Source: Limnoperna fortunei
Taxonomy: Eukaryota; Mollusca; Bivalvia; Mytilida; Modiolidae
Reading direction: 5' to 3'
Assembly (NCBI GenBank): GCA_944474755.1
Contig: OX104114.1
Location: 85,112,623 to 85,176,622, forward strand
DNA: 64,000 nt
Positions 1 through 64,000 of this stretch are shown here, in pieces. The notes beneath the pieces were generated by a model. The model ran no database searches, was not told the origin of the DNA, and was given only the letters and a program-made list of their open reading frames with translations. Each line of letters opens with the position of its first letter. Within the stretch, counting starts at the first letter, position 1. The position numbers and the translations under genes were made by a program.

Positions 1-3000
1 GTTACAAGTGGACGAGCAAAACGGACATTTGTAGAACGAAAACCAGAAAATTTCAAAAAGATGTTTTCGGCGACCCATTTCAATGAAGCTGATGACCCTA
101 ATATAGATAGCAACTTTATTGATCCAAACAGAAAACGCAATAGTGTAAATAGCAAGCGAAATGGAAATAACGCAAATGGGCATGGTGGTCCAACAGGAAA
201 TGGGCATGGTGGTCCAATAGGAAATGGCCATGGTTTTCCAACAGGAAATGGGCATGGTGGTCTTACAGGAAATGGGCATGGTTCTCCAACAGGAAGTGTC
301 CTTAGTGGTCCAACAGAAAATGGGCATGGTGGTCCAATAGGAAATGGGCATGGTGGTCAAATAGGGAATGGGCATGTTGGTCCTATTGGAAATGGCCACA
401 GTGGTCCAACAGGAAATGGGCATGGTGGTCCTATTGGAAATGGCCATGGTGGTCCAACAGGAAATGGGCATGGTGGGCCAATTGGAAACGGGCATGGTGA
501 TCCAACAGGAAATGGGCATGGTGGGCCAATTGGAAACGGGCATGGTGATCCAACAGCAAATGGGCATGGTGGTCCAATAGGAAGTGGGCATGGTGGTCCA
601 ACAGGAAATGGGCATGGTGGTCCAATAGGAAGTGGGCATGGTGAACCATCGGGAAACGGGCATGGTGGTCCAACAGGAAATGGACTTGGTGGTCCAACAG
701 GAAATGGGCATGGTGGTCCAATAGCAAGTGGGCATGGTGGTCCAATTGGAAATGGGCATGGTGGTCCAACAGGAAATGGGCATGGTGGTCCAATAGGAAG
801 TGGGCATGGTGAACCAACGGGAAACGGACTTGGTGGTCCATCAGGAAATGGACATGGTGGTCCAACAGGAAATGGGCATGGTGGTCCAACAGGAAATGGA
901 CATGGTGGTCCAACAGGAAATGGGCATGGTGGTCCAATTGGAAATGGGCATGGTGGTCCAACAGGAAATGGGCATGGTGGTCCAACAGGAAATGGGCATG
1001 GTGGTCCAATAGCAAGTGGGCATGGTGAACCAACGGGAAATGGGCATGGTGGTCCAACGGGAACTGGACTTGGTGGTCCAACTGGAAATGGGCATGGTGG
1101 TCCAACAGGAAATGGACATGGTGGTCCAACAGGAAATGGGCATGGTGGTCCAACAGGAAATGGGCAAGGTGGTCCAATTGGAAATGGGCATGGTGGTCCA
1201 ACAGGACATGGGCATGGTGGTCTAATAGGAAGTGGGCAAGGTGAACCAACGGGAAATGGGCATGGTGGTCCAACAGGAAATGGACTTGGTGGTCAAACAG
1301 GAAGTGGGCATGGTGAACCAACAGGAAGTGTGCATGGTCAACCAACAGGAAATGGGCATGGTGGTCCAACAGGAAATGGCCATGGTGGTCCAACAGGAAA
1401 TGGCCATGTTAGTCCAACAGGAAATGGGCATGGTCGTCCAACAGGAAATGGGCAGACTAGTGTAATAGATCACGGCGGTGGCCAAATTAATGGTCAGTTT
1501 GGAGCACCTAGTAATGGTCAGATTGGAGCGCCTAGTAATGGTCAGATTGGCGCACCACAAAGTGGTCAGATTGGAAATGGCCGTAGAGATAATGGCAGAG
1601 TTAGGGAAACTGAAACTGACAGAGAGAATCAAAGAGAAGATAGAATAGAATTTATTTCAGAAACTGCAAAAGTTAGAAATGGTGGCGGGAATGGAGGGAA
1701 AAACGGTGGTAGGAATGGAGGGAGAATTGTAAGAGATGATGATTCTGAGGAATTGCCTGTTGGAGGAAGACCTAGTGGAACCGGCACTGTCGCTAGAACG
1801 GATGAAAGAGTCGTACCAACAGGCATAACAGACCCAAGCACTGGACCTGGGATAAGAGACCCAGGCACTGGACCTGGTGTAACAGATACTGGCATTGGAC
1901 CTGAGGTAACAGACTCGGGCACTGGACCTGGTGTAACAGACAGTGGCGTTAAGCCAGGCGGAACAGATTCTGGCACTGGATCTGGTGTAACAGGAGGACC
2001 TGGTGTATCAGTTACCGTCGAAACACCTAGGACAAAATCAAAAAGAAGAAAATACTTATTTGGATTTGGTGACGATGACTGGTCAGATAGTGCGGACTGT
2101 GATTCAGATAGTAGCGATTGTTTTGGTAGCGATAGTGGACCATCAAAAATCGGTAGCAACATTATAATGTCAAACCTTAAGTTTTTGAGAAGCAGACCAA
2201 GAAACATTGTGCGGATACCAGTCGTGGAACCAGCAAGTAACAGTGTTACTAATCAAGCATCACGGGTGTTTGTGTTTTCAAACGATCGGTCGGATAATGG
2301 TTGTGATTCTTCTGATAGTGATTGTGGTTACAGATACGGTTATGACTCTTCAGATTCATTTGAAGGTAGAATAATACGAAAGTCACGACCAGTAATATCG
2401 TTTGCGGAAGACGGAACTAAACCCCAATCCAATATTGGAACTAATTCTGTGGTTCGTTCGGGTTCGGATTCAGATGAATGGACAGATGATTGTGACAGCG
2501 ACGATAGTGATTGTTTATTTGAATCGGATATGTCTGATGACCAAAGACGCCGCATAATAAAAGACAATAACAACAATAACAACAACAACAACAACAGAAA
2601 CAACGACGACAACAACGACAGCGACAATAATCGAGTAAACATTGCCAGAACACAGGTACAACGGAGACGGGTTTGGGACGACGGTGATAACGATTCAGAC
2701 TGGCACAGCTCTGATAGTTCGGATAGAGTTTCTGATCGTAGGAGGGTCTTGATAGGTAGAACAAATATTTCAGTGGTTGACCCCCAAGTAGCAGAACGTT
2801 CAAACCCAATAAATCGAAAATCGATCAGAGGAGATCGAGATAGTTACGACTGGAGCTCTGATAGTTTGGATGACGATTCCAGACGTAATAGGGTGCAGAT
2901 AGGTAGGAAAAGTCGTACAAACATTCCGGTTGTAAATTCCCCTGTAACGGTAAGAGGTGATCTGGATAGCTACGAATATTTAGACTCTGACAGCTCTGAC

Positions 3001-3177
3001 AGCTCGAACCGTTTCATTTCGCGGAAAAGGGTCCAGAAGAACGTGAAAGATGGGGATAAGGGAAGTGAGGATAACAAACAATTCCGTTCTTATAACGATG
3101 ATTCTTTTGAATATTACAGCAGTTCTGATTCTGATGGATGGGGTAAAAATGAGTACGATTATTACTCTGATAAATAA
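1..3177 (+). CDS. Gene 1 long exon: His/Gly repeat and Asp/Ser-rich protein, 5' incomplete
   Basis: The frame is open from base 1, so the ATG at 61 (1038 residues to the stop) is probably internal and this is likely the second exon of a gene whose signal-peptide exon lies left of the window, as in genes 2-6. The first codons include an RAKR site resembling a furin site. Residues numbered from the ATG at 61: 39-465 are about 53 copies of an eight-residue unit, consensus G-H-G-G-P-T/I-G-N; 477-506 are NGQIGAPS-like repeats; 590-643 are six TDSGTGPGV-like units; about 661-1038 are seven Asp/Ser-rich clusters with Trp or Tyr, separated by Arg/Lys linkers (IGR, NIPVV, ISVV). Three clusters hold C-x6-C with only Asp and Ser between the cysteines. 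A poly-Asn tract lies near 836-845. No enzyme domain is visible. Metal or mineral binding and matrix function are inferences from composition. The five-residue ladder of genes 2-6 is absent. Confidence 0.85.
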   Translation, partial: VTSGRAKRTFVERKPENFKKMFSATHFNEADDPNIDSNFIDPNRKRNSVNSKRNGNNANGHGGPTGNGHGGPIGNGHGFPTGNGHGGLTGNGHGSPTGSVLSGPTENGHGGPIGNGHGGQIGNGHVGPIGNGHSGPTGNGHGGPIGNGHGGPTGNGHGGPIGNGHGDPTGNGHGGPIGNGHGDPTANGHGGPIGSGHGGPTGNGHGGPIGSGHGEPSGNGHGGPTGNGLGGPTGNGHGGPIASGHGGPIGNGHGGPTGNGHGGPIGSGHGEPTGNGLGGPSGNGHGGPTGNGHGGPTGNGHGGPTGNGHGGPIGNGHGGPTGNGHGGPTGNGHGGPIASGHGEPTGNGHGGPTGTGLGGPTGNGHGGPTGNGHGGPTGNGHGGPTGNGQGGPIGNGHGGPTGHGHGGLIGSGQGEPTGNGHGGPTGNGLGGQTGSGHGEPTGSVHGQPTGNGHGGPTGNGHGGPTGNGHVSPTGNGHGRPTGNGQTSVIDHGGGQINGQFGAPSNGQIGAPSNGQIGAPQSGQIGNGRRDNGRVRETETDRENQREDRIEFISETAKVRNGGGNGGKNGGRNGGRIVRDDDSEELPVGGRPSGTGTVARTDERVVPTGITDPSTGPGIRDPGTGPGVTDTGIGPEVTDSGTGPGVTDSGVKPGGTDSGTGSGVTGGPGVSVTVETPRTKSKRRKYLFGFGDDDWSDSADCDSDSSDCFGSDSGPSKIGSNIIMSNLKFLRSRPRNIVRIPVVEPASNSVTNQASRVFVFSNDRSDNGCDSSDSDCGYRYGYDSSDSFEGRIIRKSRPVISFAEDGTKPQSNIGTNSVVRSGSDSDEWTDDCDSDDSDCLFESDMSDDQRRRIIKDNNNNNNNNNNRNNDDNNDSDNNRVNIARTQVQRRRVWDDGDNDSDWHSSDSSDRVSDRRRVLIGRTNISVVDPQVAERSNPINRKSIRGDRDSYDWSSDSLDDDSRRNRVQIGRKSRTNIPVVNSPVTVRGDLDSYEYLDSDSSDSSNRFISRKRVQKNVKDGDKGSEDNKQFRSYNDDSFEYYSSSDSDGWGKNEYDYYSDK
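175..1454 (+). repeat. 24-bp coding minisatellite, about 53 units
   Basis: In-frame tandem array inside gene 1. The commonest unit reads GGHGGPTGN-like in protein. Variants change Thr to Ile, His to Leu or Gln, or Gly-Pro to Glu-Pro or Asp-Pro. The length stays a multiple of three throughout, so the frame survives. Higher-order blocks are visible: the group 'GSGHGEPTGNG-LGG' recurs about every 10-12 units, which suggests expansion by unequal exchange of multi-unit blocks. Confidence 0.95.
1489..1578 (+). repeat. Second 24-bp coding repeat in gene 1, about 3.7 units
   Basis: Units begin at 1489, 1513, 1537 and 1561 and encode NGQFGAPS, NGQIGAPS, NGQIGAPQ and SGQIGNG. The period equals that of the large upstream array, although the sequence is different. 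Confidence 0.9.
1828..1989 (+). repeat. 27-bp coding repeat in gene 1, six units
   Basis: Six nine-residue units follow each other exactly: TDPSTGPGI, RDPGTGPGV, TDTGIGPEV, TDSGTGPGV, TDSGVKPGG and TDSGTGSGV. They link the Gly-rich half to the acidic half of gene 1. Confidence 0.9.
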
Positions 3178-3178
3178 A
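3173..3178 (+). promoter_or_regulatory. Possible polyadenylation signal overlapping the gene 1 stop codon
   Basis: AATAAA spans the TAA stop at 3175-3177. I saw no other perfect AATAAA in the next 400 bases. If used, the 3' UTR would be only about 15-30 bases; a variant signal further downstream is the alternative. Confidence 0.3.
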
Positions 3179-6059
3179 ATCTCGCGATAGTTCAACAAAC
3201 CCAAAAAATGATTCGTGTTATTGAACTATAACAGTGTATTGTATTGGTCAATCGAAACCTTTTTAAAAAGGGATTAAGGTAGTATTGTAAACCACCCATC
3301 CAATGCAATTGCATATATACATGTATTTATTATTTTAAGATACATGTATCGATGTGTTTTTATGTATGCATATATTTATTACATATGCAATCCAATTCTG
3401 AAGAAAAACAATGAATATACAAAACTGAAAATGTAAAAAATCTATTTTCTAATTTTATGGTGTTGAACAGAAAATCTAACATTGTTTTTAATCAAGTGAT
3501 TAAGATACTATTAATTAAATTGCATTAAATTACTTTTTTAATCTTTTAAAAGTTTACATTTATATATAATACTTCGCCTTTATTTGAGGGTATAAATATA
3601 TATGTTAAGAAGTGTCATATTAAGACTGCATTCTACATTGGTCAAATGTTTTTACAGAACTATCAGCACATTCTCAGGTATATATTGTTCGCCATGTTTT
3701 TATTTCTAGACGAATCCTAACTTCCCAGTTAAAGAACCGACCTTCAGGAAAACGAACTAATTTTCCGGGAGTCAAAAATACACCTGTATTGACACAACTG
3801 TTATCAACATAATATCAAGAGACAGAACTTATACATCTTCAAGTTTCAATGCTCTTTAAGCATTTAATGCCGAGACGAGCGTCTAACGCATGCGTATCAT
3901 TACTGGAATTGACATTACATATACACTTTTTGCATTTAATACTCTTTAAGCGTTATTTATAAGACAATAATTGTCGGGATGCGCGTCCAACGCATGCGTA
4001 TCCTGGCGGGAATTGACGTTACTTATAGACTCTCTGCCTTACTCGGGCGTATCCATTTATTGGATCATGAATAGACTTCCTGTTTAAATGCTCTAAGTTT
4101 AACTTAAAAGGCAATAATTGTCGAGGAGCGCATGCTTACATTAATACTTTGGTGTGTGATAATTATCAATACCACCGCCAGTTATAAGGCCACCGCGGCA
4201 AGGGAAACACAATTTTAAACTAAATGGACTGGTTTGAACAAAAAATTTGGTTGGATTGATTGACGAATTGTTTGATATATATATTTGAACTTTTTTCTTT
4301 AAACATTATCAAATCTCACTTGTGACAACCGGTCTTTGTAGAACACCTCTGCAAAGTAACTAGCAAACTTTAAATGTAATTAAGTAAAAAAAAGTCTAGT
4401 ACACAGCAAAAAAAAACTCGAGCAAAGCGGTGTGACGACTTCAACAAGACAGATGTTATGCCACGGGTAAGATTTAAATAATAACCACATGCACCTAGTC
4501 ATCATGAAGATCCACCCGAATATAGTTGATTCTGGTAAAATGCATCCTGTGTTCGCAGAATCCATATCAGAACATCTTAAATGAAACGTTGAAATCCAAA
4601 CAGAGAACTTTATACTACGAAAAACAAATTATCAAATAAAGTAAAATCGCGTGGTATACATGCTGATCATTCTATCCCCAACCGTCAAACATTGCCTGTG
4701 TGTGTATACATTGCACACAAGCAAGGACACTCTTTTTGGGGGAGGGCTATTAAAGCGGGGCCAAGAATTAGTATTCAACATTTATTACACAAAGCAGGTC
4801 ATCGTAGTGCGATTTACTGCACTCCTGTAACAAAAAAGGTTGTAACTACCCGTTCATACGATAATGTGCTAATACTTCTGTGATGTTTGAGTCTTTCTGA
4901 CAGTTTTTATTAACCTTCATCCAAAGTTACAAATGAATGCACTATATATATGTGTGGCGAATTCATTTCTTCGCTAATTTTAAAATTATCAGACTAACAA
5001 TGTTTACTAATACTTTGCAATATAACGAATGTTACTCTGCTAGATTCTGCAGTATACAGACCAACATATATAATAAACGTTTTAATATAGTAAATGAAAT
5101 ATTAGAGGTGAAATAGTACAACATCTTACATAGATATTTAAAATGTTTCTCAAAACAGATAAATTGACTTTTTCGAAATATGAGTACATTATTCGTAATT
5201 TACATACGTTACAAACATCTGTCAGCAATTACATAGCTCGGAATTCTAAAATCTTTTATTCAATATTATACATTAATACCGCTACGTATTTACCACCGTT
5301 CTACCATTACTTCAGTACTACATGTACCTACAGGAAATCCAACTACGAGACAGGGCAAAACTTAAAGTCTGTGAACTGTACCTTTAATCACTGCCTTTTT
5401 GACTAAAAAAATTATTTTCAAATTATTGTAAAATGTCAATGATATGCATCTCGACAACATTTAATTAATTTTTTAATGTTATGATTCATTAGAACTTAAA
5501 ATGTCAGTAGATATTAATTTCTGCATTTTAACATATTGGCACGTGTGGCCATTAACATAATGAACTTGCTTACCTTTCAAGAAAGGAATATATTAACCGC
5601 CAAAAGTACTTCAGGTTTCTCATGGGAAACTGTAATAGCACGTTGCCACCACAGCAAATATTCTTTTGATCTCGACATATCCAGGCTATCAACACGCTAT
5701 CGACTATTTACTGTTTGCCCACTCGCTTGCTTTTGATGTTGTAGAATGTCACATGACGACTGTTGTCTTGATTTGTTCTGATCCTTATTTAGTAATAATA
5801 AGGCGCTTGAGAATTGTGCCTTATTCAGCTGGTTACCTGTAAGATAACCACGCTCTGACGTGTCGCATGAACTGCGATACCAGAAAAAAAGAACTACTAA
5901 AACATTCTGTGTCTTGTCAACATTACAACCACGTCTTTCACAGTTCGTAAAATTGAGGTTTCTTCAAGGTTACTTTATGTATAATGTGTTCCGACTCCGA
6001 AATGTTGTTTCTTTTAGTTTCCTCAACAATCAAAGAGATTAATATATATTTGATACACT
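3179..6059. other. Intergenic, AT-rich, no supported gene
   Basis: Many short AT-rich runs and only small ORFs (87 residues or fewer) with no recognisable protein. A diverged tandem repeat is listed separately. A short hairpin (GGTTACC ... GGATAACC-like arms) lies near 5830-5850. Confidence 0.6.
3849..4140. repeat. Diverged tandem repeat, about 104-bp period
   Basis: The words CTCTTTAAGC, GCGTC(T/C)AACGCATGCGTAT and GGAATTGACRTTAC recur about 104 bases apart (AACGCATGCG at 3885 and 3989). A partial third copy (CAATAATTGTCG then GCGCATGC) lies near 4112-4137. Confidence 0.65.
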
Positions 6060-6660
6060 AACAGAATAAATCACCCGTCATTTGTGCCATAGATATCCCG
6101 TAGTGGTCAACTATTTCATGGCGGCAAACATATTTTTTATGACTTCAATCTTTCCACTGTGAACCCATTCTGTCATCAGACGCCCTCTGTCAATGAAATA
6201 TGGATAGGACAGTCTCTTGAGTACCTGATAAACTAGAAGCAGCATAATATATATGCAAGTGTTGCTAGAATGTTGGCAAAAAAAATTAAAACTCGCAATA
6301 GAAAAATTAAAATCATCACATTTGTCGAAAATGTTGGTTTTCATTGTCAATTTCTAGATGTAGGAAAAGGTATGATACAGACATATGTTTATTTGGTGTC
6401 CTTAATTTCAAGTTCAATTAGGTAGATGAAATCAACATAGTCACCGAACTTCGGATTTTTCACGCCATCTATATAGCCCAACGTGAAACTGAAGTAGAGG
6501 GCTATCCTCGTGTCTGTGTTTAAAATCCGCCTCATACGTATAGAGGGACAAGGTAGCAAGAAGAGGAGCACAGTTGGTGCCCATTGGAATGCTAACAGTT
6601 TGTTGAAAAACACGTCCACCAAACGTGACAAATATGTTCTCCATTAGAGAGTCAATCACT
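6060..6660 (-). pseudogene. Penelope-like element reverse transcriptase relic
   Basis: Read on the minus strand, the broken frames contain FGGRVFQQT, then IPMGTNCAPLLA (the RT motif typical of Penelope-like elements), then a degenerate YIDG where an active element has YIDD, NPKFGDYVDFIY, IELEIKDT, then DKCDDFNFSI, IDRGRLMT and VDHYGIS near the end. These occur in the order expected for the RT and the region after it. At least two frameshifts and the Asp-to-Gly change at the catalytic box show it is dead. Both ends are truncated and I saw no GIY-YIG domain. It lies between genes 1 and 2. The family call rests on remembered motif style, not on a search. Confidence 0.75.
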
Positions 6661-7487
6661 CTTATAAATTAAGTTACGAAGAACTTTTTGTTAACATCAG
6701 AGTAGGCCTTTATAATATACAAAAATATGTGCTATAAGATGTTCTGTTCTTAAACGTAGGCCGTCTCTATTGTCATTTGATATACCCGGTATATAGATCC
6801 TGACCAGCAAGACAAATTGTCCAATCAAAATTTTAGGATTTTTTCTGTATAAACTAGAATAAACATTTTCATCTATAGACCACGCCATGAAAACATTATA
6901 AAACAACTTGATGCTCTAATTCTTTGTCAACTAATTAACTTAAAAGAATACAATTTACAACGAACGTTAAAAATATATCATTAACCTTAAGAGTTTTGAT
7001 AATTTACTTTAGATCTACGCAGTATATAAGGTATTTGAATAATAACTGCATTTTTAGAAAAAAAAAATAGTTTTCGAAAGGTTGAACGTGAAAAGCAGAA
7101 ATTAGGACAAGAAAAGCTAATTGTTATTTAGAAGGTGACTCATTTTGTTTACCTTATGTAACCTTGCTTTATGACGTAAGGAAGATGAGGGAACAATAAA
7201 TATAATGTCTGTTGTGGTATTTTGTTTATGTTGTTTGTGCGGTGTTTGTCTACATCGCAAATTGTTTGAAGGTGACCGTATGAAAACTTATATATAATTG
7301 AGTCAATCCACTCCAATGTGACCCCGCTGCATTAAGGTGTGAAAGTAATAAATAAGTCGGATCTACTCAAGTTAACTTTTGCGTCTTAAGCTTGAAATTT
7401 GTGATATGGTGCATTTACGGTATCGTTCTTTAAAAAAAAGAGTAGTTTAAACCACCATTGGGGTAAAACAGCCATCAAATTTCTTCA
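6661..7487. other. Intergenic, no supported feature
   Basis: AT-rich DNA. A minus-strand open stretch at 6697-6906 lies directly upstream of the Penelope-like relic and may be more of the same element, but I recognise no motif in it. Confidence 0.5.
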
Positions 7488-7715
7488 GGGCCTCATATGG
7501 AATGGTTAAAATAGTTAGTAACATACTTTTCATCACGTGTTCTGTCAGCACTGAGGTTGAGGGTTCGTGTCTCGCAGCGATCAGGGTGTACTCGACGCCA
7601 ATCTTAATCGATAAGGATTGCCACATTTCCTACCTAAGTCCGGTGTTTTCTCCGGGCACTCCGGCTTCTTCCCCCACTAAAAACTGGATGCCACGAAATT
7701 GTCGAACAACCGCTT
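7488..7715 (+). mobile_element. Diverged tRNA-derived SINE copy
   Basis: It aligns by eye with the better-preserved SINE at 39488-39750. Shared words in the same order include GGGCCTC, TCTGTCAGCACTGAGGTTG (39.5 kb copy: TCTGTCAACACTGAGATTG), GGGTTCG (B box), CCAATCTTAAT, AAGGATTG, TCTCCGGG and AAAACTGGATGCCA. The head is damaged and no target duplication is evident, so it is an older copy. Confidence 0.8.
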
Positions 7716-7882
7716 CTACATGTGCCCATGGCTGTGTTGTTAACTTCCATATTAGTAACATAATATTAAGGATAATATTAATACCTTACAGGTAGATGAG
7801 ACCATTTTAATGTATCTTTTCTAGAACACATCAATACAAATTGTTTAAATGAATTTTTGTTGGAATAAAAATCATATAACTA

Positions 7883-7888
7883 TTTATT
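7883..7888 (-). promoter_or_regulatory. Candidate polyadenylation signal for gene 2
   Basis: AATAAA on the minus strand about 340 bases past the gene 2 stop codon. A second AATAAA lies at about 7904-7909. Confidence 0.4.
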
Positions 7889-8228
7889 TAGACCAATGGT
7901 TTACATTTATTACATTTTGTTACTTGTACTTGAATTGAAATTAACACTACACCGCTTTATATATTACAATGAAATATGTTTTGCAATCAAAACACGCACG
8001 AACACATCTTCATACTGGATTGTAAGAGTACGTAATACTTTAACAAAAAAACGAACTGAAAGGGTTGGGTCTGGGATCATTAGACTGAAAATCTGTTTCT
8101 TCTCCGAGCTGACAAAATAATTTAACAAATAATAATATAGAATATAAAAAATGGGTAATAAGGGGAACATTTAAAAATAATATTGCAAACGTTTTTGAAT
8201 AATAACATCAATAATAAATAAGACATGT

Positions 8229-9622
8229 CTAATCGTCATCTCTTGCCGTTACAATAACATCTTGGGCGATAACCTTTCTTACGTGAATAGCTTCCGCTTT
8301 AACCGAATCTGCATATAAACTCCCAGCTTTGATGTCACCCGCGGTAATATCGATCCCTCTTATCACAGACTGGTTCCCTGTTTTATCCTTTGTTTGATCG
8401 ATTTCATCTTCGTAAAATTCACCGTCAGAATCGTCGAAATCGGACCACGTATCGTCCCAGAATGACTTACGTTTATTTCCTTGAACCTTTTGCACAGGAA
8501 GAGCTGTCTGAAGCTGAGCAGATGTCTGTTTGGGCATCTTAAGAGAAAATTGAGATATAGGTTGCCTGACATTAATTGGTCGAGCATCACCATGTTGTAA
8601 AGGTTGATGTCGTTGGACTGCAAGCTGTGGTTGAACCTGAGGTCCTTGAAACGTTCTATGTGAACTAATTCGTTGTCGAGTCTGCTGTTGTCCCATGTTG
8701 AATGCTAGTGGCCTCGGCTGCATTTGCTGGTTACCAGTCGCAGCACTTAACCGAAATGTATCTCCATTTTGTCCATTGAAAAATGCATCTTGTCGGGGTG
8801 GAAAGTAATTTCTGCGGTTGATTTGTTCGTTTCTGTCAGTGAATCTTTGTCCGTTAGTACCGGATGTCGGACTAGTAAGTCCAAAGCCACTACTGTAGCC
8901 TTTGTTTGAAAACGAAAATAACACAGGTTGCACTGGTCTTTCATTTTGTGTATCATAATTCTTTTGGAACTGAAAGGTGTTTGTATTTCCGGTGACAACG
9001 ACATTATCTGCAATGATATTTCTTGCTCGAACAATGTTTGAAGACACTTGATCTGCAGTCATGAATCCAGCTGTAATATTTTGAGCATGCATTATGTTCT
9101 CGTCTTGTTCTGCTGGAGGATTTTGATTGAATTCTGATAATGCAACTAAAACCGGACTTGTTTTATTTGGTGACTGTGTTGTGTTAAGCAACTTCTGATT
9201 TTCACTAACTTCCGATTTTATAACGGACGCTTTGTGTCCTTTACCGTTCTGTTCGCCTGGTTTTAAGTTCAGAGATAGTGGTTCTGTTGTGATTCTCCCC
9301 TTATAATTGCGGTTAAGTATAACCGTTCTCGGGGTTGTTGTCGTGGTTTGAAATTTAGTCATCTTATTGTATACATTTGTCAAAGACGGATGATGCTGAA
9401 CAAAGAAATCAGCAAGTTTTCTATTTACATGACTCAAAGATTTCAAAGTTTCTAATAAAACATTCATCAAAGTTTTCATTAAACTGTCGCTGATTTCATT
9501 CTGACTTTGCTTGTCGTAACTAGATGAAAAGCTCTGCTGTCCTGTTGGATTCTGTTTGTTGAAGACTACCATACTTCTCTTTTTAATAACGTGATCTTTA
9601 TGATATTCATGTTCACATTTAC
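8229..9622 (-). CDS. Gene 2, exon 2: secreted protein with two period-5 cassettes
   Basis: The exon starts at 9622 after a TTTAATTTAAG acceptor and joins the signal exon at 13947-13899 in phase 1, giving 480 residues. The ATG at 9572 is not the start: the frame continues upstream to the acceptor. A KKRS site lies at about residues 30-33, within HVIKKR, which closely matches HVIRKR of gene 5. Two ladder cassettes are seen: about 193-227 (ITAGF, MTADQ ... IIADN, VVVTG) and about 439-480 at the very C terminus (ITAGD, IKAGS, LYADS, VKAEA ... VIVTA, then DDD). Between them is a Gln/Asn/Pro-rich, probably disordered stretch with ALSEF and RFTDRN. An acidic patch at about 403-423 (WDDTWSDFDDSDG) resembles the acidic clusters of gene 1. 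Extracellular matrix protein is an inference; no enzyme motif is visible. Confidence 0.9.
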
Positions 9623-9849
9623 CTTAAATTAAAATTGTACAGATTTGATTAATGACAAATGACATGATTACATGTGTTTATATATTAATTGCATTTGTTC
9701 TTTTTTTCTTCTTTAACAGTTGTTTTAGGAGGTTAACAATTTTTTTTAACATGCGGTGTTTCAGTTTTTTGTGATTGCTCAACAAACAGCTATCAATATT
9801 ACAGCTATATCTAGCACTATGTCAAGTAAGTAAATCAAAAACAAAAAAC

Positions 9850-10600
9850 AACTAGAGGCTCCCAGGAGCCTGTATCGCTCACCAGAACCAGAAACTAAAC
9901 AACCCTTTTTATCCAGCTTTTTTTTTAGAAGGAATTGCCCAACACTTCTGCAAATGCCATTAATTTTGACCTTTTAAGGGAAATAACTCCTATAAGGAGG
10001 ACCTTTTGATGCTTAGAGGGAGAAGGGATGTTCACTTTAAATTTTCTATACCTGTTATACTGTTTTTACTATCAGCCGAAAACTATCTTGCACCCCACCC
10101 CCTTTTTGTATTTTAAGCCAACGTAGCTATGTAGATAGTCAGCTGTCATGATTTGTACAATTTTGGTAGAGGACATCTTCAAGATTATGTGTGCAATCTT
10201 TTAAATCAGTCCCCTTTCATTGGTTAAAGAAGAGAAGATTTTTTAAAATCAATTCAAATTGATTAAAAAATGTTCAAGGAGAATAATTCCTAAACGGTTC
10301 ATGAGACAATCTTGACCCGAAGTCATTTTTGTAGCCCTCATAGAGCAGAACAATTAAGCAATGCTAACTTTTTCTCTAGTTTAATTTTCAAGATTTTGAG
10401 GCAAAAATGTCAAAAATAATCAATTTCGACAATTAAAGGGCAATATATCCTATAAGGAGTCATCATACAACTTCGACCCAATAGAGTGTTTTGATGCCGA
10501 TAAAGGCGTGTCTCTTCGGTTTTTCTGTATCTGTTATACTTTTTGAACTATAAGCCAAAAACTGTATTTTGACCCCCCCCCCCCCCCCCAACTCCGTTCC
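9850..10600. repeat. Interspersed repeat with internal duplication
   Basis: It begins AACTAGAGGCTCCCAGGAGCC, where GGCTCC/GGAGCC form a small hairpin, then TGTATCGCTCACC. The segment near 9975-10115 recurs near 10436-10580: AAGGG(A/C)AATA..TCCTATAAGGAG, TTTTGATGC, CTGTTATACT, and AGCC(G/A)AAAACT before a C-rich run. I judge it a non-coding repeat of the kind scattered through mussel genomes, from memory of the style only; its class is unknown. Confidence 0.6.
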
Positions 10601-11130
10601 TTCGGGTCAGGTGAGGTAAAAACAGAATCGATTAGATTTGGAATGGCACCAGCTTTCGCTTGAAATGTGAATGCAGTTGTAGAAGTATATAGAGTTTGTG
10701 TAAGACAAAGATTTAGCTTTTTTGAGCGGCTACAATTAATGAATTTAATTATGTTCAACTAGAAAAAGGAAAGGGGTCTTTAACATGCCAGGAACGTGGC
10801 ACAAAACACTCCATCCACTATGAAGACAAAATGAATCATGTTGCTTAAATATAATTAAATATATTAGCGAACACTCCCAAAAGTTTAACATTCAATATAT
10901 TGTTCAGCATAATATGTTCTTATATTAATGTCATGTTTGTCTCTATAGTATTACGTACAACTAATAATGTAGCAGTTATTCTCTCACACAAAGTTGATTA
11001 TTTTATCTCAGTTTCTCAAGCACTTTTTTTTGGGGGGGGGGGGGAGGGTACGCAAATATGCGTTAAAATTATAAGAAGTCTAACAATTACGTTATCTTTT
11101 TCTTGGGTTCATTGAAGGTATAACAGTATA

Positions 11131-11297
11131 CAATTAATTACTGCAACAGCAAGAAATAATAGACACTAAGACCTGGACTTGAGGTGAACTGACCTGACTG
11201 AGTCCAACGGACGAGGTCAGGTCAGCGAGAGTCCAGGTCGAGGGTCCATTATTTTCTGCTGTTGACCACTAAAACAGTAATCAATCGTTTTATTATA
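11131..11297. repeat. Foldback (imperfect palindrome), about 165 bp
   Basis: Successive arm pieces pair outside-in: ATTAATTACTG with CAGTAATCAAT, CAACAGCAAGAAATAAT with ATTATTTTCTGCTGTTG, GACCTGGACT with AGTCCAGGTC, and CTGACCTGAC with GTCAGGTCAG. The loop is roughly GAGTCCAACGGAC. It looks like a hairpin-type MITE inside the gene 2 intron. Confidence 0.8.
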
Positions 11298-11310
11298 CCG
11301 AAATGAACTT

Positions 11311-11356
11311 CTCCAAAAGTCAACATATGTCACGTGACAAATGTTGACTTAAGGAG
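11311..11356. repeat. 46-bp near-perfect palindrome centred on CACGTG
   Basis: The halves read outward from GTCAC|GTGAC through AACAT/ATGTT, AAGT/ACTT and CTCC/GGAG, with only two mismatched dinucleotide steps on each side. The centre is a CACGTG E-box-type hexamer. It sits 14 bases after the foldback, so it may be part of the same element. Confidence 0.85.
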
Positions 11357-13898
11357 CAGTGTTGGTGGTCATTTAGTAGAAAATGAATTGAAATCACATG
11401 TTCAAATATAACCAATAGAAATTGACTATATTGTAATTAATACTCGTGAGGTATAATAAAAGTAAATGTGTACCAGTAACAGGTTACCAGATTGTGTACC
11501 ACAGTGAATACCTATGTTGTATTCTGATTGGACGAATAGTGGTCAGATGTACAATTTTTTGTCTGTAGCTCCAGCATGAATTAGGTTTTAAAAAAGTGGT
11601 GAAAACATTTCAGATCTAGCAAGATAAAAAAATTTAAATTTAATATTTTACATTCAATGCATTAGAAATTGCATGTAAAAGTTGGAGTGTCTCAAACTGT
11701 TCTAACTATTGAAAAAAGGAATCGATAACGGATATATATGGTATATTTTTTTTTAAATGTTGAAGTTTATTAACTTCCTAGCACCGATAAACACCGAGGA
11801 ATGTTAGAAATGTATGCAAATCACAGACATGTTAGTATTTCCGACTATGACCAAAACATTTACTACTGTTCTACCTATATCCGAGAAGATTTTTTGTATA
11901 ATTTTTTTCTGAAAGTACATTAAGGCTATTTTTGCATAGATTGTGGTATCTGCTATTGAAACTAATTTAAAAAGAGGTACTCGAAATAATAACATGTTCT
12001 AATGCACACACTAGAAATTGCGGGTAATTGTAAGAACTATTTTCATCTTTTCTACATAAGCAGATTTCAAACCACACAATATTACAGGAAAGTGTTCTTC
12101 TGTTCTCATTTTATTTTAACTTTGTTTCTTTATGGTCATCTGTACTTTTCGCAATGATTTGGTCATATTCATGTGCATAAATTGAAATAAAAATATAAGG
12201 CCAAAAATAAGGTAAAATTAAAACCGTACTGTTCAGTTTGAATTTTGGATCAATTTCTTCCAGTTTTGCCATCCCCATTAAACCCTTTGGCTGAAAACTG
12301 CAATTTATCATAAATTGCAGAATTGTATGCCACAATTAAGCAAATTAATAGGAATGAGTCTTAAATTTTCTTAAATGTTAGTCCAAAATGTGCAAAAGTA
12401 TCCTAACGTGTAAATGTATTATTTATCACGTGATTATTATGCACATGATTTAATTAACAAAAACTTGTCAACTTAAGTTTTGTAATGGCAGAATTAAAGT
12501 AAAATACCCAAATTTAAAAAGAAAAACCACTTCCTTTACTGTTTGTGGAATTAAGTGCTACCGACAGCCTTTGACAGGCATATCGGTACTTTTATTTCTT
12601 TCATTTTTTTCATCTTACTATCGGAATAGTTTTTTTAATATTACATGAAAATTTAAAGCGATAGTTTTGGTAAGCGAGGTGAGCTAAATCCATGCAAAAG
12701 TGAAGTTAGCAAAAATCAGAGATCCAACGATCAGTTTTAAATTACATTCGGGACGTATACAAGTTAACACACATTTCAACAGCATAGACCGATAGACAGA
12801 AAATTGAGGCTGATGCTAAATGTTATTGCGATCTAGGAAGGGGCAGAGTTTTTGCTGCTCTACAAACACTACAAATGTTATTTTTTCATTGTATTGTTCC
12901 TTTCTGCTTTCCTTACTTGTATGTTGTGATTACACTGTGAGAATACCCATCAGTTCTTAAATAATAGAATTACCTCGCGTGGCGGATAAGGAAAACAGGC
13001 CTATGATACGGAAAACTTGTGTGCGGCTCATACTGTGTAATTTGGATAGCGCCACTTTCTTGCAGATAAAGACCCAATGTATAGTTCTTCAAAATCAATG
13101 GGGTGCATTGTAGTAGCTACAAAAGTCCTTTCTACTCTATGCTACTTTATTGTGACAGTCTAAAATGTCTGCCCCCCCCCCCCTTTAGTCCATCCCATGT
13201 CTCAAATGCATTCATTTTTGGTTAACTTGAACTCGTCCTAAATAAAGCAACCATTCATGTATCACAAGAACGTGATAGCGAAATTGATTTTTTTAAATAT
13301 TCCCAAGTGGGGAATATTTTAAAAGATTAACAAAACGTGTAGAAAAAGTCCTACTTTTATTTGGGATGGCCGAAGACACCTGATACGGATGGATGAAAAC
13401 GAAAACATGATAACATGGTTGAGTGGATGGAACAGCGAAAATAGGACGCACAAGAAGAACAAGGACGACATTTACACTGGCGAGAAAAGAATGGCGCTTG
13501 TTATCAATTAATGTAACAGTCAACATCGATGTACAATAAAACATGTGCAAATACTGCGAATAAGAAGAAAAAGAAGAAATACATCTATAGCAAATAAGCA
13601 GAAAAGTAATGGAATCGTAATCAAAGCCATGGTCAACAGAAAACAGGCGAACAAATTACTAATAAATCACCTAAACATTTTTTTTTTATCAGAAACAGCT
13701 ATCACCTTTCCATTCACTTTTTACACTAATGTCAATATTTTTATAGAAATAAAATTTTTGTTTCGCTTATTTGAATATGATATTATTATTCGTCACAATC
13801 ATTACGCTAATTATATAATGGCGACTATGGTAATAAGTATTGTATGCATGACAGAGCTTTTACGTACAATAAAGAAGAAAAAAGAATTAAATACTCAC

Positions 13899-13947
13899 AA
13901 AAAGTTACTGTCTGAATTACCAGCAATAAAATAATCTTCAGTTCCAT
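13899..13947 (-). CDS. Gene 2, exon 1: signal peptide
   Basis: The minus-strand ATG at 13947 opens MELKIILLLVIQTVTF and is followed by one base and a GTGAGT donor at 13898. The split codon becomes TGT (Cys) when joined to the acceptor at 9622. This is a classic short signal peptide: one acidic and one basic residue, then a Leu/Ile/Val core. Phase and length match the first exons of genes 3-6, which is the main support. The intron is 4276 bases. Confidence 0.85.
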
Positions 13948-13994
13948 CTTTGTAAATAATTCTTTAAAATATTATACTAAATCCACATTTTAAA

Positions 13995-14004
13995 GAATAT
14001 AAAC
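13995..14004 (-). promoter_or_regulatory. TATA-like box upstream of gene 2
   Basis: The minus strand reads GTTTATATTC about 50 bases upstream of the gene 2 ATG. In AT-rich DNA this may be chance. Confidence 0.25.
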
Positions 14005-14049
14005 ATCATATCTTCGACATGTTCATTATGGCCATAATGTAGTCATTAC

Positions 14050-14739
14050 ACGGTACGTGATTAGCATTTTATGACAATTATAACAACGAACAAACTACAG
14101 ACCTAATAATAAACGTACTATGGACAAATAAATAGTCAATAAAGCAAATAAATATCGATTAATGGATTTGGGCAAAAGATGACAATTTTCTGGTATTTCT
14201 TTTATTTGCATTTAAAAAATGTATACTCAATGAAACACGAACTATATTTAATTTTCATAATGCAATACAAGAATGTTAGAATAGTCTAGTAATAAGGTTT
14301 AATAGAATGTGACCTCTGGACTTCATGAACTAGAACGATATTCGACAGGCCCATATAGATAATGTTATACAAACTGTAAACGTCAATTTCATAAATGCTG
14401 CAAAAAATGTGTGCGAAAAACAAAAAAACTCAAATAATACCATAAGGGGTCCATAATTGTCAACATTTTCACAAGTTTGCAAAGAGCACTCTTTTTGAAA
14501 ACCCCCTCCCTCCCTCCAAAAGAGTACGTCAACATTTGTTTCAAGTCTGCACATCCACATTACCGGAAGTTTGAAGAACGTACAAAAAAAAATGTTGAAA
14601 TTGAAAAAAAATCCACAATACACGAAAGCAATATAGTTTTGTAACGAACGCAGAGAACAACAAACAGCTGGGGTGACTAGTAAGAATTATAAAAAGGTCT
14701 TACATGAAACGTACATGCATTATCAGCTAAAATCTGAAA
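14050..14739. other. Intergenic, no supported feature
   Basis: AT-rich DNA upstream of gene 2. A minus-strand ORF of 97 residues at 14330-14623 has no recognisable motif and I do not support it. Confidence 0.5.
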
Positions 14740-15475
14740 AAGAACTACAACAATTTACCCAAAAAAGACAGTAAATCATTTTGGAAGAAATAAAATAGAC
14801 TGAATGACAATCGTAAGAAATCGGAAGACAATGAAATATCTATACAAGCTTTATATATCATTTTAAAAAGCTTAACGAAAATCAACATAATGAAGGTAAC
14901 CAAATACCGAATTTGGATCATATTTATACCGAACGAAGTCCCATCACAGAGTCCGAAGTAAAAAGAGTTGAAATGAATTAAAAAATAACAAATCGCCAGG
15001 TAGTGACATGGTTCTAAATGAGTATACTAAGAATACCCTGGACAACATAATGCCTGTTTATATTAACTATTTAATTTAATATTAGACCCTGGTCTTATAA
15101 CAGAATGTTGGTCAGTTGGAATTATGATGCCTATTTATAAATATACAGAATCTAAATTAGATCCATATGTACAGAGGGACTACCTTAAATTCATTTTAAT
15201 TAAAATGTTTTCAGGTATCCTTTATAGACTTAATATTTATCCTGAACACGTTGAGCTTATTTTAAAATTACAGGCAGGATTCTGCAGAGTAGATTATACT
15301 ATGTATAATAGTTTTGTACTTCATTCTCAGATTAATACTTACTTTTCCTCTGATAAAAAAAGTTATTTTGTACGTTCGTTGATTTTAAGAGTGTGTTTGA
15401 CACCGTCTATAGAACCGGCCTATGGCGAAAACTACTTAAGTATAATATAAAAGGGAAAATACTGTGCAATATAGT
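14740..15475 (+). pseudogene. LINE (non-LTR) reverse transcriptase fragment, frameshifted
   Basis: Across shifting plus-strand frames I read NNKSPGSDMV, then NEYTKNTLDN, WSVGIMMPIYK, a degenerate block with LNIYPEHVELIL and QAGFCRVDYT, SFVLHSQIN, then FVDFKSVFDTV and LWRKLLKYNIKGK. These match, in order, the conserved fingers and palm blocks of non-LTR reverse transcriptases up to the VDFxxAFD box. The YADD box and everything after it are missing; sequence similarity stops at about 15475. Stops and shifts show a dead 5'- and 3'-truncated copy. A Jockey/CR1-type clade is likely but unproven. Confidence 0.75.
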
Positions 15476-18400
15476 CCGAAGCCAGGCTTGCTGAAACGAC
15501 AACCAACTTTCCAATCAGGGCATCCTTCATTCGCCGTCGTTAAAAGACCCGCCCGCTAGGAGGTCTCTGTAAGTAGAGCCACAATTATGGGCATCTAAGT
15601 TTTGTACGTGGAGTGATTGATTACAGATTAAAATAGTAGCTTAACGCCTAGTGAGCACTATTTTAGCTCTATTCAGGACGAGTACAATTAAACAAACAAT
15701 ACATCTGTTTGGAGAATGGTGTGGACGAATCAAGACAAAGACAGTTTTGAATGCCATGAAGAAGGTATTGAGATTTTGGTAGGTACGGAGAATTGGTAGC
15801 ATTTAATATGCAGTTTCTTTATTTAAATATCTCCAAAGGAGGTCTTTATTGTACAAGAAGCTTGATACTCTAAAAACATCTTACCCACTATCGTCCGCGG
15901 CCACGATTTCTGTATTATAACGGTAAGACTGGAGACTTTGAATCTTGGACCTGGACACGTCTGGGAACGTTCACCAGAACAAAGAATAGGGGAAGACCAT
16001 ATACCCCCTTTGTCTTTATGAGGTTCAACTCTTTCTCGCGTCAGTTCAAGGCAATTTTTACAACAAACGCATTCAAGCATAGACAAAGCACAATTACGAT
16101 AAGCATTCTATATTTGCTTGTGGTATAAAAACAAATATTTATCAATTTTAAAGAGCAGTTTACTTTTCAGGCGTGTGGAATTATTAATACTATAACTTGC
16201 CTAACACGTTCTGATTATTAGTTGAATGCTTGCGTTTGTTAGTGGTAATATTTATTTTTATATTTTTATCATGCTTTGCAGTTGAACTATTTAATGTACA
16301 GTTGCCAACAAAATGCACCAAAGATGATACAATAAATGAAAGTTAACTAGCTGAACGTACAAAACTGTACTCAACATCTCACATGTTCTGTCACCCGCTA
16401 CAAGGGAAATAGCATATTCTTAAATACTAAAATTTTAGGCTTGTATCGTTTCAGAGGATATAAGAACCCCTTCTAGGATGCTACTATGTGGTTACAAGGT
16501 TACAAATAGGGTTTCATTGTCTCAGATTAATAGAATATTGATTCTGTGTAACTGATAAAGACTTTCAATTTTACAATGTGACTCTGTTTCAGATTAATTA
16601 CTGTCGTGTTGGAACTCCGTATTCACTACATGTATCTAAGCATTGAATAAAACATTGTGTAAAACATTGTTTACTGATCAGAATTAACATTTTATATCAT
16701 AACTCAATTAAGAACTCATGTCAACATGACCCGATCTGGCATCTGTAGTCTAAAGTTTTATTTTCGTTCTGAATTGTGTGTTTAAGGGTGATATACTGTA
16801 ATTTTACGAAAAGATAAATCACATCATAGTGCAAATATGTACACAAATTTCTAAAAATGATTGTATAAGTGACATTTCAAAACTGCATGAAATAATTATA
16901 AAAAACTTGAGTAACTTGTTCTTAAAGAATTGAGTTGGAAGGGAGAGGGTTGAAGCGTTGGTTTGTTCCATAATTTAGTTTGAAATGCCTGTACCAAGTC
17001 AAAACCATTGCGGATGTCAATTCTCCGGTAGTGAAAGGAAAAATATGTTGAACTGTCTTGCAGTTCAGACTGTTTCTATCAGATATTTATATTTTATTAA
17101 ACATATCTTTAAATATAAAGTATACAGTTGAAAATCGTTTAAAAGAATGACATGATCAATTGTCAATCAAATAAAGATATGTCATGATTTACGTGCCACT
17201 TAAAAGACGCATGGGTCCTAATGTAGAAACAGTTACGGCCGTGGTGGTGGACACACAATTTTTGACGCCAACTGCAATCAATTTAAAAATTTTAAATTTT
17301 AAAATTATACCCACTCGTATTATTGGTAGTGAAAGTTTATGCGCACGGTTGGTTGTCGGATGTGTCTGATTTGTAAATTGTTAAAATCTGTAATGTCGCC
17401 TCAGAGGTGATATGCTAGAATAAAATATGTGTTAGATTAATGGTGTATATTAATAATGATGACTTAAATGTTAGCGTCTTTGAGCGGCACAAACTGCCTA
17501 TAGCGATACATACACACCATAGTCACTTTTAATGGATTTCAATGTGAATTATAAAATAAAACAAATGAACCATTTGTAGTATAAGTTTGAATAATTCTGA
17601 CAGAAACAAGAAAAAAGATATACAAGTGGACATCCATTTTCTTATTTGGGTGTGATGTCTGAGGGTAAGTGATTTTAGTCGGACGAAGTTTTTTGTATTG
17701 TTTCGACAGAATTATCAACGGTGGATTTTGAATATGTATAATGCATATGGAAGAAATTCTGTTTGGTTACACAAAAAAGGAACAACTGACGGGAACAGGA
17801 ATTTTAGCTTTACAACTCTGAACTTACTGTGTGTACTTGTAAGGGTTTATTAAAAATGCAAATTGTGCGGCGCTATCCCAACTAATGACCTCGCAATCGT
17901 ATTTAACAGATGCCTTGATGCCTGTATACATACTGCAACTGAGTACATTGCTTTTATTGGGTTTGGGTAACTCACTTTCTGTTTTCACCTTCTGTTTTGT
18001 GTTTGATTTTGTTTTGAGTTGTATATGTTTGTCTATATCTGGATTTGTAAATGTTCCTTGACTTTTGGCTCTTGTTCGGTCGGTTTCCATGCTATTTTTT
18101 TGTTTTTCACACAGCCAACCAGATTCTTGGAATCGATTACTGCTTGAAAATGTCTAATATTGTGTGTGTTTATATGGAGGTGTACTATTTGAAAATTTCT
18201 TTCGATCCATCGAATTTCGTTTACACTTTCCTAAATTTTAGCCATTAGCCGGATCGGGATTTTGTAAACTTTAACGAAATTAAGTAGTAGACTTGATATT
18301 GATGTAAACTCTATGGTTTAAGTATTTTTATATTTGTGTTTTTTAAAAAGCATTGCGGCGAATGATAATGGGTAAAGTGATTAAAGAGCACCACGATTTA

Positions 18401-19189
18401 TAAATTTTTAAACAAATATGAACACTACTGTAGCTACTGTAGTGCTACATAAGGTTAAATTGAACCTGACCCAACAACTCTATCGTTTGCGTGGCAGTCG
18501 AAATTTAATCCCCATGATCCAATCCCTTTTCATACATTTATTGCTTGTTGACCTGTTCTTGTCCAGTTATAGCTAAAATGGGCGATTGATTCCGGGTTGA
18601 ATATGGAGTGAGACACATTATCTACCGCAACCTGCTTTCCTTAACTTTTAATGCGACCACGAGGTTAACAACGTCAGGTGCAGAAGGGTACAATGGAACT
18701 TGACATTACATTTTGAGGACCTCGATTTTGCAAAAGACCGAGCCATAATCTCCAAAAAACATGCATGAAAAATCTAATCGCTTAAACAATTTCTGTAAAC
18801 AGAACGTTACATCAGCACAACATAAACAAACCCCATGAAAATAAAAACCAACATAACAACACCGGTACTCTTGTACGACACAATTAATTTTATCTAATGG
18901 AAGCCTAACCATCACTGACAACGCTGTACAAAAGGTATCAGAGATAGGCAAAAGTTGAAACTTGCGTCTAATACGGAAAATCAAACTTTACTCAATAAAA
19001 AAAGATTAAAATCTTTGACAAAGTGTAAAATTGGTGTCAATACATGGCGCTGAGTTTTAAACAATTATTCAAACGCACATTTAGAAAATTGAAAAGAATG
19101 AAAAATATTTTGTCCTAACAAGATCCTAAACGTTTACCGGCTGAAACAAATAAACTGCCGAAACATTCGCATAGAATTGGAAGAAAATG
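15476..19189. other. Intergenic, mostly featureless
   Basis: AT-rich DNA with short ORFs only. The part just after the LINE fragment (15480-15600) is GC-richer and may be another repeat. The one repeat I can link to other copies is at 17940-18090. Confidence 0.5.
17940..18090 (+). repeat. Interspersed repeat family A, copy 1
   Basis: Shares AACTCACTTTCTGTT and CTTGACTTTTGGCTC with the copy at 28880-29065 and, in reverse complement, with the one at 38345-38560. The spacing between the shared words is alike in all three. Confidence 0.75.
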
Positions 19190-19435
19190 GTTGAGATGGC
19201 TCGTCTCATGTGTTTAGATTAGAACCCTAACCTTTAAAGGATGAAATATGATGGCTCGTGTCATGTGTTTAGCATGGACCACCAACCTTTACCAAAAGTT
19301 GCACTGACTGGAAGACGCAAACCTGGAAGGTCAAAACAATGGTGAAGGTCATTAGATTCAGAACTAAATGATTATAGATTTCCAAAGGGATGGGGCACAT
19401 TGCATCCTTATGTAACCGGAGACGAAGATTAATAA
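19190..19435 (+). pseudogene. C-terminal tail of a LINE-type ORF2
   Basis: Broken plus-strand frames give MDHQPLPKVALTGRRKPGRS, then KQW and SLDSELNDYRFPKGW, ending DED before stops. The pattern R-x-PK-x-AL-x-G-R-R-x-x-GR is the common tail of many LINE reverse transcriptase proteins. A diverged duplicate of its start (ATGGCTCGT(C/G)TCATGTGTTTAG) lies just before it. Only the tail remains. Confidence 0.55.
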
Positions 19436-22400
19436 CTTAGTAAGTAAGTATATACCTGACATATTGCTCGCTAGACGTTAAGTAACTATTCAATAAATCA
19501 ATTACAAAAATTTTGTCAATTATTTACTCGAAATTGATTGAAAGTATATATAACAGACAGAAAGCTCCACTGGTGTCGTTAATGAAAACAGATAACAGTT
19601 TCCTTCCGACCCATGATTGATATAGAATTTTTTCTCGTGCATAGTTTTTTCCATTAGTGTCTGTCCTTTGAATTGCGTGTTCTTGTCTCGCGAGTTTCAC
19701 TGTTACACGACTTCTTGACGTGTTAACTTGTTCCTATTTTGATAACATTTGTTTTTTTTACCTTCAGATTATAGAAAAATGCTTTCGACCTATCCGATAG
19801 CTTGATTTAATAGTTATACACATATTGTGTAAGGTTAATAATATCAACAATTATTGCTATTGAATCCAAACAATGAAATGACAACTTTTTCAGTCCCGGG
19901 ACATGTACTATACATTGGTTAAGAGCAAATAAAAAATTGCATGTGATAAATTTAACAATTGAAAAACGTATCTGATAATAACGTAGGAAAAATATGCTTT
20001 TATACAAATGCGCTAGAATACATATATCTGTAACTCAGCTATAGAAAAACATCTATCATAATGTCAAAACGTAGAGGGAGACTATACGGCTGAAGCAAAT
20101 ACACTTATAACAATGTATTGTTTTGGGCTGTACCATATACTGAACAAATCTTAAAAACTTTCAAATAAAAAGTCTCTAATTCTAAAGAAAATTGTTCCCT
20201 ATTTTTAAAAATCACACTCAGCCTGAATCACATGGTTATTTAGAATCTCCTCAGAACTTTCAGTCACCACCCCTTTCAGTGTGCCCACTGTTGAGTTGAT
20301 AACATTTTCTGCTTCTGGTTTTAAAAGGTCTGAGTCCGCCAACTGGGACGCGCTGGTAAGCTCTGTGGGTCAAGGACTGAGAACTTTTCTTGTATGATCC
20401 CTGACTTTATTTTTTTTTCTGACAGTTTTTGACTGTATTTGTATGTGGTAAGACTTTTCTTAATGGTGACAGAGATGCTTTATTGCTATTTAGGAAGCCC
20501 TTGACAATATCTGCACCAGCCACACTTGTTGATGTTATATTCCTGCGTTGTTTGCAGTGTTTTCTGTTGCTTTGTTACACCTATTTTTACTCTATAAAGC
20601 ATAAAATAATTTCCTACAATGTTTGCTTAAATAGATTTATTTTTGCATTGTTGAATTTATTACTAGTACTAACTAGATTGTATTGATGCATCAGTACATG
20701 CCCTGATCCTTTGTAAGGTTTTAATTTGTTCATTGTCATACTATTTTATATTCTTCTATCTAGAACATATTTTGTGACTCTCGTTCTAAATAAGACCTAC
20801 AAAATCATACCATTTGATTGGTCGAAATAACTGTTCTTCGTTCTAAAAACGTGTATTTTATGAAGGACGGTATCATTTCTATTTATAATTAAATATATAT
20901 CTTCGATATTTTGTCAACAACATAAACCTCATTAATAATACACACATTCCTATAAATCTTTATGAATAATAGCTATTTAAGCAGGAACCTATAAATCAGC
21001 TATACTAGTCACAGGTTTAAAATAATAAATATCGTGATTTGCTATTGCATGTAACGCTTGCAGTCAAAGGTGTTGAAGATGTGTAAAGATATTAATAGAA
21101 ACACTATATGTTATGGAGACATCTAAGCTAAATCTGTATATTGAAGTTATATAATATAAATACATGGTTGACGTTGTATAATGGGATAGGAGCAAGCGAT
21201 GATAAATCTTGTATACTTATTCATATCTGACACACAATTGTAAAATAAAACTTCATAAAGATGACTGATAACGTTAGGAAAGAAAATCATTACACCTTTA
21301 ACTGAAATATTTCAACAGGAACAACATTTTTGTTAAGATTTTATTAATGTTTATTACTAAGTTGACCGAATATTCAACAAAAAGAGGAACATATATTATA
21401 TGTCAGTTTTACTTGCTTTACATGCTATTTTGAGATGTGTGTTATTTATTTTCAAAAAGTCAATATGGCGATTCGTAGCCGCTTCGAAATTTTACATTTG
21501 TAATAGACATCAGAATCGAATTATATTATTGCAGTTGGTCTCTATGCTAATAAAAAGTCAGACCAAGTCTAATTCGCATAGAGCCCGCTTGCAATAATCT
21601 ATTTCTAAAACTTCTGTAATGCAAACCTCACTAAAACCCGGAGTGAGTTCATGTGCTGTGTAAGATTAAGCAACTCCTGCTCAAAGCGTGGCACCCGTCA
21701 GGTTAAAATCCTGGAATTAGTCATATTGGGTGGTAGTCATAATCTAGTAAGAAGGCAGAAATTGGTTACGAACAAATAAATGGTCACTTGTAATACAGAT
21801 ATTTCGTAACGATCAACTAAATCATTACGCGAAGGTAAAATGTTCTAACTTATGACTTTATTTTGTTTTTTCTGTACTTAACAGTTTCATTTGTGTTCGA
21901 TGTTTTGTTGTTACCTGCATGAAATCGTGCCGTTGTGATTCCCTGCCTAAGTAGCTTTTCTGTAAGCAGATATTCTATCAAGGAAATTTGGATATGAAAT
22001 ACATGCTCTTGATCACGAGAACAAGATAAATTGGAAAATGCATACTTTAAGTGCAGACTGTTGCCTCTCACCCACACAAAATGGAAAAAGAACAACAAGA
22101 AAATTAAAATCAGTCATTTTCGTAATGTTTAGTTCTCAACCTACCTTATTCTCATATTTTAGATGGATATCAAGGTACAACACTTACCTAGTTGTCTCTT
22201 TTTGTTCTTTACTTCAAGTTAAACTGGCTAGATGCGATCAAAATAGTCACTTAGTTTGGATTATTAAATGCTTTTACGACCTCCTTGTATAAAATCAGCA
22301 TCATATGTATAGTGGAACGAGTCAGCAAGAAGGGAAATGTGTTCCTTTGTTCTTATAAAGCCGTAAAGGGTTACTTTAAAGAGAGACTAGACGATATCTC

Positions 22401-25400
22401 TATGCTTAAATGTCATACAGATGATTTACGATATTTACGCAATTTTAGATAATATCTATCCAATGAGCTTAAAATTAAGGATAAGCAAAAGTTAAGGGTA
22501 CTCAATACACTTGTAAATCCGTTTTATACATTTTGCCAGTAAGTTGCCTTTGAGAATCAATTGAAATGTACATTCAACGACTAATCGAAAGGGATATGCA
22601 GCTTATATAATACGATATCCATGGCACCCATTTCACAATGTCGTACGACTTACGACCGGTCTCAAATCTTACACAAAACATACAACATACAAGTGATCGT
22701 AAGTATTTGAACTTTTTTGAAACGGAGGCCATGACCTGTGCAGCCTTTTAAGATTTTCTATGTACATAATTTTTGCTGAAGAGAAAACCGTATACACATT
22801 GGATACATTATAGTTTAAGATTGTTTTTCACATTTGATATTATCTGACTTCCTTCATAAGCGTTATTTTACCTGGGTCTTGATAGTAAAAAGTCTTTAAT
22901 AGTGCCAAGCAGTGCGAATCCAGGAATTGTTTTCGTGAAAAACTCTTATGTATAATTTATAATGTGTGGATTTAAATTTAATATTCTAAAAACTAACAAC
23001 AAAGATCACCCCCGTTCACCTTTTTGTGTTGGCGTAGATATATTTCGATATCAATGTTCATTATTTAACGCAACTCAGCGTCAGTGATCTAAAATGCCTT
23101 TTTGAAGGAATGATATGTTGTTTTAAAGACAGTGTTCTTAACTATCCAAAATATGCAAATAGATTTAGAAACGGGTAATGCCATAAGAAGGGGCCAGATC
23201 ATTCATTTTCTATTTTTAAAAATCATCCAGGGATCTGGATATTACTGTAACCTGAACTGTGGTCTTTGCTCACATGGTTCTTATAGTTGCAATTGTAAAT
23301 TGTAATTGCAATACTGAGTCTAATAATCCTAGTAAAAATAAAGCTTAGTTAATGTAGACAAAAACTAGCATTTATCGTCTGGATATAGCATATTCTAATA
23401 TTCATAAAATAAAAGTTTTCTAACCAACAAGCCATACATTCTTTAATTTTCAACTGCGTACTGTGTTGCGACAACAGAATGTGCACTCGATAATATTTTG
23501 AAAGCGTCTTGTTACTAGAAAGTAATCAAATTGGTTTTTTAAGTAAGAAACAGTAAATTAACATTATCAGAATCAAAATTAATTGACCAGAAAAACAAAA
23601 ATACTAAAAACCCCTTGCAAATGTATGAATCTATTTTTATTCGTATCAATGTACATGTACATTTATGCATATTAAATGTCCACACACATAATAAAAATTG
23701 TATTTTTAGGTCAGTTACATATGAAAATGACGTAGACATTCAATAATAAGTCTAACAATATGAAAATAAGGTAAACATTTACATAAATAATTACAAATCG
23801 ATTTAAAAAAGCTGTGAACAGAAAACAGTAGATTTGTGACTTACGAAGTACATGTTTTTATACTTTAAAAAACACTTGATCATTTATAAGACCCCATTTT
23901 TATTCAATGGTAGCTGCCAGAACAAACGTCAAAGTACCTAAAGAGCTACAGTTCGGCCCTAATTCTATTTAGGCTGTAAAATGTTTACATCTTTATTCAT
24001 TTCAGATAAATACTCGTACATTTTACGCGTGCTTAAATTATCACTGATGAAGGCATTTGGCAATGATAAAAGGACAGTTGTAAACTGTTAGAAAAAGCGC
24101 ACCAACCCCACAACCATCTACTTTTCTTTTTATATTGTGGTTTTACATGTTTTCACAATATAGTAATTTTCAATAGCTGTTTTTATTGGTGTAAATTATT
24201 TAAACACAATTTAAATGTGGTATCAAAGAATAACTTCAAAAATCTTTTGTGCTGGCACGATTTATCTTAATTCACGTATCAAAAACTTTATTGTTTAACT
24301 GTAAGTAAAGCCGGAAGAGACATAGATCGTGACCCATATTTTATTTAAGTCATACATTCTGGTCAATAACAATGTCTATTATTTATTATTGCTTTTTACA
24401 AACGTATGTAAAACAAAACTCAGAATCATAGTGTGTGGTATGCACACCTTCGTGAACCTAAGTAGACTTGGACAATCCTTTTTATTTATTATGTCCATTA
24501 GGTTAAGTGGTCACCTATGTTCGTCACAATAAACTAGTCGAGAACGTGCAAGAGAGGTTTCCTTTGGTAGTATAAATAAGAATTACCTGGTCATAGCATC
24601 ACGTTGGTTAATCTTTACATTTAATTTGTAAGTATAAATTTAATGTCTTCTTGGAACTTATCGCTTCTTCCCCCAAATTGTAAGATATAACAAAATATAT
24701 CAAATAGACAGATCTTGCCATTTGAACTCTTTACCTTATAGAAAACGTGACAATCTCCAGGTACAGAGTACAGGACCTCTTATTTATTGTTCTGATTTAC
24801 AGCTGAATATTTGTAAATTATGGACAGTTTTGGCACTTTTCATCAATTGACAGTAAATTGAATGTAGCAGTAAAATAGCATAGGTTTGTACCATTGATTT
24901 GCGAGGTTTTCGCTATCCTAATTGAACGTATATAATGTACTTGTAAGAATCGAAGGATTTGAATTTATTATTTTCTTTGTGTTTTAGAAAATTATACATA
25001 ATGACTCATTTTAAGTTATGCATTCAATTTCACGCGATGCTTTAATCACACATTTTTTATATGAATTATGTGTATATAGCGATATATCTGACTGCTGTTT
25101 CTGAGTTTAATTTATTGATTTAAATGAGAAATAACCGTTGACTGACGAATATGCAGATGCGAAATCATACACAACCTTCTCGATCATTATACGACGCAAT
25201 GTGTACCTCTAAGCCAGTTGTACAATGTTACAGGTCACACACACATTATCAATACATTCTTCTGTTAAAACACTATTTGTGTAAATATACATTCCTCAAT
25301 GAATTTAGAAAATCTTTGATATGTTTATTAAGCAATGACTTTAATAATTATAAATATTTAACGTTTTTGTTCACGGAACATCAATGTGACACAACAAATT

Positions 25401-25645
25401 ATAAAGATGTTGAGGATGACCTTAATGCGACACAATCATATTAATGTTGTAATAAATGTTTCGTTATTTATTGTAGAAGTCACAGTTATGTACCAAGAGA
25501 AGACGAAGTTTTAACGCGGAAAATAACATAAATAAAAAACATTAATATGAAGATTAACGACATAGGATTATTCAACCGAGAGTGATTTGCGCATCGTAAC
25601 GTAAGAAAGTGTGTTCCGGTATTGTTGTCAGCAACTTGTTACACG
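19436..25645. other. Intergenic, about 6 kb without a supported gene
   Basis: AT-rich with ORFs under 100 residues and no recognisable domains. There is a SINE-like 3' tail near 19440-19505 (ATTGCTCGCTAGACGTTAAGT then CAATAAATCAAT) and a hairpin near 21515-21600. No other feature is supported. Confidence 0.5.
21515..21600. repeat. Imperfect hairpin
   Basis: Arms TATTATTGCA...CTCTATGC and GCATAGAG...TGCAATAATC face each other across about 25 bases. It could be a small MITE or the terminal hairpin of a repeat. Confidence 0.45.
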
Positions 25646-25709
25646 ATGGCTTTGAAAATAGACATGACAACAACAATCTGTTTAGTAATTTTCGGAATTT
25701 TTCTTGACA
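25646..25709 (+). CDS. Gene 3, exon 1: signal peptide
   Basis: ATG at 25646 opens MALKIDMTTTICLVIFGIFLD, then one base and a GTAAGT donor at 25710. Joined to 29133 the split codon becomes ATG (Met), continuing SFANVSNKKEE. The hydrophobic core is TICLVIFGIF; cleavage after SFA is plausible. Phase 1 and the 64-base length equal or resemble the other first exons. A second in-frame ATG (Met7) could serve as an alternative start. Confidence 0.75.
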
Positions 25710-26139
25710 GTAAGTAGCAAATTACAACTATATATATATATTTATAAACTCGGATTTGTTTATACTGGTATTGAATAAAATACATTGGGAAGTTTAGTGT
25801 TCCAGTATTCGTAACTGTTAGCAACATTTTTTCATTCAGACAGGTCTAGATTTTATTCAGTAGCTCTGTGGTTTTTTTTTTGTTCCTGTTTACAATTAAA
25901 TTTATGGTGACTTTTTTCATCATTTTTCTAGTTGATACGATCTTAAATGTCTAACAAAAGTTCGTTTTTCATGTTTATAGAAAGTATTAATGTGTTGAAT
26001 AATTAACATTAGCATTAACAATTATTTAAGACGATTCAATGTATTAGACAAAACTAGACAAAAATATACATTTAAGTTGTAACAACAATTATAATATATA
26101 TTTAAACATATAATGAACCAAATATAATATAATCTAAAT

Positions 26140-26319
26140 ACTACATTGATTGCGTCAAGTGGTTAACATTCTATTGTTCACTGTTGTTTGTTGGCCTGCT
26201 TCCTTCAATTAATTTGATTCAATTAATTCAATTAATTTGAACTACATTGATTGCGTCAATGGGTTAACATTCTATTGTTCACTGTTGTTTGTTGGCCTTT
26301 GCTTCCTTCAATTAATTTG
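26140..26319. repeat. 101-bp tandem duplication
   Basis: ACTACATTGATTGCGTCAA begins at 26140 and again at 26241. Both are followed by GGTTAACATTCTATTGTTCA and TTGTTGGCC. The copies differ at only a few bases; the spacer is built of AATTAATTTGA words. Confidence 0.95.
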
Positions 26320-26405
26320 GCCACTTTTTTCGTTTTTGTGTTTTTGACTATTTTTGTCTAATTTTTTTGCCTTTTTGAATTGTTAAATTGCTTGACTACT
26401 GAATG

Positions 26406-26409
<4 letters not shown>

Positions 26410-26475
<66 letters not shown>
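26410..26475. repeat. (TA)n microsatellite, 33 units
   Basis: Uninterrupted alternating T and A for 66 bases. Confidence 0.99.
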
Positions 26476-26477
<2 letters not shown>

Positions 26478-27839
26478 TATTTTTAATCCTTGATTGAAAG
26501 TCTTTAGTCAAGATGTCCAAAATTAAATTACTAACATTGTAATCACACTTTAGTGGTAATTCTAATTTTTTTGAGCGAGTAATAATGGGCCTTGCTAATT
26601 AGTTTGGTGTTTGAGGACTTTTTTGTTTTATCAGATCATGTGACTTAATGCTATATGACATAACTTCTATACAAATACAGACAATATATCATCTTTATTA
26701 TCAAAATATATGCCCCAAGCAAAAACTAAACAACCGCGCTTCAGCGTGTGTTTTAAAATTATTTTGAATCTACTTTTATCATTGCAAGATACATGTACAT
26801 ATTTTTGGGGTGAATTTTGTTTGATTTGAAAGTTTAAGTTCTACATCTTTTCTTAAAAATTTCTTTTTTAAATTAAATACGTGCATCATGTTACCATGTT
26901 TAGTCGTTTAATTCTGATGCTTAAAAAGTATTATTTAAATATAATACTTGTTATTGATCAGTAAGCCAACTTAATTTTTTTGAACAGTTATTAAATTATA
27001 TTCTTCCCAAGACGAAAAGAAAACGTAACTAGTGTCGGTAATTTGTTATACTAGTTTTCACTTCTGATTTCTTCAATTTTAATTGTATTATTGTCCTGCG
27101 TTTTGTGATCCCTAATCCTATCCAAGAGTAAACTTACAGCCATTGCATCCTTAAAAGCAACACTTTGACTAATTGTTAACTATGTGCTTACGGATCGCTG
27201 ACTGATTGTGGACGAATACATCCGTGCAAAACCGTCAACGATCAGTCCGATCCAGAACCCGTCATTTAATTATATGCATATATCGCTCCAATCTAATTAA
27301 AATTAAATCTTTCACTGCCTCCCCCCTTTTTGTTATTGGTCGCTGCGTTGTAAGTGACCATAGGAAAAAATGGGGACCATGTGAACGATTTAATTTTAAT
27401 TAGTTTGATATCAGTCAGTTTATTGACGGATACATATAACTAAATAATTTTAAGACGAGCGAAGTTTTAGTCATAAGTTTATTATATATGTTTTTATAAT
27501 AAATATTCAGTAGGATATTTAATGAGAATGTCTCGTATTTTCTTCATCATATATATTTATAAAGCAAATTTATTCATTGTTTAGAGTTTCTTTAATAAAT
27601 AAATGCTGCATAAACAAAAATACCGTATGACATAAATATTTGATGAATACCTTATACTAAAGTTATTCTCTTTTTTCTCTTTTTAAATACATAAATAAGC
27701 TAATTAAATCTCTCTTCAACCTAAAAATATTATTATTGTTTCAATCGTCAACTACTGACTACATTTTATGTGGGTTTCGATATTGAAAGTAAATGGACCG
27801 ATTTGAACGATCAGTCCAAATCAACCCGTCAAATAGGTC

Positions 27840-27905
27840 ACATCACATAGGTAAGGATTCAGAGCGCTCTACCCACAGAGCTGAATTATCCAAAGTGGCG
27901 GAAAA
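27840..27905 (-). repeat. tRNA-like relic, possible SINE head
   Basis: The minus strand reads AATTCAGCTCTGTGGGTAGAG then CGCTCTGAATCC. This resembles a tRNA D-arm and A box (TAGCTCAGT-GGTAGAGCGCTC). No acceptable B box or closing acceptor stem follows, so it is not a tRNA gene. Confidence 0.4.
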
Positions 27906-28879
27906 GGGATGTCTTGATGCTGGGGTTGTACGGTTATAAAACAGAAAGTCAGATCACGGAAACAGGGTAACGTGTTTAGAAAGTTTCAAGCTCCTTGCCA
28001 AATGAATACAAATTTTGAAGATGTCGATGAGCGCAGGTAGGCTCGTTAAAGCAGCTACAAAAGGGTTGCCGCCCCCTGCTCATAACCCATACCTTTTCAG
28101 CGGATTTTAAGAGTTTTGTCTTTTAGTCTATCTTTTACGAATTAATTCATGTTTTGTTAACTTGTTCTCCCCCTGAATATAGCTGAAATACTGCTCGTTG
28201 CATCAGACATTCAATAAATTTGTTTCCATCGTTACATTAAAGGACGTTTCTGCTGAACGATTAGACAATATTTAGTATTATTTTCTGCGTATGGAAAACG
28301 TTGTATGTTACATTTTACAAACAAGAAGTTATTCTAATATGCTTTGCAGACTAAATTAATGTAACGCTCATGTAAATGTGTAATAACATCTTTTAAAAAA
28401 GCGTTTTGCCTAAGTACTGCACTTTTTGTATAGTACAGTTCCATTAAATAAACTGGCATACTTTCTATAATTAAAAAGCAAATAAATTAACGACATAAAA
28501 AATATTTATTATGAATGATTTGATAGTAATTTTGAGAGTGGGGTAGGGATAATGAATAATTATCACGGAATTTAAAATTATTTTTTGTTCCGTAGTGATG
28601 GCTCTTCGTAATCACAATAGTAATTTGAAAAAAATGTAAAAACCTTAGTTGAACTTTTTATGAAGAATAGTTACCTTCTCTATTCATAAAACCCAATATA
28701 GTTATATATTCTATTAAGCTTTTTGTACCTAGATTGAGGGTCTCTGACTGCCATCATAACTTAATTAATCGTTATGGTAAATACAAATGTAACATTTTCA
28801 AATTCGGTCGAACATTGTCACCGATTCAAAGGTCTTTCCTATTTCTCGATTGGACCTTTTCCTAGGCATGACAATGACT

Positions 28880-29065
28880 AACTTAACGGTTGTCTAATAG
28901 AGGCAGGCACTGGTTAGTCATCTTGAGCACCTGATTGTATTCGGTACGAGTTACTCACTTTCTGTTTAGAGGGGGGGGGGGTGTTTTTGTTTCGTGTTGT
29001 AACTGTTTGTGTAAATCCGGAATTATAACCGTCCCTTGACTTTCGGCTCATGTTTTGTTGGTTTT
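28880..29065 (+). repeat. Interspersed repeat family A, copy 2
   Basis: Shared words with the other copies: AGAGGCAGGCACTGGTTAG, GAGTTACTCACTTTCTGTT, AAATCCGGAATTATAACCGT and CTTGACTTTCGGCTC. It ends about 70 bases before the gene 3 second exon and includes a G run at 28970-28980. Confidence 0.8.
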
Positions 29066-29132
29066 CAAGAATATATAATTATTGGTCCATAAACAATCTT
29101 ATATATTCTTGATATTCGTATACTTTTTTCAG

Positions 29133-30520
29133 TGTCATTTGCAAATGTCAGCAATAAAAAGGAGGAAGTACTGTTACAGCCTACCGGAAATGAGACCCCA
29201 GCTACCATTCCAAATATTTCAAACAAATTTATGCAAAAGCTCAAATTGCTGGGTAAATTGAGTGGCCACACTCACATTGATAAGATTCTTACTACAAGTG
29301 AAAATGATATAAGTATGAATGCTGGGCAGGATGAGGTAAGATTTAAACGTGCAACAAAAGAACGTGACGGAGTTTTAACTTCAAAGAACATCAAGGCAAA
29401 TTCAATTAAATCTACAAACATTAAGAGTGAGAAAGTTCTTGCCGACAAAATATTGGGAGATCGAATAATTGCGGATAGTATACGTGTAGCCAAAGATATT
29501 CGGCGTGGTAACCCATCAACAGGCCCAGAACCGTCAGTGGTATTTAATCCGAATCCAGGTCAAGAAAGAGACCTTAACGAGCCAGTCCCAACTATAGCAC
29601 CAAATGTACCAGGTTCAACTCTTCCGACGGAACCAAACGAAAGTGGTCTACAGCAGCCAATACAAGCAAACAGACTAGGTTTACAAAACCGAATTGATCC
29701 AAACGGACTCGGTCTACAGCAATTCATACACCCAATTAGTCAAGGTACACGTCAAAAACCAGTGAGGCTGAATATTCAGCCGAGTTTAAAAACACAATCG
29801 ACCCCTGAACTGAGACCTTTTTTGCATACCGGACAATCTGGTACATCAGGTCAAGAATTTGTTAGAGGCCCACCAGGCGAGAAAGTCGTCGAACGTCGTA
29901 AAACTACAGAAACTACCTCCAAAGGTCGGCGAAATGGCCTCAATTTATCGACCACAACTGGTAAATTAAACGATAATATATTTGATCAATTTATTAGCAA
30001 AAGAGATAATGGTTTAAAGTTAAAATCTCTGTTTCCAGAAGGATTTCCAAAAATGTCAGAAGCAGAAGAAAGTGGGATTACGAAAAGAAAGATATCTGAT
30101 AACTCGGGGACATTGAGGGCTAAAGAAATACAATCTGGTAGTATAAGTGCACAAAATACAAGAGCAAAGAAGATTCGGGCAGACGTTATCAAAAGCAAAA
30201 CAATTGACGCTAAACTTATAGTAATGCGAGAAAGGACGAACAAACCGAAGGAGGATAATAATTTGGCGAAACCTCAAACAGCGCTTTACGAGAGTACTCA
30301 TCCTATATTTACTGTAAACAAAACACCAGAAATCAAAAGTGTGTGGGAATTACCAGTACAAAATAATAGTAAGAGTAGAATATTAACAGTTAATCATCCT
30401 GATGGTATCATGAACGGGGATTTAGTACCTAAGACGGTTACCAGCTATCCTGATTTACCTGATCACGACCCGTTCGCCACAGGACACACGTTTATCAGAG
30501 AGAACCAGCTAGGCTTTTGA
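29133..30520 (+). CDS. Gene 3, exon 2: secreted protein with two period-5 cassettes
   Basis: The exon starts at 29133 right after TTTTTTCAG. Joined to 25646-25709 it encodes 483 residues and ends at TGA 30518-30520. A basic site RFKRATKER lies at about residues 90-98. Cassette 1, about 99-144, runs IKANS, IKSTN, IKSEK, VLADK, ILGDR, IIADS, IRV. Cassette 2, about 345-389, runs LRAKE, IQSGS, ISAQN, TRAKK, IRADV, IKSKT, IDAKL, IVM. The roughly 200 residues between are Pro/Asn/Gln/Thr-rich with loose repeats (LGLQ ... P-N-G/R-L-G-L-Q), probably disordered. Both cassettes follow a basic (K/R)-rich stretch. No catalytic domain, cysteine framework or membrane segment is seen. It is a paralogue of genes 2, 4, 5 and 6; a matrix role is inferred. 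Confidence 0.9.
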
Positions 30521-32605
30521 AAACAAATGCTGAATTCTACTGTCAACTGCGGTTTGTTTCGATTTAATAATTACCGTGTTGACAACATTTGAATAGACTT
30601 TCGTTTAATTTGCAGCTGTATATTCAAGAAGCATATTTATTCGAGAAGTCCTTTTTGTCGTTAAGACATGTAAAAAAATATTTACAAGGTTGCACTTGCT
30701 TTTTGTATTGTTTGTACAGTGTTGATTGTCGCCACTAAGCCTATCAAAATGTAGAATCTGTGTATCAGTTAATCTTAAAAAGAATCTCTACTGTATAATG
30801 GAACAGACTTGACTTGGGATTCTAGTGGTAGTTTATATAACATTAGAAAATGCATTCACAGAGCAACAAATGTTGAAAGGTTTACATCAATTCATCAAGC
30901 AATGGGCCATTCATTTCAACAGGCCATAATGCGGGCTTTCTTGTCTTGTTTTTTGTATTTGATGCCTTTGAATTCTGTAAGTAGTACCCATAGAGTCTTT
31001 GTAAATGTACATCAGTTTTTTTTCTAAAAATCTGGTGCATGTTAAAAGTTTCACAGTCATATTCAATTTGTATTTTCTTTTCAACGGTTCTACTTTGTTG
31101 TCATTACGACTAAGTAAGATTGTTAATTATTTTTGTTCGTGATTATACGCCTACGAAATATTTCATTCGATTATTTTGCCGATATGTTCCTTTGACAAAT
31201 AAAGATTAAAAGATTCGGATTGATAATGGGTACCCCTTTCTAAAGGAAAAGGGCTAAACTCCGGGTTTTTTTTATATGAGTGATATATATTTTTTATCTG
31301 ATCCAGGGTGTGTATAATGTGTCTAAGCTTATGTCTTTAGCGCATTTCTTTTTCCGATTCTAGTCAAGAAATCAGAATTGACGATGTTCAACTTCCGATC
31401 TCTTTTTCGTAAAGATTTTTGAGTTCATTTTTATAAAACCGAAATATAAATTTATTAATTTGTATGTAATATCCTTAGTTTTGCATTAAAGGTGGCTTTT
31501 TCACTATATTCATTTGTGATAAATGTGCATTTTTTGTCCAGTTTTTGTTTGTTATAGATTTTACCATGGCTTTGTATTTATATTGCTTGAGATTTAAACG
31601 CCAAAATGATCAGGTTTTTATTTTTGCCATTAAGATAAATATTTCAAGTGTATTTGGTTTTGAAAAAAAATTTCATTGGATTTGGTGTTGCATTAGCATT
31701 TAAAGATGTGTCTACAAATTATATATTTTACGGTTCTCAGGTAAAAAAGGGGACCAAAACTGTTTCGAGTGTAAATATTTATTAACAGATTTTGACGAGA
31801 TTGTTTCATTGAAGTTTTCATCTATTTAGTATCGGTTTGCAATCACCGACTTTTGTATCTTGATATACATGGTAGAAAGGCCAGAGATTGTATTACCGTT
31901 AAAAGAATTAAAACGTGTTTAACTCTAAATTAGTCTTGGATGCTGTTTATTTACAAATAAAGATAATAGTTTGAATGTTTGAGAAAGTTAGTCATTATAA
32001 AAAAGTGTAAACGAGTTAATGTTTATAAGCAATATAGTAATGCAAGGGAAATCGTAGATTTTTATGCACTTATTTAGGTTGCTTCGTTAAAAAAATGGCA
32101 TTTTATATAATGTAAAAGATGATAAAACAAAAATCGCTCTTGATGCCAATAACAAAAGTTCAGTTGGCACGACAGCAAAGACTTTATTATTAACCCTTTA
32201 AGGACATTATGCTGTAACACTCGCATGCATAATTCATTATATTCAGTATTTCGAAAAAAATACGCTAAAATTTATAATCTCCGGGTGGCGGACGCCAAGT
32301 AATAACGATAACTCACCTTGACCTTCCGTTTACCTGCTTAATTTAACAAGTATTTAGATTATAATGTTGCTCGATTTCATATTTTAATTCTATGTTTCAG
32401 TAAACGAAAGGGGTATACAAATTGTTTATAGTGCACCTCAAGTTTTGTTATTAAAAGTACATATAAACGTAATATGTGACTGCTTCAGAAGATTTATAAA
32501 TTCCTACGCCAAAACATTGACCACTTGCGAGTCCATAACAATGCTTCTAATGTGTACGGCGTTTGGCATTTATCTTCGCCAGCCAAGTGTTACGATCCAG
32601 CTTAG
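30521..32605. other. Gene 3 3' UTR and spacer
   Basis: About 690 bases from the stop to a canonical AATAAA, then AT-rich DNA. A 72-residue ORF at 30809-31027 lies inside the presumed 3' UTR and has no support. Confidence 0.5.
31198..31203 (+). promoter_or_regulatory. Candidate polyadenylation signal for gene 3
   Basis: Clean AATAAA in GACAAATAAAGATT, about 680 bases downstream of the stop. It is followed by a T/G-rich stretch after the next 40 bases. Confidence 0.5.
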
Positions 32606-32856
32606 TATAAACATAGTATAAACATATTTTATTTGCTCAAACATGCAAATTGGATAAGACACAAGTTAATCCAACTTATGAAGTCTTCTCCAGTATACAG
32701 TATGTTACAAAACTATATTGATAGAGCAGCGTACATTGTAATACAATACAAATTATATTATGTTTGTTGGAGACATAACAAAGCTTTTGATGACACATAT
32801 TAAGGAAAAATAAAAAAAGAAATTAAATAGAGAAAAAATTGATGTGATAGATAAGA

Positions 32857-32914
<58 letters not shown>

Positions 32915-33690
32915 CAAATCCTTGTGAGTAATGATTCAAACCATGGGGAACCTTTCTGACCCTTTGATATACTCAAATATATCCTTAAAGACTTGTTCAT
33001 TCTGCTCATTAGACAATTGCAAATTACCAGATGTAAGTAGTTCTAGATTTATTGGACAGTAGATTGGCAGCCACTGAAGGTTTTCAAATAATCTATTTCT
33101 AACATAAGCATATCTCGACCATTCAAAGAAGTAATGATTTGAGTCCGCGGTCGGATCCATAGCGACAAGATGAATCAGATATATTTACCCTGTCTAGGTC
33201 ATAATTCAATATTGATGCTGCTTATCTTATTTGAGACCATATTCATAATGCTTTGGAACTCTTCTATGTGGGTTCAAGTTCTTTAGTTCAGATTTAAACT
33301 TAAAAATAGTTAACATTACGAATTGATAGATCTAAACGGTTCCACTGTCGTATAGTTGATGGTATGAAGGATTCTTCAGTCAGTGATAGTCTACAGAAGG
33401 GAGTCATAATATTGTTGCCATTACGATCCGGTCCACCCTCTATTCGGTGAAGAGAGGTAGTCGTAACACTTGGCTAGCGAAGATGTGTTGCATAATACAA
33501 ACACTGCGCTGCATTTGCCCATTTATGCATTTAAAAGTTTGCAACTGGAAATTAGAAGAAGTTAAGACTTTATAGGTGGTAATACGTCTTATTGTGACTC
33601 CTATGATTAATAAGTGATAAACATCCAATAATGACACACCAACCATTTCTCTAAACGCAACGCAACAACATACAACTTAGAAATTGTAAT
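32606..33690 (-). pseudogene. 3' end of a LINE, minus strand
   Basis: Minus-strand frames contain LEKWLVCHYW-like, then KFKSELKNLNPHR, then a Cys/His-type tail that is degenerate (YFFEWSRYAYVRNRLFENLQ where related tails have HFFFEC), then NLELLTSGN, NEQNEQVFKDIFEYIKGSERF and a stop near 32936. A short 3' UTR follows, interrupted by an ATC microsatellite and ending with AAATAAAATATG and a doubled TAGTATAAACA-type tail. 5'-truncated, with frameshifts; a dead copy. Clade not assigned. Confidence 0.7.
32859..32912. repeat. (GAT)18 microsatellite
   Basis: Eighteen perfect GAT units, located within the 3' UTR of the minus-strand LINE fragment about 25 bases after its stop codon. Confidence 0.98.
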
Positions 33691-34069
33691 AAGGCTTGCA
33701 GATAAGGATCCACATTCTAAGCCATTACAGAATCGGAATAAAGCTAATGTACTATCATATATGATACGATAGGCGTATATCTGAGTTAAGACATCGCCAT
33801 TCGATTAAGAAACTACTCGTTTACCATCGTAATATATTAAAATCAAGTAAACTTAATGTACTGTTAAAAAGATTAGATTGAATGAGAAAGTCATTCAGTT
33901 TTCAGTTTTAAGCAGAGTAATCTATATATTAGTGAAATGTGAAAAAGTTTGTTCATATACTCTGATATCAAACGTATACCACAAAATTTAAAATGCCACT
34001 CATAAAATACTTATAAAAATATCGTAATACATGTATCGCATTATCATAACATCATGAAACTTAAAGAAA
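33691..34069. other. Spacer between LINE fragment and gene 4 3' end
   Basis: AT-rich with no feature recognised. Confidence 0.5.
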
Positions 34070-34075
34070 TTTATT
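34070..34075 (-). promoter_or_regulatory. Candidate polyadenylation signal for gene 4
   Basis: AATAAA on the minus strand about 135 bases past the TAA stop of gene 4. Confidence 0.5.
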
Positions 34076-34207
34076 ATTATTTAGTGCAATGGTAATTAGA
34101 ATATATATTGATATATTGATAATTTAAGTCCAACAATACTATGATTTCTTTCTTAACATATGTATTATAAAATAAATGAGTTTTTTAAAGGTTGCAGTAC
34201 AACTATA

Positions 34208-35208
34208 TTATTGCCAATTGCTTGGGTGAAAACCATATCTTTGACGTCTTGTCCTTGTGTTGCCATACATTCCAGATCCATTTTCGTCAAGTGGTTTCAA
34301 TATTTTCTGGCGCTTGACATATCCATTTTGAAAGGAAATAAAGGGATGGTTATGCGTATCTATTATAGTTGTTTCTGATTGAAATATACTGTCAGGCCGG
34401 CTATTATATTTATAGAGGTCTCTGATATTTTCTAAGGGCCTGTTGTTTGCTTTCGGTGACTTTAGATCACGATTACCAGCATACTTTTTAACAACTGTCT
34501 GTTGATGAAAGTTCGACAGGCTGTCGGACGTTTGTTTGTACCAAAAGTTCTCTGAGTTGTCCGTGTTGGAAAAAGGATAACCGTAGTCACTATTAGTGAA
34601 TCTGTTTTGTCCACGATAATATCCGGCACCTGGACTTCTTTGTATCTCTGTCCTTGGTCGGCGATATGTAAATTCACTTAGGAAAGGTTGATTTTGTTTG
34701 GACGTTACGATGATAGTTTCGCCATGAATTTGATCCGCATAAATCTTATCAGCAACAACGGAGTCCGCGTTCATGGTTTTAGCACTTATTTTGTCAGCAT
34801 TTATGTTTGTTGCCATAAGAATACCATCTGACTTTGTTCTGCTCTGAGTTGATTCAATTCTTGTATCCGGTTGACTAGACATATGTCGTTCGTCATTACG
34901 CTGATCAAGTATATTGTTTAGATTCAAAGATTGTTCATCTCTGCTTCGGGAAAAATGGTTCTGCTTCTCTCTATAATTTGTGTCATCCTGGTAATTTTTT
35001 GGTTGTAAATTCCGTTTCTGCATTCTCCTTTTTCTCCCTTTTCGTCCACTCCGAACTGATTTATTAGCACCACGTTTCTCAATTCTGTGCACTCTGTAAA
35101 TATTCTTGTCATCCAGAGCTTGCATTAACAAATTATTCTCGTACGTGATTTTTGCAATACTTTGGTTCAGAAGACCGTCACTTTTTTGTTTGTCAACTAA
35201 AATGTTAT
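34208..35208 (-). CDS. Gene 4, exon 2: secreted protein with one period-5 cassette
   Basis: The exon begins at 35208 after TTTGATTTTAG and joins 35874-35811 in phase 1 (split codon GAT), giving 354 residues ending in NWQ. The apparent upstream ATG at 35272 is intronic read-through. A dibasic site in HRIEKRGANK lies near residues 65-74, then a very basic stretch (RKGRKRRMQKR). The single cassette, about 147-190, runs INADK, ISAKT, MNADS, VVADK, IYADQ, IHGET, IIVTS. Immediately after it is FLSEF...RRP, then NRFTNSD; both motifs recur in genes 2 and 5. The C-terminal third is Asn/Ser/Tyr/Arg-rich with a second basic segment (RTRRQRYGF). No known domain. The intron is the shortest of the family (602 bases). 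Confidence 0.9.
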
Positions 35209-35810
35209 CTAAAATCAAAGTAAATAATGTTAAATTTAAGGTTTTTATATTTTGTGTGTACATAATAATCAAGAATGCCTTGTAGCCACCGATGTGTATG
35301 TCCTACAGGCAATGTAGGAATCTTTCTCTTGATTAAAAGTCTGCAAGAAATCAGTGAAATAATTATTGATCTTCTTATTGAAATTGTAAACAAAAGGAAT
35401 ACAAAATATTCAAAAACATCAATGATCCCTGATATATGTTTGTTGGAAGTATAGGCACAAATCATCGTCCAACCTTACGAGACGGCTACGATCGATCTGT
35501 GCACTTGACTTGTGAGTTCTTAAATACTGTACTAATTGGTCAAATGTGACCCGTCCAATAGTTTGGATCAGAAGTATAAGACATGTTATACAAATGTTGC
35601 CAACTGGTATTAAAATGCACATGAATTGATTGATTTTTAAATATAAGAAAAACAGACATAATTGGTACTAATATAAGCATATCCTCGTGTATTTGTACCA
35701 CTTAACATAGAAATGAAAGGTCAGCGCATATTATTGTTAAACTCAAGAGTAATGTATAGAATACAAATTGGTACATGTAATATAAATCTAAACGTAGAAA
35801 AAATACATAC
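35209..35810 (-). other. Intron of gene 4
   Basis: GT-AG intron (donor GTATGT, acceptor TTTTAG), 602 bases, AT-rich. Short frames within it are not supported as genes. Confidence 0.8.
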
Positions 35811-35874
35811 CTTCTGTAAAGAAAGGTGCTACTCCAGCAGCAAATAAAATCAAAACAAGCGTCAAAAAGCGCAT
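35811..35874 (-). CDS. Gene 4, exon 1: signal peptide
   Basis: The minus-strand ATG at 35874 opens MRFLTLVLILFAAGVAPFFTE, then one base and a GTATGT donor. This is a textbook signal peptide: Arg at position 2, Leu/Val/Ile core, and a small-residue AAGVA region. Length 64 bases and phase 1 equal those of gene 3. Confidence 0.9.
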
Positions 35875-36172
35875 ATTTTTAGCTTTTTGGATGTTTTATT
35901 ACACCAAATGTGATTGCACGTGATTAGAATTTCATACATAATTATAATTAATTTTAACAAGTGTAGGTTATAACCTAATTAGCGTTCTAATAATTAACAG
36001 AAGACGTAGTCGTAACATACTGACAGGTTGATGGAAAATGCCTTTAAAACTAAATAAATGTACATGTAGGTACAACATCCGTCCATTTCGGAATTGAAAG
36101 TCCCATTTGAGCGAGCTGCCATTCCGAATCCTAGACGATGGTACATGTTTTAGATCCTGGTTGCAAACCGTA
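35875..36172. other. Upstream region of gene 4
   Basis: Non-coding. It includes a CACGTG hexamer on the promoter side (near 35918) and AT-rich DNA. No convincing TATA box was seen. Confidence 0.4.
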
Positions 36173-36509
36173 GTTGGTTAGTGTTGCGAGACTGTCACGT
36201 TACTTTCCTGAGATACCCAAGTTGGTACGGTGTGCCGAGATTGTCACGTTACTTACCTATGATACCACAGTTGGTACGGTGTGCCGAGACTGTCACGTTA
36301 CTTACCTAAGATACCACAGTTTGTACGGTGTTCCAAGACTGTCACGTTACTTACCTAAGATACCACAGTTGGTACTGTGTTCCAAGACTGTCACGTTACT
36401 TACCTAAGATACCCAAGTTGGTACGGTGTGCCGAGACTGTCACGTTACTTACCTAAGATACCACAGTTAGTACGGTGTTCCAAGTCTGTAACGTAACTTA
36501 CCTAAGATT
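36173..36509. repeat. 49-bp minisatellite, about 7 units
   Basis: Units start at 36173, 36221, 36270, 36319, 36368, 36417 and 36466, that is 48 then 49 bases each. The core is GTTGGTACGGTGTGCCGAGA and then CTGTCACGTTACTTACCTAAG. Two unit types differ at GTGCCGAG versus GTTCCAAG, and at CCCAAG versus CCACAG. The array lies about 300 bases upstream of the gene 4 ATG. It is not CRISPR: there are no unique spacers. Confidence 0.97.
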
Positions 36510-39474
36510 GATTTGCTTACTTTTGGTAATTGAATAAACACTAAACTAATTTTTGACCACTTGTAAACTACCTGTTGCATGGTACCACTTCTTCACTTGT
36601 TGAATACAGTTAAAATACTAGGGTGTTGAATATTAATCAATCAATTAAAGTACATCATTTAAAATTTATAATTGAAGAGTTTAAAATAAATAATCTTATG
36701 CTTGCAGACCACGCTTAGCTTTATTCTCTGGATCACACGAGGATAATATAAAATATTTTAAATATTGTTTGGTTTGGATATCCATAAAACTATGAGGCAT
36801 TTAACATATATAAAGTTTTAAGCAAGCTTGTCAAATTACTTTTTCAGTTGTTAACTTTTTTTATCTCGAATATAGCTAAAATAATGCTCGTTAGACGGAA
36901 GCAAACATTCCATCAATTAATCAATTATTTAATCAATAAATTAATCAATCAATCACGCAATCATATTAATAATAATTTTGAAAAATGAATGATGTTCCTG
37001 TATTGTTTCCGCTTTATATTCAATCACATTTTCATTTGCATAGATAACGAATTTGGCCAACGCCACTTCATTTACATTGTACTTCATTATTTTGTGATCC
37101 TTTTACACAATGATTAAATGGTCGGTTAACGTCCAATCAGCAGTATTTTAGGTATAATCATTAACAGAACAAAACAATTAATCGGTTGGGCGAATCCAAT
37201 CAACCGATTGCAAGGACAAAATTTTGACTTGCACTAAAAAAACATGACATGTGGGTAGGGATGGAATGTTTAGACTTAGGAAGCGGATAGAATTTTTGGA
37301 AAAGGAGTCTTTATCGTGCAATCAGCGTGGCACTATCCAAACACGTTACGCACTATGGTTTGCGGTCTATTGTTACGTGTAACATGACAAACAACTAACT
37401 TACCCTATCCTTTACATAGGAACTATCTAAACAGCTCTTTTGAACGAACACTAGTAACCAAATACCCAGCAATCATCAAGAGCAAATACGTAAATAAAAG
37501 ATGGGTACCAGGAAATTTTTCTGTGGAAATGTTGCTACCGTGTTTTTACAAATAAAACGAGATACAAAGGTATCACGACAAAAGATAGAAATACTCACCC
37601 ATAAGAGTAAGAGACACTATACAGACGATCAAATTTAGAAATGACGATTTCAATCTTGGTGTCGTTTATCCATTTTAAGCACCTTATTTATTAAAAGCAA
37701 TCTCAATTCACATAGTTGCCAAGAGCGTCCGGGGTTATCAGGTTATACTGCAATAATCATTACCGCGGACTGCAGTGTTTAACGGTTCTAGAGAAGTATA
37801 CACTCCTTACACTACAGACCGTTTTTGTAGTTGTTTGTGGCTAAATTTCCTGGGCATACCATATAATTTATGCTTTTACAGTGGCATTAGAAATGATTTC
37901 CCAAATGTTCCTGTATTTCCCTTTTGATTTTTTGTTAACTTGCCGCACTAAATATAGTTGTAATACTGCTCGTTGAACGAATAGCAAACATCCATACAAT
38001 CAATAGGATAGGATAAAAAGGACAAGGAATATCGTATTAAATGAGATAAAGGAACAGCATATGTAGGTTTCTACAAATAAGGGATATGTCATATCAGCTA
38101 CTTTATTGTTTTAATATTTGCAATTTTGTATAATAAAACACTATTTTCAGAGTATCTTTTTCTATATTGGATAAGTGACACTGTGATATTTTCGGCTGTT
38201 TGAAGACAATTTACTATAATGTCAAAATATCCGACTCTGTACAAGTGTAATATCACATAAATTAACTGCTTGTATATATATAGGATTAAAATTGTTTTAA
38301 ATTATCTTAGAAGTTAGAAAAATAGCAAGGAAACCGACTGAACAATGAGAGCCGAATGTCAAGGGATAGTTACAAATCCGGCTTTGGACAAACATAATAC
38401 AATACAAAACAAAGTCCAAAAAACACAAAAACAGAAAGTGAGTAACCCGAACCAAATAAAAACCATGGGTGTACTCAGTTTCTCCAAACGACTAAGCAGT
38501 GCCTGCCTCTAGTTAGACACCCGTCGAATTACTCATTGTGCCGTCTAGGAAAAAGTCAACTACGGGAATATAAAAGACTATCTTTGACTAAACGAATGTG
38601 CGATCGTATTTAAGAGATTGGTTTAATTATCATGAATGACTTATATGCCGGTAATCTTTATCAACGCTTAACTTTGTTGTTCATCTTAGAAATGTACTTA
38701 CACTAACAAATTTGTCCTAAGAAAAGAGTTTGTAAATAGTATTTGCATTACGTTTTTGCATTACGTTTCACTCTATATCTCAAATACGTTCTGTTGTTTA
38801 CTTCCATTAAAGAAGATGCCAAAAGAGGACGTTAATCTAGACATGATTGTTCGGCTCTTTTTGTACAATTGGTTTACTTGCAATGGTAGATGAAATATTC
38901 ATCAAAGATAATAAGAATATAAATTGTATAACCTCAGACAAGCTTTATGCCGGATCAAGACACTAATTGGTAGGTTTTTTACGAGGCTAAGTTGACTAAA
39001 ATTGAGAAAAAAACGTTACAGGTTTTTTCGCAATGTACTCTGGGACCATACTGTGAGGGATTCCAGTGCTCGATCGACAGATCTGTACCCAATGCGTTCC
39101 CATAAGGCTGATATTTTTCCCCCATCGTTTATGGTTTCAAGGTCATAATACGGAAAGTCTTGCCTCGGTGACATGTGTTCACGTTGCAACGCTAATTACA
39201 CGATAAATACCCTTTTTATAAATATGAAAGAGAGCAGCGGCATTTTAACCGCTTCAAAAGATTTAAATGCAATGTTCTTTACTATTCAACGGCAGTCTTA
39301 GTTTTGTTCCCGTTGACCCATCTTTTTCCCTGTGCTTTATTGTGTGTTTTATTTTCTTGGACTTGAATTTAGGTAAAATATTGCATGTTGCCCCTTTTAT
39401 AGCAAAGAATCAATAAATCAAACAATCCCTACAGAAATGTAAAGAAAAGTACCCTTGAACAGAACAATAACACT
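36510..39474. other. Repeat-rich spacer between genes 4 and 5
   Basis: No gene supported. Contains SINE-like tails near 36860-36960 (GAATATAGCTAAAATAATGC then CAATCAATC) and 37920-38005, repeat family A copy 3 on the minus strand, and a decayed tail near 39360-39430. Confidence 0.5.
38345..38560 (-). repeat. Interspersed repeat family A, copy 3
   Basis: Read on the minus strand it shows AACTAGAGGCAGGCACTGCTT, ACTCACTTTCTGTTTTTGTG, then CCCTTGACATTCGGCTC, in the same order as copies 1 and 2. Confidence 0.8.
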
Positions 39475-39487
39475 TAAGCATCGAAGT
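39475..39487. repeat. Left target-site duplication of SINE
   Basis: TAAGCATCGAAGT, 13 bases, repeated perfectly at 39751-39763 on the far side of the SINE. Confidence 0.95.
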
Positions 39488-39750
39488 AGGGCCTCGGTGG
39501 CCGAGTGGTTAAGGTAGTTCGTTTACTATTGATCACGTAGTCTGTCAACACTGAGATTGCGGGTTCGATTCTCACTGCAGGCAGGGTGTCCTCCACTCCA
39601 ATCTTAATTGACAAGGATTGTTAGTTTTCCTACCGCAGGTCGGGGGCTATCTCCGGGTATTCCAGCTTCCTCCCCAATAAAAACTGGACGCCATGAAATA
39701 GCTGAAAAATTGCTTAAAGTGGCGTTAAACATCATTAAAACAAAAAAAAA
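39488..39750 (+). mobile_element. tRNA-derived SINE, complete, with 13-bp target duplication
   Basis: The head GGCCTCGGTGGCCGAGTGG, then TTAAGG (A box) and GGTTCGATTC-like B box (GCGGGTTCGATTCTC), is that of a type II tRNA (Ser/Leu-like) without a clean cloverleaf. The body has CCAATCTTAATTGACAAGGA, TCTCCGGGTATTCCAGC and AAAACTGGACGCCATGAAAT. The tail is GGCGTTAAACATCATTAAAAC followed by an A run. The perfect 13-base duplication on both sides proves retroposition. An older relative is at 7488-7715. The 3' end shares the TAGCTGAAA...GCGTTAAAC words with the retroposon at 45582, suggesting a common LINE partner. Confidence 0.93.
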
Positions 39751-39763
39751 TAAGCATCGAAGT
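39751..39763. repeat. Right target-site duplication of SINE
   Basis: Perfect copy of the 13 bases at 39475-39487, directly after the A-rich tail. Confidence 0.95.
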
Positions 39764-39882
39764 GTGAAGAAGGCTAGTCCCTTAAGGACAAAGACACTAG
39801 CGTAGGGACTCGAGCAGACAACTAGGTGATAACAAATTTAAGCTGTTCAACGACGTCTTTAAGAAATATTCGATCACAACAA

Positions 39883-39888
39883 TTTATT
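39883..39888 (-). promoter_or_regulatory. Candidate polyadenylation signal for gene 5
   Basis: AATAAA on the minus strand about 280 bases past the gene 5 stop. Confidence 0.45.
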
Positions 39889-40167
39889 GTAAACGTGTTT
39901 TATAGAAAACAGACATATCTAGTACAGATTAATTTTTAGATCTGTTTAAACATAACCAAGAATAATTTCATTATAACAAAACAATCATAATATTTGCATG
40001 AAAACAATCAACAAAAATAACTATTTTTGACATACACTACAGATTTAATACATGTTTGTAAAGATATATACTCGGATATTATGTTCTTTGCAAAGTTTAA
40101 TCAATGTTCATTTTCCACCTTTCGAATTATAATACTGTTTAAACTTTTGCAACTGAGTTTATAACAG

Positions 40168-41372
40168 CTAAAAATACCATGGATCTACACTTGTATCGTA
40201 CGTTTTTGACGTTTTGTCGAATGCATCGGGCCTACCTCCTGTTCCCATATTAAAATGGGCATCTAGATTATCGAAAATTTGAAAATCATTGTTAGGTCCA
40301 GTTTTTTCAGCTGTAGACGGATTTCGAGTTCGCAATCCTCCCTTTCTGATATACTGACTGGCAGATTGTATCAATGGCTTTTCAGCAATAAATTCGCTTA
40401 GTGGGGGTGCAAGAGCTTTCCTTGCATATTGATCCAACATACGTGCGGAGCTGAATTCGGGAAGTGGTTGAATCGCAGGTGGTATATCTACTGGCCCAAA
40501 TCGGCTACTTTCAGGTGCTTGAAAAAATTGACTGTTTGGCTGAATATCTTGAGAGAAAAGTGTATCTCTATTGGTAAATCTAGGTCTAACAAGTCTTTGT
40601 ATTGATTGAGTATTATCAAACATTGGAATGCTCTGTAAGCCCCCATAATAATTTTGTCCATCAATTTGACCAGCAAATTGTGGCTCATAGATTTGACCAT
40701 CAAGAACGGAATTGTACCTTTGAGTTCCAGCCTGTTCATAAATAGGCTCCGGTTGGATGAATTCACTGGTACTAGGTCTACTGGATTTGCTTCTTTTACC
40801 TGTCACGACAACATCCTGAGCTTTAATTTCGTCGGCTCTAACCTTATCAGCCCTTAGTCTATTTGCTCGCATTTGATCTGTTCTGACATATTTAGCTTGA
40901 AGCTGTTTAGTTTCTAACAGACCATTAGTTCTCTCTTGCCTCAATTCGCTCAAAGCTGGCTCTTTTGGTAAAATAGGAGCTGGTTCGGTGGGTGGTTGTG
41001 GTCGAGGTCTTCGACGACGTTGACGCGCATCAGACGGGTCGAGAACATTTACTACTGGAGAATTCATTGGGGAATCAGCGGCTGTTGGCGTTGGAAGTGG
41101 GATCTCTGGTCCTGCATTACCAGCAGGATTACCACCACTACCCCCAGGAACCTTCTTCCTTCGCCTTCGTCTTCTTTGAACGGTCTGTGGTTCTTCTTGG
41201 GGTGGTTCAACTACGTTACGTTTTCTTATGACGTGTCCAGATGCAGGGAAATAATCTTTTAGAAGGTCAATCTCAATCAGTGTATTTCCATCTGCCAATA
41301 AATCGTACTGTAAGTTGTTAACGATGGGATCATTTGCAGTGAATTCTGTAACTTGATTTAGACCATTTGGAT
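40168..41372 (-). CDS. Gene 5, exon 2: secreted protein with one period-5 cassette
   Basis: The exon starts at 41372 after CATTTTTCAG and joins 44344-44290 in phase 1 (split codon AAT), giving 419 residues and ending DPWYF. The upstream ATG at 41406 lies in the intron. A basic site HVIRKR at about residues 65-70 matches HVIKKR of gene 2. Two Arg runs follow (QRRRRRRKK and RQRRRRPR) flanking a Gly/Pro-rich segment. The cassette at about 168-211 runs LQAKY, VRTDQ, MRANR, LRADK, VRADE, IKAQD, VVVTG. Directly after it come STSEF, later PRFTNRD and PLSEF, as in genes 2 and 4. The rest is Gln/Pro/Ser/Phe-rich and probably disordered. No enzyme domain is seen. Closest relative in the window by shared motifs: gene 4, then gene 2. 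Confidence 0.9.
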
Positions 41373-44289
41373 CTGAAAAATGTATGACAATTCCTATTAA
41401 ATACACAATATATTTGGATTTAGAAGCTTTTTAAATACACTACAAATTTTTAAAATACATGTAGAGACTTGGGCAGATCGTCCACTTTTAAACCAGCTTA
41501 AGAAATTGCTGAAGAATTTTAAGGAAGCAAAATCTCGTTCTATCACGCCGGCAACATTTGTTTATTCACTGAGAATGAAGACAAGAAAGCTTATCTATCT
41601 TCCTTTAGATTTATTAATTGTTAAAAGATATTGAAACTCCTTTAAGACTATATTTTTTATCCTCGTTAACATTATTTAATTAAATCGATTAGCACATGCA
41701 AGTCATGAATAATTTCCGTTTGATTGATTTACTGGTTTACTTATCGTTCAACCAATTATACATGTATTTCAGTCATATTATGTACGGAAATAAGATAACA
41801 CCTTTTACGTATACATACAATTTATTTGTTGAAGTCACCTTGTTCTCGTCTTATACATAGCTGAAATACTGCCCGCTGAACCGACCAGTCAGCCAATTTT
41901 ATACACTCTGCTTATGTTTGTACTAAAAATATACTCATTTCAAAGTGGGCAACATTTAAGTATCTTGTTACCAGGAGAAGGCATCGGAGAGTGGATGAGA
42001 AAATATAACCGATACCTATGATTTTGTTGTTTCCTTGTTCTGTTGTGAATTAATTAAAATGACAAATGTTAAAATAAAATTCTGATTCTTGAAGTTGTGC
42101 AAACCAAGGTAGAGCGTGTCTGACGTGACAAATTGATGAAACATTTAATAAGTTCACTGATCATTGTTGGGCGATCCTTAAACGACACAATTTTGATGTT
42201 AGATTTTAACAACTTCATTGGCTATTTGCTGGGTCTTACCAACTGAAAACTAGTGTAATGCTTTGGTTTTTTTTCTTATACTTTAGGCTGGGTCTAAAAA
42301 TACCAAAAACGTTGTCTGTGAATTATGACAAAAAATATAAGAATACTGATCGCCAGCAGTTGTTGCATTGTGACTACTGTACAACTAAAATTAAAGCATT
42401 ACATTTTTAATCGAGCAATTAATTTTTTACTATTCATTTAATTCATTTGACGTAAAAGAGAATTAAGGATTTTGTTTAAAAACAGGATGCTTGAAGGAAA
42501 ACTAAACTCATGATTCCTTACAGAGACCTTTATATACATAATGTATCTCTTTTCTTGAATCGATATACAGAGAGGAGACAATCTAATCATTCTGTGATAT
42601 ATAAATAAGAGTGGTTTTGATGAAATAAAAACACGTTTACCTCTGTTTTGTTACTTAACTCATGAGTAATATAGTACACGATCTTTTTCTGCTATAATTA
42701 TATAAACACATAAATTACATAATGCAAAATGTAAACGTCACGCCTCGTGCGTAGTTTGACAATTATTAATTATTATTCTTCTTACAATACTAGTAGTATG
42801 TAGCTATTAATAAATAATTCATAAGTTTCATATACCGTCAAATCTATGTAAAAAGGCCAGCAATTGGAACAGACAAAAGTGCCCTTAATATAAAGTGTAC
42901 AGCAAATAAAATGTTGATAGTAATAGGAAACGTCTATTTACAATCATTTGTTATATAAAGATTTATAAAATTTTAAATCGAGTCCAAGGTCTAGAAAGTG
43001 TCGAAAGATTTCATTGTACTCTTTATAGGACTTTCTGCAATTAATATTAGTAATTTTTTAAGTTTCTGTTTGCGAGGGGAGGGAGAGAGAACATCAAACA
43101 ATCATTCCCAACCGGTGAAAAGTAAATAAAATTCTACTGCTGACAAATGTCCTATTAGGTTAACGACGTAGCCTGGATTCATTTATATAGATTTTTAAGT
43201 ACGCCAATGTACAGCAACTCACAAAAACTTGTTTGATTGGTAGGTACAACGAGGTCTCTCATGACATCATGTTGGTTTAATTTTGTGAGTTATGAACAGT
43301 ATTACTGTTTCAATCCTGTTCAACGTAATAGAATGACAATATTCAAAGTGTTGCCAGTCTATCATATATCCATCTGTTAAATGTTTTTCTTTTAGCTGAA
43401 AGGGAAGCTGAAAGCTGTGAGGGACGTAAACATGCACGAACAACATTAGTCGGATAGACACGGTTAAATTCGAGATGCTGCGTTGAGGTAGTCCAAAGTT
43501 CATAAAGTGTCAAAATCGACAGCAAAAATTTATTTATAGGTTTAATAGACGTTTCTAAAATTTCTTTTCATGTAATAAACACTTTTTTACCATATGCATT
43601 TCGCGTTTAAAAAGAAGAACAAATGAACTGATTTTTACCTTATGTAGTTCAATCAATATTAAATGTATTACGGAGTAACTTTTGTTTTGTTTAATTTATT
43701 ACTTAGTAATATAACAGAAATGGCCGGACGAACTGAAAACAAACTTACCTTCATTAATCCTAAATATTGCTCATTGAAAAATCATAACATTACCTGAAAT
43801 TATGTTTCTTGTAGAGTGGCATTGCTTTACATTTAATGACCCATTTTCTACTTTCAGAAGCGACTTGAAATTCTCCGTTTCATTATGTATTTTAATGATG
43901 AAAGCAGATGTTTTTATTTTTAGAAATTACTTACTTTATCCGTCCATAACTTTGACGTTTAGCAAAGGATGGCATCATAAATCAGTAAACTTATATTTAT
44001 TTTTAGATAGTAACAATTATAAGGTAGAATAACAGAAAACAAATATACAAAAAGATGAAGGTTAATTTGTTTTCAGGTCGTCTAGACATTTCTGTTATAT
44101 TACTAAGTGGTTATGTAAACAAAACAAAATAAGCTACAGATTACTCTACTACGTAATACATTTATGAAGTCTAATACAGTAAAGCTACATGTTTATTTTT
44201 ACTGTAAAAATGTTAAACATAATACTACGCAACTACATTTCTTGTAGTAATATTTATGAATAATATAACGCAGTTCTTAGTATACTCAC
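41373..44289 (-). other. Intron of gene 5
   Basis: GT-AG intron of 2917 bases (donor GTGAGT, acceptor TTTTTCAG). AT-rich. A SINE-like tail near 41845-41900 (CATAGCTGAAATACTGCCCG) is the only repeat recognised. ORFs at 43267-43525 and 43802-44032 are unsupported. Confidence 0.8.
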
Positions 44290-44344
44290 TAGCATGGACA
44301 ATACTCAGAAGGACGGCAACACAAAATAATGTCAGTTCCTTCAT
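44290..44344 (-). CDS. Gene 5, exon 1: signal peptide
   Basis: The minus-strand ATG at 44344 opens MKELTLFCVAVLLSIVHA, then one base and GTGAGT. Core LFCVAVLLSIV, with HA-N forming a good cleavage site exactly at the exon junction. Phase 1 fits the acceptor at 41372. Confidence 0.92.
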
Positions 44345-44419
44345 GGTAATAATCCAAATAATCCTCCTGTGTTCTTAGTTGATGGCCAGTCAGTGACACA
44401 ACACGCACTTCCAGAATAA

Positions 44420-44427
44420 CTTATAGT
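44420..44427 (-). promoter_or_regulatory. TATA-like box upstream of gene 5
   Basis: The minus strand reads ACTATAAGTT about 80 bases upstream of the ATG. Position suits a TATA box with a 50-base leader; weak evidence. Confidence 0.3.
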
Positions 44428-44429
44428 AT

Positions 44430-45581
44430 GAAGTTAGTTTATTAATAGACCTGTAAAAATTAATTCATTTAAATTAATTATATTAACCAATTGTAATAAG
44501 CGACGCATGTAATGTTCAAAAGATAATTAAAACGGTCCGTAATAATTTTACAGACAAGCAATAATGTGCAGTTCGTGTAGGGTGACAATCGTTTGTTTGA
44601 TGACAACATACTTGTTATTTTTTTTATTTTTAATATGACAATAGAGTGTCATGTTTAGCCTTTTCCAATCTCGTCATATCCTGATTCAAACAAGTACTCT
44701 TGCTACATTGTCTCCTATCTACATAATTTTAAACATTTTGTTCAACTCTGATAAAGGTTGTGTTGATTTCAGATCCTTAGTCTACCACAATGACGGAACT
44801 TATGAAAAATAATCATGTTTATGTTTAACCTAAAGCAGGGCATGCAGATGCAATTGGTTGTCAGTTTTTTTAATGCATTCGAGAGTTCAAATGTACATTA
44901 CTTTAATGTTAATTGAAAATAATTTCTCCTGTGAAAAGTAACAAAGAACAAGGAACAGTAAGAAAAAACACTATTATACATGAGACATGAGCTCACAATA
45001 AGGTTAATCAATTTTCAGATAAACTAAAATTAAAGAACATAAAATTAATTTGGGTAAAAGCTGGTGCGCAAGAAGATTAAGCTCCTACGATCTGCAACTA
45101 TACTATAATTGTCTTCTTGAAGAAGGTAAAAACGAAATACCAAAAAAAACCCACAAAATTATAAACGAACAATTAAATGAAATATATTAAAATTGAAATC
45201 TACCAAAAAACGAATGGTTTACGAGCTTAATTTTATTCGTGCGAGATCAATGTTTTATGAAAAGCCAAATCTACTGACAAAGAAGATTGCAATTTTAAGC
45301 CAAATTTACTGACAAAGAAGATTGCAATTTTTATTTACTGCCATATTTTAAAACCGGTTTCTACAATACTTTACAAAGGCAGGTGTAAATCCTAAATACG
45401 TAATACATTTCATGATTGACTTAGAACAAAAGTTACTAGCAGTTTTATTTTCAATACTGTAATAATCAGTTATCATACCCAGCTATAGAATAAATATAAA
45501 TGTATCAAGGAAACGTGACAAAATATATTATTTCAATGATCTATCATTGTATAATTTTCTACTGTAATCAAGGGAGAGGCC
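44430..45581. other. Intergenic, no supported gene
   Basis: AT-rich upstream region of gene 5. The only clear structure is the 35-bp tandem duplication at 45262-45331. Confidence 0.5.
45262..45331. repeat. 35-bp tandem duplication
   Basis: AAGCCAAAT(C/T)TACTGACA and then AAGAAGATTGCAATTTT appear twice in succession, from 45262 and 45297, with a single mismatch. Confidence 0.97.
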
Positions 45582-46098
45582 CAGTGCGAGATCCGGGTGG
45601 CCAAAAGAATAGACCGCAGTCGCGCCAGCTTGTCGTAAAAGGCGACTAAATAGCGCCCAGTACCCTGACCGGCGTGTCAGGTCGGTTTGCCTAAAGACCG
45701 ACTGGGATGTGTGCCCCAGGTGGTTGAATGGGGTACCCCTGGCAAGCTGGGGTTGTCAGGCCATAATACGGAAAACCTGACTGCAAACCATATTAGTGCA
45801 CCATGTTGGGAAAAATGCCACGTTCCTCGCACGTTAAAGAACGCTGTTGTAGTATTCGCTATGAGTAGGGATTTCGATACCGCTACAGGAGGCTGAATTG
45901 CCCGACCCTATCCATCCTCCCATTTGCCAGTGGCAATCTAAAATCCGTTACCCATATTTTTCCTTGTGTCCCATCCCATTTTCATTCATCATCATTTCAT
46001 GTTCATTTTATCATCCATTTCATGTTCATCGCCTGAATATAGCTGAAATAATGCTGCTCGGGCGTTAAACACCATTAATCAATCAATCAATCAATCAA
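45582..46098 (+). mobile_element. Retroposon with AATC-repeat tail and target duplication
   Basis: A GC-richer block begins GCCCAGTGCGAGATCCGGGTG and ends CTGAATATAGCTGAAATAATG, then GGGCGTTAAACACCATTAAT and (CAAT)n. The flanks AATCAAGGGAGAG (ending 45581) and the same bases right after the tail look like a target-site duplication, although its first bases overlap the tail repeat. The 3' end is shared with several tails in the window. No ORF of note: a 69-residue frame inside is incidental. SINE or truncated LINE is undecided. Confidence 0.75.
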
Positions 46099-49000
46099 GG
46101 GAGAGCAGAAGATGCAAATATGAACAGAATATAGACAAACAAAAACAATAATCTACAGAATCACTAAAATATGTGGAATACATGTTCTTAATTTTGTTTT
46201 AACCTGAAATAAGATATGTGAAAAAGTAATAGCGAGTACAACTAGCAGCGGGCAGCGAAGCGGCCCACGAAGAGCGGTGAGCTCTACGGCAATTACGTAT
46301 CATGTGATCAAAATGAAATCACGTGATCAAAACCTGATTCATGCTGATATTGATTTTTTTCGTCCGGAAGTTGATATCGTCAAAAAACTGGAACAAAGTG
46401 AATGAAGAAAAGTACTAAAAATAATTTTAAGAAGGACTTGAAAATAAAGTTGACATCGATAAAAAATAAATGTTATATTTAAAATTAACAACAAACATTT
46501 CATACTATTTTTTGCAATCTCTAAATCGATCTTTAAAAACTGACAATCAAATTACACTTCATGTGATGCACAGTTACAAAGAAAGACGTCACGTGACCAC
46601 TGGAATTTAAAGGCAATTTTAGGGTGATAGGAAGTAACGTCAATTATGAAATGCACATTATATATTGAAAATAAAGGATTATATTGTCTGTGCTCGCGTT
46701 TTGGCAATGCCTACTCTATATTAAAATTAAGAGTATACAGAAAACTGAACAGGACAGTTCACTATAAACCCAGTCTACAGTGGTCGATGTTAATGGCTAA
46801 TGGACGTTATATATAATAAAATGATGTGTAAATATATTTCTCCTACATAAAATCAAGTAGTAAAGAAACCAAATATGCGTTTTTAATTATGTTAAGAAAT
46901 TGAGAAATAGATACTATCTTATTTAGGTGTCTCATAACAAACAATAACAGTTCAATATTCAAAACCGGGTTTACCATTGATTTATTACTACTAGAGTTCC
47001 ATGAATACTTGTGGGGTTTAATTTCTTTTTAGAAACGTCAATTCACGTATTTATTGGCTGTGAGAGCATAACCACTATTGGAGTATTGTTATAGTATTCT
47101 CACTAAAACTATGTAAAATAAATATTGCTTAAATGTTAATTATTGATTAAATACATATTAAAAGACCTGTTTATAGAAGAAAAACTAAATCATTCTAAGG
47201 GGGATAATCAAAGATTCACAGTTGAATATAAATTAAAATGTCAATTTTATTAACAAAAAGTGACAAAATGTAGTTTTTCATTAAAAAAAAGAAAGCTTTA
47301 TAAGCAACGAAAAAGCGCCACTAAATTCGCAATATTCGAAAACCTTTAATTTTAACTCGATCTTAAAATTAAAAATAATTAAATGACAATACTTACACAA
47401 CCTCCTACACACAGGGTTTACTTATAAATACAAGCTGTCTAAAAATATGATTTATCTTACAAATATACACAATACACATAAAAGCACCATAGCTATAAAC
47501 TTTTCACGAAAAAAGTATATCATAGTATGTTCTGTTTATACTACGTGTATATTTTTCTTTTGCAGCATGAACATATTGGTAACGGCAGAAGAAATTTAAA
47601 TATTAATATGTTCCCATCGTTAAATATGATTCTGTGTTCCTACATTTTTTCTTACTTTGATCATTATGAAATGTCGAATATTTTACGTCTAAGAACGGCG
47701 GCAACATCTGTATTGATACAAGGTAAACAGCGTTAAATGTTAAAAAGTAAAACCGAAAAATGCAGACATAAAAATTCCAACAAAATAGAAAAACGTGAGT
47801 TGATAGTATAAAGTAAATAAAACAAAATTAATTAAACAAATTGTTTTAGGTAAACACGAGGGAGCCAGAACACCCAGAAAATATTCCATGACCTTTGGTA
47901 TTAAACAGGCATTTCTTGGTAGTGAAGACAGGATTTGAGTTCACCCTCCCCGCAGTGTAGTCAAATTGGAATGATAACTAGACATTAAAGAAGAAAACAT
48001 TGTTATAAAATGTTGAATCAGTGTTGTGGCTACTTGCACAAAATGTCAAAAGGCAGTGTTACAACGCGGCTGCAGAAATTTTACTCCGTTTCTACTATTA
48101 ACCCAAGAAGGTTATGATATTTGCACACTATAAATACATTTTAAACAAATGTGCACAACAAATACTAGTAATCATCATCGCCATTAAACAAAAAGATCTA
48201 ATTATGTTTTATTCCGAGAGCTTTTCTGTTCTTATACAAATACAAAAAGATAAAATGTGCATATTAAACGATCAGTTGTAGTAACTTCTAAACAACATAG
48301 TTTGATTGCTTGAAAGTATTCAAAATATATTACATCGTAATACAACCGGAATGCAAACAACAAAGTTACATCAACAAATAAATAACTAATCAGCGGTGAA
48401 GGTACTAAACACTTCCGGATTTATCTATGATATTTCATCTAGCCTAAAATTACCCGTCAACTTTTCATGACCACAAACCTCAGTAAATTTAATGTGGACG
48501 CCCGTATTGAGAAATAACCTACACCTCTAAACTGTCATGACACATGAATCAGAGTTTGAATAGAACAATAGAGGCTTAGTGCAAAAAAAACATAACCGTA
48601 ATTTAAGTTATGAACACGCTAATGTTAATTAATTGTTCATGGTTATAATAATTACAAACAAACAATACGGCAGACGTCAAAAAATCTTAATTGTAAATTG
48701 TTTTGGTACGAATGTATACTTCAGATACGTGTGAATATAATTACTGCATCTAAAATGAATTTGCGACTTGTTTTGTCGTCACACTTACACACATACTAGA
48801 AGGTAAACAGCAACTTTACCGCAATACCAGAGGCAAGCATATATGTTGTCAGACAAAAGAATTAATTTGAGGAAATAATATGACTTTACTAAATTTCAAT
48901 CTCATGTCTGGAACGAACTTTAAATAAAATAAGATACACACCAGGTTTACATATAACTATATCATGCTTTATTTCATTTAATTGTACTCCGATAGCCGGC

Positions 49001-50627
49001 ATTGCTTTTGATATAAAGGTTTGTACATGTATATACTATCAGTCATTATGACGAGTTTATTAATCCTATTATGACTAATCTAGCCTGATACCAAGATGCA
49101 CAGTTATACGTGATGTTATACATTTGAAACCTTCTAAACACATAATATTTTTAAAGGCAACCACAGAAACATGCATACATTTACACACTGTAATAAAGAA
49201 AAGGCACATTTTATTTCTAAAATGTACGACAAAAAGAATACCTTTCCAAAAGTTTCTTCTTTTGAGCAGCGATATTAATGTTTTTCCATATAAAGTGTTT
49301 ATCCCTGTCACGATTTGACCGAAATTTTCTTCTTTTAATAAGGAACACTGCAGTACGTTTAAGTGGAGAATTATATAATCAGTGTTAAGAGAATCATATT
49401 TGTTAGTGCATCACAGGGAAAACTATACGAGCTGGCTGATCTACAAAATATGTTTACTAACAAAATTATAGTTACATTTGTAGCAAATAATCATTTTACT
49501 AGCTTTCAGATAAGAAAGACTTTAAGACAGATGCAATATGATGGTAGATTTGGTTAACTCGTGGTCTCATCCATTTTTATTTGAATATTGGTCTTATCTT
49601 AGCTGAACTTTTGTGCAGATTTTGTATGAAATACTAAAAGTTTGCGTTTACAGATTTTGCCTTTATGTATACTCTTATTTCTTCAACATTATGTCTTAAC
49701 ATAGTTTTATGCAGCAAATATTAAAAGTTCACTTGTACGAAATATACAAAAAAAATTTACCCAATCCATTATATAAGAATAGAGTAACCTTCCGGCTTAT
49801 TTAAATATTACATTTGTTGAGACAAACTTATCTTCAGATGTTTATCAACATTTATTCCACTTGTATTTAACTGATATATTTCGTACTAAACTTTATTTAC
49901 TCATTTTTTCTACACGTATCTTCTTTTTATTTTATTTCATACAAACCTGATGCTTTGCAATATCTAAATTACTTAGATTTTAAATAATTATCTGCTCTAC
50001 GCGCTGCTGTTGAATTTCGTTTAGAGAAAACGCGCATCTGACGTCGAAAATTTTATTTTAATTGTATTAATATCAATATCGCTAACTAAAACACTATTTA
50101 GATACATCAAGGCACTGTCTACCTGAATCTCTCGTCTTGCTTAGTAAGGAAGATATCTTCCATTTATTATACTCTTCATCTCGTCTTTTCTTGTCAAAAT
50201 GGTCAGTATGTTAAAATTGTTTTTTTTTATTTTATTATAATTATATATTATGTTTGGTATGAATGTTTAGTAAATGAAATAATATGAACAATTTGTGTGA
50301 TTTTTACATATAGAAGAATTTTTTCTGTAAATAAAATTACCCTGTGACAAATAGCTAGCATTTAAATTTAAAATAAATGTTCTTTCTATTGTTTTCTTTA
50401 AAGCTGTAGATTATATATTGCGCACGTGACTATTATCCAATGAAATTTAATTATGTCGGTACAATATCAAAGGTCAGATGACATATTACATTTTGTGATA
50501 TAGATCCAAGTTTAGTGTCGAAGGTTAAATGGTTTGTTTAGTATGTATATAGATCATTTCCATTTCCACTAACATATCGGATCTGTCATTGTGGTTTTTT
50601 GTTTGTCTTAATATGTACTTTTAGTTG
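46099..50627. other. Intergenic, about 4.5 kb without a supported gene
   Basis: AT-rich. Near 46250-46300 a small GC-rich piece (AGCAGCGGGCAGCGAAGCGG) is followed by two TCA(T/C)GTGATCAAAA words 25 bases apart. ORFs at 47527-47736 and 49075-49557 have no recognisable content. Confidence 0.5.
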
Positions 50628-52408
50628 GTCATTATATAATTCTGTATTTATTTACCTTAATGAACTTTACTGGTGGTAATGACATCATTTTTATTTTATG
50701 ACGTTACATATTCAAAGATCACTCGTCTTTGCCCATTTTATGCTGCATTTAACTCAATATATTCGCATTTGATGTACCAATATATTCTCTAATAATGTTA
50801 AATGTTTGTATCAACAAAAAACCTAAATAATCTCTAGACAACATTTGAGATTGACAACTTTGGCGACTAATCAAGTGATTACATGATTTCACAAAGAAAG
50901 ATTGCATTCGAAGATTTTTCTCAGTGCACATTGAAATTTGATGGCTGTGTTGTCCAGGACGCATCTTTTGTTAAGAACTTGGGAATGTACTTTGACAAAA
51001 TAATGTCTATGGGAAAACAGGTGTCTGAAATTGCAAAGTCATGTAATTTTCAAATCAGAAATATAGGGCGAATGCGTGCAAGACACTAGTAGCATCATTA
51101 GTTACTTCGCGATTGGATTGTGGAAATTGTCTGCTATATGGAATCAATGAATGTCATCTAAGTAAATTACAGAGTTCAAAACACAGCGGCCCGACTTATA
51201 ACGAGAAAACGCCGGCACGAACATATAACTCCTGTTCTCATTTCTCTACATTGGCTCCCTGTGAAGTTCAGAAGCATTTACAAGATCTTGATGTACACTT
51301 TTAAAGCTCTTCATGGTCGCGCTCCAGTTTATATTGAAGAACTAGTTAAACGGCACGAACCACAAAGAACTTTACGTTCACAGGCGAAAACTCTGTTACA
51401 ACAAAAAAAGTCGCTAAAACGTACGGAGACAGGCGTTTTGACATGGCATCGGCAATAATCTGGAACAGTTTACCATCTACTATACAAAATGAACAATCCT
51501 TGAACTTTTCAAGAAGAAAGTTAAAACTCACCTGTTTAGAAGTGCATACAATCAATGATTTTAATTTTGTAAATTATAGACTTAGTAATCAGTATTGCTT
51601 TGGAGTAGATTTTAAGTTAATTGGTCTTTTTTCCTTCTGATTAATTACATTTATTGTCAAGGTTGTGGTTGTATATTTTAGATTAAAATCGATAGATATT
51701 TTATTTTTATTTTTTGAAATTATTATTATTTGTAAAAATTTTAATTTTACTCATGCGTGTTAGATTTTTTTTTTTTAATGTTTTAGTTTCAGTACAAAAT
51801 TGTTTTAGCGTTTCTCTGCTAGGTACGTTTTATTGTTTTATTAATATTGTTGGGCAATTTATTGTTGCATGTAGTGTAAATTCCTTTTGATAATGTGTTT
51901 TTATTATTGAATATTGTGATATATTTATAGATAATGTTCCTCATGTGATATTGTAAAGCGCCTGGAGTAATTTTTTTTCGTATTGGCGCTATATAAGAAT
52001 TGTCTATAATAATACAATAATAATTCGACAAAATGTAGAAAATATCTAATTATTTATATTAAATAAGGACAAAGGTTTCTTTTATACTTACTAAATAAAG
52101 CAAAGTTGTACTCGTGACTTGTGTACCTTTTTGTTGTAATTGCAGTATAAATCATTATTACATTCCGTTGTTATACCCCTTGCAACGAAGTTGCCAGGAT
52201 TATAATGTGTTTGACCCGTCCGTCCGTCAGTCCTTACTGTTTGTGCAAATTATAAAAAAGTTGATGAAAGGATATATTCCAGTCTACCATGAATTAGTAA
52301 ATAGTTTATGGCATATTTTACCATTATATGAACTACCATCACTATATGTTAACAACCAAATTGGTTAAATTGTTTTGACAGTGATAGGTATGTACGGCAT
52401 CCGATATT
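50628..52408. repeat. Tandem duplication copy 1, interrupted by a LINE
   Basis: Starts GTCATTATATAATTCTGTAT and ends GGCATCCGATATT. It matches 52409-53013 along its length except for the LINE at 50912-52022 and about 60 bases (with TTGACCCGTCCGTCCGTCAG) absent from copy 2. Confidence 0.9.
50912..52022 (+). mobile_element. 5'-truncated LINE with 6-bp target duplication
   Basis: Broken plus-strand frames carry the C-terminal part of a CR1/L2-type reverse transcriptase protein: KNLGMYFDKIMSM, KSCNFQIRNIGRMR, a stretch with RLDCGNCLLYG, then THWLP-like (LHWLPVK in relatives; frames shifted here), TFKALHGRAPVYIEELV, EPQRTLRSQ, and WNSLPSTIQN. The 3' end TGTAAAGCGCCTGGAGTAAT, then GGCGCTATATAAGAATTG and an ATAATA-type tail, is typical of such elements. 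ATTCGA at 50906-50911 is repeated at 52023-52028. Comparison with the uninterrupted copy 2 (ATTTGA at the same place) confirms the insertion site. Several stops and frameshifts show it is inactive. Confidence 0.85.
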
Positions 52409-53013
52409 GTCATTATATAATTCTGTATTTATTTACCTTAATGAACTTTACTGGTGGTAATGACATCATTTTTATTTTATGACGTTAGATATTCAAAAAT
52501 CACTCTGGTCATTTTATGCTGCATTTAAGTCAATATATTGGCGTTTAACGTACTCATATATTCTCTAATAATGTACAAATGTTAAATGTTTGTATCGACA
52601 AAACCCCCTAAACAATCTCTAGACAGCATTTGAGTTTGACAACTTTGGCGCGTAACCGAGTGATAACGGAATTTCACAAAAAAATTGTATTTGACAACAT
52701 GTAGAGGATCAAATATCGAATCTTTATATTAAATAAGGACATGGATTCCTTTTAAAGCAAAAATTTACTCGTGACTTGTGTACCTTTTTGTAATAACTGC
52801 AGTATAAATCATTATTACATTCTGATGTTACTGTTTGTGCAAATTATAAAAAAGTTGATCAAAGGATATACTCCAGTCGACCATGTATTTGTAAATAGCT
52901 TTTTCCATATTTTAACATCATATTATTCACCATTACCACATGTTCACAACCGAATTGGTTTAATTATTTTGACAGTGATAAGTATCCAAGGCATCCGATA
53001 TTGTCGTTCTGAT
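52409..53013. repeat. Tandem duplication copy 2, uninterrupted
   Basis: Head-to-tail with copy 1: both start GTCATTATATAATTCTGTAT and both end GGCATCCGATATTGTC. It carries the empty version of the LINE insertion site. No gene inside; the 82-residue frame at 52771-53019 parallels one at 52114-52368 in copy 1 and is non-conserved in sequence and length. Confidence 0.9.
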
Positions 53014-56000
53014 TGCTGAAGAGTTATTGTTTTATCTTATTTTGATAACAATTAGTTTGGCGACATCGTACATGCAACAGAGGGCTTGTGCAAGCATCTT
53101 TTTAGAATTATAATTAGTTTCACTAGTTACATAAACATTACATAATATGTATATTGCATAATATAATTCGAAATTGCATGATTTATTTAAGCATATGCTG
53201 TTACAACTTTAAGTACAAAAGAATATTTTTTTCTATTTCTTTGTGTCATGATAAATTTTTAAATGCTTGTAGTTTAGATATAGATGATTTTGTTAAACGC
53301 TAACCACGAACAGGTTAAACATTCATCCATATACTTTCTACGAGTCTCTTTTGATTTCTATAAACTCACCATGGATAGTATAGAACTGTTGTTAGTACAC
53401 AGTTTCTCTCCCTTGAACAAAAACAAACTTATATGGACTTGCGGCTGGGTTACATTCTCCCTTTGTCGTTGGTATTTGGATACTGCATTTTTGATTTTTT
53501 TACAAATTAATATTTCAGTTATAACTGACCCGTCTTTTTATATACTGGCTACAATCATCAGTCCCTATAACGTAACTATTAAATAATAGACTTGAGATGT
53601 TGTGTTAACTGACTAATTTATGGATTGATGTATTTATTTATCAAGTCTGTCGATCTCAATGTATGTAGCCATTAATTCAAACAGTTTTGCATTTACCAAG
53701 TGGGGAATAAGATAGAACAATGAATATATATTTGGATGACCACAGGAAACAAAAGTAAAATATCATTAAAATGTTTAGCGTTGCACAGCCTATTCCGTAT
53801 GAAATAAGCCCCCGTCCTGTATTCTGATTAAGAGGAGATTAAAGGTGCATTTATATACACTATCACAATCATTAAGGGTCTTGTCAAACAGATGTTATCA
53901 TACAAGCCACGGAACGGAAACTAATTGTTCATACCCCGAAGTTTAAAATCAGATAAAGCTGCTTAAATGTAACAATGATAGAACTTAATGACTAAACATT
54001 CAATAACACCTGCATGCTATCTCAATAGATTCTCATTAAAATTCGGATTGTGTTACATTAGCCCATTAATTTGACACATTACATTTGTGCTTTACATTTT
54101 TTTCATTTTGCACTTCTAACATAGATTTTCCAAGTATTTTTTTGTTCTTGCTACACTTAATAAAAATATTACACTAGCATGCATTAAAGGTGGAACGAAC
54201 ACATTTTCTGACGGAAGAGTTAGTATGTTTTTATAATTATTTCCTATTAATAAGCAGTTAATCAAGGATGACATATCAACTTATAAGAACTTAATGAACC
54301 AAAAACTGTTTTAATCAAGGTAATAAGATTTATTACCTGCTAATTTAAATATTTCTTGTCATTTCCATAATTGTACAACGACTTTTATTAATTTATTTAT
54401 TGAATTGTCATTTGTGTTATATAACATGTCAATGCCCTTGTTGATTTAATACATGATAACATACTGACTTTTGGCTGATTTCATGTCTATCATATTAGAA
54501 AAAACCATGCAGACTTGTTTATTATCGTATAAAACGTCTTTTTCGACACTACAAAGGGGGCGTTGAACACAAAAGGAACGTTTACCTAACTTTATGCCCG
54601 TTGCTACTAGAGCTGACAAAATGTAGTAAAGGGCATAAAACTCGACTTTTTACGTAACAACAAAACTTCAAAGTAGGGTGGTTTACGCACCTCTAGTAAA
54701 TGATATCCAAATGTATATTTGCCGTAGCTCTGCGAAGCTTGCAGAATTACGAATCAACCACTGGTCAGTTCGGAAACATAATTATGTGTCCGAGTGGAGT
54801 TGCATGACTAAATGCGAACCGTTTTCAGTTATTAAATATTTTAACAGACTTGGCAAATTGTAGCGGAAAACAACTTCTCAGAATTGAACATAGGTTTTTT
54901 TTCTAACAACCCATTAGAAAAAAACCCATTTTGTTAGTTTTTGCAAGTTGGCTTGTTAAAATGGAAAAATGTATGCAATGAAATTCGATAAATGACAGGG
55001 CGTAAGAAAATCTTAATACAGCACAAGAAGTTTCTAGAAAAAAGCCGTAAAGCAAACTAACAATATGCTCAATTATTTGCATTTGGAGATTGTGAAAGTT
55101 TCGTAAAATGGATCAGAAATATAGAGCACAGACTGCTTGACATACTTTATATATAGCCTGGCTTCTTCATTATGTTGGTTAAATGTCCTTTCCCTAGAAG
55201 CTTTCTACCAGAAATATATTTATTTAATCTAGGAGGAAGGAGCTATAAATGACAGCATACATGCTTTTCCATGCAATTGAAACGCTGATTTATTTCATTT
55301 GATATGTAACTTGTTGTTTTCAATTTATATAATAATTGGCATTTTTCATATCTAGAAATAGAACCAATATAACAAATGACATTGGCTTAAGCTTCTTACA
55401 TATGTTTATGTTACGATTATAACAGAGACTTTTAAATTGTATCTATCCTAGGTATTTTTTATTGAAAACTTTGCCGATTCAATAAAGTTTGATTCTTAAT
55501 TATATTTCTGCCCTTAAAAGACTTATACTGACAACTACAACTAAACTCTAACACGACTTTCCACGTCATCTTTCGTTCATTGACAACAATTGAACATAAA
55601 CTTTTCGTATGGTGTTTACTTTTCACAGAAATACTAGACCCTAAGATCCGCAATCTGATTTTCAAGACGGGACGCTGTTGCTGGCCGAACCTGTTCAAAC
55701 AGGAAATGGTTTTTCCATGATTGACAGAACCCACTTGATGCCATATATCTGTCATTACGATGAGTTTGTCGTTATCGAAAATTCATCTCCCAAATGCGAT
55801 CAGACATTGATTTTAACGCAAATGACTACGAGTTACTCGACAGGTGTCTAATTGACACTGCTTACTCGTCCGAAGCATCTGAGTGCACCTATCCTTTTTT
55901 CTATTCATCTTACTTTTTTGTTGTTTTGTTTTTGTTCTTTTGAGTTTCTTCTTTATGTCGTGTGTCACTATCTTATGGGGTTTGCTACATTTGTATAGTC

Positions 56001-58365
56001 TATACAATTTGACTGATTTTATACATGTAAGTAAATTTGCTATTTAAAACATGATGTCTAATAAAGGAACATTTTAAAATTACATGGCCAATGTGTCGTC
56101 CATTTTGTCTACAACAACCAAAGCCAATATTACAGAAAATGACAATTCTAGTGATTTTGTAAAATTAAACATCAACTAACATGAGAGAATAAAATATTTA
56201 AATGAAAAATATGTAATTATGCTCAAGATATGCTTATAAATACATTGAAATTATTCTCGCATTTTCTTATGTTTACTTTTAGCATATAAGTTGAAGAAAA
56301 TTCCTTAAAATTGGAAATTTGTAAAAAGATTTAAATCATAACACATCTCTGGCATCATAATGAGTCACACTCAAGACAATTGTACAAAACTTTTAACTTC
56401 TAAGCACACTAAAAACACACATAAGAGATACATTTTTGCCTAATATTTTAAATTTCCTGATAATCGTCAGTTTAGGAGGCCATATTTGTACTATAATTGT
56501 ACTTTCTTCATTACCTTCACATATGAGACTTAGAGCGAAATACATATTGTATAAATAGGCTGTTACCCATTTTAAACTGGTAACCACGCACATTAAACTT
56601 AAAATCTACTGTCAAATTAAATAGACAAATTGATTAATAGCGTTAAAGACAAGTTTATAGCAAAATGTGTGTAGGTTTTTGTAATGATGTCGTAAATTAC
56701 TAATTGCATCGTTGTCATTCAAATCAATAAAAACAAATATATAAAATTAAAATCCACAATTAATAATTGTCCTTGGGAATGATATATTACACATATTATT
56801 GTTATACATGTTTGAAGTACTGACTACTATATTTGCATGTAGCCCATAAAGAATGTTATGTATGTTGTGCTCTTAATTCTTTTGTATTGTTTATTATAAA
56901 TTTTTAAAATCAGAGTTAATTTTTATTTCCCGTTGTAACATACAAAAAGAATAGAAGTTAAGTAAAAATAAGCATTTTCGTTTTTTATAATGGGGTTGAC
57001 GCATAATTCGGGTTAAATATAGCCTTTGATCTTGGTTTCTATTGCGACGATCCACAATCTTTTCTCCTACCTTTTCTAATAACGCATGGTGCCATAACAA
57101 AGATGAATCATTTCTGAAACCAAACCTACACTCTTAGCATATAAATTGCGTCACGTCGTTTATTATTATTAATGTCAATACTTTTTTTATCTTATTTGGT
57201 AAATGGCATATTTCAGTCATATGAAGTATTATATAATATACAATGACGTTTATGTCAAAATCGTTTCCTTGAGCGATTATGTAATATATGCGATCGTGGT
57301 CACGAATTGTTTCTTTATTATAATTTTTATTCAGTACGTACCGGGATCCTTTACTTGTAGAAAATATATAAATTATACATAAATATATATTAATTTTAAA
57401 ATAAAAATTAAATAATTCAACATTTCTATACATAGAATAATAAGACAACAGTTCACACGCATTATAATAAACTTTAAGATTTATTTTTTTATTTAAAAAA
57501 AAAATTTAAAAACCTAAAACTTATTTATTATTTCGCTGTGCAATTTAATTTACATTTAGTTTATATGACTTGTGAATGTAACATAACAACAATAATCATC
57601 TGTAACCTTAAGCATGATTAACTTCATTAGATTATTTATTTGAAAATGACGAACATCAAATGATGCCGTATTGGCATATAGTTTTCTCAATAACATAACC
57701 AAAGTTTACTTAAAATGTCGATTGGACTACATACCACTTGTTGACAAGAAAGCATTGAAGGATAACCAATCAATGTAGCACAACGTTTGATTCTGCTAGG
57801 TTATTCCAAAGCAGATCAGCTTCAAACGGTTAATTCTGCCTATAACCAGCTCGTATTCCACTAGTAATCCAATAAACAAACAGGCAATAAAAAAAATTCC
57901 TTATAAAGCTGACTTTTGAGGAATTTAGCTATGACGACTCTTTTATAATTTATAGAAATAAAAGCACAGCAGCAAAAATATACAAAATTATGGGATATAG
58001 GGCGGGAGGATGTTCAAGTCCGTTGTTATCTGTGTTAAACGTAGGATGAAACATTTGGCATTTTCCATCTGTTATGTATCATTATTTCATAATAGGAATG
58101 TTTGACCAGATGTTATTAGCATACTAGACAATTATAATTTCCACCCCAGCAAACTATAACGGTTCATTTTATAAAATATATTTTACAAATGTATTGATAT
58201 CAGGCTAAAAAATAACTACGTAAATACTTGTCAAATCAGTTCATACCTATTAAAACATTGTTTCTCCGATGGTCAATTACATGACATTTATAATGCATCA
58301 AGCCCTGGCAGAATATAGAATTATGTACAAATTGTGTTAATTCTTTTACTCCTGGGCGTGAATTA
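53014..58365. other. Intergenic, about 5.3 kb without a supported gene
   Basis: AT-rich. ORFs of 100 residues or fewer (53284-53586, 55459-55755, 57134-57448) show no recognisable motif. A 14-bp-arm hairpin lies at 54893-54927 (GGTTTTTTTTCTAA and TTAGAAAAAAACCC). Otherwise nothing identified. Confidence 0.5.
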
Positions 58366-58647
58366 TTACTTGGTCTTATCTGCAGTTTCTTTGCAATTGG
58401 TGGTTATGTATATTTTAATATTGATTTGATAAGAATGTAACACATATTTGTTCATTTTGTATCCAGCTACATTTTTTATTTTCGGTATAGCATGAACTAC
58501 TGTTACAATGGCTAACAGTAATAACGAAATTAATATTATTACTGCAACAAAGGAGGTAGTGGATTTACCTTGCTTCTGCAGAGCGAACAGAGATTTGAAT
58601 CCTGTTTTATTTGCAACTTCAGCAATATGGGTTTTTTGCTTAATCAT
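58366..58647 (-). CDS. Possible small single-pass membrane protein, 93 residues
   Basis: First ATG at 58647 gives 93 residues. Residues 1-29 are polar and basic (MIKQKTHIAEVANKTG...), 31-52 form a strong membrane segment (SFVAVIILISLLLLAIVTVV), and the tail is Lys-rich, ending KETADKTK. A TATATAAA sits about 57 bases upstream, and the gene would diverge from gene 6. I recognise no family. It could be a real intronless gene, a terminal exon or chance in AT-rich DNA, where Leu/Ile-rich frames are common. No canonical AATAAA was confirmed downstream. Confidence 0.3.
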   Translation of the reverse strand: MIKQKTHIAEVANKTGFKSLFALQKQGKSTTSFVAVIILISLLLLAIVTVVHAIPKIKNVAGYKMNKYVLHSYQINIKIYITTNCKETADKTK

Positions 58648-58703
58648 ATCCCCGGCACTTTGACAATAAACCACCTTTTCCCAGAACTGTGTAGTAAAAG
58701 CTC

Positions 58704-58711
58704 TTTATATA
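58704..58711 (-). promoter_or_regulatory. TATA box candidate for the small membrane protein
   Basis: Perfect TATATAAA on the minus strand, at a suitable distance (about 57 bases) from the ATG at 58647. Confidence 0.35.
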
Positions 58712-59166
58712 TGCATTATCAACGCTCGTAACTGTGATTGACGTTTACAATACATATAACCAATCTACATTATGAGGACATTTGGTCTAAGTTTCTCTTT
58801 TGAGGGTTTGTCACTGACTTTGGGTAGGAAACCCAAAAGTTTAAAACAAATAAATCGAATCTACATGTATTGATGTTCATTTCCTAGCTACATGCTGGAA
58901 CTGTTGTTTAACCTCTACCATTGTTAAACTCATGCCACAGTTACAGATGAACTGAGTATGCGATAAAAGAAAAAAAATGTCTAACACCTATTTGTACATT
59001 TTCCTATGTTTCATGAAACACATCACATAAACATGTTAAAATAGTACAGCAACAATGGCTTGGAGCTTGACAATCGAGAAGGTACGGTGTCTGATTTATG
59101 ATACAAACTTAACCTTCATTTAATATTTGTGTTAAACGTAGAAAAATGTAGACTGTGTAAGTTAAA
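58712..59166. other. Divergent upstream region of gene 6
   Basis: Between the possible small minus-strand gene and gene 6. No clear TATA box is seen on the plus strand close to the gene 6 ATG. Confidence 0.4.
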
Positions 59167-59218
59167 ATGGCGTATTTGACAGCATATTTTGTATCAAGTC
59201 TGATAGTGTTCTTCTCAT
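59167..59218 (+). CDS. Gene 6, exon 1: signal peptide
   Basis: ATG at 59167 opens MAYLTAYFVSSLIVFFS, then one base and GTAAGT. Joined to 60310 the split codon is TTC (Phe), and the peptide continues IYASDSRLF. Core FVSSLIVFFSFIY, with YAS as a good cleavage site. Phase 1 as in genes 2-5. Confidence 0.9.
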
Positions 59219-60309
59219 GTAAGTATTAAGTTTAAGTATGTTATAAAATTATGTCTTTAAATAATAAATAATTAACCATCAGATTTTTATTTTCATTAAT
59301 CATACTGCAACAATTTTTTTTAAATATTTTTAAAATTTCTAAGTTATAACAAAGGTCTATAGTGTTCATGGTGAAATTCTTTGGCATTTTACTAATTATA
59401 TCTTTTGATTTATGTATTAAATAAGATAATAAAAGCTATTATTGAGTTTTTTAAAAAATGTACTTAATCATTTACAACTGAAGAATACATTAAGTAACTT
59501 TGCGATTGTGTTCAATAGTTACTTTATTTGAACCTGTTGCATTATCAATTCAGAAAACTACATAGAACAACCACGTAAAGCGCACTATTTCCTCTTATCA
59601 CTGCGCTTATGGTTATAAATAGAATAGAGAGATTTTTCAAATCTTGCAATAACTTTTTTATTGTATACATTGAGTTTTGATAAGACTTACTCTGGTTTCA
59701 ACGTAGCACGCTTATATACGGAGTTTTTTTGTCTACGTGAACTGTCAAAATACAAACAAGCACAACCCAGTGTAAATCCTCAATGTGTTTTAGTAAGAAT
59801 AACACTAAGAATTGTTCGTCGATGTGTAAATACCATGAAAAATAAATCCCGTGAAAAAATATTTAAAAAAAATGAATGTTTAATTTACAGAAATATAACA
59901 AATACTGCAAATTGCAATAGGTCTGTCATTAAAACAGTTAATAATGCAACGATTTTCATGTCTTCCTTTTAATAAAAAATTATATATAATTAAATAGGAA
60001 CAAACTATGGAAACAATTTGACTACCGTATTTATTATTAGTATGGATTTCGTTGACTCTTCTATTAAAAGACCATTTAATAATAATATACTAAGGATATG
60101 TATTAAAAAGTCATGTCTTCCTGTTGGCAACAAATAAGTCCAGGCTTATTAGTAACAATAAACTAAGAATGTGTTATCATATTGTAAATATTACTGTCAA
60201 AACCATAATAAAACCCGCTTGTAAAACTATAAATAAATCTTGTAATCATTTTTGTTGTTAACATAATAAGAGATCGTGTATGGTTCATTAATCTTTTTTA
60301 TATTTTCAG
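59219..60309 (+). other. Intron of gene 6
   Basis: GT-AG intron of 1091 bases (donor GTAAGT, acceptor TATATTTTCAG). A 103-residue frame at 59661-59972 inside it begins with a non-ATG codon and shows no family. Confidence 0.8.
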
Positions 60310-61595
60310 TCATTTATGCATCAGACTCCAGGTTATTTCTTACAAAACATGAAATTAGAAATCGGCGAGCAACTGTTTCTGACGGTGTTAATATTGGACG
60401 AATTACTGCTACAGACATTACAGCTGGTGGAATTTCTGCAAGCTCAATAAAGGCAAAAAATGTAAATGCTGACAAAATTAAGGCTAAAAATATTAAAGCT
60501 GACTACATACGTGTAACAAAGAGGAGAAAATCGAAACTTGACGGACATTTAGATTATGAAGCAGAAAATGCTCTGATTCACGAGGAACCTGTAGCGCCTT
60601 CTTTAGATAATGGGCAAATGTTGTTTCCAAGTACTCTGCCGCCTATAAGAAACAAGCAGGAGTCTGAAATACCGACAGAATCTGCAATACCACCTGTTGA
60701 TGTGGGAAAAACGTTAATTCCAACTACAGTATCGCCCGTGGGGAACGGACAGGAGTCGGTAATACAGACAGAACCGCAATTAGACAACAGAGAAACGTTT
60801 GTTATACCAACAGTACCACAGAGAGAGAACAGTAAGTCACAAACAGAAGCACCTTTTGTCAATGGGAAACAATTGGTCACACCGACAGTACCACCTGGAA
60901 TGAACGAGCTGGAAGGTTTATTGAAAGCCAGATTAGTAGAATCCAAACATATCGATACAAATTTTATAAAAGCTAATCAAATTAAGGCTGAAAAAATACA
61001 TGCAAAAGTGGTAAACACTGATAGTCTAGACTTAAACACAAACAAGAACAGAGACAAGAACGCGTTAGAGGTCATTAACAACAAATTGAATACAGAATTG
61101 TCTGACAGTGACAGGCCGAAATTACGAGAGGAAGAAATAAAGTCAATGAAAAAAAGGAAGAGACGGAAAAGACCCGACAACAGGCGGAAAAAGTCGGAAA
61201 GTCTAATCCCAACAAAACCACCAGAAATTGTAGGAATAAATAAACGGGAGCTGGTAGATTCTACCATTTTTAAGGACTTTCAAGGACCATCTGTACCGAA
61301 TATTGTACAGGGTCTATCAAATGAACAAAACTTAGGTCACACTAATGAAGATAATAAGAAAGGTGGGATTGTTAACGGATTTGATTCGAATTTAGCAACC
61401 CTAATGTTTCTCGGTTTATCAGACGATTATGTAAAGAATCTTCAAACTGAGAAACAATTAGTGAAAGAGCACCCTACAGTAAGAAGTAGAAACCGGGTCG
61501 TAAAAGCACTTCATGGTGTAAAACGTGAGAAACAGGAAGTGAGAGAATATCCTACTGTCAAATCTTCACGACAACAGTCTAAATCAAAAAGTTGA
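60310..61595 (+). CDS. Gene 6, exon 2: secreted protein with two period-5 cassettes
   Basis: The exon starts at 60310 after TATTTTCAG. With 59167-59218 it encodes 445 residues and ends at TGA 61593-61595. A GTG at 60276 is intronic and not the start. A basic site HEIRNRRATV lies at about residues 30-39. Cassette 1, about 44-87, runs ITATD, ITAGG, ISASS, IKAKN, VNADK, IKAKN, IKADY, IRVTK, then RRKSK. Cassette 2, about 215-260, runs LLKAR, LVESK, HIDTN, FIKAN, QIKAE, KIHAK. Between them are four loose Pro/Thr-rich units (TEPQLDNRETFVIPT type). A strong polybasic block (MKKRKRRKRPDNRRKK) follows at about 295-315, and the C-terminal part is Lys/Arg/Ser-rich. No domain of known function; matrix role inferred from the family. 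Confidence 0.9.
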
Positions 61596-63515
61596 TTCGC
61601 AGTGATCTTTTTGAACCTAATACATTTTAGAAGAATCTCTTCGTATGTTCTTTTTTTGCCGTTTTGGGAGCATATTTTATAAATTAAAACCTTAAAATAT
61701 ATACACTTGTTTAATTAATTCTTGGAGAAATGTTCAAATTTTAAAGGGTTATGCTAAGTTTTATCCGTTTTCCTCAATTAAGATTGCGGAATGTTTACGA
61801 TAGAAACAACAATATAAATAATAGAACTTTCAATAATTTGGCTTCCTGGACATACATGGAAAATACCTGTAAAGGTGTAAAGGTGTATAAATATTTCTAC
61901 CGGATCTGGGTTTAAAACTTGAAGTTCCATGTAGGGGGTTTGTCTTTGTCTGGCTCGTCAAGCAACAAACTTCGATCTTTCTGATTTCTCCATTTATACA
62001 GTACAATTATGAATCCATGACTTTCCTAAAACTACGAAATGTTTATGCATCCAAATTATCTTTTTCAATACATTGGTAAACACCTAAAAATAAATTTATA
62101 TACCTGTTCTCGTGTAAAATAGAGCAGATATATTGGTTGACTTTAAACTTTAATGTCTATATCATATCTTTAAATATTTTTATATTCACCTTTTTAAACT
62201 CATCTAGACTCTATTCGTTTATTTCTTGCACACATAAATGATTTTTATCAGCATTTGTTTGCCTAAATATCTTTGCAATCTCTATATATTTACTTTGATT
62301 GTGCTGAAAGAATACAAATTCTTGCACACATATATTATTTTGTATCAGTATTTTTTCCCTTAATAGTTATGGAATCCTGAAAAAGGCAAAACATTTGATA
62401 GTATTGTGAACTTTTTTATCTCATAACATAATCTATTATACAACGCAACTCCCAAAACCACGATTTGTTTAGAATAACAGTAAAATGTTTATAGCGTTAT
62501 CTCATTTTCAGACTATGTAGAAGTTTACATGTCATTTTATGAATTTAATCTCTATATCAGACAGCGTTAATGTCATTTATATATCCCATTTGCTTCCTTT
62601 CAAAGCCATTTTATATACGTTCATAAATGAAATTCCCTTTTATAATGCCTTAATGTGTTTCTCTTTAATTTTCTTCTTAAGTACTAAGTCCAGGGGGGTC
62701 TATAATGTTAAAACCTGCAGAGCTGCCTACTATATCACGCGGAGTGTTGTTGATTAAAGGTTCCATAATAGCTATACAATAATATAACAATATTTTATTA
62801 ACCAATAATTGTCCGTTATGTACAAATAATTACAAATAATGATTTATGTACATAGTCTAGGCATTTGGTATCCAGTATATATGCCTGTTTATATTCTTTT
62901 AAGATGCGAACTAATTCTTAATAATTTATTATTTAGTACGAGAACAGGTTTTTGACAGTTACTTATGTATCAAGTTTATGCTCACTTGTTAAGGATGTGT
63001 CTTTTTTCTTTGATTTGATTTAAACATATTTTATTCATGAAATGCATGAATTGGATTGGATAGGAGAACCAGGCCTATTTATATCCTCTCCATTTTTTTC
63101 TTTGAGGTTAAAGTTCAATACAATTTTATTTGTACACAATTTTTCCAATCAACATTGATTTTGTATTAGATTTTAAATCCGGATATTAAACACTGAGCCG
63201 AATTGAATATCATGCATGAAATTTTCCGCTATTGTGCATTATACAATTAACGATTCTTTATCCCTCTCTTTTAAATTTATGTAAATTTTTTTTAAGATCG
63301 ACATCATAGTAGAAATAAACAACACCCACCCAAGTTCCTACATAACTGTTATTTTTGTTACCCTTAAAGTATACTTTTTAAATTTGTAAATTTTTTCAGC
63401 AAATTAATTTCAAAACACTTAAACAAAATAAAATTATTTTTTTATTTGTAAGGGTGCAAAATATATCCTACACATGAGTTATATTTCACAACCATAACAC
63501 ACATAAGCGAAAAAA
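61596..63515. other. Gene 6 3' UTR and AT-rich spacer
   Basis: The first AATAAA after the stop is at 62089-62094. The rest is AT-rich with no supported gene. Confidence 0.5.
62089..62094 (+). promoter_or_regulatory. Candidate polyadenylation signal for gene 6
   Basis: AATAAA about 495 bases downstream of the gene 6 stop. Confidence 0.3.
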
Positions 63516-63680
63516 ACTGAAGTGATGATCGTATCTCGCTGTCTAAAATAGTAATAACAAACCATGGAACACATAACACAAAAAAAACGAAGAAATACTG
63601 AAGTGAAGGTCGAATATCGCTGTCCAAAACAGTAATAACAAGCCATGGAACACATGACAACAAAACAACGCACACCCATT
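63516..63680. repeat. 81-bp tandem repeat, two copies
   Basis: ACTGAAGTGA starts at 63516 and at 63597. Both are followed by TATCTCGCTGTC- or TATCGCTGTCC-like sequence, then AGTAATAACAA and CCATGGAACACAT. Confidence 0.93.
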
Positions 63681-64000
63681 CATCTAATCGGTATCAAGGA
63701 AAACATTCCATCGAATGAATCGGTGCGGCGTCGGATTCATTCCTAATAAATGTACACCCCATAGTATATCTTAAAATTAGTTGAAGTGTTGTAAGCAGCG
63801 TCAAATAAAATATGAAGCAAAAATCTTTAATTGTTGTATTTTTGTATGCTGGTGATAAGGACAGACTATATTGTATAAAGTTCTAAAGTTAAAATACCTG
63901 GAACTTTGACATACAGTTTCTTAAGTCAAAAATGATATAACACCTTTCAAAGCAAGATCTTCTTTGCTTACGCAGCCTGAAAAAAAAACTTAATTTCTTA
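63681..64000. other. Window end, no feature recognised
   Basis: AT-rich DNA. Nothing supported. Confidence 0.5.

Follow-up and report, generated by a model that had tools for sequence, protein, structure and literature searches.

The five genes numbered 2 to 6 in a 64,000-nucleotide stretch of the Limnoperna fortunei contig OX104114.1 (the whole stretch analysed, hereafter the window) encode proteins in which a hydrophobic and a small residue recur at five-residue steps, and the question raised by the locus is whether this ladder is a true unit and, if it is, what it folds into and what it does for the proteins which carry it. The longest perfect run is six steps in gene 2 and seven in each of genes 3 to 6, and such runs were reached in 0/2000 residue shuffles of genes 2, 3, 4 and 6 and in 1/2000 of gene 5; the neighbouring gene 1 has no ladder, its run length being at chance (1894/2000 shuffles reach it) and its sequence being unmatched by the cassette profile. 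Each cassette left out in turn was recognised by a profile of the others, with scores of 28.8-49.8 bits where residue shuffles reached 14.0 at most, and the order of the pentads is kept between cassettes to a degree reached in 1/3000 permutations without the cap pentad VNIGR and in 0/3000 with it. When the cassette profile was run on all stop-to-stop pieces of at least 15 amino acids in the six frames of the window, only these eight cassettes passed the inclusion threshold (domain counts 2, 2, 2, 1, 1), the best piece below it having an E value of 0.24. The pentad ladder of genes 2-6 is real and goes beyond chance, and the original observation of one or two blocks in each of these genes is borne out: genes 2, 3, 4, 5 and 6 hold 2, 2, 1, 1 and 2 cassettes respectively, eight in total. 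The ladder is absent as a tandem repeat of the DNA, mean 15-mer identity within cassettes being 0.39-0.48 with synonymous codons mixed, and the sole flag raised by Tandem Repeats Finder (score 50) was a 30-mer of 1.9 copies in g6a.

The cassette is a unit of about 40 residues made up of eight pentads h-x-s-x-x, in which h is I/L/V/M and s is A/S/G/T, with a bulkier last step. As printed, six cassettes have eight pentads, g2a has seven and g6a nine; the first pentad of the latter, VNIGR, is counted as a cap, and g6a as eight, because its position 3 is not small and it aligns outside the ladder of the relatives. Over the eight cassettes position 1 is I/L/V/M in 62/63 pentads, and position 3 is A/S/G/T in 54/55 of those which do not close a ladder. 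The closing steps (VVVTG, VIVTA, IRVAK, IVMRE, IIVTS, VVVTG, IRVTK and LDLNT) take the form [V/I]-x-V-T in five of eight cases, and a [D/N/S/E]-G pair precedes the ladder in all cassettes except g2a and g2b (6/8).

A two-exon model, comprising a candidate hydrophobic leader exon and a phase-1 intron, fits all five genes (Table 1), and these candidate signal-peptide exons agree with the proposal that the cluster is a family of secreted proteins. The leader exon of gene 2 is the least certain of the five, alternative candidates being present; that of gene 3 has an in-frame ATG six codons upstream, and that of gene 6 was picked by eye, a scripted scan having given another candidate 8.5 kb upstream. 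The second cassette of gene 2, g2b, ends four residues short of the stop. Neither a tRNA nor any Rfam family at the gathering score was found in the window.

Table 1. Exons and cassettes of genes 2 to 6, with positions as numbered in the window.
Feature	Position	Strand	Remarks
Gene 2 main coding exon, two cassettes	8229..9622	-	open frame; phase-1 acceptor
Gene 2 candidate signal-peptide exon MELKIILLLVIQTVTF	13899..13947	-	phase-1 donor TTT|GTGAGT, intron 4276
Cassette g2a, seven pentads MHAQN..VVVTG	8988..9092	-	left-out profile 32.2 bits
Cassette g2b, eight pentads IRGID..VIVTA	8244..8363	-	left-out profile 34.2 bits
Gene 3 candidate signal-peptide exon MTTTICLVIFGIFLD	25664..25709	+	donor ACA|GTAAGT, intron 3423
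Gene 3 main coding exon, two cassettes	29133..30520	+	open frame
Cassette g3a, eight pentads	29375..29494	+	left-out profile 31.4 bits
Cassette g3b, eight pentads	30113..30232	+	left-out profile 32.0 bits
Gene 4 candidate signal-peptide exon MRFLTLVLILFAAGVAPFFTE	35811..35874	-	donor AAG|GTATGT, intron 602
Gene 4 main coding exon, one cassette	34208..35208	-	open frame
Cassette g4, eight pentads LMATN..IIVTS	34700..34819	-	left-out profile 34.6 bits
Gene 5 candidate signal-peptide exon MKELTLFCVAVLLSIVHA	44290..44344	-	donor CTA|GTGAGT, intron 2917
Gene 5 main coding exon, one cassette	40168..41372	-	open frame
Cassette g5, eight pentads LETKQ..VVVTG	40798..40917	-	left-out profile 39.1 bits
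Gene 6 candidate signal-peptide exon MAYLTAYFVSSLIVFFS	59167..59218	+	donor CAT|GTAAGT, intron 1091
Gene 6 main coding exon, two cassettes	60310..61595	+	open frame; relatives in three Mytilus species
Cap pentad VNIGR of g6a	60387-60401	+	
Cassette g6a, eight pentads ITATD..IRVTK	60402..60521	+	left-out profile 49.8 bits
Cassette g6b, eight pentads LKARL..LDLNT, preceded by TPTVPPGMNELEGL	60921..61040	+	left-out profile 28.8 bits

Gene 6 has relatives in other mussels. A full-length profile of genes 2-6, with which the 7995 candidates sharing most words were scored, recovered six relatives of gene 6, from three Mytilus species and three further records; those named are LOC127701313 (M. californianus), LOC143079656 (M. 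galloprovincialis) and one M. coruscus protein, all uncharacterized. The Mytilus proteins start with a hydrophobic leader and resemble gene 6 over 91% of its length, sharing the leader, RX[KR]R, cassette a, TPTxPPG, cassette b and a tail motif LGLSD[DN]Y, although overall identity is just 29-30%. In the alignment of gene 6 with its six relatives both cassettes are gap-free in all seven sequences, and mean pair identity is 0.66 and 0.62 for the cassettes, whereas the linker has 0.32 and the tail 0.41. Conservation within the pentads is highest at position 3 (0.93 and 0.79 in the two cassettes), followed by position 1 (0.71, 0.75), with position 2 at 0.43 and 0.54. TPTxP stands before the second cassette in 7/7 sequences and the tail motif is found in 6/7, P0005 having LGLSDAY; both motifs are absent from genes 2-5. 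With gene 2 alone as query, none of 3391 candidates qualified as a relative at E 10, and the sole match to the g6a region alone was P0001, a protein with the same ladder (E 0.021, 181 candidates). Relatives are confirmed for gene 6 only in the searches made, which is not evidence that genes 2-5 are absent from Mytilus.

A close comparison is with the pentapeptide-repeat proteins, which form a right-handed quadrilateral beta-helix, share the five-residue step and have two inward positions spaced by two. In the cassettes the order of size is reversed, the large residue coming first and the small second, as had been pointed out from the sequence. Pentapeptide-repeat proteins have at least eight contiguous repeats, four per turn (PMC8145042), and eight or more contiguous pentads occur in seven of the eight cassettes, g2a having seven. 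The consensus [STAV][DN][LF][STR]G (PMC11685980) is not matched in any phase (best-phase mean at most 1.71/5, single pentads at most 3/5), and a Pfam search with all eight cassettes at E 10 listed five families, none of them a Pentapeptide family.

As regards the fold, no described domain was matched by the cassettes above a curated cut-off, so that a known domain of another fold did not emerge, and comparison with the PDB gave no good match, and none that was trustworthy, among the matches listed. AlphaFold2 (AF2) was applied to g6a alone, as a 58-residue segment, and to full-length gene 6. In the segment residues 13-53 form one continuous strand element, with block pLDDT of 86-90 over residues 21-50, and in the full-length model the g6a block means are 78-91 over residues 41-80, whilst 349/441 residues fall below 50. 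Of the cassettes examined, g6a came out as beta, rather than all being predicted as helix or disorder; a beta-solenoid-like fold is moderately supported. The idea of a compact beta-solenoid in an otherwise disordered protein is upheld for g6a but not for g6b, which was of low confidence and not folded in the full-length model. The prediction should be considered with caution in view of a documented bias of AF2, which over-predicts beta-solenoids for repeats in artificial sequences; AlphaFold 3 is reported to assign lower confidence than AF2 to repeats of this sort.

This bias and the low confidence of g6b are what favour a reading in which a lone chain of the cassette is unfolded and gains order through self-assembly only, into a cross-beta (amyloid-like) sticker; the solenoid given by AF2 would then be a repeat artefact. 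Eight pentads are also very small for a stable solenoid, and I/V-rich steps beside small residues would suit stacking. However, the near-constant eight steps, the gap-free cassettes of the seven gene-6 sequences and the kept step order fit a closed, capped unit better, and the repeat is imperfect, unlike the artificial sequences showing the bias, with no charge at any inward position across the eight cassettes. We consider the cross-beta reading rather unlikely.

The outward positions of the cassettes hold many K, R, D, N, S and T, which would be expected if the cassette presented its charged side chains on a flat and rigid face, binding mineral, chitin or other matrix without self-association. 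Acidic, serine-rich tails are common in biomineral proteins, and neighbouring gene 1 has such a tail. The net charge of the cassettes, however, ranges from -2 to +6 and outward position 2 is poorly conserved, both of which argue against one shared ligand and leave this explanation quite improbable. Aspein is an Asp-rich protein. For biominerals, PMC11685980 mentions that aspein, from pearl oysters, has a pentapeptide repeat and associates pentapeptide-repeat proteins with the coccolith matrix; these coccolith proteins share with the mussel cassettes a pentad repeat, but are of the classical consensus and come from unicellular algae.

Phage tail fibres form intertwined trimeric beta-helix stalks, and the nearest likeness to the cassette is the I-x-A-x-x ladder of phage tails. 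Among PHROGs, which have no family cut-offs, g6a resembles phrog_1330 ("tail protein", E 2.6e-5) and phrog_5555 ("tail protein", E 0.0021), and phrog_26466 (function not annotated) was matched by 3/8 cassettes with a best E of 0.0015; Pfam Gp58 was matched by 1/8 at E 0.021, with 13.6 bits against a cut-off of 34.5. P0008, another protein with an I-x-A-x-x ladder, has the same spacing and large-before-small order, but its long ladder lies within a 675-residue protein, whereas the mussel unit is of about eight steps with a closing step of its own. These similarities would favour a stalk of that kind in trimeric mussel proteins, an explanation that we regard as improbable: phrog_1330 was matched by only 1/8 cassettes, tblastn of g6a found nothing at E 1 in the phage records (the low-complexity filter may hide a match), single-chain AF2 already packs strands against each other, and the P0008 ladder is not covered by any PDB sequence at E 1. 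The likeness, judged at the level of sequence, is probably convergent. That genes 2-6 are encoded in a phage tail module is contradicted by the predicted spliced genes with leaders and by the Mytilus relatives.

If all upstream sites are counted, [KR]R is present ahead of the first cassette in 5/5 window genes and 6/6 relatives, as would be expected of precursors from which dibasic cleavage releases small secreted peptides, here the cassette. Such a role is very improbable indeed: in genes 2, 4 and 5 the nearest upstream site is 161, 64 and 30 residues away from the cassette, and no protein has more than two cassettes, each of which is an ordered 40-residue unit and not a short peptide.

We tentatively propose, at a little less than even confidence, that genes 2-6 arose by local duplication and encode secreted proteins of the extracellular matrix, and that their cassette is a two-turn, beta-solenoid-like association module. 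The matrix may be that of shell, periostracum or byssus. The ordered cassettes, each about 40 residues long, number one or two per gene, and in gene 6 and its relatives they are separated by long linkers which are far less conserved. Judged from sequence, conservation and the AF2 model, the cassette would be a minimal eight-step beta-solenoid, with two turns if, like pentapeptide-repeat proteins, it has four pentads per turn. The I/L/V at position 1 and the A/S/G/T at position 3 of every step would face inward and position 2 outward, positions 4-5 would turn the corner, and the bulkier final step would close one end. A fold of this size leaves strand ends exposed, and the cassettes therefore probably stack together; such stacking, within or between proteins, could provide reversible cross-links joining disordered chains, with two-cassette proteins bridging and one-cassette proteins terminating them. 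An RX[KR]R-type site (RFKR in gene 3) ends 8 residues before the first cassette in gene 3, 11 in gene 6 and 10 in 6/6 gene-6 relatives, and cleavage there may free the cassette end, so that assembly would occur only after secretion. The fullest form of the proposal, a new animal matrix cross-linker which is a closed two-turn beta-solenoid of reversed pentapeptide size order, born in mussels, polymerising end-to-end and unlocked by proprotein cleavage, we hold to be unlikely.

No earlier description of the cassette came up among the literature matches listed for peptide pieces, locus names or keywords, in a search with most subscription journals outside its scope, and at the level of the listed entries these proteins were not mentioned for shell or byssus. 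If it folds and associates as proposed, the cassette would be a natural case for judging AF2 solenoid predictions on short repeats. Mussel matrices attract much study as materials, and many of their proteins are regarded as chains of low complexity that have no folded regions. If folding and association are both true, a genetically simple beta module of 40 residues, conserved in mussels, would cross-link disordered matrix proteins, and the cassette would give low-complexity matrix chains a defined, expressible sticking point.

The window is AT-rich (GC 0.27-0.38, except for the first 2 kb at 0.50) and contains six long coding exons and eight ladder cassettes, each a block of about 40 residues built of pentads h-x-s-x-x (h, I/L/V/M; s, A/S/G/T) with a bulkier closing step, all within genes 2-6. 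The original prediction of ladder blocks in each of these genes held, all five exons being recovered by the cassette profile; when the window's six-frame pieces were scanned with the profile, filters off, no cassette beyond these exons rose above the inclusion threshold (next piece, E 0.24). The longest perfect h-x-s-x-x runs in genes 2-6 are of six or seven steps, lengths matched by 0, 0, 0, 1 and 0 of the 2000 residue shuffles made for each protein, respectively, and the longest run in gene 1 is at chance level (reached by 1894 of 2000).

Positions of the cassettes and neighbouring features in the window
Feature	Position	Strand	Description
g2a	8988-9092	-	ladder cassette, gene 2
g2b	8244-8363	-	ladder cassette, gene 2
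g3a	29375-29494	+	ladder cassette, gene 3
g3b	30113-30232	+	ladder cassette, gene 3
g4	34700-34819	-	ladder cassette, gene 4
g5	40798-40917	-	ladder cassette, gene 5
g6a	60402-60521	+	ladder cassette, gene 6 (start 60387 with cap pentad counted)
g6b	60921-61040	+	ladder cassette, gene 6
TPTxP	60879-60899	+	directly before g6b
FLGLSD[DN]YxxxLQTExQ	61407-61457	+	C-terminal motif, gene 6
Gene 1	1-3177	+	frame open at window start
24-base tandem repeat	174-1454		octapeptides of gene 1
49-base tandem repeat	36187-36508		between genes 4 and 5; 6.6 copies, 90% matches
Overlapping open frames	51047-51637	+	in more than one frame

In leave-one-out profile searches the omitted cassettes scored 28.8-49.8 bits, whereas no reported residue shuffle exceeded 14.0 (200 were made per cassette, of which the program reported 173-198). 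Shuffles of pentad order equalled or exceeded the real score in 0 of 200 cases for g2b and g6a, 1 for g5 and g6b, 3 for g2a and g3b, 8 for g3a and 21 for g4, the high scores arising because such shuffles keep the ladder. When the cassettes were aligned from the closing step, itself excluded, pentad pairs had an average BLOSUM62 score of 6.38 in register, shifts of one, two, three and four lowered it to 5.76, 5.52, 4.89 and 4.15, respectively, and no pentad-order permutation of 3000 reached the in-register value; without the cap pentad VNIGR preceding g6a the shifted scores were 5.93, 5.60, 4.98 and 4.29, and one of 3000 did so. These results argue that the cassettes are, as judged from sequence, copies of one ordered eight-step unit and not runs of arbitrary length. 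Their DNA is non-repetitive (15-mer identity 0.39-0.48, synonymous codons mixed), so it is the protein sequence, not the DNA, that preserves the regularity. No prior description of the cassette was found among the listings obtained from the open-access literature.

By the definition given in a review (PMC8145042), pentapeptide-repeat proteins have no fewer than eight repeats in a row, four to the turn; eight pentads would then make two turns. The large-before-small order had been predicted to be unlike their consensus; indeed the cassettes depart from it, and no Pentapeptide model is among the Pfam matches listed for the eight. The cassette is for these reasons not classed as a member, although it may work like a pentapeptide repeat. 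A large-then-small ladder is likewise present in phage tail proteins: g6a matched phrog_1330 of the PHROGs phage protein families (E 2.6e-5) and 11 more at E <=1, and 17 families were listed across all eight cassettes, the most shared being phrog_26466 (three of eight). As the scores are weak and the motif simple, we take this likeness to be probable convergence.

Full-length alignment of genes 2-6 matched seven proteins, P0002-P0008, of which P0002-P0007 are, on their sequences, relatives of gene 6. Three are from Mytilus: P0002 (M. coruscus, E 4.4e-12), P0003 (M. californianus LOC127701313, E 5.2e-12) and P0006 (M. galloprovincialis LOC143079656, E 3.4e-8). P0004, P0005 and P0007 (E 7.4e-10 to 4.4e-8), which share every element of the layout from RX[KR]R onward, are probably mussel DNA within other data sets; they are somewhat nearer to gene 6 (36-38% identity) than are the Mytilus proteins (29-30%). 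Judged by these relatives, the window would come from a mussel-like bivalve. P0008 (E 7.5e-6) has a long ladder, matched no Pfam family and looks like a phage tail protein. A further protein, P0001, on an 11-kb contig, carries an I-x-A-x-N ladder in three short blocks (residues 197-233, 331-345 and 388-412); it scored 42.5 bits against the cassette profile and matched no Pfam or NCBIfam family.

Both cassettes are gap-free in the alignment of gene 6 with its six relatives, and mean pair identity, over ungapped columns only, is 0.66 in cassette a, 0.62 in b, 0.32 in the weakly conserved linker and 0.41 in the tail, reaching 0.72 in the TPTxP..EG stretch before cassette b and 0.73 around LGLSDDY. 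All 112 pentads of these sequences have I, L, V or M at position 1, and 97 of the 98 non-closing ones have A, S or T at position 3, counts which are not independent since the seven sequences are in effect three lineages; position 2 is far less conserved. TPTxP is kept in all seven, followed by PG in four, PR in two and SG in one. The C-terminal motif, from which P0005 deviates, equals or exceeds the cassettes in conservation, within an otherwise variable tail; LGLSD was not found in genes 1-5.

A phase-1 acceptor lies near the open end of every main exon of genes 2-6, and joining to an upstream leader exon with a phase-1 donor gives a single open frame in all five predicted models. These candidate two-exon models have 480, 477, 354, 419 and 445 residues and introns of 4276, 3423, 602, 2917 and 1091 bases (genes 2-6, respectively), the upstream exons encoding candidate hydrophobic leaders. 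The gene 2 leader is the most doubtful of the five, because other candidates exist, and that of gene 6 was picked by eye, the script having proposed another. A hydrophobic leader also begins the three Mytilus proteins.

Gene 1, in which no ladder was found, has about 53 octapeptide copies of the GNGHGGPT type and then an Asp- and Ser-rich tail; its product looks like a matrix protein. The overlapping open frames resemble the C-terminal part of LINE reverse transcriptases, and no Pfam family matched them above its cut-off.

Gene 6 and each of its six relatives carry an RX[KR]R site whose end lies 10 or 11 residues upstream of the first cassette; in gene 3 the distance is eight. Cleavage might occur at these sites; gene 2 has KKR and lacks RX[KR]R. 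The fraction of shuffles with such a site is 0.325 for gene 4, 0.194 for gene 5 and 0.095 for gene 6. The cassettes are conserved units that hardly vary in length, and the genes which hold them have predicted leaders. As for the compact beta-solenoid or assembly domain first proposed, the ladder stands, a beta-solenoid-like fold is moderately supported and the role in assembly is conjectural: the cassettes would associate via exposed strand ends and, once associated, would act as cross-links of an extracellular matrix.
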